Origin: Thelonectria olida | Taxonomy: Eukaryota; Ascomycota; Sordariomycetes; Hypocreales; Nectriaceae | Assembly: GCA_020736575.1 (NCBI GenBank) | Contig: JAGPYM010000062.1 | Coordinates: 62,001-126,000, forward strand | Direction of reading: 5' to 3' | DNA: 64,000 nt | Part shown: one piece after another, positions 1 through 64,000 of the stretch | Position numbering within the stretch: position 1 is the stretch's first letter | Layout: each line of letters opens with the position of its first letter | Notes under the pieces: generated by a model | What the model was told of the DNA's origin: nothing | The model's input: only the letters and a program-made list of their open reading frames with translations | The model's database searches: none | Position numbers and translations under genes: made by a program

Positions 1-342
1 CGGCACCGGCCCTGACTACTGCGCCCAAGGCCAGTGTCAGCTGGGACAGTGCACGAACCCAGAGGATCCAACGACCGACGATCAGCCCAACTTTCCCTGG
101 CTGGTGGGCAATACGACCGACGGCACGTGCGGCGGCCGCAAGGGATACACATGCGATGTTGTGTATGGGAACTGCTGCAATAAGCACGGTTACTGCGGGT
201 CTCTTCCTGCGGACTGCGGCGAAGGATGGTGAGTTTCCATGTCGATAGACGAGCTGGGGATGGGATACTAACCTGGTGTCATAGTCAATCCAAGTTTGGA
301 AAGTGTGGCTCAACAGATATAGCTGGCCTGAGTAGTATGTAG
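1..342 (+). CDS. Chitin-binding (hevein-type) protein, 3' end of gene
   Basis: Only the C-terminal end of this gene lies in the window; the start is off the left edge. Reading from base 2, the frame is open to a GT-AG intron at 229-284 (gtgagt donor, actaac branch site, atag acceptor). Splicing rebuilds a Cys codon across the junction and the frame ends with a TAG at 340-342. The last 45 or so residues form a type-1 chitin-binding domain with regularly spaced cysteines (CGGRKGYTC, then GNCCNKHGYCG, then DCGEGC). Such domains bind chitin, usually in secreted proteins, and in fungi often follow LysM or GH18 modules; which of these lies upstream cannot be seen. The upstream cysteine-containing segment (PDYCAQGQCQLGQC) resembles linkers of LysM proteins, which is inference. 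No defect is visible in the part present. Confidence 0.8.
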
Positions 343-630
343 GGAAAGCCGCGCTGTAGCCCGTTGTCTGATTTCTAGTCAAGCATGATTTAGCCTGGAG
401 GCTCAAGATGTTGCTTTGTCGAAGTAGTCTCAATGTGTGTAAAGTAGTTTATATAGGCAGAATAGGCTTTGTATTCGATTTTCTCCTTTGTGTAATCATC
501 TGGCTCTTAAAGGCAAGAAGACATTCAGTAAAACGAAACATGTTGTCTCTCAAGAGCAGCTTCGATCAAATGCACTGAATTGTTTACAGTCTTGACCTCG
601 ACACCACCAAATGGATATGAACCCACCCCC

Positions 631-1319
631 TCAATTCAATGACATGTAGGCATCATATTCCGCCTCCATCTGGGGCGACCAGAGCTGAGGCATCCCATTA
701 GACGTGAGCGGCAGCGGCCCAGCCGGTGGAAGGCATGGGTACCTGTGGCGGTCTCTCTTGGCCTGGATCCATTCATCCTCCTTTGTGATCGAGAGTTGGC
801 TCACCACAAGGCAGTCGACTACCAACCTTGTCTCTTCTGGAAGTGGTCGGCAGTCCCATATGCCCAGCACCGCCAACACATTCTGGCGGAGACCCATGAG
901 GATGGGGTGCACGTCCGTCACGAAGTCGTGGATCGTAAGGTACGGTTTGTCCGAGGCTTGAACGACAAACGGTGCCAGGTTCGTAGGTTCATCCTCCCCG
1001 CAGCACTGCACTAGATGCATTTCCCCTTCGACGAGCTCATACACGCAATTTGGATCGTCGGGGTCTGCGTGTTCGTGGTTCTCCCACCAAGCATACTCCC
1101 AGTCACACAACGGATCAACAGTGACGGATATGGACGACAGTTCGGGCTGCGTCAGCGGCTCTTGCGAGATGGGATGCCAGCTCGTGCCGCCGGGGTTTGG
1201 CGGAAGTAGGGCTCCCGGGGTCCCTCCGGATTGGCAGCGTCCTCTAGGACGAAGATGCTGGTTTCCAGAGGACCCTGGAGGGTCCAGAAAAGGCGGTTGG
1301 TGGCCTCAGTGTTCGGCAT
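631..1319 (-). pseudogene. Hypothetical fungal protein with one frameshift
   Basis: The 3' portion (631 to about 1205 on the minus strand) is open and encodes about 190 residues, including a hydrophobic, Val/Leu-rich middle (HDFVTDVHPILMGLRQNV). The only upstream ATG that gives a convincing N-terminus (MPNTEATNRLFWTLQGPLE) is at 1319, in a frame that differs by one base. The two frames meet around 1200-1215 near the codons for REPYF and PPNPGG. A single-base deletion or a base-calling error would explain this; no GT-AG intron of sensible size fits. I do not recognise the family. A (GGTGGA)n microsatellite lies immediately upstream of the start, in the presumed 5' leader. If the indel is an assembly error the gene would encode about 229 residues. 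Confidence 0.4.
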
Positions 1320-1348
1320 GGCGATTATTGGCGGCGAGAACGAGTGTA

Positions 1349-1384
1349 GAGGTGGAGGTGGAGGTGGAGGTGGAGGTGGAGGTT
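1349..1384. repeat. GAGGTG hexanucleotide microsatellite (6 units)
   Basis: Six tandem perfect copies of GAGGTG lie directly upstream of the ATG at 1319 of the minus-strand hypothetical gene, so they would fall in its 5' leader or promoter. Confidence 0.9.
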
Positions 1385-1795
1385 GATAGAAACGTGAATG
1401 CGAGAGCTGGGTTAAGTCTTTATGTAAGGTAGGTACCTACTCTAATCACCGTGCGCCAAAGCGGTTCGCACATGATGTTGGTAGCAGGATGAAACCAAAT
1501 TGCATGGAAATTCAGTGGATCCTAAAAGGAGTGGGTGTTAACTAATTATTATTTGAATGGCCGCATTGCTCCTCCGGAATACGCAAAATTACGTAGTTGG
1601 TTGCTTGATTAGATACGATGTACCTAGGTATTGTGATCCTTGGCTCGTCGTCACCTTATCACACTTCACTAACAAATTATCAGGGCAAAATGCACAGATA
1701 GGGGAACAGAACAGTTATCTATTCCATTAATGGTAATGCAACCTCTTAGGGGTCTTCAAATGCTCCCCGCTGTCAAGCCAATATTGCGCTGAAAT

Positions 1796-2979
1796 TTAAT
1801 CAACGTCATCGGGACTGGTCTTCTCGAATCCCTCCTCACCAAACTTGGGCCCAAACTTCTCTCCAGCCTCCTTTAACGCCTCGGCTTCGTCGATGTCGAT
1901 CTCCTCGTCGGGAATCGGGATATCGCGCCTCTCAGCAATGGACTCCTTGGCCCCTGGCTTGAGCGAGCCATCCTCGTTGACGTAGTCCTTATAGTAAAGG
2001 GTAAAGATAATAACTAGGTACGTCTGATCCGTGTCCTTATTTCGCAGGACGTATCTGAGCAGATGTGAGCGTCTCTGGTTGGACCTGAGACAAGTAAACG
2101 GAACGATTATAAGAAAGGTGATCATGCACACGCGTGCCTCACTTCAGATCCGTCGGCGAGAAAGGCTGAAGAGGCTCGCAAGGAAACTGGGGATGTCTGG
2201 CAGACGTAAAAGCAAGGAGATGTCTCTTACCTGAGGCCCCAGCCGTCCCAGTACTTCATAATGGGCAGCTGGAATCCGGGCAGCTTCAAGGCCAGGTTCG
2301 CAAAGTCAAGGTGGGGATTGAAGAAGTCGAGGCCGTAGGTGCGATCGTACTGCCACACCCACTTCTCCTTGTTCTCAGCACGGAGAGCCCACTTCATGCG
2401 CGCCTTGTTGGCTTCGGGGACTGCGAGCTCTTGACGGGTCTTCAAACCAGCTTCGTCTCCGCCCTCCTCAAACCAGAGACCACCCTTGGCCTTATCATAC
2501 TCACCAGAACCGACGTGGATGGTGTTGAAAGAGCTCAGGGCAGGCCCGTACAGGAAGGGCTTGTCGGCGTAGGCATCACCCTCCAGGCCAGGGCCGATCT
2601 ACCACTTGACAATACTCATGGCGGTATTAAAGCCGGGGGGGAGGCGATCGCGGATGGGGTGGTCAAAGTCATTGCCGAACTGCAAGTCGGTGCCAGAGAT
2701 GCCAGGGCCCTCGTCGCCGGCGGGCTTCTTGGGGGTGAAACGGAACGAGATGCTGTACTGATCCTGGTTGTAGGCATGGGGTTGCGAGGCGAAATATAGA
2801 GAGGTGGCCGGGGCGTCGCGAGGCAGGCCCTTGTAGTCCTAGACACAGACGTTGAGTTCGATGTCGGCGCGATCGCTGGAGATGCGAAGGGGGTCGGCGG
2901 CGTTGATGGGGACCTGGACATGCGAGTCATCGTCGTAGCCAGGGCCGGCCGTGATGTGGAGGACGTAGTTGTCGGCCAT
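1796..2979 (-). pseudogene. DUF1769-family protein gene with RIP-like nonsense mutations
   Basis: Two exons (2979-2231 and 2054-1796) flank a 176-nt GT-AG intron (2230-2055; gtaaga donor, ctcag acceptor) and give one continuous frame of about 335 codons. The protein begins MADNYVLHITAGPGYD and contains the DUF1769 block ending YDRTYGLDFFNPHLDF, LPIMKYWDG and YVLRNKDTDQTYLVIIFTLY. It ends in an acidic tail. The DUF1769 family is fungal and of unknown function. Two in-frame TAG codons break it: 2839-2841, where a Gln is expected, and 2599-2601, where a Trp is expected in the KWW motif. Both are C-to-T or G-to-A transitions. A Cys codon just before the first stop (VCV) may likewise be a mutated Arg. 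The splice sites and the rest of the frame are intact, so inactivation looks recent. Repair of only two bases would restore the frame. Confidence 0.75.
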
Positions 2980-4138
2980 TTCGTTGGTGTTTTGGCTCTC
3001 AACAATGGCTCAATGAGTGTCGGTGAGGGTTGATTCTCTCTCGCAGGTGGATCTGAATCTCAGTTTGATCTGAAAAACATTCCTTGACTATGCTCATGGG
3101 CAAGGGGCCGTTCTCGGGGTATTTTAAGCGTCAAGAGGCACGGAACAAAACATCCATAATGGCTCGACTATGTCGACTAGATGACGTGAGGGTTTTTTTT
3201 CTCTCGGTCGCGCCAACGCCCGACCGACCACCTCATGGTCCGGCAATTGATAAATTGGATCCATCACGACTAAAACAACCACTTGTTGCCCTGATTTCTG
3301 CTCCGCCCATGCTCGTATTGATAATTTGATGTAAGACACGATAAAAACGCATTCCTACATATTCATCCTTTCGATTTTTCACCTTCATAGCGTGCAATAA
3401 CTGCAATCATAAGTCTATTTACATGCACGATTCCGACATTCTATCTTTCCATCTTATCGTCTCGAGCCTGGAATTCCCGCTATCCTTGTCTCGTGCAGCA
3501 TGCCGCCTTCACCGCCGTTATCGTGACAATTGTTGGTGGTTTCTATCCTTGTAGGTGCAGTGCGATTCGGGTGATTTCTCACCGCTACCTAGACATGCCA
3601 ACAAACAGTACGTGTTGCGATATATCCGACGGAGATGACGGAGAATCCTACTTTCACATGCTTTCAGCTGTCACGTTGCGCTGAAACCGAAGTGACTAAG
3701 AAGGATGTGTGGCATCTTCGGAATATTTTTCTTCTCTTCCAACTTCAGCTCTAGGGTAGCGTTGTTGGAAACGCTAGTGTGCCTGAGGCTAGGAAACCTT
3801 GTTGCCATGGGGTGAATGGAGCGTGTAAGAGCACTTCGTACCCCACTTTCAACCATTAACCATCTCAGCTTCTTAACAACATCACCACAACAAGACCTCA
3901 AGCGGCATCACGACCACCACAAATTTCATTTCATCCACCTTAGAAGTCATACGATCAAGACGAATTGGTATAACCAGCCATCCAGTTATTTACCTGTCCC
4001 TTGCATTATTCCCTCTGTATCCCACCTTGTATATCACGCAACCATCTGCCTCCCAAGCCGAGGTATTATACGGCATACGCAGACCATCGTCAACATCACA
4101 TCTTGACAGCTCCTGAACAACCAATCGACGAACCCATC
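2980..4138. other. Intergenic stretch, no gene recognised
   Basis: The stretch contains only short frames without coding character. Base composition is ordinary for the left region, with no RIP-like AT bias. It should hold the promoter of the DUF1769 pseudogene (minus strand) and the leader of the fragment beginning at 4139. I see no tRNA, repeat or conserved motif. Confidence 0.5.
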
Positions 4139-4528
4139 ATGGCTCCCACAACTAATCGCACCACTTCTTCTCCTTCTCCGTCTCTCCTTCTCCTCCCTGC
4201 TCCGCCACGCCCCTCATCTCACATTGCCCTTCCTGCCGCCTACAGAGAGTCCCTCACTGCGGTTCTCTCAACGCTCAAGACTTCCATCAAACCATCAACT
4301 CTCGTCGTCGCGGCTACCTGCCCCATTCTTGAGGGATCATCCCCGCGGAGAAAATCTGTACGTTGGACTGACGCTCAGTCATTACTCGCCGGCCTGTACA
4401 CCCTCGTCTCCGTTATCTGCGCTCAAGAGTCCATTGACGTGGACATAGGTGCTGGGCCTGGTAGCGTTGCACTGCGGATGCTGACTTCTTTAGCCGACGG
4501 ATTCTCCCCCTCATTCTCAACCGTTTGA
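4139..4528 (+). pseudogene. N-terminal fragment of pantetheine-phosphate adenylyltransferase-like gene
   Basis: The ATG at 4139 opens a frame of 129 residues. The first 105 or so resemble the N-terminal extension of fungal phosphopantetheine adenylyltransferase-family proteins (CoA synthesis): a Ser/Pro-rich start, SLLLLPAPPRPSSHIALPAA, a TLVVAATCPIL segment, WTDAQSLLAGLYTLVSVICA, and then GAGPGSV. In those proteins this is followed by VDVRVLL-type sequence and a nucleotidyltransferase domain with an HxGH motif. Here the frame runs into unrelated codons after GAGPGSV at about 4470 and stops at 4526-4528. No HxGH domain follows, because a STAND gene begins at 4593. I read this as a truncated duplicate fused to a foreign junction. 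The family assignment rests on memory of the conserved extension, not on the catalytic motif. Confidence 0.5.
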
Positions 4529-4592
4529 CTCCAGCTGCTCGCCGTGAGCCAGAAATCTCGAAGAATATACTCTCTCCATCTATTCGCTCCCC

Positions 4593-7176
4593 ATGGCCGA
4601 GGCCGTCGGATTAGCCGCAAGCGTCATCGCAATTATCGAGCTGTCCGCCAAGGTCTCCGCGCTATGCCTCGACTACTCCACTGCGGTCAGCAATGCCAGG
4701 GCAGACATTACACGCCTCCGAAGCCGATTAGACAACTTGGGCGCAACATTCCGAGCGGTTCAGAAGCTTCTCGATGGCCTGGATGGCCACACGCTGCAGG
4801 CGTCGAGAGAACTGGCTGACTCTCTCCGAGGCTGCACCACTGAGCAGGCTGGATCCGGACAAGAGCGGAAAAACAATGCGCTGTTTCGGCCTTCGTGCCC
4901 TCAAGTGGCCGTTGGATAGCAAGGAGGTTAGCGATGTTCTCTCCAGGCTGGAGCGCCACGAACAGACAATCACTCTCGGTCTTCAAATCGATCAAACGTA
5001 TGTTAGCAAAGCGGTAAGATTGGTGGAACAGAGCTGATAGGACTCTTGAAGCACGCTTCTCCTCGACATCATGCAAAGGTTCGAAGGCATCTCTATTCAG
5101 CCCGAAGAGGATACATCGATAGCTCGCAAGCCTTATTTTTGCGTACCATTCGAGCGCGACCGCCTTCCACCTCAGCTCAAACCCATCAAACCAATCGCAT
5201 CCATCGATCTCACCGCCATAGAGCCTATTAGCTTCGCCGTCGGAGTCACTGGGCTTGCGGGCCTCTTCAGCACCTCCGTCGATGCAGTGCAGGGTACGCG
5301 GCCAGTATATGACAAGCTCGCGTCCGGGCTAGGTGCGTATCTGAACGCTACCTCGATGCTCGTCGTCTAACCGAGATCAGGAACTTCCCCAGCCCATGCT
5401 TGGCCCGCTGAGCTACAGCGGATCCTCGCCCGGATCGAAGAGGGGAACAGAGGTAAGGCATCATCCCCAGCTCCTAGTGCTAAGCTAACGGAGCGAAGCC
5501 GAAACGCGTCGGGAACTCCTCTCCTGGCTCGGCCGCTTGTCTCCGAATGAACGCTACGACGACTCCGTCCAGACCAGGCTCGTCGGCACCTGCGATTGGA
5601 TCTTCCACCGGCCCGCATTTCAGAACTGGCTCGACCAAAAATTCACCGCAGGCGCAAAGCTGCTGTGGATCAACGGACCCGCGGGGTTTGGTAAGACGAT
5701 TCTCTGCGCTCACGTCGTCGAACACCTCTCGTTCACGCTTGAGACACCCGTCGCCCATTTCTTCTTCTCATCCAACCTCAAGAGCCGCGAAGACCCTTTC
5801 GTAGCCGTACGATCATAGATTTCCCAGGTCGTGTCGCAGCACGAGGGCGCGTTCGAGCACGTCCGCCAGAGATGGGAGGCTAATTCGGATCCCGTCGCGA
5901 CCCGTACGAATGCCATCAGGCTCTTCACACAGCTCCTCCACATTGTTCCCGGCTGTACATTCGTTGTCGACGGTCTAGACGAATGCACCTACTTGGACAA
6001 CACCAACACCTCGGTCAGCAGATTCCTCCACACTGTTACGGACGCAGTTGTTGGGACGAACACTCGCGTTCTCGTGGTCAGTCGCGCCGAGCCAGAGATC
6101 CGACACGCCCTCACAGACGACACACCCTCAAGCTTTGCCGAATACGAGATTTCACCCGATGACATACGATCCGACACGGCCGCCTATTCCAGAGACATCG
6201 TCGACAGAAAACTACCCAACAAGAGCGACGATTTGCGATCGGCCCTCTCCGAAATAATGACCGATCAATGCGAAGGCCAGTTCCTCTGGCTGAAGATGCA
6301 GGAGAAATCTTTGAGGAGAGGGATGAACAAGAAACAGCTCCAGCACACCATCAAGGAAACTCCGGGTGGGCTGGACCAATTATACGACCGAAGCTGGCAG
6401 AGAATCACCCAGTCTCGAGAGTCGGAGAGGCAACGTATCTACGCCCTATTGCGCTGGGCAGCATTTGCACTACGGCCCCTGACAGTCTGCGAGGTCACCG
6501 AAGCTGTCCTTATCGACGGATCTGAAGACCTGCCGATCGAAGATCTCCCCGACGCTGTGGATGACGACTACATCGACAACGAAATAGTCGGTCTTTGTGG
6601 CCCCTCGTGGAGATCAGGAGCCAGCGCTCGGACACCTCCGCTGGCCTACGAACGGTGCACTTGACGCACTTTTCCGTCAAGCAGTACCTGCCGTGTAATC
6701 TCTCAACGCCTGACTGGATCCGGGAGAACGAGCGCTTCCGGGATGTATACCAAAACACCTTGCTCGCCAAGGCCTGACTTCACTACATCAATTTCCGGCG
6801 AGGCTGGCAAGAGGCCCCAGGTCACCCGCCCTGTCTCGGCATGATGTTCCGCGACTACGCAGCAGCGTCTTGGCATCGCCGTATCAAGTCTGGCTTGCGC
6901 ACCGATGGGGAAATGTTGACTCTTGCCATCCGATTCCTTGATAGGAGCAACCCCGCCTGGAATGCTTGGAGGGCATGGTTCGATGAACAGGATGCTGAGC
7001 TTCAGAAACTTGGGACTGAATCCACCTCACCTGGCCCGCTCTATTACGCAGTAGAGCTCGGGTTAACAAATGCGGCGAGTGCTTTGATAAAAGAAAAGAG
7101 TTGTGATGTGAATGAAAGAAGCGACATTGGAAGATCAGCTCTCGAAGTTGCATGCACAATTCGTGGGGGGTCTTAG
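4593..7176 (+). pseudogene. NLR/STAND protein pseudogene: fungal N-terminal domain, NACHT, ankyrin start
   Basis: A multi-exon STAND (NLR-like) gene can be followed through several breaks. Residues from 4593 (MAEAVGLAASVIAIIELSAK) match the fungal STAND N-terminal domain and reach GLRALKWPLDSKEV after a one-base frameshift near 4840. An intron at 4998-5051 leads to LLLDIMQRFEG. A HeLo-like start (EPISFAVGVTGLAGLFS) follows at 5222. After an intron at 5453-5498 comes a NACHT domain with Walker A GPAGFGKT (5675-5698), Walker B TFVVDGLDEC (about 5957-5986), a winged-helix-like region (LRTVHLTHFSVKQYL) and the first ankyrin-like segment (GPLYYAVELGLTNAASALI). The breaks are TAA 5368, TAG 5816 (Trp expected), a frameshift near 6600 in a C run, TGA near 6775, and loss of the ankyrin array after 7176. 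Such proteins act in non-self recognition and programmed cell death in fungi. Confidence 0.75.
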
Positions 7177-7536
7177 AGATGCCATCATGGCATGCAAAGG
7201 TACCGCTGGTAGCCGCATCATCATATTGACAGCCTGATCCGGGGTATTATGCGCAAGATCGGGCGTCTGCAATGTCTGCGCTGGTGGTGGAGGATTGATG
7301 GCCATGTGCGGCGAAGATCTTAGGGATCCACTGACCACACTAGTCATGGCATCTGACTCAATTGCGCAGGCTATAGTTAAGTCGACATAATGAACATCGA
7401 TGTCATCAAACACCTTGCTGGGACTGTCTGGAACGGCTGTTAGACCTCCGGTGCTTTTGGAGAGCAGACGGTCTTTGGGGCTTACCAGCATGGATCGTGT
7501 TCCTGGGCTGAGAATGTGCAGCAAGACTATTGATCA
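7177..7536. other. Unassigned segment between two STAND pseudogenes
   Basis: The ankyrin frame ends at 7176 and the NB-ARC remnant is readable only from about 7537. The minus strand is open through much of this interval (Pro/Ser-rich, 129 residues). I do not recognise it and cannot tell whether it is coding. The segment is probably the recombination junction between the two truncated NLR genes. Confidence 0.3.
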
Positions 7537-8795
7537 ATGGAAGCGTGGTATCAGATCGCGAGTCACCAAAATCTTCAACGTCATCTCCATCATCCTCCGC
7601 ATCGGACCATCATCACGCTGACTGGCCGTAGTGAATCGCAGGTCGCTATTCAATTTGCGCATCACATCCGCGACACGTCACCGCAAACCAGGGTCTTCTG
7701 GGTACACGCGAGTTCGAAGCCAAGGTTTGAAGAGGCATACCGGTCCATTGCGGACAGTCTACGGCTACCTAGGCGAAACGATCCCAGCGTCGACGTGCTC
7801 GGGCTAGTTCGCGACTGGCTGCAGAGAGAGGAAGCTGGCCCGTGGTTGATGGTCTTGGACAGTGTTGACGACGTCAACCTCTTCTACTCCAGCTCTAGCT
7901 CCGGAAGAGATGAGACAGTATGCCATCTAGCGGACGAGAACCCTGCTGCACTGAGCGTGCAGCGGCCACTCGCAGTCTTCCTACCGAAACGCCGCAATGG
8001 AACCATCCTCGTCACGTCACGCAGCATGGACGCCGCTGAGAAGCTAACAGGTGGCCATAAGGCTGTCTACAGGATCTCAGCCATGGATGACGCCTAAGCC
8101 CTACAGCTTTTCCGCAACAAGCTGCAGGGAGACTTTGACGAGAATGCCGCTGCTGATCTTCTTCATGCTCTGGATTATATCCCGCTGGCCATTACCCAAG
8201 CGGCGGCATACATCAACCGTCGCGCCCCCCGCATATCGGTAAAGACATACCTGGACGCCTTCCGGGAAAGTGATAAAAAGAAGGGCAGCCTCCTCAACAG
8301 CGACGCGGGGGATCTTCGACGGGATGAGACCGTCTCCAACTCCGTAGTCATGACGTGGCAAGTAACTCTTGAACAGATACGCCGCGAGAGACCATCCGCA
8401 GCCGACCTGCTCTCACTTATGAGCTTCTTCAATCCGCAGGGCATCCCCGAGCTTGTACTCCACAACTATAACGGCGATCTGAAGGACAATATGGACAGAG
8501 ACGAAGATAGTGATAATTTGAGGATGATTTAGATGTCCTCCGTGGCTACTCGCTCGTGTCTGTGACAGCAACGTGGGATGTATGCGAGATGCATTCCCTC
8601 GTGCAGTTTTGCACACGAGCTTGGCTGTCTGTGGTTGACGATGTAGAACGATGGAGACAGGTATTTTTATGGGCCATGTCAAGACATTTCCCACGTGGTG
8701 CATTCGAGACCTGGCCCACCTGTCAGATGCTACTTCCTCACATTGAGTCGATGTTGGAGAAGGAGCCACCAAACCACAGTATCGTCCTCCTCTAA
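7537..8795 (+). pseudogene. NB-ARC (TPR-type) STAND protein pseudogene
   Basis: The frame resembles the NB-ARC region of fungal NB-ARC-TPR proteins: SQVAIQFAHHIRDTSPQTRVFWVHAS, WLMVLDSVDD (Walker B), NGTILVTSRS, YIPLAITQAAAYI (GxP-type motif) and RPSAADLLSLMSFFNPQGIP. It then runs into the winged-helix region with SLVQFCTRAW and VERWRQVFLWAMS. The Walker A loop is destroyed: where GGxGKS is expected the sequence has only a short TGRSE. There is a TAA at about 8095 (Gln expected) and a frameshift near 8515-8530. The C-terminal TPR repeats are missing after 8795, where the sequence joins an unrelated minus-strand gene. It lies 360 bases downstream of a NACHT pseudogene on the same strand, forming a small NLR graveyard. 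No function is expected. Confidence 0.75.
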
Positions 8796-9395
8796 TGTCC
8801 ACTTTCCACCGGATGACCTTGTAGCTGAAAGCGAAGCCTCAGGCGGTCCTCTGCTCCTCCTGGGGAGTGATACGGATCTGTCAGCATGTGGCTGACGTGG
8901 ATGAGGGGTCCATTCAAACTGGAATTGAAATGTTGTCCTGTCACCCTCAGTGACGCGCTTCAATAAAACGTTTTCGAGAGGCCATTCCTCGAACCGAGTA
9001 AGAAACCTGCTGGGCGTAGAGGGTATTGGTCTTGGCTGTAATGGTGGTGGGCTCTCAATGCCACATACAGACCTTCGACGTCCTCTCGATAACGCCGTGG
9101 TACGTCTTGTCGGTCGTCTTTGGGGAGAGCTCCAGGTACTGCGAACCCAGGTGTGAGGAGATCGAGATACCCTGCGACGCTTGCGACCATGCTGTTCTTC
9201 GTCATCGGAATCGTCTCCAGAGCCGTGTCCCTGAGCTGTTAGGGGCGAAGGACAATAGTCCTCATCACGCACGCGCCCTGGAACGTCGAGGCCATCCTCA
9301 CTGCCGGAGCCTTCAGTATTTGCGTCGCTGTCCTCCTTTTGCGCCGTTTTATGTGCATGTGAGGATCTGCGGCGAGAACGGCGGGGGGACGGCAA
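8730..9395 (-). CDS. Truncated Myb/SANT-like fungal protein
   Basis: An uninterrupted minus-strand frame of 221 codons starts at the ATG at 9395. The N-terminal half is Arg/Ser-rich with acidic patches and several basic clusters (GRKRRR), likely a disordered, nuclear-type segment. The middle carries a block I associate with fungal Myb-like proteins (FEEWPLENVLLKRV, then TTFQFQFEWTP) and then a probable SANT/Myb start (GGKWTLEEDD). The frame then runs on through about 30 bases antisense to the NB-ARC pseudogene and stops, so the Myb helices are missing. The last 13 or so residues are a junction artefact. It is probably a 3'-truncated gene copy. The Myb assignment is moderate; the truncation is supported by the overlap with the NLR remnant at 8730-8795. 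Confidence 0.45.
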   Translation of the reverse strand: MPSPRRSRRRSSHAHKTAQKEDSDANTEGSGSEDGLDVPGRVRDEDYCPSPLTAQGHGSGDDSDDEEQHGRKRRRVSRSPHTWVRSTWSSPQRRPTRRTTALSRGRRRSVCGIESPPPLQPRPIPSTPSRFLTRFEEWPLENVLLKRVTEGDRTTFQFQFEWTPHPRQPHADRSVSLPRRSRGPPEASLSATRSSGGKWTLEEDDTVVWWLLLQHRLNVRK

Positions 9396-9926
9396 CTGTC
9401 ACACAGCATGAGATTCCAGCCCAAATTTCAACCTACAGCATGATTGAGGCTGCGTAGACCGAGCTGAACACACTGATCGACATGCAGTGGTGCACTCTAC
9501 CGGCTTGATTGGCCGTTATTTCTAGCTGCGGCTGCGTGCAGTCCAATCATGCACGACCCGCTACTATCCAACAGGAGAGGCAAACCGCCACCGGTTTGCG
9601 CAAAAGAGCCTTGAGGAACGGAGCTAGCTATGACCGGTTTCGCGTTCATCTTCGACTTCGATCACAGCCTCCAAGTTCGAATCTGAGGTAGTTATTGGAG
9701 ACGCGTATTATACCAAACAATACATAATGTAGCTTGGGGGCATACCTTAGAGCCCTAGAATGTCTGATGGGGAGAAGGTTCAATTGTTGAGAGGGCAGTG
9801 AAGGATCGCTCCAGGAGATATCTGAGCTTACCTGTACTACTTGGAGATAGAAGAGGTAAAGGACATATGATTTTGTTGGCCTCTAAATGAAGATAAATTT
9901 CCAATTAGCCTCCTTACTAATTAAAC
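9396..9926. other. Intergenic, no gene recognised
   Basis: Only short, low-complexity frames occur. The right part (9700-9926) becomes slightly AT-rich. I see no repeat or RNA gene. Confidence 0.4.
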
Positions 9927-11399
9927 TTAAGAGATGTCTTCTAAATATTTATTCTTAGGAGGGTGGCGACTCCGGCGTGGGCGGTTGGAAGGCTCCGATG
10001 CAGAAGCCGTAATGGTGTCAAGCACGGATGCATGCATAAGACGGGCCGTCTCGGGCTCATCAACAGACTCTTGGGAGCTTGAGCTGCTGGTAGAAGGGGT
10101 CGCTGTAGAAGGGATGACAATTGGGGATGCTGACGTTTGGCGTGGCCTCTTTGCAGGTGGTGTATGATTAACGCTTGAAGCTGATCGCTTCATCGTTGGG
10201 GTCGGCGGGGCAGAGAGGTAGTGACTTTGCGAGGATGATGTAGATCCACCTAGTGCTAATGCCTGAGTCGGGGTTGCAGCGGGAAGGGTAGCAGCAGGTC
10301 TGCGGGAGGTGAATTTGGCCTTGAACGCCTCCAACGGTGCATGGCTGGGTGATGATGAACAGAAGGCCGATGCCTCCGTGCCTGGTGATGACGTTGGTGG
10401 GGCAGGCCCGGGAACTCCCTTGTCGAGAAAGGTCTAGGAGTCCGGAACGATAATGAAAACATAGTCCTGCCTAAGAGCCGGCGGCTGCACCATAAGACGA
10501 TGATCGAGCAGGCCGGCCACCTTGCCGGTACAGGTCAGCAATACATTGCTCTGGAATTGGGTATCCCGTCTCTCGGTCATCTTCTTGCAAAGTGAGGCCC
10601 ACGGATTGGCGTGGATGGGGAAGATAATAAAGATTTGGAAGGGGTGAAAGCCTCGGTATGGCGTCTTATCAGAGTTCCCGGGGGCAAGAAATGTAGTCAG
10701 CTGGACGAAACCGCAGCACTTGAGCTGGGTGTCATCCAGGGCGGGTACAGATTCCCTATGCAGGAGGGTGTTACCGGATCCTACGACTGGCCCAGTGAAA
10801 CTGGCAGTCGGTGGAACAAGGGGAAACTGATCGGTGGCAGACAAGCTTCGAGGCAGTACCCTTTGGCAAAAGAGTCAGTGAACAACATAAGGAGAGCGAT
10901 AGAAAGCGGACATGAAGAATATAACATACGGCTGATAGCCCTGGTCACGCACGATAAGAGCCGGGATGGTGTATACAACGACGTCGTCATCGGCTGAATC
11001 TTCCAAACCAGCCTGGTGCTCAAGCTCCCAGGTCAGGGCAAAGGGGTGGACTCGACCGGTCATGTAGAACCACTGATCGGACCAGTCCTCAGGGACAAGC
11101 TGCTGGTTGTACAAGGACAGGTTGAGGCTGAAGAAGATGGAGGGAAGAGGATCGACTGGATCGGTTCGCAAAGGCGAGTAATCGGGAGCGGCCAGCCACG
11201 AGGGGGTCGGAAGGACAACTCTCGCGATGGTCTCCGCATTCAGACCCCTGACGCGATGCTGGTCGGAAGAGGAAAATTTCGAGGGACGGCCGGGTTGAAC
11301 GAAGAACATGATGGACATGTCGCCGCCGGCGCTCCTCTGGCTATCCAGCGGCTTGCGAGCCTGCGGCGACCCATCGTTAGAGATAATGGAAGCAGACAT
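9927..11399 (-). pseudogene. Unknown protein divergent from Helitron gene, one in-frame stop
   Basis: Exon 1 (11399-10930) and exon 2 (10860-9927) join across a 69-nt intron (gtatgt donor at 10929, ctgac branch site, aaag acceptor at 10861) into one frame of 467 codons. The protein begins MSASIISNDG and includes FFSLNLSLYNQQLVPEDWSD, FALTWELEHQAG, IFIIFPIHANPWASLCKKM, NVLLTCTGKVAGLLDHR and DYVFIIVPDS. It then has a Ser/Pro-rich disordered tail ending RRSRHPPKNKYLEDIS. The alternating beta-strand-like segments around LLTCTGKVAGLL could be an OB-like fold, but this is a guess. One TAG at 10434-10436 replaces an expected Trp (PDS-stop-TFLDK), a G-to-A transition. The gene is transcribed away from the Helitron Rep/helicase gene with about 700 bases between the starts, so the two could share a promoter and belong to one element. 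Confidence 0.55.
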
Positions 11400-12100
11400 G
11401 ATCGTGGGTAGCTCGTCGTGTATAGGTCTTCTTTGCTAGCTTTCAAGAGATGTAGGCTAGAATGTTGATAAATGCGGGTAGAAGCAGGGTCGATAAAGGT
11501 CAAAAGTTGTAGGGAAAAGGGATGATGGAGGACGAAGACGACGGACGACGATGGTACACCAGGCAGGAGCAGCTTCATCAAATGCAAGTTGCGGTCAGTC
11601 ATCGGGAGAGGGGTAAGATGAGGGGAGGAAGATTATCAGGCGGGGGTGTCCAGAGGGAATCTGAGACCTGCATGGTGATGATGAAAGAAAATCCACGTAT
11701 ATAAGCCAGGCGGTGAGTAGATCTGTCTCTGATAAACAGTTGCTATTGGGTATGGGCTTGGTGCTCGGATGCTGGTGTGGCATTCAATAGCAGGACATAC
11801 TTACCTAAAGTAGTCCAAAAGGGTTAGTAGTGACTGATGTATGAGTAGGATCTTGGAAGTAGAAGCAGATAGAAGAAGGCGGGGTTCAGAAGATACATGC
11901 GATAGTATGTCTCAGAAGGCGGGCAGGGTCCAGCATGGCACAGAAGTGAGAAGAAACTGATGGCTGAAAGCTAATAGAGGGCTATACATTACGCATATAT
12001 ATAGCAAGACATAAGGCCATAAGGAAAGAGAACTAGGTTCAGTCAATAGTAAAGCCACAATAAGTAAAAGGGCAGAATTGGATAAGCAAGGAACGAGACG
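11400..12100. promoter_or_regulatory. Divergent intergenic promoter region
   Basis: These 700 bases separate the start of the minus-strand companion gene (11399) from the start of the plus-strand Helitron gene (12101). An AT-rich tract with a TATATATA-like run lies near 11994-12004, about 100 bases upstream of the Helitron start. No coding frame of note is present. The placement makes a shared bidirectional promoter plausible; no specific operator is recognised. Confidence 0.35.
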
Positions 12101-18336
<6,236 letters not shown>

Positions 18337-18779
18337 GCGCTAGGATCCCTCGACAGCATGCAAAACTGGCTGGATTATCCCGAGTCCTAATACTAGAATA
18401 TAGCCGCAGGAATAGAGTAGATACTAGATCGAAACGACTCTCATAGGGTTTGTAGCACTCCTAGTATAGTAATCTAAAGAGAGCTTAAGCACCGAGCATG
18501 TGTACTGCACTCGTTTTAAACAACTTTTCGGATCTTTAGGTAATTAGTCCTGCAGTTGGTGTAATACTAATTGGTAATAATACTAATTGGCGGAGGAGAT
18601 GCGGGCGAATATTGTATAACGGCTTGATTGGAGGGAGAAGTTCGGTACTTATTGCATTTGAAATATTACACGATCTACGTAGAGAATAGTAATATAGTAA
18701 CTGTTTAGCTATATTCCTTAGGTGCCAAGTCTGTACCTCCCCTTATATACTATCCGTATTCCGGACCCTTATATTAACT
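18337..18779. other. Transition into RIP-mutated DNA, no gene
   Basis: AT content rises here and no frame can be followed. The Helitron remnant ends at its left edge and the Cdc25 relic begins at its right edge. Confidence 0.4.
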
Positions 18780-19480
18780 CTATCTTGGTCTTTTATCCCG
18801 CTGCTTGCTCCTAAGTTGCAGCGGAGGTATAGTATCTCTATCGACTGGCCAGACGAGGCGTGATCTCTTCTTCTTATCTTTCAGCCGGTCGAGTTTCAGC
18901 CAGTTGAGTTCTAGCCGCTGGTAGGCCGTCCAGTTCTGCCCGTTAGTTATCTTAATGTAGCCACACGGAGAATACTAAGAGGGGTAGCTGGCGAAGAAAT
19001 CCTAATAGCTGCCATCTAGGATGTAGACGCTCTTGTAGGCGAGATCGGGATAGGAGTTAATATGGAGGCCTCTGTTGTAGTTTCGGATAAGACTTGCAAT
19101 CTGGGGAGCGCGATAAACGGAGTATTTATAGTAAAGAACGAGGATAGCACCGCTCCCGGGACTCTTGAACAACCAGTCGATAAGCTGAGCGTGGTCGTTA
19201 TAATTAAGTGTTTAGTCGATATGACTGCAGTTATACTCGTATTGGAATCGACAGTTAATAATATATACCTGGCTAAGTAGAGTACTATATAATCCTTTTA
19301 GAACATCCGTAAGGGTTTCCTTTATAATTTGGGGGATAGTCTCGCCAGGCTTAATAAAATGGGGCAAGATTAGGTTGTCGGATCCAGCTCTATCCGGAAT
19401 GAGCCTGATGGTTTTGCTTTAGGATTCGTCCCCTATTGTGCGCGATATAGGCTTGGTTGCTTAACTGCACTATATTGCTC
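18780..19480 (-). pseudogene. cdc25: RIP-degraded Cdc25 (M-phase inducer phosphatase) relic
   Basis: On the minus strand a single frame reads LPHFIKPGETIPQIIKETL, then INCRFQYEYNCSHID, LNYND, then ILVLYYKYSVYRAP, IASLIRNYNRGLH, YILDGSY and DFFASYPS. These follow, in order, the rhodanese-type catalytic domain of Cdc25 phosphatases (IDCRFEYEYxGGHIxGA, the HCEYSxHRAP active-site loop, YPxLTYPEVYILDGGYSxFF). In the active loop His, Cys, Glu, Ala and His are replaced by Tyr, Tyr, Lys, Val and Tyr. Every one of these is explained by C-to-T or G-to-A transitions, and the catalytic Cys is lost. Three in-frame stops (TAA, TAG, TAG) fall within the domain. The active loop lies at about 19103-19136 and LPHF at 19357-19368. 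It is a dead duplicate of a normally single-copy cell-cycle gene; the functional gene must be elsewhere. Confidence 0.85.
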
Positions 19481-19924
19481 GGCGGTAGTGTATAGTAAAG
19501 CATCCAGTCGTTAGAGATACTAACTATTATGCTCCCTTTTCTTCTAATAAGGATGGGCCAGTGGATAATAAACTGCGCTTCCGTTCTTGCTAACAAGCCT
19601 TACATAAGGAGAGCGTCTGTATTTAGACGGTTTGCTAGAAATAGCCGTTAGATCCAGAACCGGCTCTATGTATACAGCCATTTCCTAACAGCTGCATGTC
19701 CGAAAGTGAACAACTGGCCGCTCCATAGTATTAGGGCAACATAAGGACACTCTATTTGTCCACTATATACTATAAAGTACGTATAGTATTATATAATGCT
19801 ATATAGGGCGTATAGCCCTATACTACAAATGCCTTAATATATAAAAGCTTATTTATCCCTTCCCTAGCTGCAGTATTATCTATAGTACTATCGTACACTT
19901 TATTATTTCCATATAAATAATATT

Positions 19925-20570
19925 AAATCCTAAAATATCTTCTAAAGAAATCTAGGCTCTTATCTAAAAGAGCCTAAAATGAGAGAGGAACTTGCTAAGG
20001 AAGGCCTTATTGCCCTAGTGTTCCGCAGCTATAATATAAAAGTCGCAACTAATAGTCCGTCGACCGATAAGCTAGGGGAGCTATTATATATAGTCCTTTA
20101 TCTAGTAAAAGAATCTATAATCTATCCTATTAGGGACTATAACGCAGGGTTCCTGGCGAAAGAGCTGTTTCTAGAGCTTCTCACCCTATGGGAGTAGGCG
20201 GATAAAGAAAGAAAGGAGATCCTGCTAAAGGAGTCTAATATTCTCCTAAACATTACTAACTACTTTAAAAACAGACCGACGGATATAGATTAGACTGTAA
20301 ATGGAGTAAAGCTAATTGGGACGACTGACCAGGTCGATGGGTAGCGCCTTATTACTATTAGCTTAGGAGAGTCTCTAAAGGATATTAGGCTAATTTGCAG
20401 TAAGGGGGCGCTGTTTATTTCTGCCAACCTTTGGGGCGACCCTAAGGCCTGGCAGTTCCAGGACATATTAGAAGCTGCTAAGGAGTGAGGCTCTGCCCGG
20501 TGGGAATAGTGTGGGGACGACGCCATTTATACTGTCCTAGTAACTTTTAGAGTAATAAATATAGTCTCAT
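19925..20570 (+). pseudogene. Unidentified ORF relic with Gln-to-stop mutations
   Basis: A continuous frame reads through RNLGSYLKEPKMREELAKEG (around 19979) and LVKESIIYPIRDYNAGFLAK. It continues past TAG codons at former Gln positions (LTLWE-stop-ADKERKE, PTDID-stop-TVNGVK, QVDG-stop-RLITISLGES, then near AAKE and ARWE) to DDAIYTVLVTFRV. Restoring Gln or Trp at the stops gives about 200 residues of normal amino-acid composition, so this was a gene. I do not recognise the family. It sits between the Cdc25 relic (opposite strand) and the BYS1-like relic (same strand) and is mutated to a similar degree, suggesting that all three came in on one duplicated segment. Confidence 0.5.
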
Positions 20571-20626
20571 TCCCTTGTGCTTTTCCGCTCTGTCTCTGCT
20601 ATTAGTCCTATTATATAGCAGCTAGC

Positions 20627-21202
20627 ATGAAACCGTTCGTAGCTGTCCTCCTGGGAGGTATTGCGTTATATGTGGCCTAGTCTTAAGCTGGTATGTTTAA
20701 TAAGTGTGACTTTTCCATATACTTACAATTAGTCTAAGCGGATAAATCATCCGTTATAACTCTTCTGCCTAGCAAGTTATACTATAAGACCTACCGATAT
20801 AGCATTACTTATAATATAGAGACAGGCTCTAATATAATTATAAGCATGTCTATTAAAATTACCACAGACTAGCGATTGTTATAGGCGGCAAGTAATAGTA
20901 ATAGGATATCTATATTTAACTTAAGTGCGGTTATATAGTTTAAATATACTTATAATCCTACTTTATATCCAGGCACCAACTTATATTATAATATCTCTAA
21001 TATTAATAATGCCTTTTCTTATTAGTTCTACAACTATAGTATAGCACTAAAGCCAGATCGCTTAAAATGTCCCTTAGTGCTATGCCCTCCTGACTGTTAG
21101 AAGAACTATTCCACTATATACAACTATTATAACAACAAATTTGCTACTTATAGCTGCGACAGCCATGCTTCCCTAATATTATTCCTATATTAGGGGGACT
21201 AG
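20627..21202 (+). pseudogene. RIP-degraded secreted BYS1-like protein relic
   Basis: The ATG at 20627 starts a signal-peptide-like stretch (MKPFVAVLLGGIALYVA) and a frame of 191 codons broken by nine TAG/TAA codons, most at expected Gln positions, before the terminal TAG at 21200-21202. The mature part has the order of features of fungal BYS1-domain secreted proteins: NKCDFSIYLQLV, a LLPSKLYYKTYR segment, MSIKITTD, LYYNISNI, ALKPDRLKCPLVLCPPDC and a final CDSHASLILFL. BYS1-family proteins are small, cysteine-containing and secreted, of poorly defined function. Length (about 190 residues) fits. The family call is from remembered spacing of the conserved Cys and the SIKI motif; the RIP signature is seen directly. 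Confidence 0.65.
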
Positions 21203-21372
21203 ATATAAAGGACTGCAGGATTATAGAGGTAGTCGCGCGGGCAAGTAGTCTAAATGTTTAGTATAATATATAGCTGGCTGTGGGTGTTAATTTATATATA
21301 AGGGTCCATTTCTATCCACTCCCACCCACTCCTACTATGCTTGGAACACCTAATACTAAAGCTACTATATTA

Positions 21373-21621
21373 GCGCGAGGTATTTAAATCTAAATACCTT
21401 TACTTAAGAGCTAAAAACAACCTTAGGTCTTTTTATAATATACTTTAAATTATATACTTAAAGGTAAGAAATGCAATATGCCTATTATTATAATTTATAT
21501 ATAATTATTCTTAAATAGAACTTATTACTTATTTACTATTATATAATATATATATATAAGTATATAAACAAATATAAGGTTACACCCTAAAGTAAAAATA
21601 GTAAGGCACCTCGCGCCTTAC
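21373..21621. repeat. Inverted repeat pair flanking about 245 bp
   Basis: GCGCGAGGT at 21373-21381 is inverted as ACCTCGCGC at 21608-21616. The right arm lies inside a perfect hairpin (GTAAGGC/GCCTTAC, 21601-21621), and the left arm is followed by a small palindrome (AGGTATTTA/TAAATACCT). This could be a degenerate MITE, but no target duplication is evident. Confidence 0.3.
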
Positions 21622-21839
21622 TTAAAATGCATATTTTGCTTCCCTTTATAAGAAGAGCATATAATTTGCTTTTAAACTGTTTGCTTATTCTTATATTTTA
21701 TAATATTTCCCTTCTCTCTTTATATTTTTTCCATATTATCTATCTCTTACACTTTACCTTTTAACCCCCCCATACACACTTATAAGTTATAGCTGGTTTA
21801 GATATAATAGAGTCTGTTAGGAGTAATAATAACGCCTTA

Positions 21840-23965
21840 TCTATTATTATAGCTACTCCCCTAGAGCCTATTATCTCTAAGACTTAGGATTAGAAGATGG
21901 AAGAGATTAAGACTGAGTTTATAGAGGGTAAGGATGTAAAAGAAGAGAAGAAGGATAAGGCTGGAAAGAAGAAAGGCAAGGAGAAAAAGAAGGATAATAA
22001 TAATAAAAATAAAGTAAAGGAGAAAAAGGAAAAGGTTATAATTGGCCTTATTTCTAATAGTAAAAACCTTTATATAAAATACAATTAAAATAGCAACCGG
22101 TTATAAACGGATATATACCCTAATAACCTTAAGGAAGCTATAAAAAATAAAAATACTTAAAAGTATACTATTATTATTTAAAAGAGTAAGTATATAAATA
22201 TATATTATATTATATAAAAAGTATTAGCTAAATATATATTACTATATAAAAAAGCCTAAAAAGGCTAATACTATTAATATTATTATTAATAGTATTATTA
22301 TTTAATCTTCCTATTTTAAGTATATTTTAAGTAAGGTATTTAAAGGCTACTCTAGTATTACTATTACTATTTTATAACTTAAATTTACTACTCCCTTTAA
22401 GTCCTTTATTTACTACTAGGACTGTTTTACTACTATTAAGGAAGATAAGTCTTATAATACTATTACTTGCAAATATATTGCCTTACTTTTTAATATTATA
22501 AAGAATAAGCTTAGGGAAGTTATTTAACTTTAAAAGGACTACTTTAAGAATTATATTATTACTTTTAAGCACATTTAGACCCTATTCCCCCCCAGCTATA
22601 CTATTTAGAGCTATGTAAAAGGAAAGCCTATTGCCCTTAAGCTTATTTCTAGTAATTATAGTAAGAATAATTGCAGCAAGTTTTATAGCTTAAACTGCTA
22701 AATTCTTAACTGGAATAGTACTTATATGGGCTAGACCTTATTAAGCTAGTAGATCTACTAGTTTATTAATACTATTTCCTTTTTTAAGCTAAGCTGCTAC
22801 CCTTTTAAATACTACTCTTATTTTAATAATACTAAGGCCCTATTACTTAAGTGCGGTTGCTATTTTAAGGAGCTTGCTAGCTACTATTATAAGTATTATA
22901 AGAGTATAGCCATCTGGTATATTAATACCCGCAAGTCTTATAAGGAGAATGTTAAGTCTTATATTATTATTAATAGTAAGAACTAGAAGAAGCTAAACCC
23001 TAAATATACTATCTAGCTAGAGCCTTTTAAGGATACCTCTTTTAATACTAATAACTATTATAATAATAGCAATAGTAAAAGTATTATAAGCTTTATTTTA
23101 AATAATAATAAAAAGGACACTTGCCCTTATTTAATAAATAAGTAGCTTATAATAATATACCCTATTATATATAGCTATTTGCTTAAAAATAAGTAATAAA
23201 TAAAGTTCTTTATTAATAATATCTTAAAGGTTAAGTTTAATAAGCAGGCTTTTAGCTTTTTTTATTCTTTTTACTAACTAGAAGGAGCTTATTCTTACTT
23301 TTACTTAAAGCTAGGTTAAGTATAAGGATGCTTTTAATAATATTATTTCTAGTAAGAGTAAGGGTATTATTATACTGCTCTCTAGCGGCCTTAGTATTAG
23401 AAAAATGCTAATAGCTAAATTTATTACTAAGAAAATAAAAGTGCCCTTATATATTATAAGTGCTAGCAACCTTAGTACTAATACTAATAAGGTTAAGGAC
23501 AACCTAGGCCGCATTTTAAAAATAGTAGCTAACTGGAATACTATATTACTATTAGATAAGTGTAATATTTTTCTTAAGGCCTGCTATATAAATAATATTA
23601 CTTACAATTATATTATATCTATCTTCCTATATACCCTTAAGTATTATAAGGGCATTCTCTTTATAATAACTAACTATATTAAGAATATAGACCCTGCCTT
23701 TTAAAGCTGCATTTATATATTACTTAAGTACCCTCCCCTTAATACCTCCGCGCGCAAGGCCATATAGTGCGGCTTCCTTAGCCGGACTATTAGCCTGGGC
23801 GCTACAATTAAGGGCAATATAATATATAAAATTACTAATAATAAGATTAAAAAGCTATTATAGCTAGACCTTAATAGCTAATAGATTAAAAACCTATTTA
23901 AAATAACTAATTTACTAGCTTATTATAAGAGAGAGAAGTTAGCATTTTAATACTTATAAATAGTT
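21840..23965 (+). pseudogene. RIP-degraded DUF7025/AAA ATPase relic
   Basis: A Lys-rich N-terminal part (21897-22088, with KNLYIKYN at its end) is followed, with small frame changes, by long stretches in which restoring Gln at TAG/TAA yields a recognisable fungal AAA-type ATPase with DUF7025. Readable pieces are YILSKVFKGYSSITIT, TPFKSFIYY, TLFPPSYTI, and then the AAA module: GIIILLSSGLSIRKM at the Walker A position (23359-23409), VPLYIISASNLSTN, NLGRILKIVANWN, ILLLDKCNIFLK at Walker B (about 23541-23574), ISIFLYTLKYYKGILFI and NIDPAF. The Walker A Gly-Lys signature is lost. Walker B Asp-Glu and the following Asp read as Asp-Lys and Asn, all G-to-A. Function is certainly lost. Confidence 0.75.
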
Positions 23966-24752
23966 TTTAAAGTAATAGGGTATTTTTTATAAATGGGATT
24001 TGCTTATTTTTTTTTCTTTTTTAAAAAGTAACTATTAATAATTAAAATAATTAAAATATAAAATGGGAAATATTTTTTAAGGGTAAGACTATTTATATAA
24101 ATAAAAATTAAATTTAAAAATATATTATAATTTTACAAACTAGTTTTAGCTTTTAAAGTATTAATAAATATTATATTATAATTACTAAGAATAATATACC
24201 TATTAGGTTTATTTAACTTAAAATTCCTTTACTAGGTCCTTTTTTATAAATAATATATATTTTTTATAAGACTATTTTACTAACTTTAAAATATATTAAG
24301 TATGCACTTATATAAAAAATAGCTAAAATAAAAACTAGTTTTTATAAATTACTTAAAATAAAGCCTTTCTATTTATACTTTTTATAATATAAAAGTTTAT
24401 TTAATAAATAAGTAGCAAATCCAGCCTATAGTTTTATATTTTTTATATATATTAGGTAGTTATTATTAATAATACTTTTAAATTCCTTTTAATATCTTGC
24501 ACTAAACTATAAGTATCTTGTATAAAAATAATAGTACTACTTTTAAAAAAAAAAAAAAAAAAAAAAATCTAAGTAAAGTAAATAAAATTACTACCTTATA
24601 GAATTATCTTACTTTTATTATTAGATTTATATTATAATAGTACTAGCTGGTTAAACTTAGGAAGTGCCTAGTATCTCCTTACTAAGCTTTAAGGCGCCTT
24701 CTATTTTCTGCTTGCCTTTTTTAACTTACTTTTTAATAGTCTTTCTAATATA
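23966..24752. other. AT-rich RIP-like DNA with a poly(A) run
   Basis: No frame can be followed. A run of about 23 adenines lies near 24545-24567. It could be the tail of a lost retroposon, but no target duplication was found. Confidence 0.4.
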
Positions 24753-25147
24753 ATAGGAACTTTAGGCCACTTCCATTTAGGATGGAACTGGAGGAAATTA
24801 CTATTTTAGGACAAGCTGGCTAGTATAGTAAATTTAATTGGCTGCCTGGCTATATAAGGAAATAAAAGCCTTTTTAAGGAATCCAAGCTATTTAAAATAT
24901 TAGTAAGATTAAGAATTTAAGCAAGCTTTTTATAGTAAGAATTAAAAGTTATTCTTTTAAATATTTTATTATACAATTAATTATTTAATACTTTTTCTAA
25001 TAATATATTTTTTAAACTAAGGTTTATTAGCATCTTTTAATTTAAAATAATATAAAGCGACCCTTTAAAATACTATTCGTTTTAACCCTTTCTTACCTTA
25101 TTTAGGGTTATTAGTTAGTTTCTTAGCCTCCCTTACTCCCTATATTA
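24753..25147. repeat. 395-bp repeat, copy 1 (retroelement fragment)
   Basis: This segment is repeated in the same orientation at 40121-40515 with equal length and mostly transition differences. Read on the plus strand with stops as Gln, it encodes MELEEITIL, YSKFNWLPGYIRK and FQGIQA, so it is coding-derived. The second copy follows the RT relic of Gypsy-3, so this is probably a fragment of another copy of that element. Confidence 0.7.
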
Positions 25148-26329
25148 TTAGAGATCACACTAGGGAGATAAGGTAAAAAGACCAGCTATATAGTTAATAA
25201 GTTGTACTTAACAACTAGTAATTAATACCCTTTAATTAAGTCTATACAATTAGGCGCATCCAATTAACTATTTTACCCGCACTTTTATACTGCTATAAGA
25301 ACTTGTGTAGTAAGGGAAGGAAGGCAAGAGATGGAAAGTGTGGTGTTTTAGGGATGCAAATAATAAAGCGAAAATAAAAGAAAAGTGTAAATAGTAATAT
25401 ATTTAAAATTCTCTTTAGCTTAAAGATCTTAATAATTAGAATTAATAATCTCGATTATCTTATTAGTTAATTAAGGGTTATAAATTAGAAATCTACTTAT
25501 TATTCTAGTACTATTACTATCTAGTAATTCGCTTTTTATAATAACACTCTATTAGTTATAATTATAATAAAACTTAAACTTTTATATTTTTAATTAAATA
25601 AGTAAGACTAAGATTATAGTAACCCCATATGAGATTTTAAGCGAGTTTTAAAACAACCTAAGGCTTCTAGCTAATAGATTCCGCTTTAAAAGTCTTAGTT
25701 ATATTAAATTTAAAAATAGTAATTTTACAATTTTAGTTTTAAGACTAAGGAAAAGCTATTTTAAGCTGAAAATGGAATAGCTACTTATATTTAAAGAAGT
25801 TAGTAAAGCTAATTAATTAGTCCTTCCTAAAGAAATCTTAATATTAATTACAATTTTTATTATTATAATTCTTTAGGTTTTTACACTTAATAGAATTATT
25901 ATAATATTTACTATTAGAATGTATTTTATTAAGAGATATATAAGGAGGGTAAAATTTAAAATAATAATAAAAGTATTAAAAGTATTATTTGCATTAGAAA
26001 TTAGAACTTAAAAAAATAGGAGTTCTATATTATATATTACTAAAAGCTATATACTATTATTATTACCTTCTTTTATATTTATATAAATTCCTTTTTTTTC
26101 TTTTAATAGAAATATAAACTCTACCTATACCCTTTTTAAACCTATATTAGGTAGTAATAATTAGAGTGCTACTATTACATCCAATTAACCTATTATAATA
26201 CTAGGTTTATTTTCTTTTTTACCCCTCTAGTCTAAAAAGATTAGGGGAACCTTTTAAATAAGTAAAGTTAAAACACTTAATAATATTACTAAGCTTCTTA
26301 AGCAGATAGCTAATATATAATTTAAATTT
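25148..26329. other. AT-rich RIP-mutated DNA, probably 5' part of Gypsy-3
   Basis: No frame can be followed with confidence. Part of it (25148-25400) is less AT-rich and could be an LTR or leader, but no second copy was found in the window. Confidence 0.3.
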
Positions 26330-27300
26330 ATACTATTAGTTATAAAGTTTAATAAGAAGTTTAATAGCTGTAATATTATATAATTCTTGCGGTAGTATAA
26401 TTATTATATAAATAATAAAGCTATTAAAAAAACTATATAAATTAATTATATTAAATAGTATACTATACTAGAATATTTTAATTATATTTAATAAGCTATA
26501 AAAAACTATATTTAAAATAAAGCTTAAAAGAACCTTAAGTATATATTTATATATTAAAATAAAAAATAATTTAACTTATATAATAATTAGTTATATATTC
26601 TTAATATTAAACGCTTTTAAAATAATAATTACTCTTATATTACTCTATTTCTTACTAAATATTAGTATATTTATAAGAAAGTTAATCTAATTAGTTAGAA
26701 AGATTTAATACTTAATATAAAAGCGATTTTTTATATTATATTAGTAGGCATTTAAGATTAAATTTATAAGAAATTTAATAAGAATTCTAATAATATTAGT
26801 ATTATAAGGTATAAAAAGGTTTACACCTAATTATATAATTTTATTAATTATTAAATCTAATTTAAAATCTAATTATTTAAGTCTTTTAAGCTCCTAGAGC
26901 TAACTTTAAAAAAGGCTAATACTACTCCCATATTAATTAATTTATTTAATTTAATATTTTAAATAAAACTTAAGAAAGAAAAAATAATTATTAAAAATAA
27001 TACCTCTACTATAAGAAGTCTTAAAAAGAAGTTTAAGTAATTAAGTATTAATATCGCTTAAAACTAATAAAATGCAAATAATATAAAAGCGCGTATTATT
27101 AAAGCAGTTACTTAAAAACTTAATCTTTTTCCATAAATCTAATAATAGAAAGTAGTTAATTAGTTTAATAATAACCCTTTTAGTATTAATATTAAAACAT
27201 TTTATAATAGATTATACTACTATTATAATTATAATAGATATATTAGTAGAGATTGTAAAATGCTTTAAAGTAATAGAATTAATAAGTATGCTAATTATAA
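26330..27300 (+). pseudogene. Gypsy-3 Gag relic, RIP-saturated
   Basis: With stops read as Gln, the plus strand gives FNSCNIIQFLRQYNYYI, then TILEYFNYIQQAIKNYI, LFLTKYQYIYKKVNLI and LNIKAIFYIILVGI. This follows the capsid-like Gag of a fungal Gypsy group (FxGxNVTEFLxxY... LVxxFLDGL). Near 27222-27263 the sequence YYNYNRYISRDCKM looks like a zinc knuckle whose cysteines have become Tyr. The pol part continues after later insertions (see 37922-39600). Confidence 0.55.
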
Positions 27301-27951
27301 TTAGTTTACTAAAGTAGTATAGTATGGAAACTAAGAAATTGCACTTCCCCTAGCCTTAACTTAAAAGTTTATTTAAACTAGTACTTCTATTTAATAACTA
27401 TTAATTTTTTATATTAAATACTTTTCTTATTTACTTTTAGCTATAATAATTATTAGTTATATAAAGAGCAGGCCTAGTAGCCTAGGTTTTTAAAACCCTA
27501 TAAAAGAAGAAATTACTAATATTAATAAGTTTCTTAAGTGTAATTTAACTTCCCTATTTAAACTATTACTTATAGCTGGGTTAAATAATAAGAGGGTACT
27601 ATTATTATATAATACTAGTACCTTACTATTTAAAACTAATATTATTTTTATTAATAAGCCTATTAAGGCTAATTTCCTACTTAATTTTATTATCCATACC
27701 TTACTAATTAAAGTTAATACTACTAAATGTAAGCAACTATAATATAATAAAAGTAATATTAATATAGAGTAAAAGGATATTTTATAAACTTAAGGAAGAG
27801 ATAATAATAAAGCCACTTTTATAAGAAATTATTAATAACTTATTTACTAGCTTATTAGGGAGTTTTTATAAAAAAAGTTTAGTATTACTTTAAAAAATTT
27901 ATATTATTTTAATCTAACTCTAAAACAGACTATTATTATAAGTATAAGAGA

Positions 27952-28704
27952 CCCCCCCCACTTTTTCAACCCTTGCGTCCATTTGACCCACTCTTTATCT
28001 TTAAATTTTCCTCCGCAGCCTTTTAAGCAACTATTCGGATCGTCGCCACTGCGCATAGCAGCTCCTAAAGCCACGGCTTGTAGGCATCTGATTGGATCAT
28101 CTTGACAAATCGCTTGTTATTATTATTAAGACAGTTTTTTCTTTCCCTTTTAAGAAGTTGCGTAAGGTTTTTAACTTTCTGTTTAAGGAAGTTGTAATAG
28201 TATTAATATATATTAGGTCTTTCGACTAGGATCTTATAGCCTAAAATAATTAGGTTGATCTTTTAATTAACACTTAGCGGCGTGTTTGTATTAGGTAGTG
28301 CAGGGATGCCTAGGAGTTGTAACTCCTTTAAGTGCCTATTGAGGTCTTTTATTGGCTTAATATGCTTAAGGAAATCTATATATCCTAATATATAGCAAGT
28401 AGCTGCGCGGCTTCCATTATCTAGTTAGATTGTATTGCGTTTAATTAATAAGAAGTTGGGCATTTTAGCTATTATATATTATATTATTAGTTAAGTTGTG
28501 CGGACTAGGGTCGGATAGAGAGGTGCTTTTATATTAGAGGCCCGGAATAAGGTTCCTTAAGTAAGGTTTACTTAGTAGGGACTTTTATTTTAAAACTAAC
28601 TGTAAGCCCTATTAAGAAGCTTATTATAATAGATATAAGGCTAGGGTTTGGCCTGTATTAACCTCTATTATGTGCCTAGATTATTAGCTTTTTTAATAAT
28701 AATA
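27952..28704. mobile_element. 753-bp insertion flanked by a 14-bp target duplication
   Basis: The 14-mer ATAAGTATAAGAGA occurs at 27938-27951 and again at 28705-28718, bracketing a segment that begins with a run of C and ends in a TTTAATAATAATA tract. The segment is less AT-rich than its surroundings. A long, variable-length duplication plus an AT-repeat tail suggests target-primed insertion of a non-LTR element or retrocopy. The minus strand carries the ORF relic described next. Confidence 0.6.
27966..28463 (-). pseudogene. Unidentified 165-codon ORF relic inside the 753-bp insertion
   Basis: From an ATG at 28463 the minus strand reads MPNFLLIKRNTIQLDNGSRA (first stop taken as Gln), then YIDFLKHIKPIKDLNRHLKE, LGIPALPNTNTPLSV, and KMIQSDAYKPWLQELLCAVA, ending at a TGA at 27966-27968. 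Five internal TAA/TAG codons sit where Gln fits. Composition is normal for a protein, but I do not recognise the family. Confidence 0.4.
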
Positions 28705-28724
28705 ATAAGTATAAGAGATATTAT

Positions 28725-29151
28725 CATTTGTAATATTCTGTATTTTCTACAGCTAGCCCTATTTCATATTATTTACAGGGGGAAAACCTCTGGCCTTTAG
28801 GCGCGCACGGAATCAAACGCCCCTGTGGGCAATTAGCTACAGCACGCAGCCACACAATTAACTAACCTATAGCTAACACAATATGCCTCGGCCTTCGAAC
28901 CAGCCTTAAGCTCTCACAATAGTAGGAAATCCACCAATCGTATCTAATTATTTGCACACTTACGCAGCGCAGGCCAATCAGGAAGCCCTTTTGCGTGTGG
29001 CCCAGGAGCGTCGCAGAATTTGCTTGCGCTTAACTGGCTGCCGGCTGCCGGAATTGAACCGACTGCAGTTTTTCGTCCCCAACCCAGGTTCCCAATCTGA
29101 GAGGTTCGGCTTAACTGCGACCAGAGACGTGCCACTACGCCCCAAGCCGGG
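28725..29151 (-). mobile_element. tRNA-derived SINE, copy 1, with 12-bp target duplication
   Basis: This is a 427-bp GC-richer block bracketed by AAGAGATATTAT at 28713-28724 and 29152-29163. On the minus strand it starts CCCGGCTTGGGGCGTAGTGG, which contains an A-box-like GGCGTAGTGG, and carries a perfect B box (GGTTCAATTCC, 29050-29060 on the plus strand as its complement). These RNA polymerase III signals mark a tRNA-derived SINE. A second copy lies at 40911-41342, about 97% identical by eye. Its left flank coincides with the duplication of the 753-bp insertion, so it inserted later. It encodes no protein; apparent ORFs across it are chance frames. Confidence 0.8.
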
Positions 29152-29608
29152 AAGAGATATTATAAAAGGAGTTAAGAAAATAAATTATATTAAGTATAAA
29201 CTAATTAGTTTATTAGTTAACTTAAAAACTTATAAACCCAAATTAAATATAATACTTATAAATATTTTAAAAATTATAAGTAACTATTTTAATAATCTTT
29301 CTAAATTAGTAGAACTATATAATACTATTTTACTTAATAATTCTAATAAGTATTAAAATAATAGTTATAATAATACATTTAAATTTAGCAATTATATTAA
29401 AGTTTTTTAACATTCTATTTAATTTATTAAAAGTATACTTATATAATAATAACTAAACTTATATAATTAAGCTATTAATATTATTCAATTTAATAATTTA
29501 TTTATAACTAAGGAAAAAACTATATTATAATATTAAGACCTTTTAAAAGTTTAAGTTTAACTTAATAATTCTAGGGGACTAGTATTAAAAGCTATAATTA
29601 ATACTAGG

Positions 29609-30012
29609 TGTAACGGTCAGGTCGATCTCCAACAGGTAGACTAGACTGTTCTAGGTTTATGTTGGCAGAGAGGACAGGACGTTAAGGTCTGAGCAGTGCG
29701 CAAAGGTAAACAGAGGGGGTTGTTACGTCTGGTAATGTGCTCAAAGTAGATGAGTGTAACCAAGTTGTATTGAAAGCTGAAGAGCTGTGTTCTATCTAAT
29801 GTGTTTAAAGGAATGTGTTTATATACTAAGTGTTCCTCCAGGGACCGATGAAGTTGAGGGATCGGTCCAGGGTAGGATCGTTGGGACCGTCGGTCGGTCC
29901 TCGTCGGTCCTTCGACGATGTCTTGCATAAGATCGTGAAAAAGTGGGGCTGTCTGCGGTTCTGCCGTCCCAGACCGCTTTGGTGGGAGTTGGGTCATGCA
30001 TGGGCCGTGACA
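29609..30012 (-). repeat. Gypsy-1 3' LTR (404 bp)
   Basis: Starts TGTAACGG and ends CCGTGACA on the plus strand. It contains a cluster of inverted GGACCG/CGGTCC motifs at 29841-29910. A plus-strand ORF begins 113 bases beyond its right edge, so this LTR could also drive antisense transcription. Confidence 0.95.
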
Positions 30013-30028
30013 CGATGTCTCCCCTCCG
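30013..30028 (-). other. Gypsy-1 polypurine tract
   Basis: On the minus strand GGAGGGGAGA lies five bases from the 3' LTR, the expected place for the plus-strand DNA primer. Confidence 0.6.
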
Positions 30029-30091
30029 TTGGTCTTGTCCTCAAGGCCGCATAAGTAGACCGTAGTCAATTTTCTTGTTGGTAGGTCAAAC

Positions 30092-30718
30092 TTGTTCCTT
30101 AAAACATTCCGTTATGCTGACATTATGTCCGGTCGCGTCTTGAAGCAAAAATCTTCTCGCAAATCGAAAGAGTGTGAGGCTCTTGCTCTGTACATTGACA
30201 CTTTTGGTTCTGAGACCATGCCTTGTTCTCGTTGTCATCGTCTGAAAATCTCCTGCAACACCATTGGGGATCGTTCGCACCGGTGTTCTAACTGCGTGGA
30301 GGCCAAGGTGGTTTGTGATGGTGCGGGAGTGGCTTCATTTCGTGGGTTTCTGAGTTCTTTTCTTGGTGGCTGGTCCTCGGCTGACTGCTTAGTGTCCAAA
30401 AACATGCGCGAGCGAAAACGCTTGGAGAGCGAGGAACTGGAGGCTGAGGAGGCGCTAGAAGCAGCGATGGCTCGTCTTGCTCGGATTCGAAAGCAAAAGC
30501 GTTTGTTGAAGAAGAAGGGGGAGGACCTGGTCTCTCGTGGTCTGCAGGGTTTGGAGGGGTCGGGTGTTCTGGCGCGCGAAGAGCCTGCGGCGGTGTCGGA
30601 GGCTGCGTCTCTGGGGGCTTTTGACCTTATCGACTGGAATGCCGTGGGTCTCGAGGAGTTTTCCTTTCCTTCTGCTGTTGTTGGTGAAAGTTCTTCAGCA
30701 GGCGCTGCACATGGGTGA
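30092..30718 (+). CDS. Antisense accessory ORF of Gypsy-1: zinc-cluster/coiled-coil protein
   Basis: This is an intact 208-codon frame on the strand opposite gag-pol, between the 3' LTR and the end of pol, overlapping the pol 3' end by 92 bases. The ATG at 30125 (MSGRVLKQK) may be the true start, giving 197 residues. Residues about 45-77 contain two modules of pattern C-x2-C-x6-C (CSRCHRLKISC and CSNCVEAKVVC), the Cys spacing of a Zn2Cys6-like binuclear cluster. A charged stretch follows (RERKRLESEELEAEEALEAA, then Arg/Lys-rich), very likely a coiled coil, and an acidic C-terminus. This could be a DNA-binding or regulatory protein encoded by the element. Coding character is not explained as a shadow of pol, since most of the ORF lies outside pol. 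Gypsy-2 has an ORF of the same design at the same position. Confidence 0.65.
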   Translation: MFLKTFRYADIMSGRVLKQKSSRKSKECEALALYIDTFGSETMPCSRCHRLKISCNTIGDRSHRCSNCVEAKVVCDGAGVASFRGFLSSFLGGWSSADCLVSKNMRERKRLESEELEAEEALEAAMARLARIRKQKRLLKKKGEDLVSRGLQGLEGSGVLAREEPAAVSEAASLGAFDLIDWNAVGLEEFSFPSAVVGESSSAGAAHG

Positions 30719-33700
30719 GGTGTTCAGGTGGTTCCCATGTATTTTCTGATTCAGTGTACCCTTTCCACTTGACGAGGTATTCTGTTTGTTTTGTCCCGTC
30801 GGGTCGTTCCTTCCTCATGCTGATGATTCGTTCCGCTTCGTATTCCTCGGGGTCCTCAATCTCTGTTTCTGGTTCGTCTCCTGTTTTGACCATGACTGTT
30901 CCTTCTGTTGACTCGAGTAAGGAAATGTGAAAGATTGGGTGGTGTCTTGATTTCAAGTCCAGTTTGTAGTTGTTTTCTGAGATTTTTTCCAAAATTTTGT
31001 AAGGTCCGATGTATTTGTAATCGAGTTTTTTGTTTGGTCGTTTTGTGTTGATGTTTTTTGTAGCGAGGAGCACCATGTCTCCCTTCGAGAAGGTTGGTCC
31101 CTTCAACCTTTTCTGGTCGTAGTATTTTTTGTGCATTTTCTGGACAAAAGAAAGTTCTGTGCGCATTTCTTCGTGCAAATTCTTGAGTTGATCTGATGCA
31201 AGGATAGCTGCTGGTGCAAGTGGTCCGTTCCGTGGTTCTCTGTAGGCGTCGGGGGTGAATCCAAAGTTTGCGTAGCTTGGTGTGATCTTGGTGCTTTCGT
31301 TGGTTGCAGTGTTGTAGGCCAGTTGTGCTGTTGGCAGTTTCTCAACCCAATCATTTTGGATGTGGTTGATGTAGCAACGAAGGTAGGTTTCCAAGACTTG
31401 ATTCATTCGTTCGGTCTGTCCGTCGACTTGTGGTCTCCAAGCGGTGGTCAACTTGTGGTTCAGTCCGATCCTTGCCATGAGGCATTGCCAAAAGTTCGAG
31501 AAAAAGGGTGGTCCTCTATCCGAGATGATCGTATTGGGTAGTCCGTGTGTGCTGACGATATTTCGTAAAAAGATGTAGGAAAATTCTTCTGCGTCGGTTG
31601 CTTCTTGATATGGAATAAAATAGGAAATTTGGTGAGTCTGTCGACAATGACTAGAATGCTGTCGTAGGCCGTGCTCGTAGCAGGGTCTAATGATAGGGGT
31701 AATTTCGTAATGAAGTCCATAGTGATTGAATCCCATGGTCGTTCCGCGACCGGTATGGGTTGTAGTTCTCCGTAAGGTTTGTGTCGTCGTGCCTTTGTCT
31801 TGTCGCAGATGAGGCATTGTTTGATGATTTTCTTGACTGTTTCTTTGACTCTAGGAAATGAAAATGTCGTCTTGACTCGTTCGAGGGTTTTGTTGATTCC
31901 TTGGTGTCCGTGGAGCGGGTGTTCGTGGATTTCCCTTACGAGTTCCTCTCGTAGGTGTTCCGGTACTTGTTGCTTATCTGTTTTTTCGTCGCTCGGTAAT
32001 TGTTCGTTGTATTCCAGGATTTGTTTGAGTAGTGGATTTCCCTGTTCCACTGTGTGTGTTGCTGCGAGGGTGTTGCTGACAGGGGTTCTTCCTATCATCC
32101 TCGGGGTGAGGCCTTGGTTCTTTAGGCACTGATCGCAGTGGAGGTAGTTGTTTGGTCCAGCTCCTTCCCACCAGAAATTCTCGTTGAAGAAATTCCAGAA
32201 TTGTAGGTCGTCCCATTTCTTGTGGTGTTTGACGGTTTGATGACAGTGTTCGATGAATTCGTTTCGTATTTTCCGGGGTAGGTAGATTGTTCCTTGGTAG
32301 GTGATCATTCCTAATACCGAGTTGACCCAGTCTGCTCGTCCGATGATGAGTTGTCTGAGTTCGTCTCTGGTGATTGACTGTCTGATGCGTTCCGTCCATT
32401 GTTTTGTCAAACATTCGGGGATGCGTTGGGCGAGGGTGGTTGCGATGTACTTCTGTCTTAAGTGTCCTTCAGGCGTAAGGGTTAACAGTTGTTCCTCTGT
32501 TTTGACCTTGCCTGTGTCGAAATCAGGTCGTCGGCTGATGGCGTCGGCTCTGCCATTCTCCGATCCTTTCTTGTGCTTGATGATGTAGTCAAATTCTGAT
32601 AGGTATTCGGCGTATCTGAGTTGTCGTCCGCTGAGTTGTTGAGTGGTAGCGAAGTGAGAGATGTTCTTGTGGTCTGTGTAGACCGTGACCTGGTGGTGGC
32701 TTCCTAGTAGGTATTGTCGGAATTCTTTGAAAGCTTGGACTATCGCGAGGAATTCTTTGTCGTAGATGGGGTAGTTGAGTTCTGCTCCGTGTAACTTATG
32801 AGAGTAGAATGCGATTGGGTGCAACTTTCCATCATCGTCGCGTTGTCCGATCTGGGCTCCTAGGGCGAAGTCTGAGGAGTCCGTTTCTAGTTCGATAGGT
32901 CGTGTAGGGTCAAACATCTTGAGTACTGGTTCGTTAAGGATGAGTTCCTTGATTTTGTCGAAGGCTTGCTGGATGTCGGGTTTCCAGGTGAACGGTCGAT
33001 CCTTCTTTGTTAACTCAGTGAGTGGTGCGGCTAGTTTCCCAAAATCCTTGAGGAACTTGCGGTAATAGTTCGCGAATCCTAGGAAGGCTTGTACTTCCTT
33101 GACTGACTCTGGTTTCTTCCAGTCCTTGACTGCTGAAAGTTTCTTTGGGTCCATTCGTATCTCGTTGTGGGAGATGATGTGTCCCAGAAATTCCACTTCC
33201 GAGGCGTGGAAATGACTTTTCTCTGGTTCAACTAGCAGTTTGGCGTCTTCGAGAGCTTGCAGTACCTTGTGGACGTGTTCCGTGTGTTCTTCTTCCGTCC
33301 TGGAGAAGATGAGGATATCGTCGAGGTAGCATACCACGAATACGTCTAGGTATTCTCGTAACACGTTGTTAATCATTCGTTGGAATGTTGCCGGTGCATT
33401 GGTGAGACCAAAAGGCATAACAAGATATTCGTAGAGTCCGAACTTCGTTCTGAAGGCGGTTTTCCATTCATGTCCTTCTTTGATGCGGATGAGGTTGTAG
33501 GCTCCCTTCAGATCTAACGCGGTGAAGTACTTCATCCCGTGGAGTCGGTCCTTCAGTTCGTTGATCAAAGGTAAGGGTGTTCTGTCCTTGACGGTAATGT
33601 CGTTGAGCCTGCGGTAATCCACAACAAGTCGGAGCTTTCCGTTCTTTTTGGGAACGAACATGACTGGATAGCCTGCTTCTGACTTGGAAATCCTGATATA

Positions 33701-34741
33701 TCCTTTCCTTAACATTTCTTCGAGGTAGTTCTTGAGCTCGTGCAGCTGTGCTTCGTTGAGGTTGTAGATGGGGTGGAACGTGGTTGATGTTCCGTCTTTG
33801 AGCCAAATCTCGTGATCCCATTGAGAATGCTCTGGTAGACCTGTTTCCAGTTCTTCGGCAAACAGCTTCTCGTATACTCTGTACTGTGCTGGTACGTTCT
33901 TGAGTCTGTCGTCAGATGGTTCCTTCTGTTCTTTGAGGTCTTCGTTCATCTGTGCGAATGTCTTCTTGAGGAATGCGATTGTTCGTCGTGTTTGTTGCGC
34001 TTGCCCTTTCTTGTGTTTGTGTCGTGTTCCTTTTGGAGGTTGTGTTTTCTCCGTAGGTTGGGGAGTGTCTTCGTTGTTGCTCCGCCGTACTTCTTCGTCC
34101 TCTTCGATAGAAGTTTGAGATCTCGTGTCGTCTGAATCGTTGTCCGTATCGTTGGCTGCATTACTTCGAAAAGCTTGCACCTGGCCAGTACGCCAACTGA
34201 TAAGGGGGTCATATCGGTAAAGCCATGGGTAACCTAGGAGTAGGTCGTATCCTTGGAGAGGTATGATGTCGAGATCAACTCCCTGATTCTTTCCTTCGAT
34301 GAACACCTTGAGGTGATCAACCTCGCGAGTAACTTGTCCATCTTCGTACTCAAATGGTTTTCCTTCCACATCAGATATCCCGTAGGGTATGTCCTTGTCC
34401 TTCCATGGTAGCTTGAGATGATTGACTACTCGTGGATCAACTCCATTCATCTCTGCTCCGCTGTCTACCAACGCGGTAAACCATTTTCCCGTGATTCGTA
34501 CTTGCAGCATCATCCGTCGTCGTGGTGATGTTTCGTGGGGCCTTGTTGTCGCGCATAGAGCTCTTCTTGGAGGTTCTGCAAATTTCTCCTGCTCTGGCCG
34601 GTCCTGTGGCTCTTCTACAGGCGGCGCTTGTCGTTTTTTGACTTTCCTTGTACGTCCTTGACCCATTGTCCCACTGTCTCGTTTCGTGAGGCGGGTACGT
34701 GGTGTGGTCGTGTTGGTCGTTTCGGGTGTTTGACGTGCCAT
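30627..34741 (-). CDS. pol: Gypsy-1 Pol (protease, RT, RNase H, integrase, chromodomain) with one frameshift
   Basis: Pol is read from the -1 frame relative to Gag. From its first Met at 34741, the domains are: protease with DSGAE (about residue 90), reverse transcriptase with CYLDDILIFS (about residue 470), RNase H beginning ELETDSSDFALG, and the integrase zinc-binding region (HPLHGHQGINKT, CLICDK). The frame is lost near 31622-31626, within the integrase catalytic core just after DRLTKF. The next frame continues YFIPYQEATD, ISDRGPPFF and RPQVDGQTER. It ends in a chromodomain (EYLVKWKGYTESENTWEPPE) before the stop at 30627. The shift is explained by one missing base. Apart from it every catalytic motif is intact. 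It is either a recent mutation or a base-calling error. Confidence 0.9.
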
Positions 34742-37455
34742 TGTTCAATTTTCTCTCTTTCGTGGACCTTACACTCTTCAAATCGGCATTGTCGTAGGTC
34801 GTACGTTCCGTTCATGCATTTGGTTGGGAATTCGTGGGTGTAGTTCTCGAAGATGGCTACGTTCATGTGCTTGATCCAGGCTACATTGCGTCGAAATTGT
34901 AAGTGCTGGGCTTGGTACCATCGCGTGATAGCATGTGGTCCTAATCGTGTAGGGTAGCAGTCGTTCTTGACTTTGTACCGTAGGTGTGGTTCACATGTTG
35001 GGTCGTAACATGAGATCCATGAAATGGTGTTGTGCTCCGGGTGAGTTGGGTTCACAATAGGTGCATCGTTGGGGTGAGCTTGATAGCTTCCTTGTCCTTT
35101 TTGGGCTTGCCGGTGTGTGATGCCGTGCACATAGAAGTCTTCATTGTTGGCGTTCTGCCCTTTCGTGACCTTCTGGTAAACCAGTCGTTTTTCTTCTTCT
35201 GGGTTACTGGCTTCATCTGAGCTCGTGTCGTCCACTGAGCCGTTGTCTTCCTCAGGGATTTCTCCTTCCTCGAGGGGCTCATGGTTTAGTGTTTGTCGCG
35301 TGGGGATATCGTCGGTGAGCGAGTTCGGGAATACATGCCATGTGGTGACAGGTAAGCCGAGTTCTTGGGCTCGTTCCAAATCCGATAGCATTAGGAATGG
35401 TTCTGGGATGTCGTTTCCGTTCTGGAGTGTGAGTTCTCGTTTCACGAGGTTGACTAGGTCTTGGTCCGCAGGGCTTAGGTCGAGGTCTTTAATGGTTGCT
35501 CGGTTCTTGGTGTGTCGGCTTGGTTGCGGATCCGTTGGTTGATCGTCGGGCGGCGCGTGCCATGACTTCGTTGCTTGATTGGGTGCTTGCGCGTATCCCG
35601 TCGCTTCCTCGTTGTCTTTTCGGCTGGTCTTGCCTTTCTTGACCATTGCGAGAATCTTCGTGTTTCCGTGACCAGTGACGTTGGTCTTTGGTGGTTCGGG
35701 GACTGGTCTCCATGTGGCGTATTTGGCGATACTCTTCTTGCTCAAGTTGGCTCGGGCGTCGTCTTGACTTAGAGTGTCGTTGTCGTCGTGCTCGGCTTCC
35801 CTTAGCCCCTTGTACAGGCTTCGAGATGCTAGGAGTACGGTGCCACTGGGAACTCCTCCGTTATCGTAACCGCTTCGCGTCATTGCCAGGGTCTTCTTCG
35901 GAATGTTTTGGTTGGGTTCCGCGTCGTGGGGTGTGTTGGTTGGTACTTTCACCCATTCTTCGTTTTCGCGGAGTTGGTAACCTTCCGGACAGGTCTCGCT
36001 GTGTGCGGTGAGTTGCACTTCCTGTCTTTCCTTCTGTTGGGGTTTGCGGGGGTAGTATCCATTGTCTTTGCCGTCTTTGTGGATGAGGCAGTTGTCATCG
36101 TAACAAGCCGTCCAGTGCAACGAGACGTGTTCCTTAGGGTCAAGGTACTTGTTGATTTTGCCGTCTATGCAGACGATGCAGTCTTTGCTGTCCGTGCACG
36201 TCGCTCGGTGTTCCAGGGCGTGTTCTCGTCGCAAGGCGTGGTTCACTGGTTTGGTTGTGAACATACCGGTTGCTGCCAGGGTTCTGGTGGCTGTCCTGAT
36301 TGCCATTTGGGGTTCGTCCTGTCGGTTAGTGTTACTCAGGCGTTTCTTACCTTCTGGGACAGGTTTGAACTTCTGGTTCGTCTTGTTAGGGTTTCGGCAC
36401 TTGCTTTCGAAATGTCCCTTCTTCCCGCAGTTCCAGCAGAGGACTTGCGAGTGGTCGCGTTTGGTGGCGCCGAGTTCCATCGGGCCTGAATCCGTGCCGT
36501 AGGAAGTGTGTCCTTGTCGCTGTCTTCCTTGGTTGGCGTTGTACCGGGGTTGCTTGTATCGGTTGTTGTTTCCGGTATTAGGGCTCTTTTTCTTGCGCCA
36601 TGAGAATTGTCTGTCGTCGATCTTGACCGCTTGTCCGATGTACTCGACAAGGGTTGTTGGCCGTTCGTGTTTGTACAGTTCTTCCTGGACTGATTGCTTG
36701 AGTCCGTCGAAGAAGAGTGACATGAGGACGTCCTGGTCCCAAGGTAACTTGATCGCAAGTTGGGTGAACAGGGTTCCATAGTCGGATGCCGATCCAGTTT
36801 GTTTGAGAGATTTGATCTGATCTTCGGCTTTAGATTTTTCGTCGATGGTTCCAAAAGACTGTCTGAGTTCTTGTTCGAGTGTGGCATAGCTTCCGTAGAT
36901 GCGTCGGGTTCGTTCGTCTCGTTCGACTTCCGGTTTGTCGTGGTAGTTCCGCATGACGGGCTCAAACCACAGAGCTGCGTTTCCAGTGAATCGTCCGGCT
37001 GCGTAGTGAACTTTGGCGGCTTCGAATCGGAATTGGGTCGGGTAGTACGAGAAGAAGGCATTCATGCTGGTGATGAACATTTGGAGCTTGCGGGCATTTC
37101 CGTCGAACTTCTCAGGTGCAGAGGGCTTAAGGATTTCTCCGGGGTCACGTCCAGTGGTGGCAGTAGTGGCGAGGTTGTTGAGGTCGTTGGTTTGGTTTCG
37201 TTGCAGTGTTTGTTGATCTTGCTGGATGGCGAGAATTCGGTTGATTTCGGCTCGCATGGCTTCGACTTCGAGTCGTTGCACACGGAGTTCGCCTTCGTGT
37301 TGGATCTGCATGTTGCGTATGTCTTGTCTGAGCGCCTCGACTTCCTCGTCGTCGTCATCCTCCATTTCGTCGTCAGTAGGAGGTGTGGGGTTAACAGGCG
37401 GGTTGCCTTGCTGTCCCTGGTTGAGATTGAGTTGCTGCTGTTGCTGGGTGGCCAT
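34615..37455 (-). CDS. gag: Gypsy-1 Gag with zinc knuckle and long Cys/His-rich extension
   Basis: This is a 946-residue frame starting MATQQQQQLNLNQGQQG. Residues about 20-80 are acidic with a coiled-coil-like segment. Residues about 115-300 are the capsid-type retrotransposon Gag domain (APEKFDGNARKLQMFITSMN). The zinc knuckle CWNCGKKGHFESKC is near residue 340. Unusually for Gypsy Gag, about 590 more residues follow. They hold repeated Cys/His modules: TCTDSKDCIVCIDGK (about 418), ACYDDNCLIHKDGK (about 447), SCYDPTCEPHLRYK (about 813) and QCRFEECKVHEREK (about 892). Between these are charged, disordered segments. The stop at 34615-34617 lies inside the pol frame. The extension could bind nucleic acid or zinc; its role is unknown. 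Confidence 0.9.
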   Translation of the reverse strand: MATQQQQQLNLNQGQQGNPPVNPTPPTDDEMEDDDDEEVEALRQDIRNMQIQHEGELRVQRLEVEAMRAEINRILAIQQDQQTLQRNQTNDLNNLATTATTGRDPGEILKPSAPEKFDGNARKLQMFITSMNAFFSYYPTQFRFEAAKVHYAAGRFTGNAALWFEPVMRNYHDKPEVERDERTRRIYGSYATLEQELRQSFGTIDEKSKAEDQIKSLKQTGSASDYGTLFTQLAIKLPWDQDVLMSLFFDGLKQSVQEELYKHERPTTLVEYIGQAVKIDDRQFSWRKKKSPNTGNNNRYKQPRYNANQGRQRQGHTSYGTDSGPMELGATKRDHSQVLCWNCGKKGHFESKCRNPNKTNQKFKPVPEGKKRLSNTNRQDEPQMAIRTATRTLAATGMFTTKPVNHALRREHALEHRATCTDSKDCIVCIDGKINKYLDPKEHVSLHWTACYDDNCLIHKDGKDNGYYPRKPQQKERQEVQLTAHSETCPEGYQLRENEEWVKVPTNTPHDAEPNQNIPKKTLAMTRSGYDNGGVPSGTVLLASRSLYKGLREAEHDDNDTLSQDDARANLSKKSIAKYATWRPVPEPPKTNVTGHGNTKILAMVKKGKTSRKDNEEATGYAQAPNQATKSWHAPPDDQPTDPQPSRHTKNRATIKDLDLSPADQDLVNLVKRELTLQNGNDIPEPFLMLSDLERAQELGLPVTTWHVFPNSLTDDIPTRQTLNHEPLEEGEIPEEDNGSVDDTSSDEASNPEEEKRLVYQKVTKGQNANNEDFYVHGITHRQAQKGQGSYQAHPNDAPIVNPTHPEHNTISWISCYDPTCEPHLRYKVKNDCYPTRLGPHAITRWYQAQHLQFRRNVAWIKHMNVAIFENYTHEFPTKCMNGTYDLRQCRFEECKVHEREKIEQWHVKHPKRPTRPHHVPASRNETVGQWVKDVQGKSKNDKRRL
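34633..34639 (-). promoter_or_regulatory. Programmed -1 ribosomal frameshift site (A AAA AAC)
   Basis: On the minus strand the heptamer AAAAAAC sits in the Gag zero frame as TCA AAA AAC, 15 bases before the Gag stop. Slipping one base back gives AAA AAA CGA, which is the pol frame (VKKRQAPPVEEP). A GC-rich stretch (GCGCCGCC) follows within ten bases and may contribute a stimulatory structure. Confidence 0.75.
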
Positions 37456-37499
37456 GTTGACAATTCTCGATATTGCTCAGGGTAACGCGGTATCCTTCT

Positions 37500-37517
37500 G
37501 AACAAGAGCTTTCAACG
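37500..37517 (-). other. Gypsy-1 primer-binding-site position
   Basis: The 18 bases next to the 5' LTR on the element's strand read CGTTGAAAGCTCTTGTTC. They lack the TGG expected at the border for priming by a CCA-ended tRNA. An unusual tRNA fragment or self-priming is possible; I cannot assign the primer. Confidence 0.35.
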
Positions 37518-37921
37518 TGTAACGGTCAGGTCGATCTCCAACAGGTAGACTAGACTGTTCTAGGTTTATGTTGGCAGAGAGGACAGGACGTTAAGGTCTG
37601 AGCAGTGCGCAAAGGTAAACAGAGGGGGTTGTTACGTCTGGTAATGTGCTCAAAGTAGATGAGTGTAACCAAGTTGTATTGAAAGCTGAAGAGCTGTGTT
37701 CTATCTAATGTGTTTAAAGGAATGTGTTTATATACTAAGTGTTCCTCCAGGGACCGATGAAGTTGAGGGATCGGTCCAGGGTAGGATCGTTGGGACCGTC
37801 GGTCGGTCCTCGTCGGTCCTTCGACGATGTCTTGCATAAGATCGTGAAAAAGTGGGGCTGTCTGCGGTTCTGCCGTCCCAGACCGCTTTGGTGGGAGTTG
37901 GGTCATGCATGGGCCGTGACA
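37518..37921 (-). repeat. Gypsy-1 5' LTR (404 bp)
   Basis: Identical by eye to the copy at 29609-30012 and followed by the CTAGG target duplication. Confidence 0.95.
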
Positions 37922-39950
37922 CTAGGTCTAAAGGAAATATTATTTTAATAGACCTTTTAACTATATATAGCATTTCTTATAAAAAGGGCACTATAAGTAT
38001 AATATTATATTCTAATAATTATATTAATATACTAAGTAAAATAATAGTTAAGCTTTTTATTAGTAATATTTAAATTAAATAGAGAATATATATTATACTA
38101 TTAGAAAGAGTTTTAATTAGCTTTATTTTAAGTATACTATTTATTAAATTAGTAAGAGTTTTATTTAATTATTTATTTAAGGATAATATAATATTATTTT
38201 AATATTAATTGGGTAATATATATATTATTACCCCTATTATAAGTAATATTTATTAGAAGCCTTTAAAAATAGGCTAATATTCTTAAGTATATAAAATGAC
38301 TTTTTATAATATTAATATTTTCTCTACTTGCAATTAGAACTAATATAATAATATACTATTATAAGAAAATATTTATGTAATTAAATAAATTTTAAAAGAA
38401 GGAGTTATAAATGTGCTCTTAGCTATTACTAATTATATTATTAAAAAATATTTTAATATACTTTAGGAGGCTAAGGACGAACTGCAATTTCTTTATATAG
38501 GCCCTTAGCTAGGCCAGAAGGTTATTAAAATTAATACTATATATAAAGAGAAAAAACTAAAAGTTTACCTACTTAATAATATTCTATTTAATAGAACTAT
38601 TCCTAAGGGAGATCCTTACTAGAAAGAGAAAAAATAAAATAAAGTTATATATCTATTAAATAAGAACTTAAACTATACTAACTATATTATATTAAAATTC
38701 TCCAAATTAAAACTAGAATCTTATTTTAATACTAAAAGACTTTAAGCTTTAACTAATTAAGTCTCTAATATATTAACCCTAAAAGAAATTAACATTTTTT
38801 ATTAAATATTATTTAACTAAGAAGCTGCTTTAGTATAGGAATTTAAGTATTATAAATTAGTTAACCCTATTATTACACCCTTGCAAGTTATTAAAGTTAT
38901 TAAATATAAAGCTTAGTAAGTAGGTAGTATTCCTATTCTAAAGGGAGCTAAAGGACTAGCTATTAACCTACTTAAAACATATATAAAAAGAAGGATTTTA
39001 AAGGAAGAATATATAATATATAGGAATCCTTAGTTTCTTATTTAAAAGAAGGATAAAAGCTATAAATTAATTAATTTAGCTATATACTATAATAGGTATA
39101 CCCTTTGTAATGCCTTAAGCCCTATGGGAGCTAAGGAGTTTTTTAAAAACTTTAAAATATGCAAAATCCTCTCCTTACTTAACTTCTTTTCTAAATATAA
39201 CTAAGTTCTACTAGATAAGAAAAGCCAAAACTTAACTATATTTAATATACCAATTAGCCTTTTACATATATATATATTATTTTAAGGAGCTACTAATTTA
39301 ATAGCACAGTTTATTTAAATTATTACTTAAATTCTATTTAATCTTATTTTATATATTTATTAACCCTTTTTTAATAATATTATAATTAAAGGACCCATAA
39401 CTAAATATAAAGGAAATAAGGTTATGCCTAGGGTTTATTAATTTGTCCTTAAGCATCTAATTAATATTAATAACATGCTTTTTAATATTAAATTATCTAA
39501 ATATACTATTTTAGGAATAAAGTCTAAGTTTTACTAACTTATTATAAAGGATGCGCCTCTTCCTAACCTATTAACTTCCCTTATTAATAAAATTGCACTA
39601 TTATTTAAGGGAATTATAGCTATTAATAGAGCTAGATATATTAATATAATAAACAATATTATTCTCTAATATAAAGATTAAATTAATTAAATAGGTTCTA
39701 AGTATTTTATAAAGAAAATAATTAAAGAATTTACTAATTGTATTAAATTACTTATTATTATAAATAGGTCCGTCTAGTATATTAAATAATCTAATATATA
39801 TGCTTTATATATGCCTGCTAGTATAATTAATTCTAATACTTAAGCAAATATTTATAATATAATTAGTTTATAATAGGCTGTAACTTTATTAGTAAAAGAG
39901 CAGAAGTTTATAAGGGATACTTAAATATAAAAATGTTAAAATTAATAAGA
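37922..39950 (+). pseudogene. Gypsy-3 protease/reverse transcriptase relic, RIP-saturated
   Basis: The protease frame starts left of Gypsy-1 (AIINTR at 29588-29608, formerly AxIDxG) and continues at 37927 (SKGNIILIDLLTIY). Further on the RT reads, with stops as Gln: PILKGAKGLAINLLKTYIKR, YRNPQFLIQKKDKSYKLIN, LSLLNFFSKYNQVLLDKKSQ, LTIFNIPISLLHIYILFQGA and TNLIAQFIQIITQILF. The catalytic pair expected as F-I-D-D is FFNNIIIKGP (about 39367-39395), so both Asp have become Asn by G-to-A change. The frame goes on through KVMPRVYQFVLKHL to about 39900. RNase H and integrase are not recognised. This is the oldest element in the window. Confidence 0.7.
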
Positions 39951-40120
39951 CTAATCTATAGATTAAGGATAGTATACTAAAGAGATATAAATAGGAATTA
40001 AAACTAAGGGACTAATCTAATTGGATATGTTTATAAAAGCTATTTATAAAAAATGCCTTAATACTAATATAAAAGATATAAGTTTTAAGGGCGAGATAGT
40101 CTTTTATAGAAAGGTATATA

Positions 40121-40515
40121 ATAGGGACTTTAAGCTACCTCTATTTAAAATGGAACTAGAGGAAATTACTATTTTAAGATAAGCTAGCTAGTATAGTAAA
40201 TTTAATTGGCTGCCCGGCTATATAAGGAAATAAAGGCCTTTTTAAGGAATCCAAACTGTTTAAAATATTAGTAAAATTAAGAATTTAAGTAAGCTTTTTA
40301 TAATAAAAATTAAAAGTTATTTTTTTAAATATTTTCTTATATAATTAATTATTTAATACTCTTTCTAATAATATATCTCTTAAATTAAGGTTTATTAGCA
40401 TCCTTTAGTTTAAAATAATATAAAGCAACCCTTTAAAATACTATTTATTTTAACCCTTTCTTACTTTATTTAAAGTTGTTAGTTAGTTTCTTAGCCTCCC
40501 TTACTCCCTATATTA
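40121..40515. repeat. 395-bp repeat, copy 2
   Basis: Direct repeat of 24753-25147. It encodes the same MELEEITIL and FNWLPGYIRK residues on the plus strand downstream of the Gypsy-3 RT relic, so it is probably the 3' coding end of that element. Confidence 0.7.
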
Positions 40516-40910
40516 CTAGTCTCCTTCTTGCTTATATTTCTAAGGCTAATAATATCTACCTATTACTAGTAGTTAATAAAGTGGCTATTATTTTTATTAA
40601 AAATAGCTTAATTATTATTAATACTATCCTTATGCTTTTTATTAGTATTTTTTATAATATTAAGCTTATTAAATTATATACTATTAATTAAGTTTTAAAA
40701 GTAGGTATAAGTAATAGAAATGCTATTTACTTAAAAAATTTACAATTGTACTTAAAAGTTAAAATAGAGTGCTTATTTAAGCTATTTAATAGAAAAGATC
40801 TTTTTAATTAACTAGAGAAATAGAATGTTAAAATTAGATTAGTTTAAATGGGCCAAGTTAATAATATAAAAGAAATTGGGCTTTAAAAGCTTAATTCTAT
40901 TAGGTTACTT

Positions 40911-41342
40911 ATCATTTGTAATATTCTGTATTTTCTACAGCTAGCCCTATTTCATATTATTTACAGGGGGAAAACCTCTGGCCTTTAGGCGCGCACGGAA
41001 TCAAACGCCCCTGTGGGCAATTGGCTACAGCACGCAGCCACACAATTAACTAACCAATAGCTAACACAATATGCCTCGGCCTCTGAAACCAGCCTTCAGC
41101 TCTCATAATAGTAGGAAATCCACCAATCGTACCTAATTATTTGCACACTGACGCAGCGCAGGCCAATCAGAAAGCCCTTTTGCGGGTGGCCCAGGAGCGT
41201 CGCAGAATTTGCTTGCGCTTAACTGGCTGCCGGCTGCCGGAATTGAACCGACTGCAGTTTTTTTCGTCCCCAACCCAGGTTCCCAATCTGAGAGGTTCAG
41301 CTTAACTGCGACCAGAGACGTGCCACTACGCCCCAAGCCGGG
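40911..41342 (-). mobile_element. tRNA-derived SINE, copy 2, with 12-bp target duplication
   Basis: This 432-bp copy is bracketed by ATTAGGTTACTT at 40899-40910 and 41343-41354. The B-box complement is at 41239-41249. It differs from copy 1 (28725-29151) by roughly a dozen bases, only some of them RIP-type transitions. Both copies share orientation. Confidence 0.85.
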
Positions 41343-41354
41343 ATTAGGTTACTT

Positions 41355-44300
41355 GTAAAGTTTAAAAGTTATAATTTTAACTAATAAGTTAGAAGAAAGG
41401 AGTTAAGTTTTAATATTAAAATGCTTAGTCTATTTAAAAAATAACTCTAATTTAATAGTAAAAATAGCCTAGCTATTAGGAGCAGTTAGAAAGTCTATAT
41501 AAGTAAGCAGGAGCAAATTAAATAGCAGCTCTAAGTTAAGTACTATTAAAAGCATATACTATATATTTAGTAGTATTATAATAGTTTTTTTAATAACTTG
41601 CTTTTAAATTTTAAAACCTATAGTAGGGGTAAATAGAGGCTTTTTTATAATAGCAACTTTAGGCATATTAGTATAATATATACTCTTAAGAAATTAGTTA
41701 ATAGTAGCTCCGCTTAAGCTATAGCTAGCGAAAATAATACTTTCCAGTTTATAAATGTTAAGCTTTCTAACAAACTAGTTAACACTTATAGCTGGAGTTA
41801 ATTAGTTTATATTAGTAAAGGGCGTCCTGTGTGAATTAGTTCTAATTTCTAGCGCTAGATCCTTATTTAGGCCTTGCGGGCCTTATAAACTGCAGGAGAT
41901 ATATTATAGGAGATTTTAATATAGGGAATCTCCTGGCAGGCAGCTAAGTCCTTAGGATTGCAAATAAAGGTAGTAATAGTACTACTATTATAATACTCCG
42001 GGGTAAAAATAATAATACTATTAAAGGCTAAGGAGCTTGCAATATATAAGTATAAGTTTCGGCCTCTATTTAAACTATAAGAGAAGATTATAATAGGCTA
42101 TTAGTAGTTCTTAGTTGTGTTTTTATAAAGTGTTATATTTTTATAAATAGAAATAGTAGTGTAGTAAAAATGTTAGGGGAAAAAATAAGAGGAACTTAGC
42201 TAGTATAGGACTAATATTAAAAAACTTAATATAGGCTAAAAGGTACTACTTTTAGGGAGTAAAAAGCTAACTAATACACTTCTTACTAAATGTAAGTGCA
42301 ATAGGGTAGAACATATAAAATTAAATTATATAAATGTTGCTAGCGCCTTTAAAAATAGAAGCTAGTAATTTAAAGTTAAAATGGGCAACTTGATATTAAT
42401 AGTACTAACTTTATAAGGGCTAGTATATTTAGGAAAGGCAGGCACTAGGCTTAACCTTAAGAGGTATAAAGCTAGTTTTATAACTATAGTAGGCATTATT
42501 TAATTACAGTTTATAATATTAAATATAAATATTTACTCCTTTATATAGTACTTTATACCACGTGCTATATTATATATATAATACTATTAGATAACTAGCT
42601 AAACTATAGCTAGTAATAGCTTATTAGTTAGCCTCTATTACTTTTAATTTGCTATTAAGAAGCTTATAATAATAGTAAGCTAATTAGTTCTTATGCAAGC
42701 TGTACCTTATAGTATATATATACTTATAAAGAAACTATAACTATATAAACATGTCTACTAGTATTATTTATATTACAAGTTAAACTAATTATAGTAATTA
42801 CTTTATTATATATATTAAATATATATATATTATAAGTCTTAGCTGCCTCCTAAAGCTTGCTTTCCAATCTAGTATAAAAGTTAGCTTATTAGCTTAATAG
42901 TATTATTAAGTTAAATAAGAGTTAGTCTCTAGTTAAACTAAATATACTACTAATTTCCTTTATAGCTACTCTTATCTTATTAAACTTTATAGTATATTTA
43001 GGGAAATGTAAGCTTTTATTTTTATTACTAGATAGTATATAAGAGCTTATATTTTCTTAAAATTAGCAAGTTTATATAAGCAATACTATTAGAAAAGTAA
43101 TATAAATATTATTACTAGTATAATAACTCACTTTTAGTCTCTAATTTGTAAGCTATTATTATAATTAGTAGTTATTTTCTCTCTTTTTAAAATAGATATA
43201 ATATATTTAATTACTTTCTTAGTTAAAATTTAAAGCAGCCTACTAGATATTCTATCTATTATTAGTATTTCTTTATAGCTCGGCTAATAGCACTTATATA
43301 TCTAGCTGCTTACTTATAAATTTAAATATTAGTATTATTATTTTAATAGTCTGCTTTGTCTCCTTGTTTTTTACTTTGTGGTCTTTATTAATAGGCCTAA
43401 ATTAAGTTAGAAAAGTAATAGAAAATATAGTGCTGGAATTATATTAGCTTATTTATACTAATTCTAGCTAGGTTATACTTATTAGAAGAGATTTATAAAA
43501 CCTAAGGTATAGAGTTTACTATTAATAGCAATATCTATTATAACTGCTATATATATTATATATACTAAGTATGCTAAAATTTAAGGCTAGTATGCTAGAA
43601 GCTTGGTTGGAAAGCTAGTTCGGCCTAGATTGCCTCTCTCTTCTTTTAAATTGCCTCCCTCTTCTTCTAGATTGCCTCTCTCTTCCAAGCCAGCTCTCTC
43701 TTCCAAATCGCCTCTTAAATTGTAGGATGCAGTCTCTTCTCAGCCTGCTATTTAATTATAGCGGCTTTTTTAGATAGAGGGCAAAGAAAAGGAAAGAAGG
43801 AATAAATATATTATTACTTAAAGGTAGTAGGAAGAGATAGCTATATATAAGAATTGGAAATTTTAAGAAAAAGAAGTTTTATTTTAATACTCTAGCTATA
43901 AAATATATAAGTTTAATTATAGTTATTTCTAGATTATATAATATATACTTCCACTTTTAGTCCTTAGGTTAATAGGTAAAAGAAAGTTATTTTTATCCCT
44001 TTTAAGCTTGCCTAAAAGTGGATCCTATAAAACTAACTACCCCCCTCCCCCCAGGTTAGTTTTTATTAGTAATAGAGTGTTATTAGTAAAACCCGTTTTA
44101 TAATAATAGTAAGCATAGTTTATAAGTGGGCGCTTAACTAAAAGAAATATAAAAATCTTAACTATAATATAAGCGTTTTTATATACTATATTATTAGTCT
44201 ATAAGGAGGTTATAATATAGTATAGTATAATATATATAGTATAGTACTAATACTATTTCTTTAGGTTCTTATATATATAACTTCTCTATTAGGGGATCTT

Positions 44301-45784
44301 ATTACACAGCTATTATTTTATTAATATAACTATTATATAGTTAAGACTAAATTTACTCTAGTCTAAAAAATAAGAAATAATAAGAGGGATTCTTATACTA
44401 GAATCCGCACCCACTTACTTAGCCTCTTTATAGTAATAATACTTTCTAATTATAAACTGGGCAGCTACTACTAGATCCTATAAAATCTTATACTCCTAGT
44501 AGTAATACCTCTCCCAGATGCTTTTAATAAAGCTATTCTTAGCATTTTTAGCAAATTGGGGATTAAAAACAAATAGCAGCTTTCGGACTAACCTTATAAA
44601 GCTCTTTTAATAACTTGCTTAAAGTTATACTTAAGGCGAACTGGATTGTATTAGGATTGTCTTACTAATAGCCTGGGTTATCTATTCCAACTATACTATT
44701 ATCTTAGTTAAGCTTTTATATTAGTTTTATAGTAACCTTCCTAAAGTAAAGGATGTTCTAGGCTTTAATTTTTAGGGAGATAACTTGCAATAGCTCTTGT
44801 CCGCTTATACCTATTAGTAGCTTATAATCCAAAAGGGATAGGCCCTATCTAATAGGCATAAAATATAATAATAGTATACTAACTTTTATATAGCCTTTAT
44901 AGCTTACTAGAATGTTCTTATAGCTTAATAACTTATATTTATATCTAATTTTCTAAATTAACTTTAAGCTATTTAAAACCTAATACCTATTAAGCCTAAG
45001 GTTTATAATATTAATTATTCTTACTTACCTATCCTAGTATTATCCCTAGCTATAGAGAAGTTAAATAGGCAGGAGATATTATAAAATGCTTAAAAGATAG
45101 CCTTATATTTTTAAAAACTAAGTAAAGGGATTCTTTTATAATAAAAGTATTTAAAACGTGTATAGTATTCTTATACTACAATTTATAAAATATAAGTAAG
45201 AGGTCTTTTACCTTACTAGTTAGGTATTTTTATATACTTATAATAGTTACAAGTTATACCTTAAAGCAAGCAATAGTAATCTTCCTACTAAGGTTAAAAA
45301 TATTAACAGGCAACTGCTAGAAAGATAACTATAAAAACTCTAAACAAACTAGTTTATTTACTAATATAAAAAGCTTATCTTACTAAATGCTTTAAACAGT
45401 TAAAGTAATATATTTATCCTATTAAATCTTTCTAATCTTTTTAACTAGTAGCCCTATTTAGGGGTAACTATTAGTAGCAGCTATATATATTAATACTTTA
45501 GTTCTATTACTTAAGTTAATATTAAATTTAATATACCTCTTCCAGTTAGTATTTATAAGGGCCACATTTGCTAATATTTTAATAATACTACCTAGGTTAA
45601 TATTAAATTTAATATACCTCTTTTAATTAGTATTTATAAACTCTATATTAATTTAAGGAATAAAGAAAGTAACTTAATAGAAAATGTAAAAAAGTTTAAT
45701 AGTATTATATTATATAATATATATATATAGTAATATTTATAAGATAGTTTATAAAGTATATTAAAATAAAAGAATTTTAAACTA
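41355..45784. other. RIP-mutated AT-rich block with unassigned relics
   Basis: Long pseudo-open stretches occur on both strands. Near 41560-42070 the minus strand reads FTPEYYNSSTITTFICNP and AVYKARKA, while the plus strand reads AAKSLGLQIKVVIV; I cannot decide which was coding. Near 44440-45000 the minus strand reads LSLLDYKLLIGISGQELLQV and GIDNPGY. A pyrimidine-rich minisatellite with a GATTGCCTCTCTCTTC-like unit lies at about 43628-43715. None of these is identified. Confidence 0.4.
45503..45645 (+). repeat. Imperfect direct repeat (about 42 bp, two copies)
   Basis: GTTAATATTAAATTTAATAT followed by ACCTCTT and TTAGTATTTATA occurs at about 45513-45555 and 45598-45641, separated by about 40 bases. 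Confidence 0.6.
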
Positions 45785-45789
45785 AAAAC

Positions 45790-46021
45790 TATAATAGACT
45801 GGCCCTAGGGCGTCTGCAAATAGGCGTCAATTATAATATTAATAAACTTAAAAGGAAAGAAAGCTCTTCCCTCTTAATATGCTCTAAGGCTTTATTAATA
45901 TTCCCATATCATATGACCTAGCCCTCATACTCCCCATTATACGCGTCCGCTCCGGGTGCGGGCCGCACGCGTGTCGCACGCGTGCATGACTAAGATATAG
46001 GCGCAGCCCAAATCCATAATA
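45790..46021 (-). repeat. Gypsy-2 3' LTR (232 bp)
   Basis: Same length as the copy at 55985-56216. Differences are mainly C/T and G/A transitions. Confidence 0.9.
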
Positions 46022-46090
46022 TACCCTCCTACTCCAGTCTATACGCGGCCCGCTAACGGGTGAAAATTTCTCCATTACCGTTATATGAGT

Positions 46091-46240
46091 GCCCTGTATT
46101 CGCATTAGGGTCATTATAGTAAGGGTCGTGCTATTATCTCGTTGCCCTGCGTTCGTGCCGGAGTCGTCATGGTGAGGGTCGTGTTGTTGTCTTATTACCC
46201 TGCGTTTATATCGGTGTTATTATAGTGAGGGTCGCCCCAC
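46091..46240. repeat. Tandem repeat, three copies with a 53-bp period
   Basis: Units start at 46091, 46144 and 46197 (the last is partial), each with CCCTG near its start and AGGGTCGTG or AGGGTCGCC later. They lie just inside the 3' LTR of Gypsy-2 and about 100 bases upstream of the antisense transcript's pyrimidine-rich leader. Confidence 0.85.
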
Positions 46241-46264
46241 TTCTGGCCCCACTATATTAGCTGT

Positions 46265-46345
46265 TAATATAATAACAACTCCCTCTCGTTTCTTCTTTAT
46301 TTTCCTTCCTTTCCTTCACACTTTCCTTCTCTTCCGTGGCGCTTT
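46265..46345 (+). promoter_or_regulatory. Pyrimidine-rich tract upstream of the antisense ORF
   Basis: A nearly pure C/T stretch with CTTCCTTTCC-type runs, as often seen around transcription starts of fungal genes, precedes the spliced antisense ORF of Gypsy-2. Confidence 0.4.
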
Positions 46346-46540
46346 CTCTTCCTTTTCCTTTGCGCTTTCTAACCTCGGCTTCTTCTGTTGCGAACATCCT
46401 CCTGGCTCTTCCGTCGCTCTTTCTTCCGACCGCTTGCTGCCCCCTCGCCGCTAACGTCATTTATCCTCCCCGTCTTCCGGCTATCCCCTCCTCGCACAAC
46501 ATCTCGTCCCCCGCTCTCCCCCCCCCGCCCCCGTATCGCT

Positions 46541-47640
46541 AGTAAGTCCTTCCCAGTACTCCTCCGCCTCGTGTACTATGCTAATCTTTTCCGGCAAGTG
46601 TCTGCTGCCGCTGGTGCCCCCCCTCCCGATCCCAACCGTAGTGGCGATAATCCGTTCCGTCGCCGTGCCGCGTGCACTCCCAAGAAGAAACGGGCCCTAG
46701 GTGGTTATCTGGTGGAGGGAGACTCCTCCGATGAGGAGTCGGCCCCTCCCCAGCAGGTAACGCAGGTTTGCGTCAATTATGTCAAGTGGCTGCTCTCGAA
46801 CGGCGAGTACACCTGTGTTATCTCCTGTGGTGCGTCCTGCCAGGCTTGCCGTCGTGCCCATGCGTCTTGCTCTTAGGCAGAAGAGCATGGCAACCAACCC
46901 GACTCTCTGCCGTGCTGTTCGCAACCTCCTCAACTGTGCTGCCGCTGGCGGCCACATTGTGACTCCTGGCCGTGCCCGTTCCGAGGGCGTCCCCGGGCGA
47001 AAGCCTGTTTTTTCCCAAGAGTTCACCCGTCTCGGTTGCGCCTGGCGTGAGGCGTTTAATGCCGCCATGCGTTCCCCCGCCCCCGCCCAGTCTGCATACG
47101 CCCCCTCCTCCGCCCCCTCGTCGAACCTAACGACCCCCCAGGCCGAACGCTCCCTCGTCCTGTCTGGGTCCCAGTTGAGCCCGATCCCCTTCCCCCTGCC
47201 TGCTGCCTCGTCCCAACGCGCCCCCCAGCAGGCTATCGCTGCTCTCAACCAGCTCGCTATTAGTTTCCAGCACAATCTCGCCCAACTCTCAGTACGTACC
47301 TATTACACTTGCCTTTTAACTTTACTAACCCTTCGTGCAGCAGCAATTTGCCGATGCCGATACCGCCCGTGTCTTCCGTAAGACAGCGATAGAAAGTGCC
47401 CGCATCTCCCGCGAAGAGGCCGTCGAGAATGCTCGCATCGCTCGCGAGGAGGAGGCTGCCCTCCGCCGTGAGGCGGCCGAAGATGCCCGCGAGCGACGCA
47501 CGCAGCAGCTGATTGCTGCCATCGCTGGGACTCCCCGCCGCCCCCGCCCCCGCCGCCGCAGACGCTCTGCATCTCCTAATAATGAGCTTGTCGAGATCGA
47601 GGAGGATGATGTTGTGGAGGATGAGGAACTCTTTAAGTAG
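46541..47640 (+). CDS. Antisense accessory gene of Gypsy-2: Cys-cluster/coiled-coil protein
   Basis: This is a GC-rich, intron-containing gene opposite to gag-pol. Intron 46542-46598 (gtaagt, gctaatc, caag) joins A to TG to make a start codon (MSAAAGAPPPDP). Intron 47292-47340 (gtacgt, ctaacc, gcag) joins QHNLAQLS to QQFADADTARV. The N-terminal third is Pro/Arg-rich with an acidic GDSSDEES. It then carries VCVNYVKWLL, TCVISCGASCQACRRAHASC: a CxxC module, with one expected Cys replaced by Tyr, plus a C-x2-C-x6-C module. The last 100 residues are an Arg/Glu/Ala-rich helix (ISREEAVENARIAREEEAAL) and an acidic tail. One extra base near 46875 breaks the frame; without it the protein would be about 331 residues. 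I do not know a named family. The design matches the antisense ORF of Gypsy-1. Confidence 0.6.
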
Positions 47641-47819
47641 ACGCCCCTCCCCCTCCCCAGGCCTGACCGTCCCCGCCCCCGCCCCCAACCCGCCCCCGCC
47701 CCGCCCCGCGTCCTATGCGGGTTTCTACCGTCATATATAAGTAGTTTAGTTTATTATGGTTAAAGAGATTTTCCGTCAGTGCCGTTATGCATGCAGCCTG
47801 TTATTTATCTTCGCGTTCC

Positions 47820-49241
47820 CCCATTCCGCCTCAAACTCATCTAGTGCTAGTATGTCTTTAATATTCTCTAATAGTACCCACATTAGGTTATCGTATCCTT
47901 TCCACTTTACTAACACCTACTAATATCCACCTCGGCCGCGTGCGTTCTTTACGGCGAGGATCTTCTTAATATAATATTCTTCCTCCATTTCTCCCGTATC
48001 TTCAGAGGGGACCCACTTGGGGTCCGGGCGTAAATCCAAAAGGACCTAGGAAGGCAACAGGTCGGCCGCGGCCCGCTCTACTAAGTCCATATAGAAGGTC
48101 TTATATACGTCGCCTGGCACGTTAAGAATGACATTTAAGGCGTCTTTTAGCCCTACTACTATATATTTAGCATATTTCTAATTTAGCTTCTTACTCGGCC
48201 GGTTTGTTATTATATTTCATAGTAATAGCCACACCCGGTCGCCAATCCGAAATCGCTCCGCTAGCCTCTGGGATTTTTATATGGACTCCTATTGCCATTA
48301 TTATACAAATGCGATTGCAGCTTATGCGAGTTCCATGCCTTCCCTTAAGTGGGTATGGAATACTACTGCCCGCCCCTTTGGCGACAAGCAGCTTGCTTCT
48401 GGGTAGTCCACCCGTTAGATAAGGTCCATATTATAGCTATTAAGGAGCTTATTTGGGCTCATCCCCGTGACTAATAAGTCCCTATTGTTTAGCTTTAGTT
48501 ACATGGCGGCGAGGTGGTCCTTCCAGTCTAATTAAGAGAAGGCAACAACTACACGCAAGACTGCTTAAATCTCCTAATTTGCTCGCTCCGTCCCGCCGTC
48601 TGTCTCTAGGTGGAAGGCTATAAATAGGAGTTATTCGACCCCTATAAGTTTATAAAGTATGGCCTAGAACTTTCCAACCCAGTCCGACCCTCTATTACTA
48701 ATAATCTATAATAGGAATCTATAGAAACGCCACCAGCAGTCCCTAAATTGCTCTACACACGCCTCAGCTGCTATTAACATTATGGCCTCCAGCTGGATGT
48801 ATTTAGAGAGACAGTCTATAATAACCATTAGGTATTATAGGTCGTCCTTCTCTTTTACCGGCAAATCCACCATAAAGTCAACTAATATTTATAACTAGTA
48901 TCTATCCGCAATAGGCAGTAGTCGGAATAGTCCTTAGCGCCGGCGTCTTGAGTTATGGCTGCCAACGCAATAGCAGTTTCGAACTAGCTGCACAACTTTT
49001 AATAACATTCCGTCCTAATAGTAATCGCATTATAGAGTGAGGAAGGTTATATTCTTCCCAGCATGACCTATTACTTTATAGACCTATTATGCAATTATTA
49101 TTATAAGCGGCTCCCATATAGGGATCTAGAGGCAGTCCCGGTATATAAGCGCTCCTTGTGCATTTAGCCCGCAATCTACAATCTATTCCATTATAGTGGC
49201 TTCCTTTAAGAATTTCCTCTATCCATTCCATACAGTAAGGG
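47820..49241 (-). pseudogene. Gypsy-2 integrase core and chromodomain, RIP-damaged
   Basis: On the minus strand, with stops read as Gln or Trp, the frame gives VDFMVDLP, LMVIIDCLSKYIQLEA, AEACVEQFRDCWWRF, ISNRGSDWVGKF, HLETDGGTERANQEI and MSPNKLLNSYNMDLIQRVDYP. This is a Ty3/Gypsy integrase core in which the second catalytic Asp (ISDRG) is Asn. Near 47850-47950 comes VLVKWKGYDNLMWVLLENI, a chromodomain. At least ten in-frame TAG/TAA codons occur. The upstream part is cut off by the hAT insertion. Confidence 0.8.
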
Positions 49242-49249
49242 CCCGGGCC

Positions 49250-49365
49250 CATACCTGGGCGTTTGAGTTAACTCATGAGTTTCGACCCTTTTAACTCACT
49301 CATATGAGTTACGGCCTAGCCATAACTCACTCATGAGTTTAACTCAGACTCATGAGTCAACTCAC
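49250..49365. repeat. hAT left terminal and subterminal repeats
   Basis: The left TIR is followed by at least six ACTCAT or TGAGT units, including palindromes AACTCATGAGTT and ACTCATATGAGT and one TGAGTCA. These are likely transposase-binding sites. Confidence 0.7.
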
Positions 49366-49452
49366 CTATAATGATCATGTGACATCGCCAGCTTCCCAAA
49401 TAGGAAGTTGGTGATAAGAATCTATGGTATTGAAGTGCAGAAAATCGCCGCG

Positions 49453-51725
49453 CTATTCAATATCACTAATTTCTATATCAATATCATCATTAGCAATGTC
49501 CGGATCACATACTAGCCCCAGCCCACCGTGCCGAGTCCCGACAATATGCCCATTCCGCATCCAGTTGCCGAGACACTCAACTTCCTGCAGCCGCTCGCAC
49601 GTCATCGACAGCCGGTCCCATGATGCGGTCCTACGAGCGCCTGAGAAGGTCCTTTCTGGCTCTGCCGACTGAGGGCTTATCGAGAGTATATCGATGGCCA
49701 TACGGCTAAGGCGTGGAAACTGCCGTCGTTGTTCAATGCGACACCACCACTCCAGAGGTTTGCAATCGATCTTGACAGCCGGAGAATTAATAAATGCGTC
49801 TAGGTTATCGCCATCGGTTGAAAGAGCCGTCTCGACCTCCATCTCCTGTAGCAATAGCTGTAGCTGCGAAGGCGGCTTCCCCGGCGCAGCTGGCATATCC
49901 TCCGGAGTAGTTTCTATGTCTCCATCGATATTGGTATTGTATTCCTCCTCCCATATTTGCCGGGCTCCCACAATCGCTGGATTAATCCACGCACTCTTCC
50001 AGTTCTTATCCAAGTATGCTTTTCGACAGCGTGGATCGAGAAGAAGAGCGGCGACGTAAACGGGAGCCTCATCAGACATAGAGTAGTATTTATCGAGTAC
50101 AAACCATCCCATCTCGATAGAATGGAGCATACGGCTATCATGGAACTCCGGGGTCGAGTAGTGTATCTAACAAATTAGTTAAAGGCTGTCTCTTTAACGG
50201 AGATAGACCTTACCTTCGCTTTCTCAAAGTGGCTGAGAAGACCATCCATCAGCCGCAGCGTACTGCAGAGGCTCGCTTTATCGCCTTCTGTTATCAAAGT
50301 TGCCTCGGTAAAGGGCTGGAGGAAAGTATGCGTTTTCGACAGTATATCCCAGTCGGCGCCTGATAGAAGATGAGCACAGCCGATGTCCTTGTCATGGTCT
50401 ACCATAAACTGGACGATCTGTGCCTTCTTATCGAGGGCGACACTGATAACTTTATACCATGAGGACCACCGTGTTGCGTTATCGATCCCGAGACTGCGAC
50501 CCACAGCTTCGCGCCAGTTATCACTATGGATTGGAGAGCTTCCAATCCAGACTGCGAGATGGTGGAGCTTCTGGAGAGCATTAATGCCTTCCCATCCGCT
50601 AAATTCTAATTGCTGAGTAGTCCTCTCTCTCGTCGGAGGTCTCTGCTGTCTCCCCTGGTTCTCCTCTGATGTGTGATCCACCGTGGTATCGGGTCCTGAA
50701 AGCGTATTCTCATTCAGAGCAGTAGAGAAGGTTTCGATAGACTGCGCACCAGCGGCGTTGCCGGCGGCATTAAGGGCAGCGCGTAAAGCTTCTTTCGAGC
50801 GCGCGAGAAGGAAAGCTTGAAGGGAAAGGTTAATAATATGGCCGAAACAGCGGACACGGCGGCGGACAGGATCGAAGATTATCTAGACGAAACTCAGCTG
50901 GCACAGCCATAGAAATTTATCTTTACTTACTCCTCGCCCGTGAAGTAGCTTCTTTGATAAAGCTTCTAGGCAGGTATTGTTCGAGGATGCGTTATCCCCA
51001 GTATGATAACCCACGCGTCGAATTTCGAATCGCCCCAAGACATCAGCGATCAGGCCGGCCTGGGACTCGCCAGAGTGGTCTTTTCGACACTCTAGCAGAC
51101 CTAGAAGCGCCTTTCGAAGTTTATAGCCCTTATCGACCCACTGTCCGCATACTGCAAGCATACCATGTCGGTGTGGTGATGTCCAGAGATCAGATGAGAG
51201 GTGAATCATCGAAATGGCAGATTGAAGGGACTCGGCCAACTGAGCAGCGTAGAACTCATAGCTAGCTGAGATGTAGCGCATCACTGTACGTCGGGAGGTA
51301 ATCAGACTATCCTCGATGGCAGGATTACATGCTAGTGCTAGGTCCTTTATCTCATCCCACTCAACCATCGAAAAGGCCACTCTGCGACGTGTGAGAAGGC
51401 TGATAAGAGCTTCGATGTAAGCCTGTCGATTGAAGGCATTCCGTAATGCCGCTTCGGATGGCGTAGTCGATGATGTGATATATACGTCGAGCGATTGCTG
51501 AGATTGATTCTGCCGGCTAGAGAGCCCGATCAGATATGGATGATTATTCCTTATGTGGCGCCGCGCATTGCCCTTATAGCCATCCTTCCATGGCTTCGCC
51601 GTACAGTATAAGCAGACATATAAAGTGCGAGGCTTCGCCTTCTCTCTGGTGAAAAATCTCTCAATATCGATGAAGTCGGGGGCGGAAGAGGGTGTCCTCG
51701 GTACAGACGAAGTTTCGGATGCCAT
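49453..51725 (-). CDS. hAT-family transposase
   Basis: Three exons (51725-50931, 50882-50214, 50166-49453) are separated by 48-nt and 47-nt GT-AG introns and give 725 intact codons. Both introns fall between codons, and exon lengths are all multiples of three. The N-terminus holds a BED-type zinc finger (LYVCLYCTAKPWKDGYKGN, then RRHIRNNH). The middle has the hAT catalytic region (SSDLWTSPHRHGMLAVCGQW, GYHTGDNASSNN with the acidic residue, and CFGHIINLSLQAFLLARS). The C-terminus has the dimerisation region (PLEWWCRIEQRRQFPRLSRM, SPQSAEPERTFSGA). It should excise and reinsert DNA flanked by the element's TIRs. No stop, frameshift or missing motif is seen, so this copy may be active. Confidence 0.93.
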
Positions 51726-52187
51726 GGCGATGGCTTGATGGTATAGATAATGGATCGAGGCGATGAAGAGTCTGCCGATAAATCGTACTAGAAACTGCAG
51801 TAGCTACTCGGAAGACTTTTTTTACCTTAAGATTCTTGTCAATTTCTGATGGATCTGGATCATAGGGATAGAAGCTCTTGATTCTCTATCTAATGAGTGG
51901 AAACAGGTCGGTTTCTTATACATAAGATGAATTGGTCCTCCGGGGCCGTTGTGTTTAAGAACTTGCTTTTTGGGAGACATAGGTGATACCAACCACTGAC
52001 GGGAAGTCCGGACTTCCGGGCTGCCGGTCTGAACTGCCTGTCTGAACTGCTGGAAGACCTTCCTTCCGGTTTGATCAAATGTATGACCCTTTGGTCTGTT
52101 GGATGTGATAATTCTGAATATAGAGGGGTTGCGATAGATTAGATTAGATTATAGAGCGGGCTAATCAGACGCCAGGAACGCCGTTGT

Positions 52188-52311
52188 GAGTTTATGAGTT
52201 AACTCATGAGTTAGCAGCGATAACTCAGACTCAACTCATATGAGTTTTATGAGTTAGAGTTATGAGTTAACTCATGAGTTAGGTTTGAGTTAACTAAAAT
52301 GCCCAGGTATG
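52188..52311. repeat. hAT right subterminal and terminal repeats
   Basis: A mirror cluster of TGAGTTAACTCATGAGTT-type units (52195-52290) precedes the right TIR, ending GCCCAGGTATG. Confidence 0.7.
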
Positions 52312-52639
52312 CCCGGGCCCTATAAGTCTCATTTCCTTATACCGCTTGGTCCCAAAGGGACTATAGGTGCGCATCTGCAAAAATCATATTTCCTACTAGC
52401 AGCTGCCATTACTCCTCCGCCTAAGCTCCCTCCTCAGGCGCTAGTTATAATTATACCGCTTCTTACACTATACGCAGGGCGCTCCCTTATAGCATGCCCT
52501 GCACTATTATCCTACAAATCCGGATCGGCTATATTACCCAGCCCGTCCGCAGTTCGTTATCGCCTGCCTCCTGCTCCCTCCAAAAGAGGGCATTAGGCCA
52601 GTATGCCTCCAATCCCGGCCAATACTTCAGAATATAATT

Positions 52640-54180
52640 AAATAGCAATAGAGTCTCTACCTAACGCGCTTGCCATTCGGAGATAAGCCTTAGCTTAATA
52701 AAATACTCCAAGTTCTTATAATCTATTAGAATAACAAATGGGTTAGCCGCGCCCCAGAGCTCTAACAACCATACTAATAAGCAAGAGATAACAGCTAGCA
52801 GCTCCTTATCGTAGATTATATAGTTTCGCTCGGCTGCCAAGAGGCAGGCGGAGTGGTAAGCTACTAGGCGCAAAACGCCCTTCGCGTCAACCTGTAAGAG
52901 GCACCCTCCTAACGCCTGCCCCAAGCTGTCTGCTTCCACAATTATATCCCTCTCTAGGTCCCATTAGGCAAGGACCGGGTGCAAGATAAAAACGGTTTTC
53001 ATCCTCTCAAAAGCATTATCCTCCTCCTCCGTCCAGCGGAAAGGCACTCCCTTCTTAGTAAGACGGACTAGGGGGCTAACAATCTCTAAGAAGTTTGGAA
53101 CGAATTCGCAGTAGAAATTGGCAAATCCTAAGAAGCTTCGCACTCCTCTTACTTTCATTAGTGGTTCCCATGCCTATATTACTAAAATCTTTTCGGGGTC
53201 GGGGCGGATAGCAACTCCTGCCTCCACAATAAAGCCAAAATATTTAACCTCTTTCACTACAAACGCACACTTATCTAAGTCAATATTCAAGCCTATATCG
53301 CAAAGGCGTTCGAGCATTGCCCGAACCTTCCCCATATGGTCGTCCCGGCTGCCCCCAGAGTAGACTAGCACATCGTCCAGGTATACCATCACAAAGTCCC
53401 CAAGGGAAGTCCCTAGCGCCTTATTAATATACTATTAGAAGGTCGCTAGCGCCCCCGACAAGCTAAAAGGAGTAACTAGCCATTCGAAGAGGCCGAACCT
53501 CATTCGGAAGGCTATTAAATACTTATCGCCTTCGGCCACGCATATGCAATAGAACGCCGCGCGTATGTCTAGTTTTATAAACCAGTGCGCCCCGGAAAGA
53601 GAACGGAGGGTCTTTCTAATTAGGGGTAAAGGGTAGCGGTCTTAGGATATGATCTTATTTAGCGCGCAGTAGTCCATATAAAACCGCTAGCCTCCATTCG
53701 CCTTCTTTACAAGTAGGACTAGTACAGCTGCCGAGGAGGCACTCGCCCGAATCCATCCCTTATCTATAAGGTCCACAATCTGCTTCCGTAGCTCAAGTAG
53801 ATAGTCCCTTGATATACTATATAATAGGCCCTATAGTAGTTCCGGGTCGCGTCCGTCCGGCCCCTTCTTCAGCCAGATGTAGTGGTCGCTTGTTCCCTGA
53901 TGCAGGGGGAGGGCGGATGCCTTCTCTTTATTAAAGAGATCGGCAAATTCCCGGACCTCCTTAGGCAGCCTCCTGAGCAGGTCCGCCCGCCTATCCTCTA
54001 CTACTATAGCGCCTGCATCCTATATCTCGCTTGCAGTAGCTTAAAGTACTATTATAATCTTGTGGATGCTTATAGAAAGGAAGGACAACTTGACCTCCCC
54101 CCGTTTTATCTCCCGTCGGAGGAGGGCGGCGAAGACCAAACCTATAACCCTAGTCGCTTAGATCCCAGATAATCGCGCTA
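52640..54180 (-). pseudogene. Gypsy-2 reverse transcriptase and RNase H, RIP-damaged
   Basis: From about 53920 down, the minus strand reads (stops as Gln or Trp) HQGTSDHYIWLKKGPDGRD, LRKQIVDLIDKGWIRASASS, LVKKANGG, YMDYCALNKI, RYPLPLIRKTLRSLSGAHWF, IKLDIRAAFYC, MVYLDDVLVYSGGS and FLGFANFYCEFVPNF. RNase H follows: VEADSLGQALGGCLLQVDAK, IYDKELLAVI. RT Asp residues (LDI, YLDD) survive. Several TAG codons and small gaps break the frame. The order and spacing are those of Ty3/Gypsy pol. Confidence 0.85.
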
Positions 54181-54189
54181 CAGATTCCT

Positions 54190-55970
54190 TCACGACCTGT
54201 CCTCCCGCGTCCCTAATCTCTAATTTTCTGCATTTTAGGATAATGCGGATGTCCCGGTGTTCCATCTAAGGGAGTCCTAAGATCGCATCCCATATAAGTC
54301 CCGGGACCACATAGAATAGGGCTAGGCACTTCCAGCCATCGATATCTAGCAAGGCGCGCGCTATTTGTATGATCCTCCGCTCCCGATCTATCCCTACTGC
54401 CGCGCCCAGGCTTCATAGCGTAGACAGCCGGACCTATTCCAGGCCCAGCCTCTGGGCTGCTCGTTCGCTTATCGCACTATAGCAGTCACATCCGGAATTA
54501 ATAAGGACATTAAGGAAACCCAAGTTATTAAATAGAATTAGGACCGTTAATAAGGGTCCGTCCATCCAGTTCTCTATCTCTTATTCCTCTTCTACTATCA
54601 TTTCCCTTATCTCCTCCAGTATATTCCCATCCCCTTCTATAACTAACCCTAATAGTGCGATCGGCAAGCTGGCGTTCCGCCCCTATGCGAGACTTAGCTC
54701 GGGGGCGTGACATTTCCCTCCTCTCCTAAATCCAACTCCTTATTAATTGCCACTAGGTCGATATAGACGCGCTGGATGTTTATTGGCCGTCTTGCCGCAA
54801 GTAAGGTGCAGTCGCTAGCATAGTGCTCGTTAGATCCGCAGTAGAGGCACTCGCCCTTCTCCCTTCGCGCGTTAAGGACAGTTTGGGGGACCCATTACGC
54901 CCGTTTCGCCTGGTTTCTAGAGGTCGGGGAGGCTCTGCGGGATCCTTAGCCCCTAGCGCCCCTGCCGCCTCAGCTGCGAACCGTCCTGGTCGTGTTTACG
55001 CCTAATATCGGCATGTCCCCTTCCTAGTCTATTGCTAGTAGTAGCGCGGCTATGCTCCTTCCTAATGCCAGCCGCGCTTGGTGCCTCTCCTCTAACTTAT
55101 AGGACTCGATCTCAGTCGCTACCTCTCTATACGCGCGGAGGGCTACTTTATAGTTAGAACGGTCAATTCCTTTGCCCAGGCAACATTCCTTCATCTTCCT
55201 ATTCAATACGCCACGGAGCCGGAGCAACTTGCTTTCGCCCGACCACTTTAAACCCCCCGCTTGGGCTAGAAGCTGCTTAAATTGCTAGTAGAAGTCGCGG
55301 AATGTCTCGTTCTTCCCTTATTAGATATATTATAAATCTAAAAGGGCTTCCTCCTTCTTATAATCCGTAGGGTAAAAGAATACAATATACTTAATAAACG
55401 CCCACAGGTTATATGCGCCATGCTGCCCGCCCCTTTCGTAGTACACCCTAACCTTAGGTCTAACCTTGTCCGTAATGGCCGTCTAGATGTAGAAAAATAT
55501 ATCCTTCTTATCCCCGATAAAAACCTAATTTGCATTTAACTTATGTGTAATTATTAATTGCCAGGCTTTAAATATTACCTTATCGCTATCGAACGGCAGT
55601 TCCCTAGGTAAGGGTTTTCAGGCTAGTCGAGGTTCTTAGGGCGGGTTCGGCGTCGTTCCAGTCGTTATAGGAGTAGTTCGTGGACGGGGAGGCACTGCCT
55701 GTGATCTGGGGCAATCCCCGTCCTGGGCCCGGTCCTTGCGGTGCGCGGCTTCCAGTCGCTCCTATCGGTCGTAGAGTTATTGCCACTAGTACTACGAGGA
55801 CTCCATATAAGCATTAAAAGTTCTTTATAGGGCTATTAATATGCTAGCAACATCTGGGGTTCCTTTTGAAGCTGGGGTGGACGCCCCTTGCGTCCATTCT
55901 GCCGCTAGTGCTATTAGGGTTGGGGCCCCCTGTGGCCACTCCCCCTCCTGGCTTGGGTTAGCTATTATAA
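54190..55970 (-). pseudogene. Gypsy-2 Gag and protease, RIP-damaged
   Basis: The Gag capsid part is readable near 55230-55500 (ETFRDFYQQFKQLLAQAGG, then SGESKLLRLRGVLNRKMKEC). The zinc knuckle CLYCGSNEHYASDC is intact near 54810-54850. The protease near 54480-54520 reads VLINSGCDCYSAISERAAQ, where the catalytic Asp (IDSG) is Asn. The start (about 55770) is Gly/Pro-rich (GATGSRAPQGPGPGRG). Stops at former Gln and Trp codons occur throughout. Confidence 0.7.
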
Positions 55971-55984
55971 TAAAGTTTATTAAT

Positions 55985-56216
55985 TATAATAGACTGGCCC
56001 TAGGGCGTCTGTAAATAGGTATTAATTATAATATTAATAAACTTAAAAGGAAAGAAAGCTCTTCCCTTTTAATATACTCTAAGGCTTTACTAATATTCCC
56101 ATATCACATGACCTAGCCCTTATGCTCCCTATTATACACGTCCGCTCCAGGTGCGGGCCGCACGCGTGTCGCACGCGTGCATAACTAAGATACGGGCGCA
56201 GCCCGAATCCATAATA
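55985..56216 (-). repeat. Gypsy-2 5' LTR (232 bp)
   Basis: Partner of 45790-46021. It shows more T/A at CpA positions than the other copy and is followed by the AAAAC target duplication. Confidence 0.9.
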
Positions 56217-56221
56217 AAAAC

Positions 56222-58437
56222 TAATATTTATAACTGTTTTATATATAGAAAATAAACCTTTCTCTTAAGCAAGCTTTCTATTTCCTTAGTAAGTACTATA
56301 TTCCATTTAGTAAAATATATATTATAAGCTAAAATGGACCTAGCTCTAGAAATAAACCCTTGGGAGTAGGCTGTACTACTATTATAAATATCTCTTTAAA
56401 AATATTATAATCTATTATATAACCTTATTATTTAATATTACCTCCAAGTGTGTGTTCTTACTTGGATGCTAGCTTCCCTAAGTATAAGCATCTAATATTA
56501 TTATCTTATCCTTTTACTTTTAACCTGTTAGATGCCTAACCTCTTACTTGGAAAAAAGAACTAGCTTAAGTTTCCTCCAGGCACTCTACTCCTCCATCCT
56601 ATAGCTAGCTAGTATAAATACTTAGCAAATAAAGCCCAATTGCTTTTATAAGTAGTATTAATATAAAAGCAGTATATAATACTTATAAGGTAGTAGGGTT
56701 ATTTATTTATAAGTCCTTCCTATATATATATATATAAAGAGCCTCTTTTAAAAGAAAGGAAAAAAGGGGGGAAAGCTAATTAAGCAATTATAGTAATACA
56801 TTTTACTATTATAATTATCTTTATTATATTATAATATTATATATGGGTTATTATAGCTTATATTTTAAGTGTTATAGTAAACTTCCAGAATATTATTTAC
56901 TACTATTAGTAAAACCTATTTTTTAATATAAGTGGATATACTTCTAGTTAGCCCTTATAAGGGCGTTTAAAAAAGTAATAAGCTTGCTTTAAACTTTAAT
57001 AGTTAGCTTAGGGTTTATAAATTAAAGTCTTTATAAGGAGGTTGCTAGATTTAAAGCAGTCTAGAAATAATAATACTTTTACTATATATAGCACTTCTAA
57101 TATATCTATTAAAGCAGTTATATTAAAATATATATATATATATATGCTAGCCTTTTAATAAGATATCTTAAGGTATTATTTGTAAAATTGTAATTAGTTA
57201 AAATATATTAATAGTTAATATATACTTAAAAGTAATAGAAAAAGTAATAAGTTGCTCTCTTTTATATTTCTATTAATAGATTTTAAGTTTTTATTTAGGA
57301 AAAGGTAGTATATATACTAGCTTTCTATAAAATAATAGTATAAGAAAAACTAGAGATTATATATATTAAAAGCTATAATATTTTATATTTAAATTAAAAG
57401 ATATTTAAAGGTATTATAAACTATATCTTATTTAAAGTTAAGCAGTTTAAAGTGTATATAAGCTATAATAATATAGTTTAATATTATAAATAGGCTTATA
57501 AAAGTATAATAGTTAGAAAGTAATAGATTTAATACTACTTGTACTTTTTATTTTACTACCTTATATTATTTTAGCTGCTAGGTATTATTATAATAGGTAC
57601 TACTTTTCTAATATTTATAAATAGAAGCCTTTTATTTATAATTAACTCCTTTTCTATTAATCTTCTAACTTATTTACCTTTTATAACCCACTTTTAATAT
57701 TTGCCTTTTTATAGCAATTTTTATATAGTAGTTTAATATTAATAGCACTACTTGGGGTCGAGCCTATACTAAATACTACTATTAGGTTGAAATAGAAATC
57801 CCTCTTAGTTATTAGATTTAAGGATTAGCAGAGGCTTCTTTTTAAATATAATATTATAATTGTTAAGCTATTATTAGAAAGCCCTTCTTACTCTCTTATA
57901 TAGGCGTCCCGGGTTAAGGATAATACTATAGTTATTTAATAATCTTTTTAATAAACTAGCGTCTTGCGTTTGCTATACTTAAAAAATACTAAGAGCCTTA
58001 ATTATAATAGAGCCCATTTGCTTAATAAGTAACTAATAAAAGTAAGATCTCTGCTTTTAATATCCTTATATATTATAATACTTCTAAATATTACTAATTT
58101 AGTTAATATTATATATTTAAAAGTCTAACCGAGACCTAAGTATAATTATAATTAGGTTATAAGTAGTAAGTTTTATATACTAACTAGTATTATACTTGCT
58201 ATTTAGTTTCCCTCTTTTATATATAATATATAGTAATAATTTAAGTCCATACGCTTATAATATAACTGTAAAATAGATTATCTCTTATTTTAATATAGCG
58301 CTACTATACTTATTTAGAAACTAGCTTAGCTAAAAGTTAACTTAAGGAGATATTAAAATTATAAAATATAGTTTAGATAAGGGCTATAAAAGTATTTAAA
58401 AGGCATACTACTCTATTATTATAAAAAAGGAACTTTT
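56222..58437. other. AT-rich RIP-like DNA, no gene recognised
   Basis: No convincing frame was found. A less AT-rich patch (56440-56560) contains repeated TTACTTGGA-type words that could belong to a small degraded element. Confidence 0.35.
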
Positions 58438-58555
58438 TTCTTTTTACTTTTTTTTTCCTTTTTACCTTTTTCCTCTTTACTTTCTTCCTTTTTACCTTCT
58501 TCCTTTTTACCTTCTTCCTTTTTACCTTTTTCCTTTTTACTTTCTTCCTCTTTAT
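58438..58555. repeat. Pyrimidine-rich tandem repeat
   Basis: About eight degenerate copies of a CCTTTTTACCTTCTT-like unit, almost purely C/T on the plus strand apart from regular single A bases. Confidence 0.85.
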
Positions 58556-58639
58556 ATTATATATATCCTTAGAACTTACTAGTCTAGCTGCTCTTTATAA
58601 TAGATTCCATATAATAATAATATTTAGTTTATTTTTTAA

Positions 58640-60500
58640 ACCTTATATTTCTTACTACTTTATATAAAGTTATTTTAATAATAAAGCCTTATTAATAGAT
58701 AATAGAAATTTTAAGTATTTTAATATTAAAGCAGTTTTATTATCTAATACCTATCTTTTAAGCTCCTTTTAGCTTTTTAAAATTAATTTTAATAGTTTTA
58801 CTAAGCTTAGGGCAACTACTTCTCTCCTTAATAATATATCTTTTACTACCACTTATAACTCTATTATTAAACTTATAATAGCAGGTAAGAAACCGGTTCC
58901 TAGGGCTAAAGCTAATATTATAATAGAGATAATAAAATCTGCATCCCTAAAGCCAGCCTATACCTATAGCTAGGAGACTTTTATTAAAGCAGCTATTTTA
59001 ACTAGTAATAGCTAAGAAACTCTATCTATTAGCTATAGCACTATTACTATAATAACCTTATCTATTTTTAACCTAGGTTTATATACTACTAATAGAAGTA
59101 TAATAGTTACACTCGCCCTAAGTAATAGCAAGCTAGCTGCCCGAGCTAGTTATAATATTACTACTACCTTAACTAAACTATAGCACTTTAAAATAACTTA
59201 TCCCACTTTTAATAGAGCTATAGGAAATTTGTTTATTTATAATAAACTAAGCCTAGTTATAATATATAGCATTTTAACTATACTAACTACTATATTAACT
59301 ATTAACTTAAGCTGCCCTCCTCCGCTTAAAAATATTTATAAATAGGTAATAATAGGGTAGAATATTACTAGTAATACTAGTAGGCATAGCTAGTATAATA
59401 GCTAGCCTATCCCTTACTTAATACCTATAAGTAAACACAACTTATTATATCCTCCTAATTTAAATATAAACTTTGCTATAATTATGCGTCTTGGATTTAA
59501 TATTAGTATTAGGACTGCAATACTTACTAAGAAAGCTCGCACTTGTTTTTATAGCTTTAGAGACTAAAAGCTATAATTAAAATCGCACCTACCACCCACC
59601 CCTCCTATAAATTCCCTTTCTACTAATACCTCTAACTATAACCCTAATATTAATACGCTGCGCAGCAGGCAAGGCGCTTATTAAACTCGCAATATTCTAA
59701 TAGAAAGCGCTACTAAAGTGTATAATACTTATAGGAATTTCTACACAGCCGTTAATAGAGGCAAGGAGAAGGGCTAGAACATTTTAAGCAATAAGAAAAC
59801 CTCTTCTAAGGATCTCCTTATTAGAACTTAACCGCTTCTAGCTTCCTCCCCTACTACTAGTAATGCCTTTATTAATAGTAACTTGGGGAACCAATTAGGT
59901 CCAGGCCTAAATCCAGGTTTATATGCGCCCAAAGCTAATACTAAAGCTATTAATACTGCAAATAATAAAGATATTAGGCTTCTAACTAGCCTAAGCGGCG
60001 GCAATATCTTATATACTACTACTAGTAGTACTCTACTAAAAGATTAAACAGCTAAATGGGATCATTTCCAGCACTCCTAAAGCCTATTAATATACAGCCA
60101 AATAACTTTTACTAATTAGGGACCTAAGGATGCTAGTATTGCAAGTTAGGGAAGAAGCTAGTATAGGGAATGGGAAAGTACTCCAAGCCTTATAAAAGAA
60201 ACGGATAACATCTCCAAGGCCAGATAAGGGAACAAGCTGGCCCCTAGTATATGCACTTTAGTATATAGTACTCTTAATAATAAAAACGACTTAATTGGGA
60301 GAGATAAAGAAAACGCTTTATAGGCTTTATAATATATAAAGACAGCTTTTAAAGCCTGCTATAGTCGTTTTATAATAGATTTAGAAAATAATCCTAAGAA
60401 GGCAGTAGTTAATAGTTATCTTTATAATATAATTAACTTTATAAGTAATAATAACCTTAATATTAAAACTAAGCCTAGCTTTAGGACTAAGAGGAAATAA
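58640..60500 (+). pseudogene. Long unidentified ORF relic, RIP-mutated
   Basis: One frame can be followed for about 600 codons if TAG/TAA are read as Gln or Trp. Readable pieces are IIKLIIAGKKPVPRAKANII, SASLKPAYTYSQETF, LALSNSKLAARASYNITT, NTLRSRQGAYQTRNIL, NLGNQLGPGLNPGLYAPKAN, NKLAPSICTLVYSTL and YSRFIIDLENNPKKAVVNSY, ending TKRK and TAA at about 60500. The unbroken phase over 1.8 kb with about 20 stops indicates a single former coding exon damaged by point mutation rather than indels. Composition is Ser/Asn/Thr-rich. I do not recognise it; a retroelement ORF1 or a transcription factor are possibilities. Confidence 0.45.
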
Positions 60501-61871
60501 TACTTACCTAATATAAAACTATTATAATTAAAAAAATATAAAACTAATTAAAATATAATATTTAATATAGCAATTATAAAGCTTTAGCCGCTTGTATTAA
60601 AGTATAAAAATAAAACTAAAAAGATAATATAAAGCAGTTATAATAGTTAGGTTTTAAAGCTGGAATATAAGCTAGTAGAAGGCAACTTTAGGAACTAGCT
60701 ATTATATAATTACATAATAGAATCTATTTAAGGCAGATTTAGAATAAGCTATTGCCTAATAACACTTACTTAAAATAGTAATCTTTTTAAAGGGTATAAT
60801 ATTAGGGGGAGGAAAATAACTATTAGGGTAGAAAATATTAGTTTAATAGTAGTAAAGGAAATATATTAAATTAGGTTAATATAGATAGATAAATAGTATA
60901 AAATGTTATTATAAACGAACTGTTATATTAAGTGTATTTAAAGAGTTAAAATAAATATAATAAGTAGTAGTAATATATTAATTAATTATTATTTAAAGTG
61001 TAAGGTACTTAATCCTATAGATTTTACTTAAAACATATAGTTTAATTATTAAATGCTATTATTTCCTAAGGCTTATTATTATACCTAGCTTATAATACGA
61101 ACTCTTTTACTATTATACTTAAAATTAGGTTTATCTAATAGACACTTAAGTTTGCTTAAGTAATTTGGCTATAATAGGAGCTATAGCCTTCTAGCAGTTA
61201 ATACTATATATAAGATTAGCTAATCCATTTTAATAGTAGGAGTAATAATATAACACAACTCCTAATAGAAGTAACTATAAAAGGTAAATGTATAAAAGAT
61301 GGAGCAATAGAAGTCCGGAGGAAAATTGACTCTTATTTGCAATTAGTTGCAACTGTAAATAAGAAATAAAAATAGAAAATAGGTAAACTAACTAATTAGA
61401 AGGGAATAAGTTAGAAATATTAAAATAAATTATAAAAACTTAGGTAAAAACTTAATAAAAAAAACTATAAAAAAGGCCTCCTATCTGTCCTTAAAGGTTT
61501 CTAGCCTCCCCTTTTAAATTTATATAGCTTAATTTAATAAAAAGCTTAAACCACCTAATCCTTATTAACCTTTAATAAAAATCCTCCATTCTTATTACTA
61601 TATTCTCTACTAATAACTTACTATTACTATTATAAACCTCCCCATACGGGCTAACTCTTGCCCCTAAGATCCTAAGGGCTATATAAAATACTATTATAAT
61701 ACAAGCTTAATAATAAAAACTAGTAGTAATAAGAGGCAAAAAGCTAATATATAGAAAGAAAAATAAGGAAAACCTAAATAATAAAATATAAATTTAATTA
61801 ATTTATTTAAATATTTTTACTTCTATCTATTAAAATGCTAATATTGCTATTAATAACTAAATATAGTAATA
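60501..61871. other. AT-rich RIP-like DNA, no gene recognised
   Basis: No frame can be followed and no repeat with another part of the window was noticed. Confidence 0.35.
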
Positions 61872-62276
61872 TTAGTTATTACTATTATTATTATTATCCT
61901 CCTCACTCTTATTACTCTTATCTCCTTTATTGCTCTTATCGCTCTTATCTGCCTTCCTATCTTTAGAATTAGTAGTAAGAGTGTCTGGCTAAGTAGCTAC
62001 AGGCGTAGGGGACTTGGGTTGCTCGGAAGCAATTAATCTTATGGCCGAGTCTTAGTGACAAACACCTGTGCCTTAAGCAACTAATAGGGTAGTTACAGTG
62101 GGAGTAGCGCGAGGCTGGAACGGCAAACCTAGAAGTCGCGGAGGCTAAGGTAGCGGAGGTGCTAGCTCACCGGCTTGAGAGATAGCAGGCAGACGAGACC
62201 AGAGACTAGAAAGCATCTCTCGGAAAGGACTCTAACAAGCTGGGGGCTCGTCTTGTGCGGTAGGTGGAGAATCCAT
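61872..62276 (-). pseudogene. Unidentified 134-codon ORF relic
   Basis: From an ATG at 62276 the minus strand reads MDSPPTAQDEPPAC, SPFREMLSSLWSRLPAISQA, GELAPPLP, LLGLPFQPRATPTVTTLLVA, AIRLIASEQPKSPTPVAT and a Lys/Asp/Ser-rich tail ending in Asn repeats before TAA at 61872-61874. Five in-frame TAG/TAA codons fall at plausible Gln positions. The segment is clearly more GC-rich than its flanks. Not recognised. Confidence 0.45.
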
Positions 62277-64000
62277 TTAATCCTCTACAGGTATGGGAGA
62301 GGGGCTCTTCAGTTAAGGGCCAAGGTTAAGAGGAATAGGCAAGTTATTAAGTCGGGCGGGTGAAAAGTGTCCACTAGAAGGTCGAGAGGAAGATTAGCTT
62401 TAGGGAGCAGGACTGGGCGTAGGAGATAATTCTTCTTAAGGAGGAATAGGTGCTAGAGCTATAGTATAAGTACTGCGTTTAATAGCTTTAATTTATTATT
62501 AATCCTATTTAGTATAACGCTTAGTTTAAGATATTAATTAAGTTAGAAGGTAAAAGTATTAGTTAAGAGTAATAGTAATCCTTAGCTATTAAGTATTAGA
62601 AATAAGCCTATTAGGAATAAAAGTAGTATATATTTTAATGTAATTAATTACTTATATAGATCGGTTGGGCACTCTTATTAGATTTAATATTTAAAATAGC
62701 TTTATAATTATCTCAGCCATATTAAACTCTGTAAATAGTCTAAAGAACTTATAATACTATCTAGCAAGCTTAGTAGTAGTAAGCTTTTTACTAATTAAAT
62801 TGTTAATTAGAGGGCGGACGCTTAGGCTTATAATATAGTAACTCGCGCGCTTAATAGCCTTTTTAGCCTTCTTTTTTAGGAACTTAAAAGGTATTTTAGC
62901 TGTTTATAAAAATAAAGCCTTTTACTTATTACTAGGAGTCTTAAGTACTAAAGTCTTAAGTGGAGCAAGATAATAAGAGTATTTAGGCTTTTTAAGTGAA
63001 AGTAAATAAGTAATAATATTAAGGTCTTATTTAGGGATATACTAGTTTCTAACCTAAGTAGCAGCTGCTACTAAAAAAGCTAGCATGCAAACTTTAAGGG
63101 TATTATTAATAGGCTAGGGGTTCTAATATATTTTATATTTTCTAAACTTGGTAATAACTTACTACTTATTCTAATAGTTTGTAATAAAGAAACTAGGCCA
63201 GTTAATTACTTAAAATCTATTATATTAAGTGCAATTTAAGGCGGCTTTTATAAGTAAATAGGCAAGATTAACTTATTTATATTATATTATTTTAAGGTTA
63301 TTAAAGTAGTTATTAAAGTTTTTACTATTATAAATAAGAAGATTTTTAATATTAATCTTTTTAAGGGCTAGTATTATAAAAAACTACTTTATTTAATTGT
63401 TTCTTTTATTTCAGTCCTTAAAAGAGTACTAACTATTTAATCTAATAGGTGTAAATATTTAGTCTTATTAAAATAGTAAGAATTTAGTCTAGTTTATATT
63501 AGAGGATTAAATAGTGCCTATTTTAATAAATAAAATACTAGGCCAGTAGGAGCGGGTAAGGTCTACTTAGCTAGCCCCTATTAGTATTTATAAGTTTAAA
63601 AAAACACAAGTTATAATAATATAACTATAAGTCTAACTATCTCTTTAAATATAAATAGAAGGGTAAAATATAGTAAAATTATAAGGGAGACCTATTAAAG
63701 TAAGCACCTAGTAAAATATACAAGCTATATATTTTAATTATTTACTTAAACTAAAAGGAAGGCTATTATAATAAAATAAATAACTAGCTGCTTTATTAAA
63801 AATAGCTAATTTCTAGTAATAGTTATTATAATTAATAAGGCAAATAATAAACTATTTATTATAATAAGTTATTTTTAGCTTTATAAGGCTATTAAAACCC
63901 ATATTAATATCTTATATATTAGCTATATTTATATTAAAAGAAAGGAAAGTAAAGTGTAAAACTTTCTAATTATTTAGTTTATTTATATAGCAAGTAGGTA
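62277..64000. other. AT-rich RIP-like DNA to the right edge
   Basis: The minus strand near 62700-62970 reads KTPSNKQKALF and FKFLKKKAKKAIKRASYYII, suggesting another basic protein relic upstream of the 61872-62276 remnant. It cannot be followed far enough to identify. Confidence 0.3.

Follow-up and report, generated by a model that had tools for sequence, protein, structure and literature searches.

A putative Gal4-type regulator encoded antisense to gag-pol and its candidate promoter sites in a fungal LTR retrotransposon

The LTR retrotransposon Gypsy-1 may switch itself on through a factor of its own and promoter sites of its own, a possibility that arises because conserved repeated sites in its promoter look suited to the Gal4-like protein that the element encodes. 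Judging from sequence, we put at roughly 60% the probability that the gene antisense to gag-pol codes for a dimeric Gal4-type regulator of the element's own LTR, probably an activator, which acts at half-sites in U3. Gypsy-1 lies in a stretch of 64,000 nucleotides of Thelonectria olida DNA, termed the window, to which all coordinates refer.

Gypsy-1 and its antisense gene

Gypsy-1 (family F1) spans positions 29609-37921 and is flanked by a 5-bp target duplication, CTAGG (29604-29608 and 37922-37926). Its 404-bp 3' LTR (29609-30012, with U3 starting at 30012) and its 5' LTR (37518-37921), both on the minus strand, are identical at 404 of 404 positions, and a polypurine tract read from the sequence adjoins the 3' LTR (30013-30027, minus strand). 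The gag and pol frames cover 30627-37455 of the minus strand and comprise a gag frame (34615-37455), an RT-containing frame (31460-34741) and a frame with the integrase end and a chromodomain (30627-31817). Domain matches on this strand are gag, SH3_Tf2-1 and the chromodomain; the latter, at the end of pol, scores 61.1 bits against PF00385 (cut-off 25.1), which places the element among the chromoviruses (Ty3/gypsy). In this copy pol is split over two frames; the region around RT lies in a single longer frame in several others.

The antisense gene (30125-30718, plus strand) lies beside the 3' LTR on the strand opposite to gag-pol, and its second exon and the pol frame overlap at their ends, over the final 92 nt of the exon. 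Both the element with 404-bp LTRs and the antisense ORF between pol and 3' LTR had been described in the original prediction and were recovered here. In life, the gene is probably not one open frame but spliced. Exon 1 (30125-30341) holds an MSGR start and a six-cysteine array, exon 2 (30393-30718) a predicted coiled coil and an acidic DLIDWN tail; the 51-nt intron between them (30342-30392) has GT-AG borders and a branch-like GCTGAC. This intron is missing from the database protein P0002: the whole of P0002 save its first residue occurs within the spliced window protein, but not within the unspliced one. P0002 is a single protein, its source presumed to include RNA reads, and constitutes the sole RNA-level basis for splicing. 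The spliced product has 180 residues. On the same comparison, the 197-aa frame was rejected as the protein, since it contains the intron, which is in frame by chance.

The cysteines of the window protein are spaced CX2CX6CX9CX2CX6C and thus are of the Zn2Cys6 type, whose consensus is CX2CX6CX5-12CX2CX6-8C. All six are kept in 29 of the 30 rows of the protein alignment, P0012 being the exception, and the first loop measures eight residues in three of the rows that keep them. The earlier description of two CxxC modules was right about the cysteines but not about their number of modules, as the six belong to one Zn2Cys6-like array. Against Pfam PF00172 (Zn_clus) the window protein reaches 20.1 bits, below the curated cut-off of 21; across the 30 relatives five attain an E-value of 0.01 or less, with the window protein the best.

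The helix that follows is 17, 24 or 31 residues long in 10, 3 and 17 rows, respectively, so that all 30 differ by exact seven-residue steps. Such lengths behave as expected of a coiled coil, and a dimer is predicted. A sequence search of solved structures with the antisense protein returned three weak matches (E 0.2, 0.37 and 0.97), two of them coiled coils, and no bZIP family occurred among its domain matches at E ≤ 10. The tail of 50 residues contains 8 acidic, 2 basic and 11 large hydrophobic residues, and its DW motif recurs in the tails of relatives; it looks like an activation domain.

Relatives of the protein are present in other fungi, and of 53 stretches in viral contigs that fit a pattern, none codes for one. 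Two copies of the gene from F2, a sister family of F1, differ by six silent changes and one replacement change. Between F1 and F2, dN and dS are 0.91 and 1.66 for exon 1 and 0.54 and 1.03 for exon 2, ratios below 1 that come from a protein-guided alignment and are near saturation; we therefore rely on the two close F2 copies for selection. In this genome the gene adjoins an LTR of the same clade in 24 of 25 copies (our own grouping of 36 matches), the 25th being at a contig end. Fungal homologues, few replacement changes and adjacency to the LTR all indicate that the accessory gene is conserved and most likely encodes a DNA-binding regulator, in line with what had been proposed from the window. 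A role for the antisense transcript instead of the protein, pairing with genomic RNA and feeding silencing, is one possibility proposed for plant antisense ORFs (PMC7264820); we consider it very improbable here, given a protein conserved across fungi, the preference for silent changes and a helix that varies in heptad steps.

The counterpart in Gypsy-2

The second element, Gypsy-2, has LTRs of about 235 bp (3' LTR, 45787-46021, minus strand; 5' LTR, 55982-56216) that are 92% alike. Between them, the remains of an antisense gene (46373-47640, plus strand) include a cysteine stretch, a linker, and a coil with acidic tail. These remains use three frames (46373-46876, 46761-47381 and 47329-47640), with a possible intron at about 47292-47340, and a stop directly follows the cysteine stretch both in the window copy and in a second one, C116. 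What had been taken for an ORF is a decayed gene.

The two elements had also been thought to share this gene. Same place and same strand hold, while the same architecture, i.e., cysteine stretch, Arg/Glu-rich helix and acidic tail, amounts to a resemblance: in a profile comparison all six cysteines line up, with a non-significant result (probability 2%, E 0.023). Another Gypsy-2 alignment, compared with the Gypsy-1 profile, aligned nothing relevant. With both profile comparisons failing to show homology, one gene common to Gypsy-1 and Gypsy-2 was rejected as shown, and the Gypsy-2 counterpart is not demonstrably homologous to the Gypsy-1 gene. A chromodomain search with a 43-aa piece of Gypsy-2 gave no match. 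The excess of 6-mers in the Gypsy-2 LTR was non-significant (P 0.085 for the whole LTR, 0.064 for U3 of the 3' LTR and 0.945 for U3 of the 5' LTR). The spacer between gene and LTR showed a 6-mer excess at P 0.025, owed to purine-rich words.

Half-site arrays and joint divergence of gene and U3

LTRs of the Gypsy-1 clade carry repeated inverted half-sites directly upstream of TATA, and these are family-specific: GGACCGA in F1, GGATCAC in F2 and GGTTCGA in F4. In F1 the family-specific block is U3 up to the TATA box (29826-30012, minus strand), with the box itself, TATATAAAC, beginning at 29825 and reading down. It contains a strand-neutral dyad, GGACCGAT-N11-ATCGGTCC, at 29842-29868 (37751-37777 in the 5' LTR copy) and three more GGACCG half-sites at 29884-29889, 29895-29900 and 29905-29910. 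The three family half-sites together with GGAGCGA and GGTTCAC all fit GG[AT]NC[AG][AC], a pattern noticed post hoc.

The top 6-mer count in U3 of F1, F2 and F4 was unmatched by 2000 shuffles each, with no 6-mer excess after TATA in the same families (P 0.40, 1.0 and 0.995). Over 24 LTRs the excess had P ≤ 0.001 in 17; a significant excess was missing in the other seven, which include five of the eight LTRs found without the motif. F1 is weak when judged only by inverted arms (P 0.045 for the best arm and 0.156 for how many arms reach at least 7), and the 7-mer excess of F4 reaches only P 0.019. Tandem duplication may be a partial source of the half-site excess.

Half-sites are better kept than their surroundings. 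Between F1 and the distant LTR L058, 30 of 30 half-site bases agree versus 35 of 80 others (Fisher 3.6e-9), and between F1 and L057, 30 of 30 versus 65 of 80; for F2 the numbers are 34 of 35 versus 54 of 75 with L062 and 35 of 35 versus 54 of 75 with L061. All four LTRs were retrieved by the dyad pattern, so that one dyad in each was pre-selected. Distances of the half-sites from TATA are 85, 75, 64, 43 and 22 bp in F1, L057 and L058, with a further one at 55 bp in the latter two. This conservation is footprint-like.

A comparison of F1 with F2 in windows of 100 columns gave 91-100% likeness for the pol stretch 32200-31101, falling from 85 to 66% over the chromodomain and to 41-64% over the antisense gene and U3; the two windows after TATA are again 86 and 72% alike. 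The chromodomain end, antisense gene and U3 of the two families thus diverge as a single block. U3 type matches antisense-gene type in all 24 classifiable loci out of 26, a match confounded by adjacency and drawn mostly from near-identical copies. A U3 of F4 type was found on an R/U5 98.5% identical to that of F2, and sites therefore switch wholesale while the remainder stays unchanged; the F4 antisense gene is represented by a single damaged copy.

LTRs commonly borrow host sites, and the half-sites could bind host factors and change over time so as to track or evade them, leaving the antisense protein another role such as nuclear import or integration targeting. Family F3, in which no antisense gene was seen, has one palindrome in its LTR, as this explanation would allow. 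We regard it as quite unlikely in view of the wholesale site switch, the joint divergence of antisense gene and U3, and the near absence of exact dyads from the rest of the genome: 21 of 21 F1, 45 of 46 F2 and 13 of 14 F4 dyads fall inside LTRs of the Gypsy-1 clade (reversed-pattern controls: 2, 0 and 2).

Gal4-type Zn2Cys6 factors have a coil after the cluster and an acidic tail, and recognize paired short half-sites, often with CGG, upstream of TATA. The putative Gypsy-1 factor resembles them in cysteine spacing, predicted coil, acidic tail and candidate inverted half-sites upstream of TATA. It differs in being encoded by a mobile element, in being very short and below the Pfam cut-off, and in half-sites that partly lack CGG, which is present in the F1 but absent from the F2 and F4 half-sites. 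Intron, Zn2Cys6 spacing and half-site arrays, i.e., the main finding, all go beyond the original prediction.

A candidate self-regulatory module

We infer protein-site binding, dimer state, activation and the use of U3 as an antisense promoter from sequence features. A dimer with Zn2Cys6 cluster and coiled coil would bind the half-site array in its own U3, just upstream of TATA, and most likely raise transcription. U3 would drive gag-pol from the 5' LTR and, in the opposite direction from the 3' LTR, the gene of the factor itself, and this two-way use would amount to a loop of positive feedback. Since gene and sites adjoin across the 3' LTR border, they would travel and diverge as one module, which could take the place of another while the gag-pol backbone is kept.

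A factor that binds its own U3 might instead repress, thereby limiting copy number and harm to the host. The same anatomy predicts such binding, and HBZ of HTLV-1, likewise made antisense from the 3' LTR, with a spliced form and of transcription-factor type with an activation domain, is described as reducing sense transcription from the 5' LTR (PMC10186651). HBZ is, however, a retroviral bZIP protein and not a Zn2Cys6 protein (PMC10186651). Repression appears unlikely for Gypsy-1, as the acidic DW tail and the sites directly upstream of TATA would both suit activation, and seven F1 and eight F2 copies of the antisense gene that are stop-free and nearly identical indicate recent spread.

VANC of Arabidopsis VANDAL elements offers another precedent: an element-encoded protein paired with repeated motifs in the element's own noncoding DNA (PMC5735166). 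As described there, its targets frequently form tandem repeats that differ from one related element to the next, and different elements are acted on by related VANC proteins (PMC5735166), a pattern as found here. The Gypsy-1 factor might accordingly bind its repeats and remove silencing chromatin. VANC is likened by description, not by sequence, and is an anti-silencing protein of plant elements (PMC5735166). The Zn2Cys6-like plan, acidic tail and TATA-proximal sites of the Gypsy-1 clade suit plain activation; anti-silencing seems to us similarly unlikely.

The position of the gene has been seen before. The original prediction knew of no named family, but Boty-like gypsy elements of Botrytis cinerea have an antisense gene in this interval, between pol and the 3' LTR, which Zhao et al. 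named brtn in 2011 (as cited in PMC8365987 and PMC7264820). The likeness is one of position; as cited there, brtn comes without mention of Zn2Cys6 or LTR sites, and none of the listed antisense-protein matches bears the name BRTN. TRP28 antisense ORFs of plant Retand elements share the pol-3' LTR position, predicted DNA binding and a suggested regulatory role, but have a different domain and, in the account of PMC11963269, no mention of LTR target sites. Among the titles and abstract openings screened in open-access literature, none indicates that a fungal retrotransposon encodes a Zn2Cys6 factor of its own or has LTR sites to match, and a description of the self-regulatory module is likewise absent from the papers searched.

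More broadly, we would give even odds that a family of LTR retrotransposons widespread in fungi carries an exchangeable cassette, consisting of an antisense, intron-containing gene for a Gal4-type activator and its own upstream sites, with U3 as a two-way promoter and with entire cassettes being exchanged among elements. Antisense orientation would allow the intron to survive retrotransposition, and related elements would be separately controlled because half-sites evolve together with the protein.

The function of antisense genes in plant LTR retrotransposons is called unknown by a review (PMC7264820) and a 2025 study of Retand elements (PMC11963269). In the Gypsy-1 clade such a gene comes with a concrete candidate target a few hundred bases away, and the clade supplies several natural protein-site pairs, with pairwise specificity as a clear prediction. 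If the proposed mechanism is true, fungal retrotransposons would employ Gal4-type activators that they encode themselves, as counterparts among retroelements of VANC and retroviral regulators, and would supply a series of small DNA-binding domains whose candidate sites are known.

Gypsy elements of the window and the antisense gene

Two gypsy elements lie in the window, both with minus as their sense strand. Gypsy-1 (29609-37921, minus strand), the F1 element, has identical LTRs of 404 bp and a target duplication CTAGG, and it codes for gag and, at the end of pol, a chromodomain. In the window copy two frames share pol, and the RT frame of several other F1 copies is longer (1372 codons versus 1094). 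Direct-repeat pairs that are 91-98% alike flank Gypsy-1 (24748-25047/40116-40415 and 28721-29073/40909-41262), and by sequence the element may have inserted within an older repeat. Gypsy-2 (45787-56216, minus strand) is older, since its LTR copies are 92% alike, its RT contains two internal TAG and two TAA, and a hAT-type element lies inside it. The hAT-type transposase pieces (49453-51725, minus strand) comprise a dimerisation domain (52 bits) and a zinc-finger region that matches weakly, under the cut-off; they are judged from sequence to be a nested insertion. At 12101-18328 (plus strand) lie the remains of a Helitron, in which Helitron_like_N (143 bits) and parts of a PIF1 helicase occupy different frames; they include a direct repeat (12445-12591/12598-12744).

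The antisense gene of F1 is a frame of 197 codons (30125-30718), whose ATG is found ~110 bp past the 3' LTR, reading the opposite way. It is best read as two exons. Once 30342-30392 is taken out, the window protein contains all of the database protein P0002 but its first residue; a direct containment check did not find the same sequence in the unspliced window frame. Read as antisense, the excised stretch has GT-AG ends and contains GCTGAC, which resembles a branch site. P0002 comes from a 1791-bp contig tagged 'lgn', which we read as an assembly of public reads, inferring an RNA origin; if the contig does derive from RNA, the antisense gene is transcribed and its message spliced. The annotated relatives P0003, P0005, P0006 and P0007 have a gap at the intron position, and P0001 and P0004 retain the unspliced stretch. 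The intron would survive retrotransposition because it lies on the strand other than that of the genomic RNA.

Using the window protein as query, 7 relatives were found at E <= 1, and a 10-row alignment retrieved at least 79 at E <= 0.01 (8000 candidates scored). Named sources are Fusarium, Trichoderma, Colletotrichum, Apiospora, Cordyceps, Akanthomyces, Hapsidospora and Metarhizium, all of which we take to be Sordariomycetes; many rows carry no organism. Several relatives are annotated as 'Zn(2)-C6 fungal-type domain protein', and the best Pfam Zn_clus score is slightly under the cut-off. Of the 79 listed relatives, 36 show the full six-cysteine pattern; among the 43 that do not, 30 have fewer than 140 aa. 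The weakest relatives may in part be coiled coils matched by chance. In an alignment of 30 rows (the window protein and 29 longer members hand-picked from the 79), the conspicuous features are the cysteines, a helix with a heptad-like pattern and a DW-bearing tail; 29/30 rows retain all six cysteines. Between two conserved positions the helix spans 17, 24 or 31 residues (10, 3 and 17 rows, respectively), i.e., whole heptads, which fits a coiled coil.

Judged by protein relatives the genome is fungal; its scan (52.5 Mb, 165 contigs) yielded 36 gene matches, grouped by position into 25 copies. As anticipated in the original prediction of a conserved accessory gene, the antisense gene accompanies LTRs of this clade in this genome: 24 of the 25 copies have one within the fetched locus, and the remaining copy, on C22, is at the contig end. 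Stop-free copies number 7 in F1 and 8 in the sister family F2, and the family F4 has one damaged copy (C120). Many remaining copies are riddled with TAA and TAG, the pattern one would expect after repeat-induced point mutation. The copy comparison proposed along with that prediction likewise bore it out in that replacement changes are scarce: two F2 copies (C57 and C101; exon stretches of 216 and 393 nt) differ by 6 silent changes and 1 replacement, small numbers drawn from 140 silent and 469 replacement sites with the exon 2 end overlapping pol, whereas ~5 replacements among the 7 changes would be expected under neutrality.

Half-site arrays upstream of the TATA box

Unlike the remainder of the LTR, the sequences upstream of TATA do not align well among F1, F2 and F4, and the F4 U3 shares only short matching pieces with the other two. 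Each family has its own repeated half-site here, mostly in inverted arrangement: GGACCGAT-N11-ATCGGTCC in F1, TGGATCAC-N10-GTGATCCA plus a second dyad in F2, and AGTCGAACC-N5-GGTTCGACT in F4. Shuffle tests of inverted arms were weak for F1 (best arm P 0.045, arm number P 0.156) and stronger for F2 (0.034 and 0/1000) and F4 (0.006 and 0.009). The top U3 6-mer of each family was unmatched in 2000 shuffles, and 7-mer excess gave P 0.0005, 0 and 0.019 for F1, F2 and F4. Repeat counts are the stronger evidence, compared with inverted-arm counts. After TATA, the shuffles revealed no 6-mer excess in the three families (P 0.40, 1.0 and 0.995).

Genome-wide, the exact F1, F2 and F4 dyads have 21, 46 and 14 matches, compared with 2, 0 and 2 for reversed-pattern controls. 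By LTR homology or sequence, 21/21, 45/46 and 13/14 are within clade LTRs, although LTR-likeness is weak for one of the 45, at C114. The two dyads without an LTR match, of F2 and F4 type, are both on C1 (C1:1794581 and C1:2232728); by eye, their surroundings are gene-like.

LTRs were also harvested independently of the motif, by homology of the post-TATA part (the first two rounds scored 40/115 and 40/70 candidates). A 6-mer excess at P <= 0.001 was found in 17 of 24 LTRs tested, counting F1, L073 and L078, which are nearly one sequence. Eight of the 24 have no motif-search origin (L074, L075, L076, L077, L079, L080, L081 and L082, the last closely like the motif-found L064). Among these, L074, L077 and L080 reached P <= 0.001 and the other five had no significant 6-mer excess (P 0.078-0.93); a sequence check found no TATATAA-like box in L075, L079, L080 and L082. 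New half-site types are GGAGCGA (L074, L077) and GTGAACC (L080, also L081 with 6-mer P 0.078). The five types, when all are written in the same strand, conform to GG[AT]NC[AG][AC], a pattern derived post hoc whose counts gave P < 0.05 in 17/24 LTRs.

Half-site bases are conserved beyond other bases, a pattern as of selectively kept sites. The LTR L058 is 67% like that of F1 across 316 aligned bp, and in a 110-bp stretch 30/30 half-site bases are identical, compared with 35/80 others (Fisher one-sided 3.6e-9). The five F1 half-sites lie 85, 75, 64, 43 and 22 bp from TATA, at the same distances in L058. L058 was retrieved by a two-half-site pattern, of which the site at 75 is one of the five and the site at 55 is absent from F1; the other four F1 half-sites were not part of this search pattern. 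Three further pairs point the same way, with 30/30 and 65/80 for F1-L057, 34/35 and 54/75 for F2-L062, and 35/35 and 54/75 for F2-L061. Such sites could possibly be occupied by host factors, an alternative to binding by the antisense protein. Across F1, L057 and L058, the spacing of half-sites (85, 75, 64, 55 (not F1), 43 and 22 bp) approximates whole helical turns, as if they were on one DNA face.

Divergence, modularity and related elements

F1 and F2 were compared per 100 alignment columns in their 3' part, the first block being unaligned. Identity is 91-100% in pol as far as ~31100, declines through the chromodomain (85, 76 and 66%), is 41-64% in the antisense gene and U3, and amounts to 86 and 72% in two windows past the TATA box. 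The profile thus delimits one divergent block of chromodomain end, antisense gene and U3. An F4-type U3 is joined to an R/U5 98.5% identical to that of F2 in L066 and L068, and to one 91% like that of F1 in L065. Of 26 loci with an antisense gene, 24 are typeable, and U3 type matches gene type in all 24; the untyped C30b and C91 yielded no match. Since gene and U3 are adjacent and many copies near-identical, this agreement alone is no proof of partnership.

Family F3 served as negative control. Its LTR start was taken to be directly past the pol stop, the shared sequence of three copies ends 200 bp on, and there seems to be no space for an antisense gene. No 6-mer excess is seen in the 115 bp that precede its TATA-like box (P 0.86). 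By eye, one palindrome, GGACTAGGC-GCT-GCCTAGTCC, is visible at the start of the LTR (longer stretch P 0.069); a lone LTR palindrome is therefore not special, whereas arrays with footprints are.

The cysteine stretch of Gypsy-2 differs from F1 in spacing, has one altered cysteine position in the window copy, and is followed by a stop in both copies seen (window and C116). With the C116 cysteine-end region as query, three proteins were found at E <= 1 (187 candidates), all from Drechmeria coniospora. Their matches fall in the N-terminal motif and cover 18-24% of the query; by eye, the three proteins also end in an acidic tail. The Gypsy-2 gene may be a distant cousin of the F1 gene or a parallel case. 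The Gypsy-2 U3 has GCACGCGTGC-like palindromes (45964-45984 and the 5' LTR match) upstream of a TATA-like box, which are not significant (P 0.064 and 0.945 for the two LTRs). A 53-bp tandem repeat (2.4 copies, 46110-46234) lies between the Gypsy-2 antisense gene and the 3' LTR; plant Retand elements reportedly have tandem arrays at the corresponding place (PMC11963269).

A putative activator of its own LTR

Published work describes antisense genes beside the 3' LTR in fungi (brtn; PMC8365987, PMC7264820, PMC5987419), plants (PMC7264820, PMC11963269) and retroviruses (PMC10186651). As far as the literature searched shows, it is new that an antisense gene family of this sort is Zn2Cys6-like and that the element's own LTR holds site arrays specific to each family.

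The Gal4-type activator plan combines a Zn2Cys6-like array, a coil and an acidic tail with half-site pairs directly upstream of TATA. Because gene and U3 sites follow a Gal4-like plan, we think, by analogy, that the antisense protein is a dimeric activator of its own U3: as a dimer it would bind the half-sites and, from there, raise transcription. Possibly the factor instead represses its own U3, or acts in anti-silencing as VANC does (PMC5735166). As for activation, U3 is present in both LTRs, and the same sites could therefore serve gag-pol from the 5' LTR as well as the gene of the factor itself.
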